From a virus, in IMG/VR virus record IMGVR_UViG_3300030108_004562, positions 19,144-51,272 of that record: a stretch of 32,129 nucleotides of DNA; one strand, written 5' to 3'. The position numbers were made by a program, and so were the translations under genes. The notes under the pieces are model-generated. The model was not told where the DNA came from. It saw only the letters and a list, made by a program, of their open reading frames with translations, and did not search any database. Positions 1 through 32,129 of this stretch are shown one piece after another. Position 1 is the first letter of the stretch. Every line of letters begins with the position of its first letter.

Positions 1-264
1 GCTAAGAAATATGCGTTAGAATTGGGATTACAATATGAAGAGTATCCACCATTCCATGATGTACATAATTTATATTGTACAATGCCATCATCAAGATATG
101 GTAAACCTTATGGTGTAAAGAACTTTCATGCACGAAATAAGATTATAGCAGGGACTAGTGATGTAGTTGCAGCATTTATTCCAGAGGGTGGGATGAGTGA
201 TGGAACATTCTCCACATTAAAATACGCAAAAAAATTTAATAAAAAAAGAATAATTATTAATTAA
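1..264 (+). CDS. SLOG-family nucleotide-binding protein, C-terminal part (5' end outside window)
   Basis: The reading frame is open from base 1, so the gene starts upstream and only its last 87 residues are visible. The end resembles SLOG/DprA-like (DUF2493-type) Rossmann proteins: an ARNKIIAG stretch, then a strand ending DVVAAFIP, then a Ser/Asp-Gly-Thr turn (SDGTFSTLKYAKK) before a helix and a final basic beta strand. In that family these elements bind a nucleotide or a nucleotide-derived ligand. Phages often carry such stand-alone domains, but their substrates are mostly unknown. A TTG at base 22 could start a shorter protein, but homology-like sequence begins before it, so I treat it as internal. 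The family call is from pattern only. Confidence 0.55.
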   Translation, partial: AKKYALELGLQYEEYPPFHDVHNLYCTMPSSRYGKPYGVKNFHARNKIIAGTSDVVAAFIPEGGMSDGTFSTLKYAKKFNKKRIIIN

Positions 265-276
265 TTTTTCATTTTG

Positions 277-290
277 TATATATTTATATG
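277..290 (+). promoter_or_regulatory. Candidate promoter -10 element (TATATT, first of six)
   Basis: TATATT at 279-284 lies 30 bases before the ATG at 314, in the only gap between the first two genes. The -35 region is poor (TTAATT near 257-262). It is called mainly because the same element recurs in all five other long gaps of the window at nearly the same distance from the next start. Confidence 0.4.
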
Positions 291-313
291 TGTATATATA
301 ATGGAGAATAGTT

Positions 314-508
314 ATGAAGAACACAAAACTAACATCGGTTAAAATACTTGAGGCTTTATATCATAGATTTAAATTAAATACGGTCAATACAAAAATGACT
401 TTACAAAAATTAACAAATCGTTCAGTTGATAGATTTTTAACAGATGAAAAATTTAGAGAAGAAATTGAAACATACGATAACTTGACAGTTAGCGGAAGTA
501 ATTTTTAA
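314..508 (+). CDS. Small phage protein of unknown function (64 aa)
   Basis: I do not recognise this protein. It has 64 residues, is mostly helical by composition, basic in the first half and acidic around residues 44-54 (a DEKFREEIETYD stretch). It has no Cys, membrane segment or signal peptide. The ATG is preceded by GGAG seven bases upstream (303-306), and it is the first gene after the TATATT element at 279-284, so it probably opens the transcription unit running to 6337. The next gene starts 15 bases after its stop. Confidence 0.6.
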   Translation: MKNTKLTSVKILEALYHRFKLNTVNTKMTLQKLTNRSVDRFLTDEKFREEIETYDNLTVSGSNF

Positions 509-523
509 AACAAAGGAAAGGTT

Positions 524-1927
524 ATGGGCAAAAAGAAAAAAATATTACTCCTATCAGATGACTTGAGAATGCATAGTGGTATAGCCACTCAATCAAAAGA
601 ATTTGTGATGGGCACGATTCACAAATATGATTGGTGTCAACTTGCTGGAGCTGTTAATCATCCAGAACAAGGTAAGGTAGTTGACATGAGTCAAGCAGTT
701 CAAAATGAGTATGGAGTTAAAGATGCATACTTAAAACTATATCCACTGTCTGGTTATGGAAATCCAAATGTTTTAAGAGAGGTTATGGAAGTAGAAAAAC
801 CTGACGCAATCCTACACTTTACAGATCCAAGGTTTTGGATTTGGTTATATCAAATGGAACACGAATTAAGACAAAACATTCCAATAATGTACTATAACAT
901 TTGGGACGACATTCCAGATCCTTTGTACAATGCAAACTTTTATAGAAGTTCAGATATGTTAATGTCAATATCAAAACAGACTTATGGTATTAACAAAAGA
1001 ATACTTTCTAAGTATGGTTATAAAGACTGGCAATTAGACTACGTACCACATGGAATCACAGATAAAAGAATATCTAAAATAAAAGATAAAGGTGATACAA
1101 AATTCAGAGAGTTTGAACAAAGACATGGATTAGATAAATATAAATTTAAAATTCTTTATTTAAATCGTAACATTAGAAGAAAACTACCAGGAGATGTGGC
1201 ACTTGCTTACAAACATATGATGGATAAACTCACACCTGAGCAAAGAAAAGAGTGTTGTTTGGTGTTCCACTCAGCTCCATCAGATGAAAATGGTACTGAC
1301 ATGAGAGCTGTGTGTAAAACACTTTTACCTGACTATCCTGTTATTTTTACGTATGATATTAATGGAGCTTTTACTGATGAAGACATGAATTTTATTTATA
1401 ACTCATCAGATGTTTACATCAATATGGCATCCAATGAGGGATTTGGATTGGGTAGTTGTGAGTCACTTCACTCAGGAACACCAATTGTAGTTAATGTTAC
1501 AGGTGGACTACAAGACCAATGTGGATTTTATAAGAAAAATTGGTCTCCTGATGGTAGTGGTTATTCAATCGATTATCTAACTGCTGAAGATTATGTTGAA
1601 CTACAATCTAATCATAGAGGAACTTACATGGATCATGGTGAATGGGTTAAACCTGTATTTCCAACTAATATAAGTTTACAAGGTTCACCATTAACACCAT
1701 ACATTTTTGATGATAGGTGTAGTTATGAGGACGCAGGTGAAGCTCTATTGGAGTGGTATAAGGTTGGTCCTAAGGAACGAGAAAGATGTGGTGAGTTGGG
1801 AAGACAGTTTGTTTTAAATGAAGGTAGAATGACTGGAAAACATATGTCAGAATCATTCATTAAAAACATTGAAGCTACATTTAAAAATTGGAAACCAAGA
1901 GAACAATATACGTTGGAGGCTGTGTAA
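524..1927 (+). CDS. GT-B glycosyltransferase, family GT4-like
   Basis: This 467-residue protein transfers a sugar from a nucleotide-sugar donor, probably in the cytoplasm. The N-terminal Rossmann half opens with a KKILLLSDDL strand and an HSGIATQ glycine loop. The C-terminal half carries the GT4 donor-site signature: NEGFGLGSCESL, with the E-x7-E pair at E305 and E313, followed by SGTPIVVNVTGG. The length is normal for the family. The stop codon shares a base with the start of a second, divergent GT4-like gene, so the two are probably co-translated and may act consecutively on one glycan. Donor and acceptor cannot be read from the sequence. Confidence 0.88.
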   Translation: MGKKKKILLLSDDLRMHSGIATQSKEFVMGTIHKYDWCQLAGAVNHPEQGKVVDMSQAVQNEYGVKDAYLKLYPLSGYGNPNVLREVMEVEKPDAILHFTDPRFWIWLYQMEHELRQNIPIMYYNIWDDIPDPLYNANFYRSSDMLMSISKQTYGINKRILSKYGYKDWQLDYVPHGITDKRISKIKDKGDTKFREFEQRHGLDKYKFKILYLNRNIRRKLPGDVALAYKHMMDKLTPEQRKECCLVFHSAPSDENGTDMRAVCKTLLPDYPVIFTYDINGAFTDEDMNFIYNSSDVYINMASNEGFGLGSCESLHSGTPIVVNVTGGLQDQCGFYKKNWSPDGSGYSIDYLTAEDYVELQSNHRGTYMDHGEWVKPVFPTNISLQGSPLTPYIFDDRCSYEDAGEALLEWYKVGPKERERCGELGRQFVLNEGRMTGKHMSESFIKNIEATFKNWKPREQYTLEAV

Positions 1928-3285
1928 TGAAAAAAATTATGTTAATATGTGCACCTGTTTCATCAAGAAGTGGGTATGGTGACCACGCTAGAGATTTAGT
2001 GACATCATTTATTCAACATGAAAAATATGATATTAAAATATGGGATGTTCCTTGGGGAGAAACTCCAAGAAATGCACTCGATAAAAATAACGAGAATCAT
2101 AAAAAAATGTTAAATTGTATTTTAGAAACACCGGAAATAGATAGACAACCTGATGTTTATGTTGATATAAGAATACCAAATGAATTCCAACAATATGGTA
2201 AGTTTAACATAGGAATTACCGCCGGTATAGAAACTACGATTGTATCTCAAGCTTGGATAGAGGGTTGTAATAAAATGGATTTAATTATAGTTCCCTCAGA
2301 ACACTCCAAAGACGGTTTTGTAAAGTGTGTTTATGACAAGGTTCAAAATTTACCAGATGGAAAACAACAAAAAATTGGTGAATTAAAATTAGAAAAACCA
2401 GTGGAAGTTTTATTTGAAGGAGCGGATGATAGTGTATTTAAACCAATTGATAATTCATCGTTAGATTTAGTGGATGACATTAAAGAGAACTTTTGTTTCT
2501 TACATGTAGGGTTGTGGGGTAAAGGTGGATTTGGAGAGGACAGAAAAGATATTTCAAAGTTGGTAAAGATATTTTACGAATCATTCGCTAATAAAAAAGA
2601 ACAACCAGCTCTAATATTAAAAACCAATGGTGCTGGGTTTTCAGTGATTGACAGAGAGGAATGTTTAAATAAAATAAAACAAATTAAAGATTTGTTCCCA
2701 TCGGATTGGAAGTTACCAAACATATACTTATTACATGGTTCTCTCTCTAATGAAGAGATGAATAAATTGTATAACCACCCAAAAGTTAAATCGTTTGTTT
2801 CATTCACTCATGGTGAGGGATTTGGTAGACCGATGTTAGAAGCCTCTATGGTTGGATTACCTGTCGTGTGTAGTGGGTGGAGTGGACAACTAGATTTTCT
2901 TGATGGAGAAAAATCACTATTGATAGGTGGTGAATTAAAACCAATTCCAAAATCAGCAGAGTGGAAAGATATTCTCGTAAGTGGTAGTGAGTGGTTTGTT
3001 ATAAACGAAACTCAGGCTTATAAGTCTTTAAATTATGTTTTTGAACATTATGATGATGTCAGTTCAAAATCTAAATCATTGATGAAAGAAAATAGGGAAA
3101 AATTTACACTTTCTAATATGACCGAAAAGTTAGATGAAATGGTTGAAAAATATTTAAAAAATATTCCCCAACAGGTCGGACTTAAATTACCAAAATTAAA
3201 AAAAGTTGGAGAGGGTAAATCAGAATTACCAAAACTAAATTTACCAAAACTAAAAAAAGTTAAAACAGAGGGAGCGTCGGTATGA
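1927..3285 (+). CDS. GT-B glycosyltransferase, GT4-like, with LPKLKK tail
   Basis: This is a 452-residue GT4-like transferase. The ATG at 1927 overlaps the previous TAA (TAATG) and follows a GGAGG; a longer frame from 1888 would intrude into the upstream gene and is not preferred. The N-terminus has KKIMLICAPVSSRSGYGDHA, a donor-fold glycine loop. The C-terminal domain has HGEGFGRPMLEAS with E297 and E305 as the E-x7-E pair, then GLPVVCSGWSG. After the catalytic fold (about residue 415) comes a low-complexity basic tail with LPKLKKV at 421-427, LPKLN at 434-438 and LPKLKKV at 439-445. The next protein ends with the same motif. The tail is not part of the usual GT4 fold and may be a docking or targeting peptide. 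Confidence 0.87.
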   Translation: MKKIMLICAPVSSRSGYGDHARDLVTSFIQHEKYDIKIWDVPWGETPRNALDKNNENHKKMLNCILETPEIDRQPDVYVDIRIPNEFQQYGKFNIGITAGIETTIVSQAWIEGCNKMDLIIVPSEHSKDGFVKCVYDKVQNLPDGKQQKIGELKLEKPVEVLFEGADDSVFKPIDNSSLDLVDDIKENFCFLHVGLWGKGGFGEDRKDISKLVKIFYESFANKKEQPALILKTNGAGFSVIDREECLNKIKQIKDLFPSDWKLPNIYLLHGSLSNEEMNKLYNHPKVKSFVSFTHGEGFGRPMLEASMVGLPVVCSGWSGQLDFLDGEKSLLIGGELKPIPKSAEWKDILVSGSEWFVINETQAYKSLNYVFEHYDDVSSKSKSLMKENREKFTLSNMTEKLDEMVEKYLKNIPQQVGLKLPKLKKVGEGKSELPKLNLPKLKKVKTEGASV

Positions 3286-3770
3286 AAGACATAGTTAGTA
3301 ATTGTTTTTTGTGTGGAGAACACTCCTTACATGTGGTTGGGAAAGAGGACTCTCAAATTATGCAATGTATCAACTGTGGTTATGTGACCTCTACTAAATA
3401 TATTGGGACTAGAGAAACAAATGAGGAGTTTCAAAATTTAACTGAAGAAATGAAAAAGTGGTCAAAAGAGGAAAATGGTCGCATTTGGATACCCACAATT
3501 TTAACTTTACCAATAGGAATGTTGTATCCGGAGGACATTAAAGGTGAAATGAAATGGTTGTTTGCACCAATGGTTGAAATATCAGAGGAAGAAAGAGAAA
3601 ACTTTCCTAATGAACAAGGTGGGTTCTACAATAAAAAGATAGACACAGATAATTCAACAGTGTACGATGAGTTTTTTGAGGGTATGTTGGAGGTTAATAA
3701 AAAAATAAAAGAGGCTTCTGAACCAAATAAGGTAAACTTAGAATTACCAAAGTTAAAAAAAACTAATTAA
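3282..3770 (+). CDS. Zinc-ribbon protein with LPKLKK C-terminus, function unknown
   Basis: The protein has 162 residues. The N-terminus contains two Cys pairs (CFLCGEH and CINCGYVT) spaced like a zinc ribbon. The middle part is acidic and rich in aromatic residues (KWLFAPMVEISEEERENF). The last eight residues read LPKLKKTN at 155-162, repeating the tail of the upstream glycosyltransferase. It overlaps that gene by ATGA at 3282-3285, so they are likely co-translated. I do not recognise a named family. The zinc ribbon suggests nucleic-acid or protein binding, while the shared tail suggests that both proteins meet a common partner. Both points are inference. Confidence 0.7.
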   Translation: MKDIVSNCFLCGEHSLHVVGKEDSQIMQCINCGYVTSTKYIGTRETNEEFQNLTEEMKKWSKEENGRIWIPTILTLPIGMLYPEDIKGEMKWLFAPMVEISEEERENFPNEQGGFYNKKIDTDNSTVYDEFFEGMLEVNKKIKEASEPNKVNLELPKLKKTN

Positions 3771-4324
3771 TGGCTAGAAGAGATAAATCAAATAGACATA
3801 AGAGGTTTTATCCTAAAAAAACTGATAGAGTAGACTTATCTAAGTTTAATGTGAAGTCAGGAATGATTGTAGAATTTCCATATAAAACAAGTGAGAGAAC
3901 AACTAGACCACTAGTTTTTGTGATGGATACTGAGGAAAATTCTCAAGGAAAGAAAAAAAAATTTAGTGGACTTAATTTAAATTACTTACCCATATCAGTA
4001 ATAGAAAAATTCTTTACACAAATGTTATCTATAGCCGATTTTGAAATAGATAGACACACTAATTGTCCAAAAGTTAATTTGTGGGAAGAAGAGGATGAGG
4101 GTGTAAGACCAATAATTATTTATGATAAGGTTGTAAAAAAATCAATACTTCCAAAATATCCATGTTGGAGAAGTTATAGTTATCATAGGATTACGGACAT
4201 ATATCAAATTAGATTTCATTTCACAACACCACCACTAAATTTAATATATGAAGGAAGTAAAAGACTTGGAAGAGCAAGTGAAAATGAAATAAAAAGAATT
4301 TTAAATACGGTAAATAAAAAATGA
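3770..4324 (+). CDS. Phage protein with RPLVFV / GLNLNYL core, possibly virion-associated
   Basis: This 184-residue protein has a very basic N-terminus (ARRDKSNRHKRFYPKK) and then an SH3-like opening (SGMIVEFPYKT). The core is TTRPLVFVMDTEEN followed by KFSGLNLNYLPI. I associate this pair of motifs with small proteins of T4-like marine phages that are sometimes labelled DNA-end-protector or head proteins, but I am not certain of that label. It lacks a visible Shine-Dalgarno sequence and starts in a TAATG overlap with the previous stop, so translation is probably coupled. It is the strongest hint that the cassette is embedded in phage genes rather than a bacterial locus. Confidence 0.55.
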   Translation: MARRDKSNRHKRFYPKKTDRVDLSKFNVKSGMIVEFPYKTSERTTRPLVFVMDTEENSQGKKKKFSGLNLNYLPISVIEKFFTQMLSIADFEIDRHTNCPKVNLWEEEDEGVRPIIIYDKVVKKSILPKYPCWRSYSYHRITDIYQIRFHFTTPPLNLIYEGSKRLGRASENEIKRILNTVNKK

Positions 4325-4941
4325 AAATAAGTTATAGCATATTGACTCATAATGAAGATGAGTCACTACAAAAACTACTTGAGTTTTTAGTCAAATACAA
4401 AGATGAAGAAGACGAGATAGTAGTCCTTGATGATTATTCAGACAATCCAAAAACAAAAGAGATATTAGATGTGATGACATCCATGCACGAAATGACTTTT
4501 GAACAAAGACATTTGTTAAAAGATTATGCTGGTCAGAAAAATTATCTAAAAAATATGTGTACAGGTGATTATATATTTAATTTAGATGCAGATGAATTAC
4601 CACACAAATCATTAATAAAAAATATAAAGTCAATTTTAGAATCAAATCCAACAATAGATTTGTATTGGGTGTCAAGAGTAAACACGGTCGATGGTATCAC
4701 ACAAGAGCACATTGATAAATGGAAATGGAATGTAAATGAACAAGGTTGGGTAAATTGGCCAGATTATCAAGGTAGAATTTGGAGAAATCGTCCAAACATT
4801 ATGTGGAAGAATAAAGTGCACGAAGTGTTAACAGGTTATAAAGAGCATACATACCTTCCAATGGAGGAAGAATTTTGTTTTTATCACCCCAAAACAATAG
4901 ATAGACAAGAAAGACAGAATGAGTTCTATGACACGATTTAG
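4321..4941 (+). CDS. GT2-family glycosyltransferase
   Basis: This 206-residue GT-A enzyme begins with the GT2 strand MKISYSILTHNEDE and a second conserved strand, EIVVLDDYSD. The metal/nucleotide-binding D-x-D is in FNLDADELP (D89-A-D91, followed by E92), as in WaaE/KdtX-like transferases. The AGQKNYLKNMCTGDYI segment before it matches the GT2 pattern in which a Lys/Asn-rich helix precedes the DxD. The C-terminal part is short, and the frame runs on into the next gene with a 23-base overlap. It starts in ATGA with the previous stop and has no Shine-Dalgarno sequence. Confidence 0.88.
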   Translation: MKISYSILTHNEDESLQKLLEFLVKYKDEEDEIVVLDDYSDNPKTKEILDVMTSMHEMTFEQRHLLKDYAGQKNYLKNMCTGDYIFNLDADELPHKSLIKNIKSILESNPTIDLYWVSRVNTVDGITQEHIDKWKWNVNEQGWVNWPDYQGRIWRNRPNIMWKNKVHEVLTGYKEHTYLPMEEEFCFYHPKTIDRQERQNEFYDTI

Positions 4942-6337
4942 TTTAGATGAAATAGACATTTCTAAATTTAAAATCATAAAATCTAGAGAAAAATGGTATG
5001 GTAGTCAAGATCACTCTCGGTGGATATTCTATGATGAAACTAATAAATTATATTATAAAATTTGGAACGACACGTACGTTAGAAGAGATACTGTTTCAAC
5101 GGCATTTAAGTCAGGATTTTATGATAGTGAGTTACTACCAAATTTTGAAGGTCTTATTTTTTGGGAAGGAGTGTGTCGTGGATATGTAATGAGAGAGTGT
5201 GAAAAATATGGTGTGATGGAGGATAGTTTTTTTAATGATATAAAGGAAAGGACAAAAAACACCAACATGTTTGCTTATGATTTGTGTCCGAATCATGTTT
5301 TTAAATATCAAGAAAAATTAACTATTATTGATTTAGAGGGAGTTTATAGTTTAGAAGAATATGATAATAAGAAAAGAGAACACCATTCATTAGGAATACC
5401 AGGAAGATTTGTAGAGTATGAACTATATGAAAGTTATATTAATGATTTAAAATACAAACCTCTATCAGAGAAACAATTTTTAGAAATGCCTTTACAAAAA
5501 GGTAAAGGTGGTAAAGAAATAATTTTAAATGATTATTCTTTAAAAACAGTAGAGGATGTTATTAACTTTTACTCTGATAAAAATAATGTAGATTATATTA
5601 AGTCAAAATTAGAACCGAATAATTGGCAATATTTTAATTGTATGATGGCTGAGTTTAGGCATAATGTTGGAGATCATCATGAGTTGGGGTGGGAGAATAT
5701 GACTAAAGAATACTACGAGTCTTTACCGATGATGAGTGACAATGAAATAAAAACATTTTTAAAGAATAATCCAGCACCATTCGATGTTTGTTTTGTCAAA
5801 CATGGGTTTCACAGAGCAGTGTCAATGATTGGTAGAATGATAAAAGGTAAACCATACATTCCATTTTATGTGAAAAAAAATGTTGTTGACTTAACATCGA
5901 ACGTTAAATTTTTACACAGAATAAAAGATTGGCCGAAAGAGGAGTACACCATAATGCAAAGTGGTATATTGGCACTCATGGGAATAAGACAAAACAGTGA
6001 TTTGGATGTGGTTGTGTCTTCAAAATTAAAAAACGAATTGTCTCATGTTCCAGATGGGATTGAGGTCATGGTTGATAGAAACAAATTTAAAGTCTTTGGG
6101 TGTTCTGGTGATGATGATTTAGTTTATAACTATAGTATTAATATTAATGGTTATAATTTTGCTGAACCTAGATTCTACTTTAGTAGACTTTGGCCAGATA
6201 GAGAGAGTAAAATAGAAGACCAAAAAAGGATATTGAACTTTAGGGAAAGAGGTTCTTCAAACATATATCCATTTTCACAAATAACTGATGAGCAGTGGGG
6301 ATTTAATTTATTACCAAAAAAATCTCTTGTTTATTAG
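4919..6337 (+). CDS. Kinase-like / HR-motif / nucleotidyltransferase-like fusion protein
   Basis: The 472-residue protein appears to have three parts. Residues 1-150 look like an aminoglycoside-phosphotransferase/protein-kinase fold: YYKIW (K47) as the ATP-site lysine, RGYVMRECEKYG as hinge, D121-LCPN125 as catalytic loop and IIDLEGVY (D138) as metal-binding aspartate. Residues 285-320 (FDVCFVKHGFHRAVSMIGR, then a KPYIPFYV strand) carry an H-G-F-H-R motif like ParB/sulfiredoxin folds. Residues 350-370 have GIRQNSDLDVVVS, a nucleotidyltransferase-like motif with D361 and D363. It begins inside the preceding gene (ATG 4919, or ATG 4928) and closes the first operon. The substrate is unknown. The kinase reading is the best supported, and the other two are tentative. 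Confidence 0.6.
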   Translation: MSSMTRFSLDEIDISKFKIIKSREKWYGSQDHSRWIFYDETNKLYYKIWNDTYVRRDTVSTAFKSGFYDSELLPNFEGLIFWEGVCRGYVMRECEKYGVMEDSFFNDIKERTKNTNMFAYDLCPNHVFKYQEKLTIIDLEGVYSLEEYDNKKREHHSLGIPGRFVEYELYESYINDLKYKPLSEKQFLEMPLQKGKGGKEIILNDYSLKTVEDVINFYSDKNNVDYIKSKLEPNNWQYFNCMMAEFRHNVGDHHELGWENMTKEYYESLPMMSDNEIKTFLKNNPAPFDVCFVKHGFHRAVSMIGRMIKGKPYIPFYVKKNVVDLTSNVKFLHRIKDWPKEEYTIMQSGILALMGIRQNSDLDVVVSSKLKNELSHVPDGIEVMVDRNKFKVFGCSGDDDLVYNYSININGYNFAEPRFYFSRLWPDRESKIEDQKRILNFRERGSSNIYPFSQITDEQWGFNLLPKKSLVY

Positions 6338-6355
6338 CTAAATTTTTCGTATATT
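6327..6355 (+). promoter_or_regulatory. Candidate promoter TTGTTT-17-TATATT
   Basis: TTGTTT at 6327-6332 and TATATT at 6350-6355 are separated by 17 bases. The -10 ends 29 bases before the TTG start at 6384. It lies in a 46-base gap between two otherwise tightly packed gene blocks. The -35 overlaps the end of the preceding gene. Confidence 0.5.
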
Positions 6356-6383
6356 AATAAAATAACTATATTGGGAGTTTAAA

Positions 6384-7157
6384 TTGAAAAAATTAAAAGA
6401 TACAATAACTATATTTCAAAATTTCGCTTGTACAAAAAAAGAGAGATTGGAGTTTGTCCAAGGTAACGTTCCTAAACTTGCAAAAGTTTGGGGAGAGTAT
6501 GAACACCACATAAATTATAATCATACAAAATATTTTGAAGACTACAAAAAACTTTACACAGAAAATTATCCAAATTTAACCATGTATAATGATTTAACTA
6601 AAGATTGGGTATTGATAGCACTATCCATGTTACAAGAAATTAAAACACCTTACATACTAAACTATGCTGAAGATTTTGAATGTAATATGTCGAGGGACGA
6701 ATGGGAAAATTTTGCAACAGAAGCTATATTTGAGAAACAAATAAAGTTTGTTAATCTTACAAAAATAAGAAAATACACGAGAGAAGTTTTTCCTGGTTAT
6801 GAGGATGGTAAACATGGTTATTACTATAAAGCCAAGGACTCACCTCCAACGAGAGTATCAGGTACAGGTATTTTTGAAAAAGAGTGGTACATAGAAATAT
6901 TAACAGAATACATGCAAAATAGACACAATCACATTAACTCAATTCCATATGGTTATCCTGAGTTACCTAATTGTCTTGAAGGATATCTTGATTATGAAAG
7001 AGGTATAAGAAAATATGGAGACATGCAATGTGGTATACCTAAGAAAGATATTTTTGTTCATTGGGACGCTGTTACTCAACAGGCTGAGTATGTAAATAAA
7101 CAAACAGGAAAACAAAAAGGTAATGCTAGAGACCACAATAATTATTGGGCGAGGTAA
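6384..7157 (+). CDS. Probable GT-A glycosyltransferase-like protein (TTG start)
   Basis: The 257-residue protein starts at a TTG, supported by GGGAG eight bases upstream; there is no nearby in-frame ATG that keeps the N-terminus. KDTITIFQNF followed by WVLIALSMLQEIKTPYILNYAEDFEC resembles the GT2/GT-A layout in which a helix leads into a beta strand and an acidic metal-binding turn. Here the turn is EDFE rather than DxD. The C-terminal half is rich in Tyr, Trp and His and contains a GTGIFEKEWYIEIL segment. It directly precedes sugar-modifying enzymes in the same unit. It could also be a non-catalytic relative, given the unusual acidic motif. Confidence 0.5.
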   Translation: MKKLKDTITIFQNFACTKKERLEFVQGNVPKLAKVWGEYEHHINYNHTKYFEDYKKLYTENYPNLTMYNDLTKDWVLIALSMLQEIKTPYILNYAEDFECNMSRDEWENFATEAIFEKQIKFVNLTKIRKYTREVFPGYEDGKHGYYYKAKDSPPTRVSGTGIFEKEWYIEILTEYMQNRHNHINSIPYGYPELPNCLEGYLDYERGIRKYGDMQCGIPKKDIFVHWDAVTQQAEYVNKQTGKQKGNARDHNNYWAR

Positions 7158-7160
7158 AAG

Positions 7161-7637
7161 ATGATAGACGGATTAAAAATATATCAACCAGATAGGTGGG
7201 AAGATTTTAGAGGTGACATTTACACAACTTGGGATACTGAAAATTATCCTAATTTAAATTGGAGATTAGATAAATTTTCACATTCAAGAAAGAATACATT
7301 AAGAGGATTACATGGAGATTTTGAAACTTGGAAACTTATTAATTGTGTTTATGGTAAATTTTATTTAGTAGTGGCTGATAATCGTAAGGACTCTCCAACA
7401 TATAAAGAATGGCAGTGGTTTGTATTATCAGCTGAAAATAGAAAACAAGTTTTAGTTCCACCTGGTTGTGGTAACGCTCATTTTGTTTTAAGTGATGATT
7501 GTACATTTCATTATAAATTAGCATTTGATGGTGAATATAATGATATTGAAAATCAATTTGTAATTAAGTGGGACGATTCAGACTGGAACTTTGAATGGCC
7601 ACATAGTAATCCAATATTATTTGGGAGGGATAAGTAA
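7161..7637 (+). CDS. dTDP-4-dehydrorhamnose 3,5-epimerase-like cupin (RmlC family)
   Basis: RmlC enzymes epimerise C3 and/or C5 of a 4-keto-6-deoxy nucleotide sugar. The protein has 158 residues, slightly shorter than the usual 175-185. It keeps the family landmarks in order: DFRGDIY near residue 15, the LRGLHGD motif with catalytic-type His51, KLINCVYGKFYLVVADNR, DSPTYKEW, LVPPGCGNAHFVLS and KWDDSDWNFEWP near the end. In most homologues the residue after GLH-x is Gln or Lys; here it is Asp-Phe, so specificity may differ (it could be a 3- or 5-epimerase only). It starts three bases after the previous stop with GAGG upstream, and the TPP-enzyme pair follows. Confidence 0.85.
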   Translation: MIDGLKIYQPDRWEDFRGDIYTTWDTENYPNLNWRLDKFSHSRKNTLRGLHGDFETWKLINCVYGKFYLVVADNRKDSPTYKEWQWFVLSAENRKQVLVPPGCGNAHFVLSDDCTFHYKLAFDGEYNDIENQFVIKWDDSDWNFEWPHSNPILFGRDK

Positions 7638-8248
7638 TGGAAAAAGTAAGAAATGTAAAATTGACACCAGAAGATTTAAAATCTTTTGAGGAAGAAGTTA
7701 AAGTTACATATGAAGCTGGTGGAATAAAAGCTCCAGTCCATTTAGCTGGTGGTAATGAAGAAAAACTAATTGATATATTTCAATATGTTCATCCAGATGA
7801 TTGGGTATTTGCTAGTTGGAGAAATCATTATCATGCATTATTACATGGTGTTTCAAAAGACACGTTAATGGATTTGGTTGTTCGTGGTAAGAGTATGAGC
7901 GTTTATTCAAAAGAACCAAAACTATATACTTCATCAATCGTGGGTGGTATCATTCCTATAGCACTAGGAACTGCTAAAGCACAGAAAGACAAAGGTAGTG
8001 AAAGAAAGACTTGGTGTTTTATTGGTGATATGACATTTGAAAGTGGTTTGTTTTATGAGGCTTATAAATATGCTAAGAATTTTAATTTACCACTACAATT
8101 TGTAGTTGAAGATAATAATATGAGTACAAACACACCAACAGATGAAACTTGGGGTGGAGTTAAACGAGATGTGCCTGATGATGTAATTTATTATAAATAT
8201 GAACGAGAGTTTCCTCATCACGGAACTGGTAATTGGGTTTTATTTTAG
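7637..8248 (+). CDS. TPP-dependent dehydrogenase/transketolase-like E1 alpha subunit, short
   Basis: The family binds thiamine diphosphate and cleaves C-C bonds next to a carbonyl. This protein is the pyrophosphate-binding (alpha) half: FASWRNHYHALLHGV, then SSIVGGIIPIALGTA, then the TPP motif beginning IGDMTFESGLFYEAY (G130-D131) and ending VVEDNN (N160-N161), about 30 residues apart as in GDG-x-NN motifs. It has 203 residues against roughly 320-360 for typical E1 alpha proteins, ending shortly after the TPP motif. The partner beta-like gene follows nine bases later. Set among sugar-nucleotide genes, it probably acts on a sugar or supplies a two-carbon unit, not in central metabolism; that is inference. 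Confidence 0.8.
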   Translation: MEKVRNVKLTPEDLKSFEEEVKVTYEAGGIKAPVHLAGGNEEKLIDIFQYVHPDDWVFASWRNHYHALLHGVSKDTLMDLVVRGKSMSVYSKEPKLYTSSIVGGIIPIALGTAKAQKDKGSERKTWCFIGDMTFESGLFYEAYKYAKNFNLPLQFVVEDNNMSTNTPTDETWGGVKRDVPDDVIYYKYEREFPHHGTGNWVLF

Positions 8249-8256
8249 GAGAAAAT

Positions 8257-8793
8257 ATGGAATATAAATATAAAGATGAATTAATAAGGTCTATGGAGTA
8301 TCTGTCAGAGAAAGATGACACAGTATTTCTTGGACAATCAGTATCATATAGTGGAAATGCTATATTTAACACTTTGAAAACTTTACCAGAGCATAAAAGA
8401 ATAGAACTTCCTGTTTTTGAAGAAATTCAAATGGGAATCTCTACAGGAATGGCACTTGAAGGTTATGTTCCAATCAGCTGTTATCCACGATTTGATTTTT
8501 TGATGAGAGCTATGGATTCACTTGTAAATCATTTAGACAAGTTTCAAGTGATGACGGAGAACAATTGGAAACCAAAAGTGATATTGAGAACATCAATTGG
8601 CTCTACAACACCATTGAATGGTGGTGTTCAACATACACAAGATTATACAGAATCATTTAAACAAATACTTAAAGAAGTTGAAGTGGTCATGTTAGATGAA
8701 CCTGAAGATATATTTGGAGAATTTCAAAAAGCTTATTTTAGAGATGGTTCAACGTTGTTAATAGAGCATGGGGATTACTATAATGATAAATAA
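8257..8793 (+). CDS. TPP-dependent dehydrogenase/transketolase-like E1 beta subunit, lacking C-terminal domain
   Basis: This is the pyrimidine-binding half of a split TPP enzyme. The ATG at 8257 has AGGAG upstream; an upstream TTG in frame at 8233 lies inside the previous gene and is not preferred. DELIRSMEYLSEKDDTVFLG opens the domain, LPVFEEIQMGISTGMALEGY carries the conserved Glu (E55) that activates TPP, and RTSIGSTTPLNGGVQHTQDY is the loop over the cofactor. It has 178 residues, about half the usual 325, and the transketolase C-terminal domain is missing. With its alpha partner it should form an alpha2beta2-like minimal enzyme. It overlaps the next gene by 11 bases. Confidence 0.8.
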   Translation: MEYKYKDELIRSMEYLSEKDDTVFLGQSVSYSGNAIFNTLKTLPEHKRIELPVFEEIQMGISTGMALEGYVPISCYPRFDFLMRAMDSLVNHLDKFQVMTENNWKPKVILRTSIGSTTPLNGGVQHTQDYTESFKQILKEVEVVMLDEPEDIFGEFQKAYFRDGSTLLIEHGDYYNDK

Positions 8794-9676
8794 AAATGTT
8801 TTAGTTACAGGTGCTAATGGTATGATTGGAAAACGATTAGTTGAACTACTTGAACATAAAAGGGCTAACGTTTATACCACAGATTTACCAAGTGATTTAA
8901 GGGATAGAAATGTTTGTGAGGAAGTCTGTAAGGGTATGGATATTGTATTTCACTTAGCGGGTATTAAGGGTTCACCACAAAGAACCATGGAACAACCAGC
9001 TAGTTTTAGTGTTCCCATGATTCAATTTAATGCTAACATGATTGAGGCAGCTTATAATGCTGGAGTGGAGTGGTTTTTATATACGAGTTCAGTTGGTGTG
9101 TACCACCCATCAGAGGTGTTTAAAGAGGATGATGTGTGGAAGACATTTCCATCTGAACATGATTGGGAAGCTGGTTGGGCTAAAAGAATTGGTGAAATGA
9201 ATGTTCAATCTTATATGAAAGAACATGATTGGAATAGATGTTCAATTGTAAGACCAGCTAACGTGTATGGAATAGACGATGACTTTGGAAAGTGGTCGAT
9301 GGTCATACCTTCGTTAATTAAAAAGGCATATGAAAATGATAAACTCGAAGTATGGGGAGACGGTTCACCGATAAGAGATTTGATATATGCCGAAGATGTA
9401 GCTCATGGTATGATTCACATGGTGGAAAATAAAGTCACAGAGCCTGTAAATTTAGCTAGTGGCACTGGTGTTACAATAAAAGAAATAGCAGAAATTATAT
9501 CTAAATACTTTGGAAAAGAAATTGTATGGGACACTACAAAACCCATGGGTGATATGAAAAGATTAATGGACACATCTAGAGCCGAGAGTTATGGGTTCAA
9601 ACCTGAAGTTAGTTTAGAGGATGGAATAATAAGGACAATAAAATGGTATGAAGAATATTTGGCAAAAAGAAAATAA
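8783..9676 (+). CDS. Extended SDR, NAD-dependent epimerase/dehydratase-like, catalytic Tyr replaced
   Basis: The 297-residue protein has NAD-binding GANGMIG (residues 10-16), an acidic D34 after strand 2, HLAGIKGS, and the TSSVGVY segment carrying the catalytic-type Ser/Thr. The usual Y-x-x-x-K reads A130-G-W-A-K134, so the tyrosine is absent while Lys is kept. Substrate-side motifs are normal: IVRPANVYG, VIPSLI, VWGDGSPIRDLIYAEDV. The start at 8783 (GGGG nine bases upstream) is preferred to 8768. A nearby paralogue has the same replacement, so this looks like a subfamily trait. It may bind or reduce a keto-sugar using another acid, or it may have lost activity. Confidence 0.82.
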   Translation: MINKNVLVTGANGMIGKRLVELLEHKRANVYTTDLPSDLRDRNVCEEVCKGMDIVFHLAGIKGSPQRTMEQPASFSVPMIQFNANMIEAAYNAGVEWFLYTSSVGVYHPSEVFKEDDVWKTFPSEHDWEAGWAKRIGEMNVQSYMKEHDWNRCSIVRPANVYGIDDDFGKWSMVIPSLIKKAYENDKLEVWGDGSPIRDLIYAEDVAHGMIHMVENKVTEPVNLASGTGVTIKEIAEIISKYFGKEIVWDTTKPMGDMKRLMDTSRAESYGFKPEVSLEDGIIRTIKWYEEYLAKRK

Positions 9677-10496
9677 AATTTATGACACTGGTATTCAAGA
9701 CTATAAGTATTTAGAGTCTAGTTACTTAATTTTTGATGGAGCTCATATGATTGACTCGACTTGGAATTTAACCTTTAGAAGTCAAATCTTGAGACTACTT
9801 AAAAAGAAAAAAGTAATAAGTTATAATTTTGATAAATTAGAGGAAATACACAATTATGTTTTAGATGACTCACTTTTAGAATATGACTTTGACTCAGGAG
9901 TAAATGGTATAACAAAAAAACTATACGATGTTGATGAAACCTTTATGAAGGTGTACAGAAATTTTATCATAGAACTATACAAAAGATTAAAATTTGATTT
10001 TTATTTTCAGGCTTATCCGACAATAAGAGTCCATTGTCCAAATGCAAAAAATCAAAATCACTATCCAAGATATCATAATGATTGTTTTTATGGTCATCCA
10101 CCTCAAGAAATGAATGTTTGGTTTTCTCTGACAGAAAATAAAAAATCAGGATTTCATTTAATAAATTTTGATAACAGTAAAAAGTGGTTTGAGGAATATG
10201 ACTACAACGTGGAAAAATTTATCAGTGAAGCAGTTAATAATGAAAAATTTAATAAACATGGGGATAGTTTATCCTTTGAAGTTAAATCTGATTTAAGTGA
10301 AATTTTTCTTTTTAATTCTCTATGTATTCATACAAATCAACCAAGGTTTGATGACTCTAGAGTTTCGATTGATATTAGAATTAATCCTGTAGAAAAATTT
10401 GTTGATGGTTATGTGGGTAGTGGAAGAATGAAAGCAGAGTTTAAACCTAATGGTAAATTTGGTTATTTTGAAAAATCAGTAAAGGAGATATTATGA
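9648..10496 (+). CDS. Fe(II)/2-oxoglutarate dioxygenase, StrG-like
   Basis: This 282-residue protein resembles the dioxygenase-like family that includes StrG of streptomycin biosynthesis. The predicted iron ligands are H143-N-D145 in PRYHNDCFYG and H228 in CIHTNQPRFDDSRVSIDIR, with R238 placed to bind 2-oxoglutarate. HPPQEMNVWFSLTEN sits between them, as expected for the substrate strand. It overlaps the preceding SDR by 29 bases; the only other ATG in frame is much further in (M34), so 9648 is kept although no clear Shine-Dalgarno sequence is seen. Its likely job is hydroxylating or oxidising a sugar or a glycan-linked group. Confidence 0.75.
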   Translation: MKNIWQKENKIYDTGIQDYKYLESSYLIFDGAHMIDSTWNLTFRSQILRLLKKKKVISYNFDKLEEIHNYVLDDSLLEYDFDSGVNGITKKLYDVDETFMKVYRNFIIELYKRLKFDFYFQAYPTIRVHCPNAKNQNHYPRYHNDCFYGHPPQEMNVWFSLTENKKSGFHLINFDNSKKWFEEYDYNVEKFISEAVNNEKFNKHGDSLSFEVKSDLSEIFLFNSLCIHTNQPRFDDSRVSIDIRINPVEKFVDGYVGSGRMKAEFKPNGKFGYFEKSVKEIL

Positions 10497-11434
10497 AAAT
10501 ATTAGTGACCGGAGCTAGTGGTTTAATTGGTTCCAACTTAGTTGAAACTCTACACAGACAAGGTTATGATGTAACGGCCACGTACAGAACAACATCGAAA
10601 ATAAACAATAAAGATATAAAACAAATTCAAGGCGATTTGTTAGATTCTAATTTTTGTGATGAGATAACTAAAAATGTGGATGTTGTTTTTCATTGTGCAG
10701 CAAATACATCAGGAGCTCACGTTATGTCTAGTTCACCACTAGTTCACGTCACACCTAACGTTATTATGAACTCACAGTTGATGGAGTCCTCTTACAAGTC
10801 AAACGTAAAGAAATTTATCTTTATGAGTAGTAGTGTCGTTTACCCATACACAGCTGAAAAACCAAACAAAGAGGATGAATTTGTTTTTGGTGACATATAT
10901 GAAAAATATTTTGCAGTGGGTTGGATGAAAAGGTACACTGAAAAATTGTGTGAAATGTATTCAAAGTTTTTAAATCCAACCATGCAGTGTATTGTGTTAA
11001 GACCAGCTAATATTTATGGCCCAAATGATAAATTTGATAATAGGTCACACGTGTTACCAGCCACAATAATGAAAGTCGTAAATAGACAAAATCCAATTGA
11101 AGTTTGGGGAGATGGGAAAGACATTAGAGATTTTATTCATATTGATGATTTTGTTAGAGCGTGTATTATGGTGATGGAAAAAGTTGATGAGTACAATGTG
11201 TATAATGTTGGTTCGGGTACAGGAAAGTCTGTAAACGATGTATTGTTTAATTGTATGGACATTGAAAATTATAAAACGGATGTTGTTTATAATTCTGATA
11301 AACCATCTATGATCCCAATCAGACTTTTAGATGTGTCTAAAATAAAAGAAGAGGTTGGTTTTGAAACTGAAATATCGTTAAAAAATGGACTAAAAAGCAC
11401 CATTGAATGGTATAAGGAAAATAAGGATGAGTAA
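10493..11434 (+). CDS. Extended SDR, nucleotide-sugar epimerase/reductase-like, catalytic Tyr replaced
   Basis: The 313-residue protein starts in ATGA with the previous gene. It has GASGLIG (7-13), GDLLDS, HCAANTSG, MSSSVVYP with the catalytic-type Ser, LRPANIYGPND and VWGDGKDIRDFIHIDDF. At the Y-x-x-x-K site it reads V142-G-W-M-K146, so the tyrosine is missing as in the SDR at 8783. The two share GW-x-KR and a similar C-terminal SLEDG/SLKNG plus TIxWYxE ending, and they are probably paralogues flanking the StrG-like dioxygenase. The overall fold resembles GDP-fucose-synthase-type 3,5-epimerase/4-reductases. Whether it is catalytic is uncertain. Confidence 0.82.
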   Translation: MKILVTGASGLIGSNLVETLHRQGYDVTATYRTTSKINNKDIKQIQGDLLDSNFCDEITKNVDVVFHCAANTSGAHVMSSSPLVHVTPNVIMNSQLMESSYKSNVKKFIFMSSSVVYPYTAEKPNKEDEFVFGDIYEKYFAVGWMKRYTEKLCEMYSKFLNPTMQCIVLRPANIYGPNDKFDNRSHVLPATIMKVVNRQNPIEVWGDGKDIRDFIHIDDFVRACIMVMEKVDEYNVYNVGSGTGKSVNDVLFNCMDIENYKTDVVYNSDKPSMIPIRLLDVSKIKEEVGFETEISLKNGLKSTIEWYKENKDE

Positions 11435-12020
11435 TAGACTAGAGTTTGAAAAAAAGGGTTTTTTTACGTTAAGAAATTTCTTTACAAAAGAACAAATGAC
11501 TAACGTTAATAATGATTTAGAGAAGATAGCTGACAATAATTATTCAGATATAATTCATCCACATAATGAGTCAGATGAGGTAAAAAAACTAATATTTGAT
11601 AAGAATTTAAATGATATGGTATTAGAAATATTCGATTGTGAATATGAACCAGTTCAAAGTCAACTGAGATATAAAAAACCAAAATCCGAAGGATTTCCAT
11701 TACACCAAGATGATTTTTGGACTCAAGCTGGATTTGGAAATACGTTAAATGTATTAGTTCATGTTGATGATGCTGATGAGGAAAATGGTTGTATATTTGT
11801 TTATCCAAAAAGTCATACACCACCATTTTTTAGTGAAAAAGTGTATCTAACAGCAAAAAGTGGAGATATAACTTTCTTACATAATTTTATATTACATGGA
11901 AGTGATAGGAATAATAGTGATAAGTTTAGAAAAAATTTATTATTGATGTATGTAAAAGATGGGGTTGATTATAGAGAGGGGAAATCAGCTAAAAGACAAA
12001 AAATTATTTTGGACGTTTAA
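11427..12020 (+). CDS. Phytanoyl-CoA dioxygenase (PhyH) family Fe(II)/2-oxoglutarate oxygenase
   Basis: This 197-residue PhyH-type enzyme is a little shorter than the usual 250-300. Key residues are H93-Q-D95 in PLHQDDFWTQ, the distal H157 in FILHGSDRNN and R168 as the 2-oxoglutarate clamp. ENGCIFVYPKSH and AKSGDITFLHN are the standard connecting motifs. The ATG at 11427 lies within the end of the previous gene and follows AAGG; the frame extends to 11403, but those extra residues are unlike the family. Relatives hydroxylate many small molecules and sugars. It is the last gene of its operon, 42 bases before the next promoter-like gap. Confidence 0.85.
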   Translation: MSNRLEFEKKGFFTLRNFFTKEQMTNVNNDLEKIADNNYSDIIHPHNESDEVKKLIFDKNLNDMVLEIFDCEYEPVQSQLRYKKPKSEGFPLHQDDFWTQAGFGNTLNVLVHVDDADEENGCIFVYPKSHTPPFFSEKVYLTAKSGDITFLHNFILHGSDRNNSDKFRKNLLLMYVKDGVDYREGKSAKRQKIILDV

Positions 12021-12037
12021 GTTTAATTTCATATATT
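12009..12037 (+). promoter_or_regulatory. Candidate promoter TTGGAC-17-TATATT
   Basis: TTGGAC at 12009-12014 and TATATT at 12032-12037 are spaced 17 bases apart. The -10 ends 26 bases before the ATG at 12063. The gap is 42 bases long and separates the dioxygenase operon from the long 12063-27987 block. Confidence 0.55.
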
Positions 12038-12062
12038 TATATATACATTCTAAAGGGTTACA

Positions 12063-13019
12063 ATGAAAATATTAATCACAGGTATAACAGGTTTTGTTGG
12101 TAGTCATATGGCTGACTATATATTGGAGAACACCAATGATGAAATATTTGGTATCAAACGGTGGATGGAGGATACCAAGAATATAGACCACATCATTGAC
12201 AATCCAAGATTAACTTTATTTGGTGGAGACTTGTTGGATTATGCTAGTATTGATAGAGCTATTAGATTATCCAAACCAGACAAAGTGTTTCACTTTGCTG
12301 CACAAAGTTTTCCTGAAACTAGTTTTAAAAATCCAGTTATAACCTTGGAGACAAATGTAGTTGGAACAACTCATTTATTAGAGTCTATAAAAGTAAATGA
12401 ATTGAATCCTACAATAATTAGTGTCTCATCTAGTGAGGTTTATGGTATGCCAAAAGAAGACGAGATACCAATAAAAGAAACAAATCCAATCAGACCTGCA
12501 AATCCATACTCTATATCAAAGGTTGGTCATGACTTGATGTCTCAATATTATCATAATGCCTATGGTATGAAAATCATTACAACTAGAATGTTTAGTCACG
12601 AGGGAACTCGTAGAGGGAAGGAGTTTGCACTGTCATCATTTGCTCATCAAATAGCCAAAGGAGAAAAAAATGGTAACCACATTGTTAAACATGGAAATTT
12701 AGATTCAATTAGAACATACAACCACATAGATGATGCTATAGATGCATATTGGTTATGTTCAGAAAGTGATAGATTTGGTGAGGTTTACAATATAGGTGGT
12801 GATGAAACTTGTAGTGTTGGTGATGCTTTAGATACATTGATTTCAAAATCAGATAAATCATTTACAAAAGTATTAGATAAAGATAGAGTTAGACCAACAG
12901 ATATAACTTTACAAATACCTGACAGTTCTAAATTTAGAAAACATTTTAATTGGAAACCAAAACGAAAATTAAATGACATTTGTGACGACTTGTTAAATTA
13001 CTGGAGGAGTAACGTATGA
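12063..13019 (+). CDS. GDP-mannose 4,6-dehydratase-like SDR
   Basis: The 318-residue protein has the extended SDR layout with intact catalysis: GITGFVGSH (NAD site, 7-15), GGDLLDYASIDRAI, FHFAAQSFPETSF, SVSSSEVYG and PYSISKVG (Y-x-x-x-K). TRMFSHEGTRRGKEFALSSF parallels the RLFNHESPRRG-type loop that marks GDP-mannose 4,6-dehydratases, and RTYNHIDDAIDAYWL follows. It is somewhat short for that family (usually 325-370), and the related 6-deoxy-mannose reductase or a CDP/UDP-sugar 4,6-dehydratase remains possible. The product would be a 4-keto-6-deoxy sugar feeding the epimerases and aminotransferase nearby. It is the first gene after the promoter-like gap. Confidence 0.8.
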   Translation: MKILITGITGFVGSHMADYILENTNDEIFGIKRWMEDTKNIDHIIDNPRLTLFGGDLLDYASIDRAIRLSKPDKVFHFAAQSFPETSFKNPVITLETNVVGTTHLLESIKVNELNPTIISVSSSEVYGMPKEDEIPIKETNPIRPANPYSISKVGHDLMSQYYHNAYGMKIITTRMFSHEGTRRGKEFALSSFAHQIAKGEKNGNHIVKHGNLDSIRTYNHIDDAIDAYWLCSESDRFGEVYNIGGDETCSVGDALDTLISKSDKSFTKVLDKDRVRPTDITLQIPDSSKFRKHFNWKPKRKLNDICDDLLNYWRSNV

Positions 13020-13822
13020 AAAATGTGGTCTTTTGGACTGGCATAAAAAATAAAGAACCAAACATGGTAGAAAAGTATGGTGGTTACGAGTGGATGGACA
13101 TCTCTAAAAGGAGTTGGAAATATTGGTGTGAAAAAAATGATTGTATTTTTTACCATTATGAAACACCATCTGAGAGTGACTTAAAAGAGTTTAGAGTTAC
13201 TTGGCAGAGGTGGTTTGATGTTTATGATGAATTAGAAAAAAATAATATTGACTATGATAAAATATTTGTGGTTGATGCTTGTTCAATAGTTAAATGGGAT
13301 TGTCCAAACTTTTTTGAATTATGTGATGACAGAATAACAGCTTGGTTGGACAAAGATAATTGGGGGTGGATTTATCAAAGTGTTGTTGGTTACAAAAACT
13401 TCTTTGAACCAATAGATTTCTCATCAAGAGAACTAGTTAACAACTATATAAACGCTGGAGCTGTAATAATAAATAAAACTCATAAGAAATTTTTTAACTC
13501 ATTGAAAGAATTTTATTACGATAATAAAGACAGATTGATAAGTTTACAAGATAAAGAGGTAATAAAAGGCACAGACCAAACACCATTCAATTATTGGTTA
13601 AGAATAAAAAATATGGATGTAAACACATCATTACCATTCATGTATAATTTAACACACATGCATAGAAAAAGTATGTTCATGTATAATTGGCAACTTGAAG
13701 AGGATAAAACACCTTACTTTATAAAGTATGGTTATGTGTGGAAATACAATGGTATTCCTAAAAATCAACGAACGAGTCTGATGAAACAAACTTGGGATTT
13801 AGTGAGGGGTAATTATGAGTAA
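13016..13822 (+). CDS. GT-A glycosyltransferase-like paralogue with altered DxD (DAC)
   Basis: The 268-residue protein is clearly related to the next gene: both have SW/SWK-x-WC-x-KNDC, a TWQR helix, a VDA acidic motif, a PNFFE turn, NxYINxG and a YNGIP / YNAIP ending. In this copy the metal-binding motif is VDACS (D87-A-C89) where the neighbour has VDADT. The loss of the second Asp suggests weak or no metal-dependent transfer, or a structural partner role for the active paralogue. The start is in ATGA with the previous gene and has GGAGG upstream. Family placement near GT8/GT2-like GT-A enzymes is from motif layout. Confidence 0.75.
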   Translation: MKNVVFWTGIKNKEPNMVEKYGGYEWMDISKRSWKYWCEKNDCIFYHYETPSESDLKEFRVTWQRWFDVYDELEKNNIDYDKIFVVDACSIVKWDCPNFFELCDDRITAWLDKDNWGWIYQSVVGYKNFFEPIDFSSRELVNNYINAGAVIINKTHKKFFNSLKEFYYDNKDRLISLQDKEVIKGTDQTPFNYWLRIKNMDVNTSLPFMYNLTHMHRKSMFMYNWQLEEDKTPYFIKYGYVWKYNGIPKNQRTSLMKQTWDLVRGNYE

Positions 13823-14582
13823 AAATATAGTTTTCATACCTTGGATAAAAGATGATAGTAGAGCCACTCGTTCTCTACCATACAAGTATTCAATAGCTAG
13901 TTGGAAGAAATGGTGTAAAAAAAATGATTGTGACTTAGTGATAATGGATCAACCAATATGTCCTGTCAGTGAAATGAAAATAACTTGGCAAAGATATTAT
14001 GTTTTAGATATATTAGAAAACAGTGATATAGATTACGACCAAGTTCTTATGGTTGACGCTGACACTATAATTCATCCAGACACTCCGAATTTTTTTGAAA
14101 TGACTGAACACAAGTTTACAGCTGTACATAATGAGGGATGTTATGATTGGATATGTAGGAGCATTGAGAATTATAATAAATACTTGTTTCCAGGTGAAAT
14201 CCCATTTGGACTAAATGAATACATCAACACAGGTTTTTTAATCTTTAATAAAAAACATAAAAAGTTTCTAGAAGATTTTTTAAATTTTTATCATGAAAAT
14301 AAAGACACTATAAATGAGATTCAAAATACTTTTCATGTTGGAACTTGTCAATCTGTGATTCAATATTTTTTAAAGGTTAAAAATGTGGACTTGAAATTGT
14401 TACCATATGAATATAATATGTGTGATTTAGTTAGAAAAGAAATATTAGATGAGAGTTTTACAATGACAAAAGTCGGATGGATATATCATTACAATGCAAT
14501 ACCTAATAATCACGATGCCGAGTTAACCATGTATTGGATGAGAAAAACTTATGAACACCTTTATGGAGAGTTAGTTGACTAG
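13815..14582 (+). CDS. GT-A glycosyltransferase-like protein (DxD intact)
   Basis: This 255-residue tandem paralogue of the preceding gene keeps a complete acidic motif, VLMVDADTIIHPDTPNFFE (D81-A-D83). NEYINTGFLIFNKKHKKF corresponds to the acceptor-side strand of GT-A enzymes, where an N-x-G-x-x-x-F/I pattern is common. GAGGGG lies upstream and the start overlaps the previous stop by eight bases. The last codons overlap the next gene's TTG start. Substrate is unknown; adjacency to a dehydrogenase fusion suggests that the donor may be a rare sugar. Confidence 0.8.
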   Translation: MSKNIVFIPWIKDDSRATRSLPYKYSIASWKKWCKKNDCDLVIMDQPICPVSEMKITWQRYYVLDILENSDIDYDQVLMVDADTIIHPDTPNFFEMTEHKFTAVHNEGCYDWICRSIENYNKYLFPGEIPFGLNEYINTGFLIFNKKHKKFLEDFLNFYHENKDTINEIQNTFHVGTCQSVIQYFLKVKNVDLKLLPYEYNMCDLVRKEILDESFTMTKVGWIYHYNAIPNNHDAELTMYWMRKTYEHLYGELVD

Positions 14583-16320
14583 AGTAGGTTTAATTGGTTA
14601 TGGTAAATGGGGAAAAGTTCTTTACAAAAAACTAATAAATTTTTGTGACGTAAAATTTATTTGCACTAGTAGAGATGACTATAAGTCTAAATTAAAAAAT
14701 TTAGATTGGGTTGTTGTCGCAACTCCAGACGACACTCATTTTGAAATAGTTAAAAACTGTTTAAGAGCAGGTATCAATGTATTTTGTGAAAAACCACTCA
14801 CACCAACAGAAGAACAATCAAAAATTCTATACATGTACACTCAAATGTTTGGTGTTGATTTGTACGTAAGTGACGTACAAAACTATAGAGATTATGATTT
14901 TCAAATAATGAAAAACAATCTAGTGGAGAGAAGAAAAAGTGGTGGAGGTAATGTAGAGGACATTTTATATCGGTTGACTTATCACGATGTATATACGTTG
15001 TATGACCATATCAAAAACTCAGAGATATGTGATGTGAGTTTAATAGATAAATTCTCTAAATTAGAATTTGATGTAAGTTTTAATGACATAAATGTTAAAT
15101 TTTTATACAATTTAAATTCAGAGGAAACAGAGCATCATATAAACGGGTGTAGTTTAAGAGGTGATGATGATATTTTATCTAAAATGTTAATGAACGTATT
15201 TAGAGGTAACGTGGATTTTGAACTTAATAAAGAGATAACACTGTTTACCAATAAATTCATAGACACTTTAAATAAAAAACTGTTTAAAAAAATAGCGGTT
15301 GTTGGGGGTGGAGTGTTTGGATGTACATCAGCTTGGAAGATGGCAAAAGAGGGTTATGATGTCACACTGTATGAAAAAAACAATGACATAATCACTCAAG
15401 CCTCTAACATTAACCAATATAGATTACATAGAGGTTATCACTATCCAAGAAGTAAAGAGACCGCCAGACAATCAATATTAGGAGAGTCGAGTTTCATAAA
15501 AGAGTATGGAGATGCTATTATAAATGGGAATATTGAACATTATTATTGTATAGCAAGAGAGGATAGTTTGGTTACGGCTGAACAATATAAAAGATTTTTA
15601 GATGACATGAACTTACACTATGAAGAAAAAAAGCTTGACTTCATACGTGAAAATGTTGTAGATTTAGTAGTACAGGTAAATGAGTTTCTATTCGACTCAA
15701 ATAAACTAAGAAAAATATGTTGGGATAAATTGAAAGAATATAAAGTTAATGTTAATTTAAATACTGAATACACGAGTGATTCAACACATGATTATGTTAT
15801 TAACTCCACGTATTCAAACTTAAATAAATTAATACCAGTGGAAAGACAAAGGGATTATCAATTTGAATTGTGTGAAAAGCCAGTTATCAAATTACCAAAA
15901 CAATACAAAAATAAAAGTATCGTGATAATGGATGGTCCTTTCATGTGTATAGATCCTTACGGTGACACAGGTTTACACGTAATGGGAAATGTGGTTCATG
16001 CTATTCACTCTACTAACATTGGTAAGTTTCCAGAGTACGATTCAAAGTTTGACGAATTACTAAATAAAGGTATGGTGAAAAATCCATCAGTAACTAATAT
16101 TGATAAGTTTATGGAAACAGCTAGAAAGTTCTTTACAGACATTGATGAGGCGGAACATGTTGGTTCGATGTTTACGTTTAGGACAGTGTTACCCAATAGA
16201 GATAAAGATGATGCTAGACCTACTTTAGTTGAACAAACTGATAGTAATCAGTTCACTTTGTTTTCTGGTAAGATAGGAACATGTATTGATGCATCAGATA
16301 AAATTTTGGAGATGGTGTGA
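14575..16320 (+). CDS. Gfo/Idh/MocA-type dehydrogenase fused to an FAD-dependent oxidoreductase
   Basis: The 581-residue protein has two redox domains. Residues 1-235 are an NAD(P) Rossmann domain of the Gfo/Idh/MocA family: GLIGYGKWG, WVVVATPDDTHFEIV and FCEKPLTPTEE (E72-K-P). The substrate half that follows is shorter than in stand-alone members. Residues 237-581 begin with KKIAVVGGGVFGCTSAW (244-250) and E267 at the end of strand 2, the FAD-binding signature of DAO-type oxidoreductases, then NQYRLHRGYHYPRS. The TTG start (14575) has GGAG six bases upstream and overlaps the previous stop by eight bases. A keto- or amino-sugar oxidation is likely; the exact substrate is not visible. Confidence 0.78.
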   Translation: MTRVGLIGYGKWGKVLYKKLINFCDVKFICTSRDDYKSKLKNLDWVVVATPDDTHFEIVKNCLRAGINVFCEKPLTPTEEQSKILYMYTQMFGVDLYVSDVQNYRDYDFQIMKNNLVERRKSGGGNVEDILYRLTYHDVYTLYDHIKNSEICDVSLIDKFSKLEFDVSFNDINVKFLYNLNSEETEHHINGCSLRGDDDILSKMLMNVFRGNVDFELNKEITLFTNKFIDTLNKKLFKKIAVVGGGVFGCTSAWKMAKEGYDVTLYEKNNDIITQASNINQYRLHRGYHYPRSKETARQSILGESSFIKEYGDAIINGNIEHYYCIAREDSLVTAEQYKRFLDDMNLHYEEKKLDFIRENVVDLVVQVNEFLFDSNKLRKICWDKLKEYKVNVNLNTEYTSDSTHDYVINSTYSNLNKLIPVERQRDYQFELCEKPVIKLPKQYKNKSIVIMDGPFMCIDPYGDTGLHVMGNVVHAIHSTNIGKFPEYDSKFDELLNKGMVKNPSVTNIDKFMETARKFFTDIDEAEHVGSMFTFRTVLPNRDKDDARPTLVEQTDSNQFTLFSGKIGTCIDASDKILEMV

Positions 16321-17315
16321 TGAATTTAAATAAGAAATATATTATTGGAACTCATGTGATGTTTTATGAGATAGAAATGATTTCTGAATTTGTAGATAGT
16401 GTGATTAATAGTTGTGAATTAATTGATAACAAAACCAACGTGACGGTTGACTTGTTTTTCAATATGTCTGAGTTTTTTGAAAGAATAGATGAAACCCAAA
16501 TTACAAAAAAAGAATTGATAAATAAGTTTATGGTTGAAGTAAATAGATTAAATGACTTGGGAGTCAACGTAACTCATGAAGTGTATGAAAAAAATGAACT
16601 GTACACAATAGGCAGTTATCGAAGAGACTTAAATTATAAAAATTGTAATGAATATGACTTCGTGGTTTGGGGTGAAAGTGATTGTTTAATCCCCAAAGAA
16701 TTCTTTACTACATTAGAGACCGTTTCAAATTATACAGATGAAAATAATATTCACAGATACATTACTACTTTTGCAACTAGAAAAATGTGGGACTCTAGTT
16801 GGTCTATATTAGAGCACAATGATTTCGTAAACTCAAAGTTTTATGATATGAAAGAAGAGGGTTGGAAAACTGATAAATCAAGTATATGGTACACAATGTC
16901 AATTGATGAGATGGATGAGATAAATCAAAAATCAGATGACTTAGATATTAGGGTGTCCAACGAACCTAAATTTGATGGCTCTTTATTAGTAATATCATCT
17001 GATTTAATTAGGTCTGGTGTAAATATTCCACACTCTTGTTATGCTTGTGGTGAGGATGCATCTTTTGAAAGAATGTGTAAAATTATTATGGGTAAGTCGT
17101 ACGTTCAATTTATAGTAAAAAATATACTAAAAGTTCACAACAGAGTTCATCCTAAAAAAAGAGAGTATGTGTTGGGTGAAAAAGATTTTGAAAATGTAAA
17201 ACAAAAGAGAAAATCAAATAATCGTTGGCAACAATTTCACAAAATATGTGAACATAACTTATATAGTCTTGGTGAAAATCAAACAAAATTTAAAAGTGTA
17301 AAGGATTTGGATTAA
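16320..17315 (+). CDS. GT-A/GT2-like glycosyltransferase
   Basis: The 331-residue protein starts at ATG 16320, in TGATG overlap with the previous stop and with GGAG upstream; the GTG at 16317 is less likely. YIIGTHVMFYEIEMISEFVDSV is the first strand and helix, and YDFVVWGESDCLIPKEFF is the acidic donor motif (E-S-D in place of DxD). HSCYACGEDASFERMCKIIMG corresponds to the acceptor-side acidic motif of GT2 enzymes (E/G-x-D). It is longer than the small GT2 at 4321. The donor is unknown. It ends exactly where the kinase gene starts. Confidence 0.72.
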   Translation: MNLNKKYIIGTHVMFYEIEMISEFVDSVINSCELIDNKTNVTVDLFFNMSEFFERIDETQITKKELINKFMVEVNRLNDLGVNVTHEVYEKNELYTIGSYRRDLNYKNCNEYDFVVWGESDCLIPKEFFTTLETVSNYTDENNIHRYITTFATRKMWDSSWSILEHNDFVNSKFYDMKEEGWKTDKSSIWYTMSIDEMDEINQKSDDLDIRVSNEPKFDGSLLVISSDLIRSGVNIPHSCYACGEDASFERMCKIIMGKSYVQFIVKNILKVHNRVHPKKREYVLGEKDFENVKQKRKSNNRWQQFHKICEHNLYSLGENQTKFKSVKDLD

Positions 17316-18097
17316 TGGGAAAGTTTTTAGTAGTTGGTGATAGTTGTACCGACATACACATTTACGGAGAGTGTTCTAGATTAAGTCCAGAAGCTCCTGT
17401 TCCAATAATAAATCCAGTTAAGGTTGTTGAGAACGGTGGTATGGCAAAAAATGTAAAGTCTAATTTAGAAAAAATGGGTTCTGAAGTTGAAATCATAACA
17501 AATCCTAACAATATAAAAAAAACTAGATACATTGATGAACATACTAATGCAATGTTGTTAAGAGTTGATGAAAATGATTTCACAAATAGAGTTAGTCAAG
17601 ATAAAATTAAAAAAATAAAAAACAATTCATATAATGGGTTTAAATTTGATGGTCTTATAATATCAGATTATTGCAAGGGATTTTTAGAAGAAGAAGACAT
17701 AACTACGTTAATTAAAAATAACAAAATGGTATTTCTAGACACAAAAAAAATATTGGGTGATTGGATGTATGGGGTGGACTTTGTTAAAATAAATGAAAAC
17801 GAATTTAAAAAAACTGAAAAATATATAGATAGAGAAAAACTTAGAGATAAATTAATTATTACACGAGGATCTAAGGGGTGTCAATATTTAGAATCAGTGT
17901 ATCCAGTTCCTAAAGTGGACGGTGTGAAAGATTACTCTGGTGCTGGAGATACATTTTTAGCTGCATTTTCACATGAGTATATTAACGGACGTTCAGAAAG
18001 ACACATCAATCCATGGACATCTGTGTATTTAGCAATTGAATATGCACAAAAATGTGCAACAATCGTAGTTCAAAAACATGGAGTGGCAACAATATAA
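17315..18097 (+). CDS. PfkB-family sugar kinase, HldE/RfaE kinase-domain-like
   Basis: HldE-type kinases phosphorylate C1 of D-glycero-D-manno-heptose 7-phosphate. This 260-residue protein shows GDSCTDIHIYGECSRLSPEAPVPI, close to the GD-x-x-x-D, R-[IL]-SPEAPVP signature of that subgroup, then NGGMAKNVKSNLEKMG, DGLIISDYCKGFL, and the anion hole with catalytic Asp in DYSGAGDTFLAAF (D212). It is shorter than the usual 310-330 residue kinase domain. In most bacteria the nucleotidyltransferase domain is fused; here it is a separate gene (18474) with a cupin between. The start overlaps the previous TAA (TAATG), with AAAGGA upstream. Confidence 0.85.
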   Translation: MGKFLVVGDSCTDIHIYGECSRLSPEAPVPIINPVKVVENGGMAKNVKSNLEKMGSEVEIITNPNNIKKTRYIDEHTNAMLLRVDENDFTNRVSQDKIKKIKNNSYNGFKFDGLIISDYCKGFLEEEDITTLIKNNKMVFLDTKKILGDWMYGVDFVKINENEFKKTEKYIDREKLRDKLIITRGSKGCQYLESVYPVPKVDGVKDYSGAGDTFLAAFSHEYINGRSERHINPWTSVYLAIEYAQKCATIVVQKHGVATI

Positions 18098-18477
18098 TGG
18101 GACATAAAATAAAACCTCAAGTCTGTAAAGGGTGTAAAATTCCAAAGGGGTGGGGTGAAGAAATAGTTATAGAAAATAACGAGATGTATTGTGGTAAACT
18201 TTTAGTTTTCAAAGAGGGATGTAAGTTTTCAATGCATTATCATTTAATTAAAGATGAAACTTGGTACGTAAATGAGGGTTCATTTGTTTATAGGTGGATA
18301 GATACAGAAACTGCTGAAACTAAACAAGAGACTTTAACCAAAGGTGACGTGGTTAGACAAAGAGTTGGTCAACCACATCAATTAGAAGCCTTGGAGGATG
18401 GTGTTATATTCGAGGTCTCAACACAACACTTCGATGAAGATAGTTATAGAGTCTGGAAAGGAGATAGCCAAAAATGA
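18097..18477 (+). CDS. Cupin-domain protein, mannose-6-phosphate-isomerase-type-II-like
   Basis: The 126-residue single cupin begins at ATG 18097 in a TAATG junction; a longer frame to 18052 lies within the kinase gene. KGWGEEIVIENNEMYCGKLLVFKEGCKFSMHYH has the W-G-x-E start and H-x-H metal site, DETWYVNEGSF follows, and VRQRVGQPHQLEAL provides the last His. It resembles the C-terminal cupin of bifunctional phosphomannose isomerase/GDP-mannose pyrophosphorylase. Placed between two heptose-type enzymes, it may isomerise or epimerise a phosphosugar in the same route, perhaps standing in for an isomerase not seen here. It ends in ATGA with the next gene. Confidence 0.75.
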   Translation: MGHKIKPQVCKGCKIPKGWGEEIVIENNEMYCGKLLVFKEGCKFSMHYHLIKDETWYVNEGSFVYRWIDTETAETKQETLTKGDVVRQRVGQPHQLEALEDGVIFEVSTQHFDEDSYRVWKGDSQK

Positions 18478-18902
18478 AAGTATGGACTAATGGGTGTTTT
18501 GATGTATTACATAGAGGTCATTTAGATTTATTTAAATTTTGTAAACAACTAGCTGGTCATGATGGTGAGTTCATAGTTGGTGTGGATTCGGATGAAAAAA
18601 TTAAAAAAGACAAGGGTAAAAACAGACCAATAAACTGTTTACAGGATAGAATGGAAATGTTAAACTCTTTGATATATGTTGATAAAGTTATGCCATTCTC
18701 ATCAAGCTCAGAACTTGAAAAAACTATAAAGTGGATACATCCTTCAGTGATGGTTATAGGTTCAGATTGGAAAGATAAAGATGTCATTGGAAAAAAGTGG
18801 ACAGATAAGTTAATGTTTTTTGATAGAGTTGGTGACTATTCAACAACAAAAATTCTTAACACACACAGTAAGGGTGTAGATCCTTATTTACAAACGAGGT
18901 AA
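18474..18902 (+). CDS. Nucleotidyltransferase, HldE/RfaE adenylyltransferase-domain-like (HxGH)
   Basis: This enzyme couples a sugar 1-phosphate to a nucleotide; HldE-type enzymes make ADP-heptose. In 142 residues it has TNGCFDVLHRGHLDLF with the H13-x-G-H16 motif, VGVDSDEKIKKDKG, RPINCLQDRMEML and VMVIGSDWKDKDVIGK, all in the order seen in the HldE C-terminal domain, and it ends STTKIL before a short tail. The length matches a single-domain cytidylyltransferase-fold enzyme (HldC/GlmCTP type). AAAGGAG lies upstream. With the kinase at 17315 it makes a split HldE. CDP or GDP transfer cannot be excluded. Confidence 0.85.
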   Translation: MKVWTNGCFDVLHRGHLDLFKFCKQLAGHDGEFIVGVDSDEKIKKDKGKNRPINCLQDRMEMLNSLIYVDKVMPFSSSSELEKTIKWIHPSVMVIGSDWKDKDVIGKKWTDKLMFFDRVGDYSTTKILNTHSKGVDPYLQTR

Positions 18903-18904
18903 AA

Positions 18905-19309
18905 ATGCAAAAAAGAAAATATTTACCAACTTTAGCAGAGTTAGTGGATAGATTATCCATTATTCAGTTGAAAGAGGTATTCATAACGGAACATAAAGAG
19001 GAATATTCACAAGAGATAAAAGATATTGTTCATGACATAGATGTGATATTAAAAGATGAAAATGTTCAGTTAAGTGGAAAAGATGTAAGAGCGATTGTGG
19101 TGTTATCACAAATGAATCTTCACATATGGCACAACGAATCTGAAGCTAGAAAGGGAGTTAATGCTGGGGAGAATCTTTTATTAACTCATGGATTAAATGG
19201 AATAAGAAATACGTCAAAAAATATCATACAAGAAAACGTTGGTGGTAGGAAAGACTATAAAATAGATTGTATAGCAGATGAATTTAAAGATTGGGAGGTA
19301 AGTTGGTAA
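18905..19309 (+). CDS. DUF4254-like protein of unknown function
   Basis: The 134-residue, mainly helical protein opens with LPTLAELVDRLSIIQLKEVFI. That opening resembles DUF4254, a family I recall next to glycosyltransferase or heptosyltransferase genes in bacteria. The rest alternates acidic and basic helices (YSQEIKDIVHDIDVILKDEN) and has LNLHIWHNESEARKG-like polar segments without catalytic motifs that I can name. GAGG lies upstream and it starts two bases after the preceding stop. Its position inside the heptose-type module suggests a supporting role. The family assignment is from memory of the N-terminal motif and is uncertain. Confidence 0.55.
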   Translation: MQKRKYLPTLAELVDRLSIIQLKEVFITEHKEEYSQEIKDIVHDIDVILKDENVQLSGKDVRAIVVLSQMNLHIWHNESEARKGVNAGENLLLTHGLNGIRNTSKNIIQENVGGRKDYKIDCIADEFKDWEVSW

Positions 19310-19599
19310 TATTTGTGGACATAGATGGAACTATTTGTCATACCGAAAATTCAGATTATTTTAATTCAGATCCAAGATATGACCAAATAGAGAAAATAAA
19401 TAAACTATATAAAGAGGGACATGAAATAGTTTATTGGACTGCTCGTGGTGGGCATAGTGGGAAAGATTGGAGTGTTTTAACCGAAAGACAATTAAACAAG
19501 TGGGGATGTGAATACACCAGAATTGAAACACATAAAAAACCATCTTGGGATTTACTCATAGATGATAAAACAAAAAGAATTGAGGAGATCGATAAATAA
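19303..19599 (+). CDS. Short HAD-family phosphatase (TTG start)
   Basis: The 98-residue protein carries the HAD motifs: VDIDGTICHTEN (D-x-D-G-T), YWTARGG (motif II Thr) and KKPSWDLLIDDKT (motif III Lys plus acidic motif IV). There is no cap domain, so it is a minimal HAD resembling phage and bacterial PNKP-type 3'-phosphatase or haloacid-dehalogenase-like small proteins. Its position after a split HldE suggests the dephosphorylation step that GmhB does in heptose synthesis, though GmhB is nearly twice as long. I place the start at TTG 19303 (GGGAGG four bases upstream, overlap of seven bases with the previous gene); 19291 is an alternative. Confidence 0.75.
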   Translation: MVIFVDIDGTICHTENSDYFNSDPRYDQIEKINKLYKEGHEIVYWTARGGHSGKDWSVLTERQLNKWGCEYTRIETHKKPSWDLLIDDKTKRIEEIDK

Positions 19600-20219
19600 T
19601 GTTTAATGATAAATACGCAGTTATAGATTTTGAAAATTTAATAAAAGATATAGATTTAGATGTCATAATTGAAACAGGTACAAAAGTTGGAGAGAGCACA
19701 ATAAAATTAAAAAAATATTGTAAATTTATTCATACAATAGAAAAAAAAGAACGTTTTTCAAAAATGGCTCAAGAAAATTTTAATGAAGTTTGGCCAAAAG
19801 ATAAAAATATTAAATTTTGGATAGGTGACACGAGGGATAAATTGACAGAGGTGTTAAACACTATAACAAAAAATGAAAATGTTTTATTGTTTTTAGATGC
19901 TCATACACATATGAATGACTGTGAAGACCGGTTTCAAGACAATCCCTTAAAAGAGGAACTTTTCCAAATTGAAAATTTTATTAAGATGAAATCCTTAAAA
20001 GAACCCTATATTGTAATAGATGATTTTGCAAATCCAAAAAATGAAAAAATTAAACATAACATTTATGGAGATACTGCTTTAAATATACAGTATGTAAAAA
20101 AACAACTAGATTTAATTTATGAAAAAAATGGATATGAAGTATATTATACAGAGAAAGTGGAAAATCTTAATCACTCAGGAAAAGCGTTTATTAAACCAAA
20201 AAGAATTGAGGAGATGTAA
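19599..20219 (+). CDS. Class I SAM-dependent methyltransferase-like (FkbM/Methyltransf_24-like)
   Basis: The 206-residue protein has DVIIETGTKVGESTIKL as the SAM-binding motif I, IHTIEKKERFSKMAQENF as the acidic end of strand 2, IKFWIGDTRDKL and VLLFLDAHTH, then PYIVIDDFANP. The LDAH motif is common in methyltransferases acting on sugars and in TylF/FkbM-like groups. It starts in a TAATG junction after GAGGAG. Its likely role is O-methylation of a glycan residue, which fits the surrounding sugar genes. The acceptor cannot be assigned. Confidence 0.75.
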   Translation: MFNDKYAVIDFENLIKDIDLDVIIETGTKVGESTIKLKKYCKFIHTIEKKERFSKMAQENFNEVWPKDKNIKFWIGDTRDKLTEVLNTITKNENVLLFLDAHTHMNDCEDRFQDNPLKEELFQIENFIKMKSLKEPYIVIDDFANPKNEKIKHNIYGDTALNIQYVKKQLDLIYEKNGYEVYYTEKVENLNHSGKAFIKPKRIEEM

Positions 20220-21050
20220 ATGAAAATACAATTTATTGTTTGTGGTTGGCACATGAATAGAAAAAGTTTAATAGATGGTTTGTATGAATTAAAAGAACAG
20301 AATAAAGATACTGTCGATGTCTTTTGGTCTTGTCATAGAGAACCAACAAATGAAATAAAAGAGAAGTTTGATTACAAATTATTTTTTAACGGTGGAGAGG
20401 AATATGGGGCTTATCAACAGGCAATAAAACATTTAGACTTAAAAGATGACACAATATGTTTTTTTCTACATGATGATTTAGTTTTAAAAAGTTTTGATTT
20501 TATACCACTGTGTATCGAGTCATTAAAAACTCATAAGGTTATTGGAAATTGTATGAATTATGGCGAGAACTCATATAATCCAAATAAAGTTATTGAAGTT
20601 GGTATAAAAGAGGAGTTTGATAACAAGACAAGACTTGATTACGTTATGGATGAAAATAAACATTTCTTTAATAATGGAATAATTCCTTTAAAAACAGTGA
20701 GACCAAGTTTTGTTTGCATGATGTACTCTAGTGTAAAAGAGATTGGTGGATTTGAACCAAGAGAGGACGCGTATGAATATCCAAGAAAAAATGAGGAAGG
20801 CACATATGTCTACAGAGGCAATAAAGGAATGAGTAGTTGGGGGAATGAATTTCCAGCTCTAAATAACTATAAGTTTAACGTTGTGTTTGGAGCGGACAAG
20901 ATAGGTTACCTGAGTAACACGTATTTAGATTCTAAATACATATATGAGTGTGCAAGAGGGAATGTTGTCTCTGACCACCCAATAACAGACGTTTCAAACA
21001 TAATGGTTAAAGATGTAAAAACACAAACATTTTATTTAAAGGAAGACTAA
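20220..21050 (+). CDS. GT2-like glycosyltransferase
   Basis: The 276-residue protein starts immediately after the previous stop with GAGGAG upstream. FIVCGWHMNRKSLIDGLYEL is the first strand and helix, FFNGGEEYGAYQQAIKHLD precedes the donor motif, and TICFFLHDDLVLKSFDF holds the acidic pair (HDD in place of DxD). VRPSFVCMMYSSVKEIGGFEPR is the GT2 acceptor-side GGF motif. The residue pattern is typical of rhamnosyltransferase-like GT2 proteins from polysaccharide loci, but donor identity is not visible. Confidence 0.75.
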   Translation: MKIQFIVCGWHMNRKSLIDGLYELKEQNKDTVDVFWSCHREPTNEIKEKFDYKLFFNGGEEYGAYQQAIKHLDLKDDTICFFLHDDLVLKSFDFIPLCIESLKTHKVIGNCMNYGENSYNPNKVIEVGIKEEFDNKTRLDYVMDENKHFFNNGIIPLKTVRPSFVCMMYSSVKEIGGFEPREDAYEYPRKNEEGTYVYRGNKGMSSWGNEFPALNNYKFNVVFGADKIGYLSNTYLDSKYIYECARGNVVSDHPITDVSNIMVKDVKTQTFYLKED

Positions 21051-21051
21051 T

Positions 21052-21288
21052 ATGGAAAAGAATTGGGATGATATAAAAACTAATTTGTTGTCCTCAGTGG
21101 CTAAAGAGGGTAAATACGTAACACAAATAATTCATTTTAAGAATGGTTACAGAAAAACCATCCACGGAGTAGATACTTTAAGTATTGAACAAGGACAGTT
21201 TACTAAATTTAAGTGTAAAGATGGTAGATATATTTTAATTAATGACGACAATGTTTTAATGGTTGAGTGTTTTAAGGAGGACAAATAA
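21052..21288 (+). CDS. Small beta-rich protein of unknown function (78 aa)
   Basis: I do not recognise this protein. It has 78 residues, with alternating hydrophobic and polar residues (YVTQIIHFKNGYRKTIHGV, then FTKFKCKDGRYILINDDNVLMVE) that suggest a small beta sheet. There is a single Cys near the middle and another near the end. AAAGGA lies upstream, and its TAA overlaps the next gene's ATG (TAATG). It resembles small accessory proteins found between phage genes and is unlikely to be an enzyme. Confidence 0.6.
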   Translation: MEKNWDDIKTNLLSSVAKEGKYVTQIIHFKNGYRKTIHGVDTLSIEQGQFTKFKCKDGRYILINDDNVLMVECFKEDK

Positions 21289-22394
21289 TGGATATAAGAG
21301 AGAACATGTTACCAGTGTTAGCACCACAAGGTGGTAAAGAGGAAATAAAAGCACTAACTGAGGTTATTGAAAGTGGTTGGTGGGGTAAAGGTCCTAAAGT
21401 TGCAGAGTTTGAAGAAAAGTTTGCAAAGATGGTTGGACATAAATATGCAGTAGCTGTTACGAGTGCATCTCATGGACAAGATTTAGTAATGAAAGCATTA
21501 GGTTTTAAAGGTATTGATGTTATTAATCCAGCTATATCATTTATAGCCACCGCAATGATACCATTATGGAATAACTTCACGACAAACATAGTTGACGTTA
21601 AAAGAGATACTTTGTGTATAGATCCTGAGGATGTTGAAAGATACAAAAAACCGAATAGTGAAGTTTTAATTGCAGTTGATGAAGCTGGAGTCTTGGCAGA
21701 TTATGAGGGATTAAGAAAAGTATTTGGTGGATTTATCCTTGAAGATTGTGCTCACAGTTGTTGGACACCTGGTGCAGGTTTAGGTGGTGATTGTGCAGTC
21801 TGGTCATTTCAAGCTGTTAAAACTATGCCGATGGGTGATGGTGGGATGATAACAACGGATGATAAGGATTTGGCCGATAAGTGTAGGGAGATGACTTGGT
21901 TTGGAGTATCATCCACTTGGAGTAGAGCTTCAGGTCAAACACCAGGTTATGCTTGGGACTATCAAGTTGATATACTTGGGTATAAATATTATATGATTGA
22001 TATAATGGCAGCAATTGGTTTAGAACAAATGAAAAAGTTACCTAAACATTTAGAGTTTAGAAGACACGTTCAGTCACGATATAATAAAGAATTAAATTCA
22101 ATTATTGAACGACCACCTCATTCAGAAACGGTTCAATACTATGTTCCAAGAGTGCCGAGTGAACATAGAGATAAATTGATTGATTACTTGGCTGATAAAA
22201 AAATACACACATCAGTTCACTTTAAACCTTTATACAAGTATGGACCTTTGTTACAAGACAGAGATTATCCTGTGTGTGAAACTGAATGGACAAAGTTAAT
22301 ATCACTACCTTGTCACAATAGAATGAAAGAGGAAGACATTGATTATGTGGTGTATTGGGTTAACAAGTATTTTGAGGAGACAGATTTTGTTTAA
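21288..22394 (+). CDS. DegT/DnrJ/EryC1/StrS aminotransferase
   Basis: These PLP enzymes aminate keto-sugars on nucleotide diphosphates. The 368-residue protein has normal length. VIESGWWGKGPKVAEFEEKFA is the substrate-entry segment, AVAVTSASHGQDL binds the cofactor phosphate, FILEDCAHSCW follows, and SFQAVKTMPMGDGGMI carries the PLP-binding Lys (K178). SVHFKPLYKYGPL near the end is the family's phosphosugar-side motif. AAGGAGG lies upstream. Together with the dehydratases at 12063 and 23001 it should give an amino-deoxy sugar. It has no acetyltransferase neighbour that I can recognise, so later N-acylation is uncertain. Confidence 0.9.
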   Translation: MDIRENMLPVLAPQGGKEEIKALTEVIESGWWGKGPKVAEFEEKFAKMVGHKYAVAVTSASHGQDLVMKALGFKGIDVINPAISFIATAMIPLWNNFTTNIVDVKRDTLCIDPEDVERYKKPNSEVLIAVDEAGVLADYEGLRKVFGGFILEDCAHSCWTPGAGLGGDCAVWSFQAVKTMPMGDGGMITTDDKDLADKCREMTWFGVSSTWSRASGQTPGYAWDYQVDILGYKYYMIDIMAAIGLEQMKKLPKHLEFRRHVQSRYNKELNSIIERPPHSETVQYYVPRVPSEHRDKLIDYLADKKIHTSVHFKPLYKYGPLLQDRDYPVCETEWTKLISLPCHNRMKEEDIDYVVYWVNKYFEETDFV

Positions 22395-23001
22395 TTATTT
22401 TATAAAAGACTTACTGACTCTTCAGATAACAAATCTAAAAAAACTAGATGAATCTGAACAATCAGAATTTCCAAAATTTGAAAAGTCTAAAAAAAGTGTG
22501 TCTGAAAAGTATGATGACCATATATGTGAGCTAATATCTAGAAATTCAATATCACCATTGAATGTTTTAGATATAGGTTGTGGTCACGGAAATCATCTAC
22601 ACTCAGTTCATAAAAAATTTGATTCAAGGTGTGTTGGAATTGATATCAAATACTCTGGCTCTTGGGATGAATACGAGTCAAGAAGTGTTCGTTTTTTTAA
22701 ACAAGATGTGGATGACGTTATTAAAAATATAAATTGTGATAAACCATTTGATGTTATAATAACCATGAACACGTTAAGGGCTGAAATACGAGAAAAATCA
22801 AAAAATCCGTACCAAGCTCAATGGAAATATAATTATTATGAGAAATTTTTAACTTGGTGTAGTAAAAATTGTAAATATTTAATTACAAATAATTGTCAAC
22901 ACAGAGATTTTGTAAACTTCAATTTAGTTGATAACCTCTCTGGCGAGGATATTTTAGATTGTAATTTATTTAAAAGTAAAATTAACGAGGGAGACATTTA
23001 A
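22387..23001 (+). CDS. Class I SAM-dependent methyltransferase (TTG start)
   Basis: The 204-residue protein has VLDIGCGHGNHLHSV as motif I, CVGIDIKYSG as motif II and FDVIITMNTL as motif IV, a standard Rossmann methyltransferase. I choose the TTG at 22387 because GAGGAG lies seven bases upstream; the frame extends to 22339, but that would read deep into the aminotransferase gene. The overlap with the previous gene is eight bases, the same TTG-plus-stop arrangement as at 14575. Methylation of a sugar is likely from context. Confidence 0.82.
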   Translation: MFNYFIKDLLTLQITNLKKLDESEQSEFPKFEKSKKSVSEKYDDHICELISRNSISPLNVLDIGCGHGNHLHSVHKKFDSRCVGIDIKYSGSWDEYESRSVRFFKQDVDDVIKNINCDKPFDVIITMNTLRAEIREKSKNPYQAQWKYNYYEKFLTWCSKNCKYLITNNCQHRDFVNFNLVDNLSGEDILDCNLFKSKINEGDI

Positions 23002-23990
23002 TGAAAATATTAATCACAGGTGGAACTGGATTTCAAGGTTCAAATTTATCAAAGAGTCTATTAGATGATGGACATGATGTTGTGATACTAAATTTACATT
23101 CTGAAAAGAATGAAACAAATATAAAAAGATTTGGACTAGATAGAGCTAAAATAATATGGGGATCTATAAATGATATTTACACTGTTAAAGACACTATGGA
23201 GGGTGTTGATTTGGTCGTACATACGGCTGCAAAAATACATGTAGATGATTCGATACAACACCCAACGTCATATTTTAAAACAAATGTAATGGGAACAAAT
23301 AATGTTTTAGAAGTTGCTAGACAATTTAATGTTCCTGTTATACATGTTTCCACGTGTGAGGTTTACGGATTCCAAGATGAAGATTTGTTAGAAACATCAC
23401 CATTAATGCCTAGGTCACCATACGCTGCATCTAAAGCAGGAGCAGATAGAATGGCTTACTCATACTATACAACGTATGACATGAATATTTGTATAGTAAG
23501 ACCATTTAATGTATTTGGTCCTGGTCAAAAAGATGGTAAGTGTGGTGCAGTGATACCAATATGGACTACAAGTCTTCTTGAGGGTAATGATATTACAATC
23601 TACGGAGAAGGAACTCAATCAAGAGAATTTATTTTTATAGATGACTTAGTATCTGCATATAGAATAATAATAGATAAGATGTTATCTGGTAAAGAACTTG
23701 CAGGTGAAGTATTGAATGTGGGGACAGGAATAGAAGTAAAGGTTAATGATTTAGCTAACAACATGGTTAAAAGAGTAGATAGTGAATGGAAAGAACCAAA
23801 ACACCACGACTTCTCCTATCCGACATCGGAGGTAAAAGAATCAGGTAAAATATTATATGGTGAAGCAAGACCAGGTGAAGTAAAAAGATTTATATCTAAT
23901 TCAGATAAAATGAAATCGTTTGGTTGGTCACCTGAGGTTGGATTGGAAGAGGGGTTGAGTAAATACATAAATTGGAGAAAGTCTTTATGA
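23001..23990 (+). CDS. dTDP-glucose / UDP-GlcNAc 4,6-dehydratase-like SDR
   Basis: The 329-residue extended SDR has complete catalysis: GGTGFQGSN (7-15), VVHTAAKIHVDDS, HVSTCEVYG and SPYAASKAGADRM (Y-x-x-x-K). RPFNVFGPGQ, EGTQSREFIFIDDLVSA and ARPGEVKRFISNSDKM complete the substrate side. The S-T-x-E-V-Y-G motif is typical of NDP-sugar 4,6-dehydratases (RmlB/LegB-like) rather than 4-epimerases. The start is a TAATG junction with GGGAG upstream. It probably supplies the keto-sugar for the aminotransferase at 21288; specificity for dTDP or UDP is not determined. Confidence 0.85.
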   Translation: MKILITGGTGFQGSNLSKSLLDDGHDVVILNLHSEKNETNIKRFGLDRAKIIWGSINDIYTVKDTMEGVDLVVHTAAKIHVDDSIQHPTSYFKTNVMGTNNVLEVARQFNVPVIHVSTCEVYGFQDEDLLETSPLMPRSPYAASKAGADRMAYSYYTTYDMNICIVRPFNVFGPGQKDGKCGAVIPIWTTSLLEGNDITIYGEGTQSREFIFIDDLVSAYRIIIDKMLSGKELAGEVLNVGTGIEVKVNDLANNMVKRVDSEWKEPKHHDFSYPTSEVKESGKILYGEARPGEVKRFISNSDKMKSFGWSPEVGLEEGLSKYINWRKSL

Positions 23991-24997
23991 GTCGTATGAA
24001 AATAGCATGGTTAAGTGAGGGTGGTTATACAGGTAAAGTTCCAAGACAAGCTACAGCCAATGCTGGGGTGTTGTGGGCTTGGATGTCAAATTTAGAAGTT
24101 GACCACTATCCTATATTAAATTTCGAAACAGCTCCAACTGACGGTTATGAATACTTAATATTACAGGTTCCAAAAACTCCTGAGGTTAGAACTGCATTGT
24201 TTGAAAAAAACATAGTCAAACAGGCTAGAAGAATAGCTAAAAAGATATTATTTTTTCAAGAAGGTCCTGTTTGGGTATATCAAGACATGCCACTAGAACA
24301 ACAATTTTGGCATTACAACACTTTGGTTGATGTGGATTTAATATTTTGTGAAAACACAACAGACATTTCATACTATAAAGGATTTGTTCCAGGTAAACCG
24401 GTGACAAATTTACCAGATTTAATTGTTGATGACACTATAAAAGGAGTTAGAGATATTGAAAAACAAGATAAGGCAATAATAGGTGGAAACTTTTGTAGAT
24501 GGTATGGTGGATTTGATTCTTATATTGTGGCTCAAGAGTTTGGAGTCCCATTACATGCTCCAAGTATGGGTAGAAAAATAGAGGGAGAGGAACAAATACC
24601 TGATTTGACTCACTTACCTTTTTTAAATTGGAGAGAGTGGATGTTTAAATTAGCCGAGTTTAGATATGCTATTCACTTGATGCAAACATATGCTGCTGGT
24701 TCATTCATGATGAATTGTGGTTATCTTGGAATTCCTTGTATTGGGTATAATCACACAGACACTCAGAGAAATATATTTCCTGATTTATCAATAGACCAAG
24801 ATGATTTAGAAACAGCCAGAAAATTAGCAAGAAAGTTAGTAGATGACAAAGATTTTTACAATGAGTGCTCACAAAAAGCCATAGTTAATTTTGAGAAACA
24901 CTCAAGTGAAACTTCCTTTAATAAATGGAAAGACAACTTTTTTGATAAAGTAGATGATTTAATAGATGGTAAAATTAGTTATATAGGAGATTATTAA
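23987..24997 (+). CDS. GT-B glycosyltransferase-like protein
   Basis: This 336-residue protein starts at ATG 23987 in ATGA with the previous gene, with GGAG upstream. KIAWLSEGGYTGKVPR is a first Rossmann strand and loop, KKILFFQEGPVWVYQD and DLIFCENTTDISYYKGFVPG resemble the inter-domain region of GT4-like enzymes, and FMMNCGYLGIPCIGYNHTDTQRNIFP plus a helical tail resembles the donor domain. The classical E-x7-E pair is not obvious. I am fairly sure of the fold type but not of activity. Confidence 0.65.
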   Translation: MSRMKIAWLSEGGYTGKVPRQATANAGVLWAWMSNLEVDHYPILNFETAPTDGYEYLILQVPKTPEVRTALFEKNIVKQARRIAKKILFFQEGPVWVYQDMPLEQQFWHYNTLVDVDLIFCENTTDISYYKGFVPGKPVTNLPDLIVDDTIKGVRDIEKQDKAIIGGNFCRWYGGFDSYIVAQEFGVPLHAPSMGRKIEGEEQIPDLTHLPFLNWREWMFKLAEFRYAIHLMQTYAAGSFMMNCGYLGIPCIGYNHTDTQRNIFPDLSIDQDDLETARKLARKLVDDKDFYNECSQKAIVNFEKHSSETSFNKWKDNFFDKVDDLIDGKISYIGDY

Positions 24998-26184
24998 TGA
25001 AACCAATTAGTTTTATAATTCCAAGTAGAAACAATTTAAGATATTTAAAATGGTGTTACAATTCTATCAGAAAGAATTTAGGGTATATTCATGAAATTTG
25101 TATCGCTGATGACTCGTCCGAGGATGGAACTTGGGATTGGTTAAAAGAGATATCAAAAAAAGATGACGGAGTTAAAATACATAGAAACGAAGGTCCTGAC
25201 AGAGAGGGGTTAGTCGTATTATATGATAAGTTAGTTAAGGACTATTCAACAAATGATGTCATAATGATATTTCATGCCGATATGTATGCCTGTCCAGGAC
25301 TAGATGAGGCTGTGTTTAAACATTTAAAAAAGAAAACTATAGTTTGTGCCACTAGGGTAGAGCCATCATTACATCCACCAGGACCTGAAAAAATAGTATC
25401 TGATTATGGTATTGAACCTGAAGAATTTGATGAACAAAAGTTTTTATCAGATTTAAACGGATTCAGAGACAAAGATAAAATAACTCATGGAATATTTGCA
25501 CCTTGGGCAATATACAAAGAAGATTTTTGGGATGTGGGTGGCCACGACCAATTATTTTCACCAACTAGTAGAGAGGACTCGGATATATTTAATAGATTTC
25601 TGTTGAATGGTTGTAAATTTATTCAGACTTGGGATGGTATGGTTTATCATTTAACTAGTAGAGGTAGTAGATTTAACACATTTAGTGGTGGTGAACCTGG
25701 AAAGAAAAACTCAAAGGAGTGGCAGTATACAAATCATAAAAATATCAGAAACTTTGTTCGTAAGTGGGGAACAATGGTAAGACATGATACCCAAATGATG
25801 CCAATTGTATCACCAAAATATGATATTGGATTTGTGGTTAAAAATTGTTCACACTCAACATTATATGAATTAGAACCTTGGTGTTCAACAATTTATACAG
25901 ATTGGGGACACAAGGCCTATATAGATACAGAACAACAAAACACTCTATTGAATTTAAAAGATAGAGTTAAATCTAGATTAGAGGACGATATTGACAATGA
26001 TATTGTTGTTGAGTTTGATGCACGAGAGTTTACACCAGAACAATTTAATTATATAGCTCAATTACCAGACATACTCTCTAACGATGAGGAACTTGAAGTT
26101 GGTGAGTTTAACTTGGGTATATTTAAAATAACGATTAATCAAATAAAAACATATGAAAAGGAGTTAATTAAAGATGTCTTTTGA
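24997..26184 (+). CDS. GT2 glycosyltransferase with extra C-terminal domain
   Basis: The 395-residue protein has a GT2 domain in about residues 1-260: ISFIIPSRNNLRYLKWC, ICIADDSSEDGT, IMIFHADMYACPG (DxD-like HAD at 93-95) and VGGHDQLFSPTSREDSDIF, the acceptor-site ED motif. After residue 260 comes a second part (VVKNCSHSTLYELEPWC, then FDAREFTPEQFNYIAQLPD and a GEFNLGIFKI strand) that is not part of GT2 and is rich in acidic residues. The start is TAATG with AGGAG upstream; it overlaps the next gene by 11 bases. Confidence 0.88.
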   Translation: MKPISFIIPSRNNLRYLKWCYNSIRKNLGYIHEICIADDSSEDGTWDWLKEISKKDDGVKIHRNEGPDREGLVVLYDKLVKDYSTNDVIMIFHADMYACPGLDEAVFKHLKKKTIVCATRVEPSLHPPGPEKIVSDYGIEPEEFDEQKFLSDLNGFRDKDKITHGIFAPWAIYKEDFWDVGGHDQLFSPTSREDSDIFNRFLLNGCKFIQTWDGMVYHLTSRGSRFNTFSGGEPGKKNSKEWQYTNHKNIRNFVRKWGTMVRHDTQMMPIVSPKYDIGFVVKNCSHSTLYELEPWCSTIYTDWGHKAYIDTEQQNTLLNLKDRVKSRLEDDIDNDIVVEFDAREFTPEQFNYIAQLPDILSNDEELEVGEFNLGIFKITINQIKTYEKELIKDVF

Positions 26185-27157
26185 AATGGAAATGGAAGAT
26201 TACCGTGAGGATAAAATTTTAGAGAGAGGATGTAAAAAGTGCATAGTTACAGGTGGAGCTGGATTCATAGGTAGTCACCTTGTGGATAGGTTAATTAGTG
26301 ATGGTCATGAAGTTCATGTCTTGGACGATTTATCAACTGGTAAGAGAGAAAATGTAAATGACAAAGCCACATTTAGTCACTTTGATTTAGGTAATTTAGA
26401 TTTATGTAAGATACAATATGGTTGGAAACAAGCTTGGGAGGGTGCGGACATAGTTTTTCATTTGGCTGCAAAAGCTCGTGTTCAACCATCTATTGACAAT
26501 CCAATCGAGTTTAATCAAGTTAATGTGAACGGAACTTTAAATATGTTAAAAACTGCAGTTGAGTATGGAGTAAAAAGGTTTATTTTTACTTCATCATCAT
26601 CTGTTTATGGTGATGTAAAACAAAAAGATTTACCGACAAGTGAGTTTTCTGATACTAATCCTTTGAGTCCATATGCTTTACAGAAACTTATTGGTGAACA
26701 ATATTGTAAATTATACAGTAAATTATATGGTTTAGAAACTGCTTCTTTGAGGTACTTTAACGTATATGGTGATAGGATGTCATTGGATGGGGCATATAGA
26801 ACTGTTATACCTATATTTACTAAACAAAGATTAGATGGTGAACCAATGACAATTAGAGGTGATGGGGAACAACGAAGAGATTTTACTTACGTGGGTGATG
26901 TGGTTGAGGCTAATATACAAGTGGGGTTTGATGAACACAAACTCAGAGGTGCAGTATTAAATGTAGGTAATGGTGATAACCGTTCAGTAAATGAAATAGC
27001 AAACATGATTGGAGGTGACAGAGTTAATATTGAACCTGTTATAGAGCCTCAAGAGACACTGGCTGACAACAGAGAACTCATGGAGTGTTTTAATTGGAAA
27101 CCAACAATGAAAATTGAAGATTGGATAAAAACTTACAAGGAGACATTAGGATTATGA
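26174..27157 (+). CDS. UDP-glucose/UDP-GlcNAc 4-epimerase-like SDR (GalE/WbpP type)
   Basis: This 327-residue extended SDR has a 20-residue acidic N-terminal extension before VTGGAGFIGSHLVDRL. Then come DDLSTGKRENV, VFHLAAKARVQPS, TSSSSVYGD, SPYALQKLIGEQY (Y-x-x-x-K), LRYFNVYGDR and IRGDGEQRRDFTYVGDVVEA. This pattern is typical of GalE/WbpP-like 4-epimerases. Catalytic residues are complete. AAGGAG lies 11 bases before ATG 26174; ATG 26186 is an alternative that shortens the extension. Its product could feed the dehydrogenase that follows. Confidence 0.88.
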   Translation: MSFEMEMEDYREDKILERGCKKCIVTGGAGFIGSHLVDRLISDGHEVHVLDDLSTGKRENVNDKATFSHFDLGNLDLCKIQYGWKQAWEGADIVFHLAAKARVQPSIDNPIEFNQVNVNGTLNMLKTAVEYGVKRFIFTSSSSVYGDVKQKDLPTSEFSDTNPLSPYALQKLIGEQYCKLYSKLYGLETASLRYFNVYGDRMSLDGAYRTVIPIFTKQRLDGEPMTIRGDGEQRRDFTYVGDVVEANIQVGFDEHKLRGAVLNVGNGDNRSVNEIANMIGGDRVNIEPVIEPQETLADNRELMECFNWKPTMKIEDWIKTYKETLGL

Positions 27158-27987
27158 GAGTAGGAATAGTAGGACAAGGTTATGTAGGGAGTGCAGTTAG
27201 AGAGGTGTTTAGTAAACACTATGAAATAAATACATTTGATTTAAATGGTAAATGTAATTGTACAGATATAGAAGATTTAGTTAATAAATCAGATATTATT
27301 TTTGTATGTGTTCCAACACCAATGAAAAAAGATGGTAGTTGTGATACGAGTATAGTTGAGAGTGTGGTTGATGAGATAGATGATGTTGACATTACTGATA
27401 AAATAGTAGCTATTAAATCTACAATTCCACCAGGAACTACAAATAGATTAAACAAAAAATGTAAAAACATATCAGTAATATTTAATCCAGAGTTTTTAAC
27501 AGAGGCTAATTTCATAGATGATTTCAAGAATCAGAATAGAATCATAATTGGTGGTGAAAGACCATCAACCACAAAGTTAAGACAAGTGTATTCATTGGTA
27601 TTTCCAGATGCTAAGATAGTTAAGACAGGTTCTATAACTGCTGAGATGGTTAAGTATTTTACAAATACATTCTTAGCGACAAAAGTATCATTCGCTAATG
27701 AAATGAAAATGTTGTGTGATGAACTGAATATTGATTATGATAAAGTTGTGGAGTATTCCACATATGATGAGAGGTTAGGAAAATCACATTGGGCCGTTCC
27801 AGGACCTGATGGAAAGTTAGGTTTTGGAGGAAGTTGTTTTCCAAAAGATTTAAATGCATTAATTGACTTGTGTTATGAGAAATCAATAAAAGCAAATACA
27901 TTATTTGGTGCTTGGGAAACCAATTTAGAAGTAAGACCAGAACAAGATTGGAAAGAGTTAAAGGGTAGAGCTGTGGTTGATGAATAA
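27154..27987 (+). CDS. UDP-sugar 6-dehydrogenase, lacking the C-terminal UDP-binding domain
   Basis: These enzymes oxidise C6 of a UDP-sugar to a uronate in two NAD steps. The ATG at 27154 overlaps the previous stop (ATGA). The 277-residue protein has the NAD site GIVGQGYVGSA (4-14), VCVPTP, IKSTIPPGTT, FNPEFLTEANF, KYFTNTFLATKVSFANE and the catalytic Cys in GFGGSCFPKDLNAL (C228, K231). It stops soon after, so the third domain, which closes over UDP in full-length enzymes (about 390-430 residues), is missing. It is followed by the 61-base gap that ends the cassette. Confidence 0.83.
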   Translation: MRVGIVGQGYVGSAVREVFSKHYEINTFDLNGKCNCTDIEDLVNKSDIIFVCVPTPMKKDGSCDTSIVESVVDEIDDVDITDKIVAIKSTIPPGTTNRLNKKCKNISVIFNPEFLTEANFIDDFKNQNRIIIGGERPSTTKLRQVYSLVFPDAKIVKTGSITAEMVKYFTNTFLATKVSFANEMKMLCDELNIDYDKVVEYSTYDERLGKSHWAVPGPDGKLGFGGSCFPKDLNALIDLCYEKSIKANTLFGAWETNLEVRPEQDWKELKGRAVVDE

Positions 27988-27993
27988 AGTGCT

Positions 27994-28033
27994 TTGTTTT
28001 TATTGTAAATAATTGTATATTGTATAGTATAAT
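27994..28033 (+). promoter_or_regulatory. Candidate promoter TTGTTT-16-TATATT
   Basis: TTGTTT at 27994-27999 and TATATT at 28016-28021 (16 bases apart) precede the ATG at 28049 by 28 bases. A second -10-like TATAAT sits at 28028-28033 without a good -35. No terminator hairpin is seen between the end of the sugar cassette and this element. Confidence 0.5.
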
Positions 28034-28048
28034 AATAAGGATAAAAAT

Positions 28049-28486
28049 ATGTTAAAAAATATAATTATTTATATATTTATGTATATATTGTTGATTGGTT
28101 GTGAAAATCCGATGGAGCCAACGTGTGGGGATTGTATATTAGACATGTCAGCACCTAGTTTGGAACAAGACTCGAACGGTTATTACCATTTAGATTTTCT
28201 TAATAATTACACTCAGACATTTACGACACTTGAGGCTGATGTAGGTAATGACTATGAATACGTGGGGTGGACATCCAATACACAATATTGTTTTGAACAC
28301 ATGGGAACTAATAATTGTTCAAATGTTGTGAATGGAGCTAGTTATTCTGGTATGGATGGAATAGCTAAAACAGTTTTAGGTGTTCATGGGGTTCACATTG
28401 GAGATACTGTTAGGGTTTACTGTGGTTACTATGATGACTATGGAAATCAATGGTTAGACTCATTGGAGGTAATAATAGATGAATAA
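28049..28486 (+). CDS. Putative phage-encoded lipoprotein
   Basis: This 145-residue protein starts with a lipoprotein signal peptide: two-charge-poor N-terminus (MLKN), hydrophobic stretch to residue 16, and a lipobox L-I-G-C with Cys18 as the likely acylated residue. The mature part begins ENPMEP and contains four more Cys (CGDC near 37-40, C79-like and C92-like) and many Tyr/Asp residues, suggesting a secreted, disulfide-stabilised beta domain. Phage lipoproteins often block superinfection at the cell surface; nothing in the sequence proves that here. It is the first gene of the unit after 28016-28021 and has GGAT upstream of the start. Confidence 0.75.
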   Translation: MLKNIIIYIFMYILLIGCENPMEPTCGDCILDMSAPSLEQDSNGYYHLDFLNNYTQTFTTLEADVGNDYEYVGWTSNTQYCFEHMGTNNCSNVVNGASYSGMDGIAKTVLGVHGVHIGDTVRVYCGYYDDYGNQWLDSLEVIIDE

Positions 28487-28697
28487 ATTAGGAAGTTATA
28501 TAACAAAATTAATGACAACTGTTCTTGACAATGAACAAGAACAATTTGTTAGAGATTTAGCATTAGGTGAATTAACAAGACTTAATGTTGATATGAATGA
28601 TTTTATCAGAAAACACACGAAAGATGATATTGATAAAATAAAAGAAACAGAAAAAAAGTTACTACAGGAGGACAAGAAAAATGTCAAAGATAAGTAA
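28479..28697 (+). CDS. Small charged helical protein, unknown function (72 aa)
   Basis: I do not recognise it. It has 72 residues and is largely helical; the last 30 residues are strongly charged (DDIDKIKETEKKLLQEDKK), which suggests a short coiled coil. GGAGG lies upstream of ATG 28479, and the gene overlaps the lipoprotein's stop by eight bases. The next gene starts 17 bases before its end. Confidence 0.6.
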   Translation: MNKLGSYITKLMTTVLDNEQEQFVRDLALGELTRLNVDMNDFIRKHTKDDIDKIKETEKKLLQEDKKNVKDK

Positions 28698-28905
28698 AGA
28701 TGGTTATGAACAAATTAAAGTAATTAGAAATGCATTGGATGCAATGTATGATAAATTAGATACAACTGTGTTTGTGCCAAAGGGTAAAAAATCTAAAAAC
28801 ATTGATGGTGATTATGACAAAGTTAATGTTTTTGATTCAGTTAAAACTGAATTTGAAGCTATAGCTGGTATAGTTGAACAGAGTGGAACTTGGGAGGAAG
28901 CATAA
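28681..28905 (+). CDS. Small phage protein, unknown function (74 aa)
   Basis: I do not recognise it. The 74-residue protein has a helical first half (GYEQIKVIRNALDAMYDKLD), a basic loop (PKGKKSKN) and a helical second half ending in GTWEEA. There is no Cys. AGGAGG lies upstream of ATG 28681, and the TAA overlaps the next ATG. Confidence 0.6.
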   Translation: MSKISKDGYEQIKVIRNALDAMYDKLDTTVFVPKGKKSKNIDGDYDKVNVFDSVKTEFEAIAGIVEQSGTWEEA

Positions 28906-29138
28906 TGGCTATTAATAATCCAGTTGGTGACCATTTCAATCCACCAAGTAATTTAAGTCAAGATTATGAGGAATACAACTTTGAAGATTTAGAGGTTGAT
29001 GAATTGTTTTGGCAAACCAATAAACCAAAAGAAGAACATGTTCCTTGGCGTAAAGTTAGTATGACAGAGGGGAAAAACCTAAAAACACAAACCACTCATA
29101 GTTTTCAACGTAGAACAAAAGTATTTCAGAAAATATAA
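28905..29138 (+). CDS. Small phage protein, unknown function (77 aa)
   Basis: The ATG at 28905 is a TAATG junction preceded by GGGAGGAAG; a longer frame to 28890 is not needed. The 77-residue protein has an acidic middle (YEEYNFEDLEVDELFWQ) and a basic C-terminus (HSFQRRTKVFQKI). Motif VPWRKVSMTEGKNLKTQ seems conserved-looking but I cannot name a family. Confidence 0.6.
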   Translation: MAINNPVGDHFNPPSNLSQDYEEYNFEDLEVDELFWQTNKPKEEHVPWRKVSMTEGKNLKTQTTHSFQRRTKVFQKI

Positions 29139-29641
29139 TGAGTATAAATCGTCCTTTAAATATTCCTGGCCGAAGAAAAGTTATCACCAAGAATATGGTG
29201 TTAGAGGCTCAGAAACATACAAAGTCCAATATGGCAGCAGCTAAATGGATGGGTGTATCGTACACAACGTATAGAAAATGGGCTAAATATTACAAAGTAT
29301 TTGACCAACATCTAAATCAAAAAGGTAAAGGAATAAAAAAAGGATTTGCGGTCAGAACCGTGAACGTTGAGGACGTGATTTTAGGAAAAAGACAACCACC
29401 ACGTAGGTGGAGTCAATCCGTTGTAAAAGAAGAACTAATCGATAAAGGTTACTGGCAAAATGAGTGTAGTAATTGTGGTTACAATGAAGAGAACATGGCT
29501 ACAGGTAAAACTTGTCTTGGAGTGGACTTTAAAGATGGTGATTCAAAAAATTGGTTATTAGATAACATTAGACTATTGTGTGCTAATTGTTATTATTCAT
29601 TTAATGCATATTTTCCAAGTGCAAAGAAATTCTGTAAATAG
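29138..29641 (+). CDS. HTH protein with a zinc-binding HNH-like domain lacking catalytic His
   Basis: The 167-residue protein has an N-terminal helix-turn-helix (VLEAQKHTKSNMAAAKWMGV, then SYTTYRKWAKYY, residues 21-52) and a C-terminal HNH-like fold with C110-x2-C113 and C148-x2-C151. In active HNH nucleases the segment reads like V-D-H-x-x-G-x-x-x-x-N and ends C-x-x-C-H. Here it is VDFKDGDSKNW (F131 replaces His) and CANCYY (Tyr replaces the last His). It therefore probably binds DNA rather than cutting it, and may be a transcriptional regulator derived from a homing-type nuclease. The start overlaps the previous stop (TAATG). Confidence 0.72.
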   Translation: MSINRPLNIPGRRKVITKNMVLEAQKHTKSNMAAAKWMGVSYTTYRKWAKYYKVFDQHLNQKGKGIKKGFAVRTVNVEDVILGKRQPPRRWSQSVVKEELIDKGYWQNECSNCGYNEENMATGKTCLGVDFKDGDSKNWLLDNIRLLCANCYYSFNAYFPSAKKFCK

Positions 29642-29650
29642 GAGAGAGTT

Positions 29651-29815
29651 ATGGCTAAAAAAATGGGAGGTGGAAACACCTACACAGGAAAACTTCCAAA
29701 AAAAACTAGACAAGGTAAGAGTAATTTAACTAAAAGAGGTAAGAGGGGTGGAGGCCCTAATGGTTCAACGACATCAAAGTCTTATAAAAAAAGATATAGG
29801 GGACAAGGAAAATGA
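29651..29815 (+). CDS. 54-residue very basic Gly/Lys/Arg-rich protein
   Basis: This short gene fills the gap between two others. ATG 29651 follows GGAGAGAG, and its TGA overlaps the next ATG in ATGA, exactly as neighbouring genes do. The protein is rich in Lys, Arg and Gly (for example SNLTKRGKRGGGPNGSTTSK, then SYKKRYRGQGK) with almost no acidic residues, so it should bind nucleic acid. The end faintly recalls bacterial ribosomal bTHX-type peptides, but I would not assign that. It could also be a DNA-condensing or anti-host peptide. Confidence 0.65.
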   Translation: MAKKMGGGNTYTGKLPKKTRQGKSNLTKRGKRGGGPNGSTTSKSYKKRYRGQGK

Positions 29816-30012
29816 GAGATATCAAGGGTAGAGAGTTAAAAATGGGTGAGAGAGTTTGTATTCAAGAGGACATACCTACAATTGATGGAATGTTATACAA
29901 ACACAGTATTGTTAAAGTTGATAGCCTTGAAGAGAGTAAATTAAGAGTTCAAGACAGAAGTGGTAAACTTTGGTGGGTTCAATACAACCAAGTAAGTGCT
30001 AGTTTTCTATAA
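29812..30012 (+). CDS. Small SH3-like/beta protein, unknown function (66 aa)
   Basis: The 66-residue protein starts in ATGA with the previous gene. DIKGRELKMGERVCIQEDIP followed by HSIVKVDSLEESKLRVQDRSG and WWVQYNQVSASF is the alternating pattern of a small beta barrel, distantly like PhnA/SH3-type domains. No catalytic motif is visible. The gene ends in TAATG with the next one. Confidence 0.55.
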   Translation: MRDIKGRELKMGERVCIQEDIPTIDGMLYKHSIVKVDSLEESKLRVQDRSGKLWWVQYNQVSASFL

Positions 30013-30290
30013 TGGCAATAAATAGACTTTACAGCAAACAAATGAAAATAGATGACATGAAAGAAGAAAAATTATTAACTAAAAAACAAAGAGAAGAGTT
30101 ACAATCACTAATTGATGAAATAACCAACGATGCTAAGAATTTAGTTTTGGATTATGAAGAAAACATCACAGAGATGAGTGGTAGTGAAATACACGTTCAT
30201 GAAAATAGTCCTTATTTAGACACACAATCTGATAGCGATGAACCATTGTATAGTGGTAGTCGTTGGACAAAAGTATTAAAATCTTTTTAA
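30012..30290 (+). CDS. Small acidic helical protein, unknown function (92 aa)
   Basis: I do not recognise this 92-residue protein. It has a charged helical first half (KEEKLLTKKQREELQSLIDE) and an acidic, Ser/His-rich second half (EIHVHENSPYLDTQSDSDEP), with no Cys. It starts in a TAATG junction and is the last gene before the promoter-like gap at 30291-30332. Confidence 0.55.
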   Translation: MAINRLYSKQMKIDDMKEEKLLTKKQREELQSLIDEITNDAKNLVLDYEENITEMSGSEIHVHENSPYLDTQSDSDEPLYSGSRWTKVLKSF

Positions 30291-30297
30291 AAAAAGC

Positions 30298-30327
30298 TTG
30301 ACAATAATACCCATTTATTCTTATATT
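30298..30327 (+). promoter_or_regulatory. Candidate promoter TTGACA-18-TATATT
   Basis: A consensus -35 TTGACA at 30298-30303 and TATATT at 30322-30327 are separated by 18 bases. The ten bases AAAAAGCTTG at 30291-30300 are shared with the promoter at 30785. The -10 ends only six bases before the ATG at 30333, so transcription would begin about at the start codon. Confidence 0.6.
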
Positions 30328-30332
30328 TATAC

Positions 30333-30746
30333 ATGATGTTAATAAAAGAATTCATATCAGAAACAAATAAAAATAAAATGATTTCAAATTTGTTAAAACA
30401 TTACAAAGTTGGTAGTGTCAAGGTGAAATTGAAGTCAATGAAGAATCATGCTCACTATAATGTTGATACCGGTACGCTAGAGTTATCTACTCGATATAAA
30501 TCAATTAAAAAAAGAGATATCAAGGAATTTTTGATTACAATTTTACACGAAATATATCATGCTATGGATGCTAAAAGATATGGTTGGAAGAAATTCAAAG
30601 ACATGTATGAATATGAAATGAACTATCAGATAGCCATGGGAAAACATCAATATAAAGATAACAAGTATGAGATAGAAGCTGAAAAATTCGGACAAAAGAA
30701 TTGGAGTAATTGGTACAGAAAATTCATTAGAGAAAAATTAACTTAA
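30333..30746 (+). CDS. Putative zinc metalloprotease-like protein (HExxH)
   Basis: The 137-residue protein contains TILHEIYHAMDAKRYGW (H72-E73-x-x-H76) and, 40 residues on, YEIEAEKFG (E115/E117), the third zinc ligand spacing seen in small gluzincin-like folds such as SprT/ImmA-like or M48-like proteins. There is no signal peptide. Relatives in phages cleave repressors, host factors or virion proteins. No Shine-Dalgarno sequence precedes ATG 30333 or ATG 30336, and the promoter's -10 lies just upstream, so the mRNA may be leaderless. It is a single-gene unit ended by the terminator at 30778. Confidence 0.75.
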   Translation: MMLIKEFISETNKNKMISNLLKHYKVGSVKVKLKSMKNHAHYNVDTGTLELSTRYKSIKKRDIKEFLITILHEIYHAMDAKRYGWKKFKDMYEYEMNYQIAMGKHQYKDNKYEIEAEKFGQKNWSNWYRKFIREKLT

Positions 30747-30769
30747 TTTGTTACAAATTGTTACAAATT
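30745..30769 (+). repeat. 15-bp palindrome and tandem GTTACAAATT repeat, candidate operator
   Basis: Bases 30745-30759 form a perfect odd palindrome (AATTTGT-T-ACAAATT). The ten bases GTTACAAATT occur twice in tandem at 30750-30769. The site lies in the 94-base gap, 16 bases upstream of the -35 at 30785, where a regulator could bind. AT-richness makes chance occurrence possible. Confidence 0.35.
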
Positions 30770-30777
30770 ATTTTAAT

Positions 30778-30807
30778 AAAAAGCTTGACACATGTCAGGC
30801 TTTTTTT
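30778..30807 (+). terminator. Intrinsic terminator after the metalloprotease-like gene
   Basis: The left arm AAAAAGCTTGAC (30778-30789) pairs with GTCAGGCTTTTT (30794-30805), 12 pairs with one G-U wobble, around a four-base loop ACAT. T residues run from 30801 to 30807 after the GC core. The TTGACA of the next promoter lies within the hairpin (30785-30790). Confidence 0.8.
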
Positions 30808-30814
30808 GTATATT
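30785..30814 (+). promoter_or_regulatory. Candidate promoter TTGACA-18-TATATT inside a terminator
   Basis: TTGACA (30785-30790) and TATATT (30809-30814) are 18 bases apart; the -10 ends 26 bases before the ATG at 30841. A TATAAT also occurs at 30814-30819 but at a worse distance (23 bases). The promoter reuses the terminator's stem as its -35. Confidence 0.65.
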
Positions 30815-30840
30815 ATAATATGATTAAGAAAGGAAAAAAT

Positions 30841-31182
30841 ATGAATTACGAAACTTATGTCCCTTGTTGTACTAATGAATGTAAATGTCCCCCAACTAAT
30901 ATAGATATACCAAGTGTTGGTTCTTGGGTTGATTGTAATGGTATGGTATTTGCATCACATAATGACTCTGTAAATACAGGTCATAATCCTGATTCACCAG
31001 TTCACATTATGGATTGTGTTGATGAGTGGTGGGAGTGTATGACAAAAGATGAGTGTTTTAAAGTATTAGAATTTTTAGAAACTAATGGTGTTATAGATAT
31101 GGGATTCTTTCCAGAAGGTAAGGATACTAAATGGGCATCTAATGTCTACCATATAAGTGGAGACGGAATGGAGGTTGTGTAA
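30841..31182 (+). CDS. Cys-rich N-terminus protein, unknown function (113 aa)
   Basis: ATG 30841 is preceded by AAAGGA; the frame extends to 30748 through the terminator, so the longer version is rejected. The first 20 residues hold five Cys (YVPCCTNECKCPP), suggesting a metal site or disulfides. The rest has Trp/Asp-rich segments (DCVDEWWECMTKDECF) and ends SGDGMEVV. I cannot name a family. It is the first gene of a run of small Cys-rich proteins. Confidence 0.6.
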   Translation: MNYETYVPCCTNECKCPPTNIDIPSVGSWVDCNGMVFASHNDSVNTGHNPDSPVHIMDCVDEWWECMTKDECFKVLEFLETNGVIDMGFFPEGKDTKWASNVYHISGDGMEVV

Positions 31183-31268
31183 TGAGTTGTTCAAAATGTG
31201 ATAAACCAGCCTATGTTAATTACAAAGATAAAAATTATTGCACTTGGTATTGTGCAAAGAAAGGATAA
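31182..31268 (+). CDS. 28-residue zinc-finger-like peptide
   Basis: ATG 31182 is a TAATG junction after GGAGG. The 28-residue peptide has C3-x2-C6 and C20-x3-C24, a compact zinc-knuckle-like pattern, with aromatic residues between. It is short but it fits the overlap style and Shine-Dalgarno rule of the real genes here. Confidence 0.55.
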   Translation: MSCSKCDKPAYVNYKDKNYCTWYCAKKG

Positions 31269-31271
31269 GAT

Positions 31272-31409
31272 ATGACTATACACGAAGAAACAAATTATAT
31301 ATATGGAGTTCATTGTGGGGATGCTAATTGTTATTCTTGCACTACAATGAAAGGTGAATGTGCATGGTTAGATACCAAAGATAAATTAGAGGATGAAAAG
31401 AGTGAGTAG
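31272..31409 (+). CDS. 45-residue Cys-rich peptide
   Basis: ATG 31272 starts three bases after the previous stop, with the preceding AAAGGATAAG as a plausible Shine-Dalgarno site. The 45-residue peptide has C15, C20, C23 and C30 with His and acidic residues, followed by a charged tail. No family is recognised. It overlaps the next gene by 17 bases. Confidence 0.5.
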   Translation: MTIHEETNYIYGVHCGDANCYSCTTMKGECAWLDTKDKLEDEKSE

Positions 31410-31905
31410 TTGTAAAAAATGTAATGTAAATATACCCAAGGCTCGTTTAGAAATGGGTTATGATGTATGTGTTAATTGTTCCACAGAGCAAAAGAAAGTA
31501 GGACATGTTATATATCCACATAAAACTGGTGCGTACATACAAGTTATGGATAGAGAAACTCGTGATAATTTAGATAGATTGGATAGACGAGGTGTTACAT
31601 CAAAAACATCAAGACACTACAAAACTATTGTCAAGAAGAAGAGTAAAGACTTGGATAAAACCGCTAAGGTAGTTCGTCACCGGTCCTCTTCTCTTGACAA
31701 TATCAAACTTATACCATACGATAAATTACTTAAAATGGTTATGGATTATTACGATGAGTGGGGTTATGAACCTACAATTAGATATTTAAAAGAATTAAAC
31801 AGTAAAGGTGATATTGCACTTAAACAAAGAGCTGAAATACAAGATTTAGTTGTTGAGAGGTGTTTAGAACCATCACCAAGAGCACTACAAAGGAGATATG
31901 GGTAA
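31393..31905 (+). CDS. Zinc-finger protein, DksA-like N-terminal C4 motif, unknown function
   Basis: The 170-residue protein has C7-x2-C10 and C26-x2-C29 (SCKKCNVNIPKARLEMGYDVCVNC), a C4 zinc finger resembling the finger of DksA/TraR proteins. A basic linker follows (KKKSKDLDKTAKVVRHR), and the C-terminal 60 residues are helical (IPYDKLLKMVMDYYDEWGYE). A DksA-like finger could contact RNA polymerase or DNA, but the DksA coiled coil is absent. The Shine-Dalgarno match is weak, and it starts within the previous short gene. Confidence 0.6.
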   Translation: MKRVSSCKKCNVNIPKARLEMGYDVCVNCSTEQKKVGHVIYPHKTGAYIQVMDRETRDNLDRLDRRGVTSKTSRHYKTIVKKKSKDLDKTAKVVRHRSSSLDNIKLIPYDKLLKMVMDYYDEWGYEPTIRYLKELNSKGDIALKQRAEIQDLVVERCLEPSPRALQRRYG

Positions 31906-31908
31906 GGT

Positions 31909-32129
31909 ATGAAACCAACTAAAAAGAGAACAGCTAAAAAAACAGACAATCCTATAATAACTAAATTATTAAAATTAAAGTATCGTATTAATGATACTGC
32001 TAGAGCTGAAGGTGGTTGGAGTGATGATATATCAAATGATAAAAATTATGTTATGACTTTGATGTCAGATATTAGAAAATACGGATTTACAAAAATAGCA
32101 CCTGAAGATGCTCATTGTTGTAATGGGTT
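31909..32129 (+). CDS. Unknown protein, 3' end outside window
   Basis: ATG 31909 follows AAGG, four bases after the preceding stop. The visible 73 residues have a basic N-terminus (KPTKKRTAKKTDNP) and then a helical part with LLKLKYRINDTARAEGGWSDD. The frame is open to the window edge. No family recognised from the visible part. Confidence 0.5.
   Translation, partial: MKPTKKRTAKKTDNPIITKLLKLKYRINDTARAEGGWSDDISNDKNYVMTLMSDIRKYGFTKIAPEDAHCCNG

Follow-up and report, generated by a model that had tools for sequence, protein, structure and literature searches.

The right-hand part of a record from a T4-like tailed phage (Caudoviricetes) carries a locus with fixed genes at both ends and, between them, sugar-making and sugar-transferring genes that are interchangeable. 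The locus occupies one site in about 30 related contigs. Its frame consists of GT4a, GT4b, a zinc-ribbon protein, a small protein and GT2a at the left end (GT, glycosyltransferase) and of GT2b at the right, the last with or without an SDR (SDR 4) and a UDP-sugar dehydrogenase, and the middle between them is an exchangeable cassette of 2–30 kb. Cassettes are exchanged by recombination in these anchor genes.

In its architecture the locus resembles a bacterial capsule or O-antigen locus. Those loci likewise have fixed ends, a variable centre of NDP-sugar and GT genes, and recombination in the ends; the present locus differs in that it resides in a phage and has no Wzx, Wzy, initiating membrane transferase or transporter. 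Sugar islands in marine phages have been known since P-SSM2 and have been filed as ‘LPS genes’ or ‘stuffer’. The comparison made here shows that the locus is modular and under selection, part of it fixed and part swappable, in a lineage that recurs among marine viral contigs.

Phage context

The window analysed is a stretch of 32,129 nt that makes up the right-hand 32 kb of a virus record 51.3 kb long (IMG/VR IMGVR_UViG_3300030108_004562). All features given below by window position lie on the + strand. A T4-like replication module occupies the remaining 19 kb, with RecA/UvsX, gp41-type helicase, PolB, clamp and clamp loader (on L001), the order of which is kept in relatives; PolB homologues were matched in 2567 phage records. 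A gp23-type capsid or terminase gene was not found on the 51-kb record, and a Pfam search gave no terminase among 17 relatives. With Mel-JY01 proteins as queries after this empty search, gp23-type capsid was found in relatives G008, G001, G027, G040 and G044, and terminase in G027 and G040. The 165–169 kb relatives carry terminase and capsid, and the 67-kb relative G008 has T4-type capsid, replication genes and the sugar locus on a single contig.

An earlier note, made from the sequence alone, had described about 26 kb of sugar and glycan genes on one strand in a phage-like context, and had named housekeeping-gene flanks as the result that would speak against it. No such flanks were found, and both parts of the description are borne out: the span 524–27987 has 34 open reading frames, all on the + strand, which fill 99.7% of it, and 27 of the 33 neighbouring pairs overlap. 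The layout of fixed ends around a variable cassette had escaped that note. A bacterial chromosome origin was rejected on the basis of the virus record, the replication genes and the capsid gene of a relative.

On the left the locus is flanked by a 5′-truncated gene for a DprA/LOG-like Rossmann protein (1..264; weak PF02481 match), whose position, directly after a PD-(D/E)XK nuclease (L001:18150-19007), is shared by nearly all relatives. The right flank (28049..30746) encodes a putative lipoprotein, small proteins, an HNH endonuclease and a small metal-site-like protein; it is conserved, and its gene order is kept in close relatives.

Mis-binned MAG contigs were rejected as a guide to the host since their taxa conflict (Gammaproteobacteria, Pelagibacter, Euryarchaeota and Flavobacteriales); the phage anchor genes are present in all nine, in conserved order. 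A flavobacterial host for the source phage is disfavoured because 44% of its genes use a Shine-Dalgarno sequence, versus 3% in the Flavobacterium phage immuto.

Anchor genes

The first gene of the operon encodes a 64-aa protein (314..508), ribbon-helix-helix-like by inspection and a possible regulator. It had no match in a Pfam search, and its position is kept in 28 contigs. The left anchors follow: GT4a (524..1927; PF00534), kept in all relatives; GT4b (1888..3285), which matches Pfam GT4 just below the curated cut-off; the zinc-ribbon protein (3282..3770) and the small, fast-evolving protein (3770..4324), each a single family in 31 contigs; and GT2a (4321..4941; PF00535), kept in every relative that carries the locus. 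The small protein has a weak PHROG match to ‘DNA end protector’ (E 0.0013); its fold model is confident, and comparison of the model with the PDB gave no match.

GT2b (24997..26184; PF00535) is present in loci extending to the right end; the match is weak in G002 (38%), and identity is only 22% in Mel-JY01. Within the close clade the usual right end is SDR 4, of epimerase type (26174), and a short UDP-sugar dehydrogenase (27121), together 26174..27987 and both identified by Pfam. The UDP-sugar dehydrogenase of the earlier note keeps its catalytic GGSCFPKD motif, but it lacks the C-terminal UDP-binding domain, as do 11 of 11 aligned relatives.

GT4b ends in a disordered C-terminal tail with two LPKLKK motifs (3187-3204 and 3241-3258), and a third copy is at the C-terminus of the zinc-ribbon protein (3744-3761). 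The motif was counted 62 times versus 0.2 expected, and 58 of these copies are within GT4b, in the disordered tail. Among solved structures, the nearest to both GT4 anchors is B736L of chlorovirus NY-2A, by profile search for GT4a (E 2.6e-14) and by fold for GT4b (3oy2). Chloroviruses glycosylate their virions autonomously, with virus-encoded sugar enzymes and GTs; they differ in being algal viruses, and the homology is remote.

Cassette genes

The cassette of this phage starts with a 472-aa protein (4919..6337), found in 6 of 29 loci and with no match in Pfam, PHROG or PDB, and a 257-aa protein (6384..7157) that is GT-like by context alone. Then come an RmlC/FdtA-type sugar epimerase/isomerase (7161..7637; PF00908, E 1.4e-34), a TPP-dependent E1 alpha and beta pair (7637-8248 and 8233-8793, spanning 7637..8793; PF00676, PF02779), SDR 1 (8768..9676) and SDR 2 (10493..11434; both PF01370), and an NDP-sugar 4,6-dehydratase-like SDR (12063..13019; PF16363, E 2.5e-75). 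Interspersed with these are two proposed 2-oxoglutarate dioxygenases: that at 11403..12020 is of the PhyH type (PF05721), and that at 9648..10496 is putative, recognised by motif and unmatched in Pfam and PHROG.

Two paralogous GT-like proteins (13016-13822 and 13815-14582; 13016..14582) have a DxD motif by inspection, and their family is present in 25 of 29 loci. A fusion of Gfo/Idh and FAD-dependent oxidoreductase domains (14575..16320; PF01408, PF01266) and the next GT-like protein (16317..17315) each occur in 15 of 29 loci. A heptose-type module (17315..18902) consists of an HldE kinase half (17315; PF00294), a cupin (18052), sub-threshold in Pfam, and an HldE nucleotidyltransferase half (18474; PF01467); the best NCBIfam matches of the two halves are rfaE_dom_I/II, under the cut-off. 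The region 18905..20219 encodes a 134-aa conserved protein, a HAD-like phosphatase (19291) and a methyltransferase-like protein (19599), all with weak matches; the first two each recur in 9 loci. A GT-like protein and a 78-aa protein (20220..21288) both recur in other loci. They are followed by a DegT/ArnB/PseC-type sugar aminotransferase (21288..22394; PF01041), whose nearest PDB entry is ArnB, and by a methyltransferase (22339), SDR 3 (23001) and a GT-B-like protein (23972-24997), the last of a family found in 24 of 29 loci; Pfam supports the first two of this group (22339..24997).

The inventory of the earlier note thus holds for the five SDRs (8768, 10493, 12063, 23001 and 26174), the RmlC-like epimerase, DegT aminotransferase, TPP pair, two-domain oxidoreductase and split HldE module. 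One of its two methyltransferases (19599) remains weak. Four of its approximately nine glycosyltransferases match Pfam (524, 1888, 4321 and 24997). The proteins at 6384, 13016, 13815, 16317, 20220 and 23972, as well as those at 9648 and 4919, had no match in Pfam or PHROG, and profiles of 4919, 13016/13815 and 23972 found no solved relative, with the paralogous pair also unmatched in PDB. Sequence motifs and context suggest that the first six may be GTs.

None of the locus enzymes passes an NCBIfam equivalog cut-off, and their substrates therefore cannot be named. The ‘full set’ of the earlier note was too strong a term: besides the HldE half, no sugar-1-phosphate nucleotidyltransferase was found in the locus, and host NDP-sugars or heptose precursors would therefore be needed.

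Exchange and selection

The 29 complete loci hold 593 genes in 215 families, of which 117 are confined to a single locus. What a cassette contains does not depend on how closely the phages are related. The correlation of cassette content with replication-gene identity is slight (Spearman 0.09, P 0.10, over 351 pairs that are not independent of each other), and the median cassette Jaccard index is 0.10 even among pairs with at least 90% replication-gene identity. Conversely, entire cassettes are common to distant backbones: G021 and G024 have nucleases that are 58% identical, yet a cassette Jaccard index of 0.95. In the pair G024/G026, DNA identity is about 89–92% in the flanks and GT4 anchors and 90% in GT2b, and it is 98–100% over a stretch that runs from the small anchor protein and takes in most of the cassette. 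The pattern shows a recombination tract that ends in the anchors.

The many families restricted to one locus would suit transient cargo with no selected function, host polysaccharide genes gathered at a hotspot, and a ‘stuffer DNA’ idea has been raised for cyanophages (PMC3037559). This is contradicted by dN/dS, which is 0.04–0.24 wherever defined, for anchors and cassette genes alike; all tested locus genes are under purifying selection. The anchors are also kept where backbones differ in their DNA polymerase (PolB here, PolA in immuto). Cargo of this kind is thus very improbable.

A promoter-like box

A box, ATATTTATATGTG (280..292), lies 34 nt upstream of the first operon gene, and a second, also present in G038, precedes the dehydratase gene by 30 nt (12033..12045). 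The strict box is found upstream of 17/28 locus-start genes, 25/197 structural homologues and 13/328 replication genes, with 87 copies in forward and 6 in reverse orientation. As a sequence pattern it is a candidate promoter. Boxes of the ATATTTATATGTG class are also upstream of tail genes in relatives and, in one subclade, before the sliding-clamp gene. The T4 late box TATAAATA was sought upstream of genes and gave scattered matches only; the TATTTATATATG box was found instead.

The company of tail genes bears on the question of whether the GTs put variable glycans on a modified base of the phage DNA, with escape from restriction, the basic LPKLKK tails recruiting GT4b to DNA or clamp. The basic character of the tail motif and the location of the locus after the replication module and the nuclease are consistent with this. 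There is a precedent in T4, and GTs that hypermodify phage DNA are among the reports cited in PMC12619734. A box shared with tail genes argues otherwise, as does the finding that no pyrimidine hydroxymethylase (PF00303-type) is common to the relatives. ThyX-like proteins are encoded by Mel-JY01, G027, G003 and G004, ThyA-like by immuto and G043, and diverged ThyA-like by G040 and G044; several long relatives gave no ThyA/ThyX-type enzyme. A TET search had no match, and its control was also silent. In addition, the immuto annotation lists a separate pathway of DNA modification with deazaguanine. To our knowledge, at least 10 cassette genes per glycan far exceeds known DNA glycans. Modified DNA as the acceptor is therefore judged unlikely.

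Membrane proteins

Flippase-, polymerase-, carrier-transferase- or permease-like membrane proteins were not found in the 29 loci. Two or more hydrophobic segments were predicted in 1 of 810 locus proteins, the product of a 145-aa gene adjoining the right anchor of G042, which is not of Wzx/Wzy size; the controls were positive (Wzy 6, Wzx 9 and holin 4 segments). Feeding of host lipid-linked intermediates is compatible with the absence of Wzx/Wzy.

Remodelling of the O-antigen or capsule of infected host cells, which would block superinfection or grazing, has been proposed for P-SSM2 (PMC2984593) and pelagimyophages (PMC7029224). The O-antigen-like enzymes and the lipoprotein-like gene after the locus agree with such a role. 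On the other hand, a multi-sugar repeat would depend on host export in a locus devoid of export-type proteins, and a late-type box would leave little time to change the surface. It appears quite unlikely that this is the function. The earlier note had left open virion decoration or rewriting of host glycans; the former fits better.

Proposed glycosylation of the virion

We favour glycosylation of the virion over modification of DNA or of the host surface. In the scheme proposed, a TATTTATATATG-type promoter would drive late transcription of the operon along with the tail genes, and cassette enzymes would make unusual sugars out of NDP-sugars supplied by host or phage. GT4a, GT4b and GT2a might work in the cytosol and build a shared core straight onto a protein of the phage, with the GT4b tail docking through its LPKLKK motifs to a conserved partner, and cassette GTs and GT2b would extend and cap the core. 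Diversifying selection may act on the variable outer glycan of the virion; the pressures could include traps on the host surface, defences that recognise sugars, or the demands of adsorption. Glycosylation of virions in the cytosol, on a putative acceptor and with switching of a serotype-like kind, is about an even prospect. Against it, T4 DNA glucosyltransferases are phage GTs able to modify DNA, and both GT4s could have host or DNA acceptors. The acceptor of chlorovirus B736L is itself unsettled (PMC9614988).

The more specific proposal, that the exchangeable cassette sets the particle glycan and so creates phage serotypes, with the LPKLKK docking motif tying assembly to a conserved partner, is tentative and falls somewhat short of an even prospect. 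If true, the displayed glycan differs between phages that are nearly identical and is shared by distant ones, and evolution of the capsule-switching type acts on a virus of bacteria. Particles with switchable glycans would come under the kind of surface-sugar selection that capsulated bacteria face, which would matter for adsorption, decoys, defence and grazing.

Related phages

The view in the earlier note that few phages have such gene sets was too strong, in that cyanophages P-SSM2, S-SSM7 and S-SM2 and the pelagimyophages carry LPS-type gene islands (PMC2984593, PMC3037559, PMC7029224). These LPS clusters and the pelagimyophage host-recognition cluster are also large sugar/GT islands of marine T4-like phages, and that of S-SSM7 likewise has no polytopic membrane proteins. 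They differ in position, being located close to hli/phoH/tRNA or within the tail region. Searches with GT4a, GT4b and GT2b matched no Synechococcus or Prochlorococcus phage, and GT4a was detected in no cyanophage record except that of Mel-JY01.

The cultured Microcystis phage Mel-JY01 (PP395634) shares the replication order, a PolB that is 48% identical over its full length, and homologues of GT4a, GT4b and GT2a after the nuclease. Unlike the present phage, it has only about seven GT/methyltransferase-type genes, no NDP-sugar cassette, and the diverged right anchor already described.

The cultured Flavobacterium phage vB_FspM_immuto (NC_055915) has the locus at the same place, preceded by the box, with nuclease, small protein, GT4a, GT4b, zinc-ribbon protein, GT2a, sugar genes, GT2b and a later HNH gene. 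Besides its polymerase, it differs in a cassette of about 6 kb and in having neither the small anchor protein nor a Shine-Dalgarno bias. Immuto grows on Flavobacterium sp. LMO8 and has the same frame, and the question of what the glycan decorates is therefore directly testable.

Gene content and phage origin

The window comprises bases 19144–51272 of a 51,272-base virus record. From 524 to 27987, 99.7% of the DNA lies inside 34 genes on the + strand, with overlaps at 27 of 33 neighbouring pairs; a search of the window for tRNAs and known RNA families found none. The earlier note, made from the sequence alone, had proposed a large set of sugar enzymes here in a phage-like context. Pfam, PHROG and NCBIfam bear out the sugar-enzyme content, except for six of the claimed glycosyltransferases and one dioxygenase, which match no family. 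No enzyme of the locus reaches an NCBIfam equivalog cut-off, and therefore the sugars cannot be named. The UDP-sugar dehydrogenase (27121–27987) passes the NCBIfam subfamily cut-off and nothing higher. In every relative aligned (11 phages) it is devoid of the C-terminal nucleotide-binding (third) domain and keeps the catalytic Cys motif, and a tail of the VRPExDWKxLKGRA type is conserved in all 11.

The left 19 kb of the record encode a RecA/UvsX-like recombinase, an exonuclease, a gp41-type helicase, ribonucleotide reductase, PolB, a clamp, a clamp loader and a PD-(D/E)XK nuclease. IMG/VR contains at least 147 relatives of PolB, and the nearest cultured one (48% over the full length) is in Microcystis phage Mel-JY01, a complete genome whose annotation lists T4-like capsid, sheath, tube and terminase. 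The 51,272-base record itself has no structural genes. The related contig G008 (67 kb) carries capsid, replication module and glycan locus together, its replication genes averaging 84% identity to those of the record, and terminase and capsid are present in G027 (165 kb) and G040 (169 kb). With the replication module on the record and these related contigs, the proposed phage context holds; the sugar-gene locus is real and phage-borne.

Nine matches in bacterial and archaeal assemblies (L313–L321) are phage contigs binned into MAGs. The MAGs that contain these contigs of the lineage are published marine ones with the labels Gammaproteobacteria, Pelagibacter, Euryarchaeota and Flavobacteriales.

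A Shine-Dalgarno bias is seen in 44–56% of genes in the record, G008 and G040 versus 3% in the cultured Flavobacterium phage vB_FspM_immuto (immuto). Because the bias is strong here and absent in immuto, the two types of phage, which share the glyco frame, probably infect hosts of different phyla.

Two features lie left of the window. The clamp-loader reading frame is split by a short N run at about 13957–13968 of the record, and record positions 7674–9023 encode a lipoprotein-like protein that combines a trypsin (S1) domain (E 2.7e-60) with a type I dockerin; homologues occur in contigs G001, G002, G010 and G012, some with two copies.

Fixed ends and an exchangeable middle

About 35 contigs were compared, and cassette gene families were counted in 29 complete loci. 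The left order is nearly everywhere nuclease, DprA-like protein, 64-aa protein, the anchor glycosyltransferases (GT) GT4a and GT4b, zinc-ribbon protein, small protein and GT2a; the zinc-ribbon and small anchor proteins each form one family of 31 members. GT2b recurs at the right end, followed in the close clade by SDR4, the UDP-sugar dehydrogenase, a putative lipoprotein, small genes and HNH. The GT2a–GT2b interval ranges from 2 to 30 kb, and its 593 genes in the complete loci make up 215 families, of which 117 occur in a single locus.

Over 351 non-independent pairs, the similarity of two cassettes does not follow the identity of their replication genes (Spearman 0.09, P 0.10), and the median cassette Jaccard is 0.10 for pairs with replication genes at least 90% identical. 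G010 has replication genes 83% identical to those of the record and no cassette family in common with the window; G038 has a nearly identical cassette set with the order nearly kept. G021 and G024 have a cassette Jaccard of 0.95 although their nucleases are 58% identical, and for G012 and G032 the values are 0.86 and, for replication genes, 54%. G035 has replication genes at 51% on average and a DegT 84% identical to that of the window.

The contigs G024 and G026 display such an exchange at the DNA level. Identity is about 89–92% over nuclease, GT4a and GT4b. The two anchor genes after GT4b reach 96% and 98%, and GT2a 100%; most of the cassette, in which one 5-kb block is replaced, stays at about 97–100%, and GT2b is back at 90%. 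dS drops from 0.4–0.5 to 0.00–0.08 across the high-identity stretch, which is a recombination tract bounded by anchors. dN/dS is 0.04–0.24 in every gene with a defined value; thus the locus is under selection, and this purifying selection contradicts the idea that it is stuffer DNA. Sugar-gene islands are already known from phages; new here is the capsule-locus-like layout with conserved anchors and exchange tracts.

Directly 3′ of the locus, 28049–28486 encodes a small lipobox-like protein whose position is conserved and whose sequence evolves fast (28–52% identity). By analogy it is a candidate superinfection-exclusion lipoprotein.

Possible function

Glycosylation of virion proteins is the best-supported use of the locus, and we give it an even chance of being correct. 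The GT4a profile has chlorovirus NY-2A glycosyltransferase B736L as its best match among solved structures (E 2.6e-14; runner-up 1.8e-6). For GT4b, B736L is the sole match by sequence (E 0.003) and the best in a fold search (3.9e-17; runner-up 1.3e-13). The likeness is suggestive of virion glycosylation but falls short of proof, since the acceptor of B736L is unsettled (PMC9614988). Among 50,697 phage records, GT4a has seven matches, four of them immuto, and GT2b matches immuto only. The cultured immuto phage makes virion-protein glycosylation testable.

Host-surface remodelling, as proposed for cyanophages and pelagimyophages, is opposed by the absence of export genes from the loci. A scan of 810 proteins (at least 80 aa) from 29 loci found a single one with two hydrophobic segments, the product of a 145-aa gene adjoining the right anchor of contig G042. 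The E. coli O16 controls Wzy and Wzx gave 6 and 9 segments, and multi-segment proteins were also found elsewhere in the same genomes. The loci have no phage-encoded lipid-carrier/flippase/polymerase route, and therefore, if the phage does not make use of host export, the glycan must be assembled in the cytosol. DNA hypermodification is another use to consider; against it, no conserved base hydroxylase was found among the relatives, although in the TET search of these relatives, which gave no match, the positive control was likewise silent.

A docking-like motif and a promoter-like box

The C-terminal tail of GT4b is predicted to be disordered (AlphaFold pLDDT <50 over nearly all of 432–465) and usually has two copies of LPKLKK. 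In 765,301 residues of 36 phages, LPKLKK occurs 62 times versus 0.2 expected: 58 copies in GT4b, three C-terminal in the adjoining zinc-ribbon protein and one at the start of GT4a. In these phages it is thus all but confined to the glycan locus. Those of the window are at 3187–3204 and 3241–3258 (GT4b tail) and 3744–3761 (zinc-ribbon protein end). A relaxed form is in GT4b of all contigs, including immuto. The motif is read as a putative short linear docking motif.

The box ATATTTATATATG, with variants, has 87 copies on the coding strand versus 6 on the other, a bias that argues against a symmetric operator, and 74 copies are intergenic, just 5′ of a gene. With one mismatch to the core tolerated, it lies upstream of 17 of 28 operon-start genes (immuto included). 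The same is true of 25 of 197 structural homologues, six tail-tube and four sheath genes included, and of 13 of 328 replication genes, the majority being the clamp of one subclade. From this placement we infer that it may be a late promoter. The window has the box at 280–292, with a second copy at 12033–12045 before the dehydratase gene. The box, which tail genes have as well, and the putative glycosyltransferase docking motif belong with the layout to what is new here.

The 64-aa ribbon-helix-helix-like protein (314–508) is the product of the first operon gene in 28 contigs, which is one of the best conserved of the operon; it is possibly a regulator of the operon or of late genes.

Follow-up and report, generated by a model that had tools for sequence, protein, structure and literature searches.

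E1-type alpha/beta ThDP pairs encoded among sugar genes, known as alphaKADH2 (AviB1/AviB2, Pau11/Pau12 and KbDH-alpha/beta), are reported to branch sugars with pyruvate as the donor (PMC12247030, PMC4425429). The basis differs between systems: feeding and knock-outs for aldgamycin, in vitro reactions with ketones for KbDH, and proposals for AviB1/AviB2 and Pau11/Pau12 (PMC12247030, PMC4425429). In yersiniose biosynthesis, YerE is a single protein of the decarboxylase superfamily for which transfer of a two-carbon unit from pyruvate to a 4-keto sugar nucleotide has been proposed. The initial annotation of the locus described here took the TPP enzymes of yersiniose biosynthesis, which it placed in another TPP family, as its precedent; sugar branching by ThDP enzymes is not confined to the YerE family, as the alphaKADH2 pairs show. 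ComDE and RhiEF, each a PP chain paired with a PYR chain and nothing more, belong to the decarboxylase branch (PMC12141560).

Here we describe an E1-type pair from a viral record, IMGVR_UViG_3300030108_004562. The window, a stretch of 32,129 nucleotides covering positions 19,144 to 51,272 of that record, comes from a T4-like phage and is a region of glycan genes (Table 1). The 19 kb that precede it encode a UvsX-like recombinase, a DnaB-like helicase, DNA polymerase, clamp, clamp loaders, exonucleases and RNR, which rules out cellular contamination of the viral record. Full-length E1-type sugar-branching pairs are already known, and the phage pair is a variant without the transketolase C-terminal (TKC) domain: Pau11 and Pau12 measure 325 and 345 residues and lie in antibiotic clusters, whereas the phage proteins have 203 and 178 residues and their family occurs in phages and glycan clusters.

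Table 1. Features of the window discussed in the text (pLDDT values refer to AF2 models)
Feature	Coordinates	Strand	Evidence
RmlC-like sugar 3,5-epimerase	7161..7637	+	dTDP_sugar_isom 1.4e-34; one base overlaps alpha start
Alpha subunit, minimal PP domain of E1 type, 203 aa	7637..8248	+	E1_dh 4.3e-16; pLDDT 92.8
Beta subunit, PYR domain alone, 178 aa	8257..8793	+	Transket_pyr 3e-7; pLDDT 94.3
SDR, NAD-dependent epimerase/dehydratase-like	8768..9676	+	Epimerase 1.3e-39
Second SDR	10493..11434	+	Epimerase 6.5e-54
4,6-dehydratase-like SDR	12063..13019	+	GDP_Man_Dehyd 2.5e-75
PfkB kinase, HldE kinase-domain-like	17315..18097	+	PfkB 9.6e-17; rfaE_dom_I 3.2e-32, below cut-off
HldE nucleotidyltransferase-domain-like	18474..18902	+	rfaE_dom_II 6.4e-29, below cut-off; phrog_7878 2.1e-44
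DegT/DnrJ/EryC1/StrS aminotransferase-like	21288..22394	+	PF01041 5.3e-76

The alpha ORF opens at ATG 7637, and beta is read from ATG 8257, which follows an AGGAGA box, in place of the TTG at 8233 given in the ORF list (186 residues). Both lengths match those first proposed, and the profile matches of the neighbours bear out the RmlC-like and SDR flanks that had been assigned to the pair. The downstream SDR begins at its first ATG, 8768, or possibly at ATG 8783; its best NCBIfam profile is GDP-L-fucose synthase (150 bits, below the cut-off of 500). For the 4,6-dehydratase-like SDR the best NCBIfam profile is dTDP-glucose 4,6-dehydratase (161 bits, below the cut-off of 365), and this enzyme could be the source of a 4-keto sugar nucleotide.

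Residues 15-170 of alpha match Pfam E1_dh at 59.2 bits (cut-off 22) and residues 15-171 of beta match Transket_pyr at 30.7 bits (cut-off 27). Against TPP_enzyme_C, alpha reaches 19.9 bits, under the cut-off of 21.9; beta gave no Pfam match to TPP_enzyme_N, the decarboxylase-branch domain, and none at E≤0.1 to Transketolase_C. The TPP motif and the activating Glu noted at the outset are both in place: alpha carries G130-D131 and N160 (GD-X28-N, within the E1-type spacing GD-X25-30-N), and beta E55 aligns with the PISE stretch of human E1beta. Profiles name the two proteins pyruvate dehydrogenase (PDH) E1 alpha (95 bits, curated cut-off 394) and E1 beta (51 bits, cut-off 321). PHROG_34187, a phage family without assigned function, covers almost the full length of each subunit (4e-53 and 3.7e-30); its cyanophage relatives are alpha-beta fusions, whereas the window encodes two genes.

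AF2 models of alpha and beta, built separately rather than as a complex, superpose on E1 enzymes and locate the missing parts. The alpha model aligns with residues 31..269 of human PDH E1alpha (Z 20.3, 193 residues, 2.2 Å), and the beta model with residues 1..179 of the 324 of E1beta 1w85_B (Z 24.6, 173 residues, 1.7 Å), ending where the TKC domain would start. Alpha residue 202 pairs with residue 276 of 1w85_A. The E1 outer loop that engages the lipoyl domain comprises 275alpha-293alpha (PMC2663715), so that alpha ends where this loop begins. The pair thus resembles pyruvate and branched-chain 2-oxoacid dehydrogenase E1 in fold, ThDP motif, activating Glu and an equivalent of beta His128, but within the region they have in common alpha is a net 40 residues shorter; alpha stops before the outer loop, and both the alpha C-terminal part and the beta C-terminal domain are absent; the suspected loss of the usual E1 parts is therefore real. 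The last 13 residues of alpha are modelled with low confidence (block pLDDT 67 and 55). Whether H194 or H195 in this tail could correspond to the catalytic His of E1, H271alpha, did not emerge from hhalign, which failed to bridge the deletion; if the end of the structural alignment is free of gaps, T197 rather than either His lies opposite H271alpha. Split-gene transketolase (6yak/6yaj), in which two chains also form the ThDP site, superposes less well (alpha Z 14.6, beta Z 18.0) and bears the TKC domain that the phage beta lacks. We conclude that alpha and beta make up an E1-type ThDP pair that retains no more than the PP and PYR domains.

Purifying selection acts on both genes. Between the window and locus L004, dN/dS was 0.050/0.648 for alpha and 0.078/0.757 for beta (beta from codon 3), a ratio of about 0.08-0.10. 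Numbered as in the window (alignment ruler minus 1), beta E55, H126, F81, R78 and H92 are invariant in 118 distinct rows, as are alpha H35, E41, P193 and H194, with N160 at 99%, in 120-122 rows; D131 is replaced by Glu in some relatives (L036, L039 and L057). Beta accompanies minimal alpha in 111 of 115 loci (near-duplicates and the window's own locus counted) and the two are fused in cyanophages S-SM2 and P-TIM68 and in a Prochlorococcus locus (L041). Adjacency is not strict: of the 71 viral loci with a separate beta, 29 have it 0.7-7 kb downstream. Selection, conservation and recurrence of both genes in viruses and cells rule out chance ORFs.

We favour, at a probability of roughly 45%, the reading that the pair is a C-C ligase that attaches a two-carbon unit to a sugar intermediate, with the assembly, donor and acceptor as follows. 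Alpha and beta would be subunits of a single ThDP enzyme, probably assembled as an alpha2beta2 heterotetramer that holds ThDP where the alpha PP domain faces the beta PYR domain: an E1-type enzyme pared of the parts used for passing the acyl group to a lipoyl domain. By alignment with E1, beta E55 would activate ThDP, alpha D131 and N160 would bind the Mg-diphosphate, and beta H126, perhaps with the PH-x-G-x-G tail of alpha, would line the site. A 2-oxo acid donor, most simply pyruvate, would be decarboxylated to a two-carbon carbanion, which would be transferred to a small sugar acceptor. The likeliest acceptor group is the ketone of a nucleotide-activated 4-keto sugar that the adjacent 4,6-dehydratase-like and RmlC-like enzymes would have shaped. 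Reduction or amination of the resulting branched or longer sugar would follow, and the product would be incorporated into a glycan of the virion or the infected host. The chemistry resembles that proposed for YerE. Keto-sugar branching by the pair, as initially suggested, is plausible; the alphaKADH2 precedent, in which a two-carbon unit from pyruvate is added to ketones, makes the idea stronger and its novelty lower. Several points count against ligation: the E1-type branching pair Pau11/Pau12 is full length, alpha and beta are not always adjacent, D131 gives way to Glu in some relatives, and the alpha tail is modelled with low confidence.

The neighbours of the pair are those of sugar pathways in viruses and in cells. 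In 44 of 77 viral loci the gene directly upstream of alpha is RmlC-like, compared with a mean of 4.1 and a maximum of 13 in 2000 shuffles, and H51 of its RGxH motif is present in every one of the 74 aligned rows with a letter at that position. The cluster of the second SDR (SDR cluster 2; representative L004:10804-11742) is found in 73 of the 77. Among 20 cellular loci, 14, nearly all of the Pelagibacter family, have the order alpha-beta-kinase-DegT, and related gene sets occur in Parcubacteria (L045), Omnitrophota (L035), a gammaproteobacterium (L032) and Flammeovirgaceae (L057). Of 19 distinct cellular loci in a first scan, only 3 had the RmlC-like gene within 6 kb, which counts against the reading, though it was present in 13 of 20 later loci, which come mostly from one bacterial family. 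A further point against it is that HldE-like kinase and nucleotidyltransferase occur together in only 15 of 77 viral loci. Other ThDP enzymes occupy some of the same clusters, and sugar branching could be theirs.

Heptose-type neighbours also fit action before nucleotide activation, which counts against ligation on a nucleotide sugar. The pair might instead extend the chain of a phosphorylated or free aldose in the manner of transketolase or DXP synthase, the lengthened sugar then being phosphorylated by an HldE/HddA-like kinase and activated by an HldE/HddC-like nucleotidyltransferase. A heptose-type kinase and nucleotidyltransferase occur near the pair in separate lineages, namely the window, the Pelagibacter family, where a GHMP kinase directly follows beta in 14 of 20 loci, and S-SM2 and P-TIM68, where they are annotated near the fusion (the P-TIM68 kinase being a PfkB). 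We nevertheless regard chain extension as unlikely. Both subunits are closer to E1 than to transketolase; a Parcubacteria locus (L045) and a viral one (L006) hold a separate split transketolase with a TKC domain beside the minimal pair, where the roles seem distinct; and the RmlC-like neighbour is left unexplained. We discarded GmhA as evidence for heptose, since Pfam does not bear out the 'phosphoheptose isomerase' annotation of three cyanophage proteins: two had no match and one a weak HAD match.

It is more doubtful still that the pair, like ComDE or RhiEF, is a non-ligating 2-oxo acid decarboxylase or acyl supplier, its aldehyde or acyl product serving to decorate a sugar at a later step. 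ComDE and RhiEF share the minimal PP and PYR architecture, and a Foldseek search with beta recovers AzcB/AzcC structures, but at a TM of ~0.64 against up to 0.87 for E1beta; the phage pair groups with E1 by sequence, and the sub-threshold TPP_enzyme_C score and lack of TPP_enzyme_N likewise fit E1 better.

An auxiliary PDH E1 that boosts host central carbon metabolism is what the profile names would suggest, and one virome study places pdhB (K00162) under glycolysis and the TCA cycle (PMC3877843). We consider this very improbable, the scores being far under the curated cut-offs and the outer loop and TKC domain missing. No Biotin_lipoyl match was found in the window's own record or eight related viral records, although such records can be incomplete and the host might supply an E2. 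PF02780 (TKC) likewise had no match in the own record, and its one match in the eight others is borne by a separate transketolase gene. In cells, too, the pair sits in glycan clusters, and a separate longer E1 alpha is encoded elsewhere in three of eight cellular genomes; the other five yielded no longer E1 alpha of similar strength, an absence that is uninformative either way. The initial annotation had named homologues confined to central-metabolism operons as the outcome that would refute its proposal; relatives were instead found in sugar clusters. On domain loss, gene context and the separate longer E1 alpha in three of the eight genomes we reject the central-metabolism reading, and the pair probably acts in forming C-C bonds of unusual surface sugars rather than in energy metabolism. 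A degenerate or non-enzymatic E1 remnant, to which the large deletions that leave only catalytic domains in both proteins might point, is the least credible alternative and is rejected on the dN/dS, the retention of catalytic residues in 118-122 rows and the recurrence of the pair in viruses, bacteria and archaea.

The family is widespread, with members in at least 579 viral stretches among 600 candidates from one scan and cellular relatives in several phyla of bacteria and archaea. No paper on a TKC-less E1 pair was found in the literature searched, which comprised few subscription papers. We put forward tentatively, at slightly worse than even odds, that minimal TKC-less E1 carboligases are an unrecognised family, spread among ocean phages and across many bacterial and archaeal phyla, that produces branched or higher-carbon sugars for surface glycans, and that viral transketolase, pdhA and pdhB labels are partly these enzymes. 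If so, phages would alter the glycans of host or virion by chemistry otherwise known from antibiotic sugars, and unusual sugars would be expected in Pelagibacter-family cells and in phages, testable through one operon. The pair would also be the smallest working E1-type ThDP enzyme, without acyl-transfer parts and with an acceptor that is free, of use in the synthesis of tertiary alcohols and rare sugars, and some viral 'pyruvate dehydrogenase' and 'transketolase' genes would no longer be read as central metabolism. The minimal pair is possibly behind some 'pdhB' virome calls, and the S-SM2 and P-TIM68 fusions are annotated 'transketolase central region-containing protein'.

In a quick tree of 101 rows, only nine of them Pelagibacter because sequences already present under a different locus id were excluded, as were pieces shorter than 150 residues, the minimal alphas stood apart from five longer E1 rows (SH-aLRT 95). 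Starred branches force at least four switches of virus label, with 39 of 98 inner branches open. Plasmids match as well (319 records); the 15 matches listed are either E1 matches below 35% identity or unannotated.

The minimal pair consists of alpha, a PP-domain protein, and beta, a PYR-domain protein. A Pfam search at E ≤ 0.1 found no Transketolase_C match in either, bearing out the initial annotation that they lack the transketolase C-terminal (TKC) domain. Both match one phage family with no known function, PHROG_34187, alpha on positions 2–199 and beta on 236–405 of its 405. In a collection of annotated phages, alpha has matches in 8 records and beta in 9, with both matching over at least 75% of their length in 6. 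In Synechococcus phage S-SM2 and Prochlorococcus phage P-TIM68 the related gene encodes alpha and beta fused in one protein, under the annotation 'transketolase central region-containing protein'; an uncultured 735-kb phage carries two separate genes.

Features of the window and of related loci (window positions unless a locus is named)
Feature	Position or locus	Length (aa)	Description
Alpha	7637–8248	203	Pfam E1_dh at residues 15–170
Beta	8257–8793	178	Counted from ATG behind AGGAGA; Pfam Transket_pyr at residues 15–171
Fuller E1 beta/alpha pair	L152, L153, L155, L157, L158, L160, L164	305/279	Pelagibacter family
Viral ThDP gene group	L006 10089–14552		2–6 kb from minimal pair
Split transketolase	L045 12602–14262		Parcubacteria
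Flanking proteins	6384–7157; 9648–10496		
Fused oxidoreductase	14575–16320	581	
Small-protein cluster	18905–19309; L084 6198–6593	~132	
Radical SAM-type protein	L003 8944–9996		735-kb phage
'Phosphoheptose isomerase'	L001 19998–20306, 21639–21968; L002 15474–15812		Cyanophages
Protease–dockerin	L168 7674–9023		Own record, ahead of window

AlphaFold2 gave confident models of alpha (pLDDT 92.8, pTM 0.90) and beta (pLDDT 94.3, pTM 0.91). Residues 5–203 of alpha superpose on residues 31–269 of human pyruvate dehydrogenase (PDH) E1 alpha (193 residues, 2.2 Å, Z 20.3), a span over which alpha is a net 40 residues shorter, and residues 5–202 superpose on 45–276 of Geobacillus stearothermophilus E1 alpha (191 residues, 2.5 Å, Z 17.7). 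In the latter enzyme, the available text of PMC2663715 describes an inner loop (203α–212α) and an outer loop (275α–293α) that engage the lipoyl domain, with H128β acting on pyruvate and H271α in transfer to lipoate. Since the match ends at residue 276, alpha terminates at the start of the outer loop; its last 13 residues are less certain in the model, which bears on the counterpart of H271α. Beta 1–178 superposes on residues 1–179 of the 324 of E1 beta (173 residues, 1.7 Å, Z 24.6) and is thus a PYR domain and nothing further.

Conservation was counted for both subunits with rows gapped at a column left out of that column's count. All of 122 distinct alphas keep H35, E41, S86, G111, G130, P152, E158, P193 and H194, while N40, D55, R62, H64 and N160 reach 99%; D131 is Glu in some relatives (L036, L039, L057). 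Invariant in 118 distinct betas are E50, P52, E55, G64, R78, F81, H92, H126 and E170, and alignment to human E1 beta places H126 opposite its QH and E55 opposite its PISE stretch. The GDX25–30N motif, conserved Glu and TKC domain are given in the available part of PMC2831816 as they are described here. Between the window and locus L004, dN and dS were 0.050 and 0.648 for alpha, and 0.078 and 0.757 for beta.

A first viral scan yielded 22 loci with relatives; an alignment-based scan, in which a single gene may yield two candidate stretches, found at least 579 relatives among 600 candidates, and 80 loci were kept. At least 32 cellular loci emerged from 594 candidate stretches, 20 of them minimal (L027–L045, L057); each of the remaining 12 is either a longer E1 protein or just a short match. 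The minimal loci come from Pelagibacter, SAR116, Parcubacteria, Taylorbacteria, Omnitrophota, Planctomycetes, Desulfobacterales, Flammeovirgaceae, Prochlorococcus, archaea and others. Beta accompanies minimal alpha in 111 of 115 loci (near-duplicates and the window's own locus counted) and was not found in L019, L085, L107 and L122. Whole-genome searches recovered minimal alpha in 22 of 297 Pelagibacter-family and 2 of 251 Prochlorococcus-family genomes. Three of eight searched cellular genomes (G002, G003, G004) encode a longer E1 alpha elsewhere (frames of 339–365 aa), and the minimal gene there is therefore an extra paralogue.

For neighbour counts, loci were merged at 95% alpha identity, leaving 77 viral and 19 cellular loci besides the window. 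Immediately upstream of alpha, 44 of the 77 viral loci have an RmlC-like epimerase gene, and 62 have one within 6 kb; picking a gene at random from each locus, 2,000 times over, gave a mean of 4.1 for the former count (s.d. 2.0, maximum 13), to which no probability is attached as the loci are related. In the first cellular set just 3 of the 19 loci have such a gene at that distance. Of the 71 viral loci with a separate beta, 40 place it no more than 150 bases from alpha, 29 place it 0.7–7 kb downstream and 2 upstream; two more are fused and four are without beta in the DNA examined. Within 14 kb, the window encodes a 4,6-dehydratase-like SDR, a DegT/StrS protein and HldE-like kinase and nucleotidyltransferase. 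In the DNA examined per locus, the kinase occurs in 24 of 77 viral loci, the nucleotidyltransferase in 23 and both in 15.

The pair retains the E1 parts required for ThDP binding and activation and for attack on a 2-oxo acid, and is without those that meet the lipoyl domain. A profile search found no lipoyl domain in the window's own record or eight related records. Because of both absences, a small-molecule acceptor is expected, with the neighbouring genes pointing to a sugar (cf. the available parts of PMC4425429, PMC4753412 and PMC10338323). We consider the pair a sugar-pathway ThDP enzyme, not a PDH, with a probability of about 0.75. The RmlC-like and 4,6-dehydratase-like neighbours fit a 4-keto sugar nucleotide as acceptor; that specific reaction is a tentative assignment, to which we give slightly less than even odds.

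The main rival to this reading is that the pair extends a sugar chain ahead of kinase and nucleotidyltransferase action. We fetched 20 cellular stretches (not thinned), from 19 of the 22 matching Pelagibacter-family genomes and one Prochlorococcus-family genome (L165); in gene order, L162 and L164 repeat L038 and L039 from the first scan. Fourteen of the stretches have alpha, beta, GHMP kinase and DegT/StrS in this order, and the 20 contain DegT (17), kinase (16), SDR (16), B12-radical SAM (13), RmlC-like (13) and nucleotidyltransferase (13) genes. Comparable gene sets are present in Parcubacteria L045, Omnitrophota L035, gammaproteobacterium L032 and Flammeovirgaceae L057. The closest profile is HddA for the kinase (138 bits against a cut-off of 600) and HddC for the nucleotidyltransferase (172 against 300); with scores below the cut-offs, these heptose names are leads only. 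Against chain extension, Parcubacteria L045 and viral L006 have a separate split transketolase with a TKC domain beside the minimal pair.

L006 has two more enzyme genes adjoining this transketolase, one for an aldo/keto reductase and one for an acetolactate-synthase-like ThDP enzyme. Directly upstream of the minimal pair, 7 of the 20 cellular loci carry the fuller E1 pair; five (L151, L152, L153, L155, L160) encode an acetolactate-synthase-like ThDP enzyme roughly 565 aa long, and four have both, making three ThDP enzymes per glycan cluster. Because L006 and some Pelagibacter-family clusters encode these additional enzymes, caution is due over which enzyme performs which step, for sugar branching and chain extension alike.

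ThDP-dependent sugar branching by E1-type pairs is already known in kind. The minimal PP and PYR build is also known, from ComDE and RhiEF (available text of PMC12141560), although these belong to the decarboxylase branch whereas the window's pair is E1-type. Our literature search, as far as its sources were available, found no report that phages and glycan operons carry an E1-type pair devoid of TKC domain and outer loop. Viral 'pdhB' is counted under glycolysis and the TCA cycle in the accessible portion of PMC3877843, and these counts may include minimal-pair genes; one ocean AMG catalogue, according to the part available, excluded contigs with lipopolysaccharide islands (PMC11360552), which could hide such genes.

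The window takes up bases 19144–51272 of a viral record 51,272 bases long. Genes in the 19 kb ahead of it specify a UvsX-like recombinase, DnaB-like helicase, DNA polymerase, clamp, clamp loaders, exonucleases and RNR, a gene set from which we read the phage as T4-like; most of the window is its glycan region. A comparable variable region, in which LPS genes abound, is described for pelagimyophages (available part of PMC7029224).

Several other proteins were observed. The two flanking the RmlC-alpha-beta-SDR block have no Pfam match at E ≤ 0.1. The small-protein cluster, to which the window's member was assigned by eye, occurs in 40 viral and 0 cellular loci among those compared, and a Pfam search at E ≤ 0.001 gave no match for its L084 copy. 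The annotation 'phosphoheptose isomerase' appears questionable for the three cyanophage proteins that carry it: two are without a Pfam match, and the third matches a HAD phosphatase family weakly. In bacterial or archaeal loci L040, L042 and L044 and, by eye, in the 735-kb phage, beta and alpha have a radical SAM-type protein between them or as a neighbour. The window's own phage encodes, ahead of the window, a trypsin-like protease that carries a type I dockerin domain (Trypsin 2.7e-60, Dockerin_1 5.8e-9). The fused oxidoreductase of the window combines an NAD-binding part of Gfo/Idh/MocA type with an FAD-dependent oxidoreductase part.
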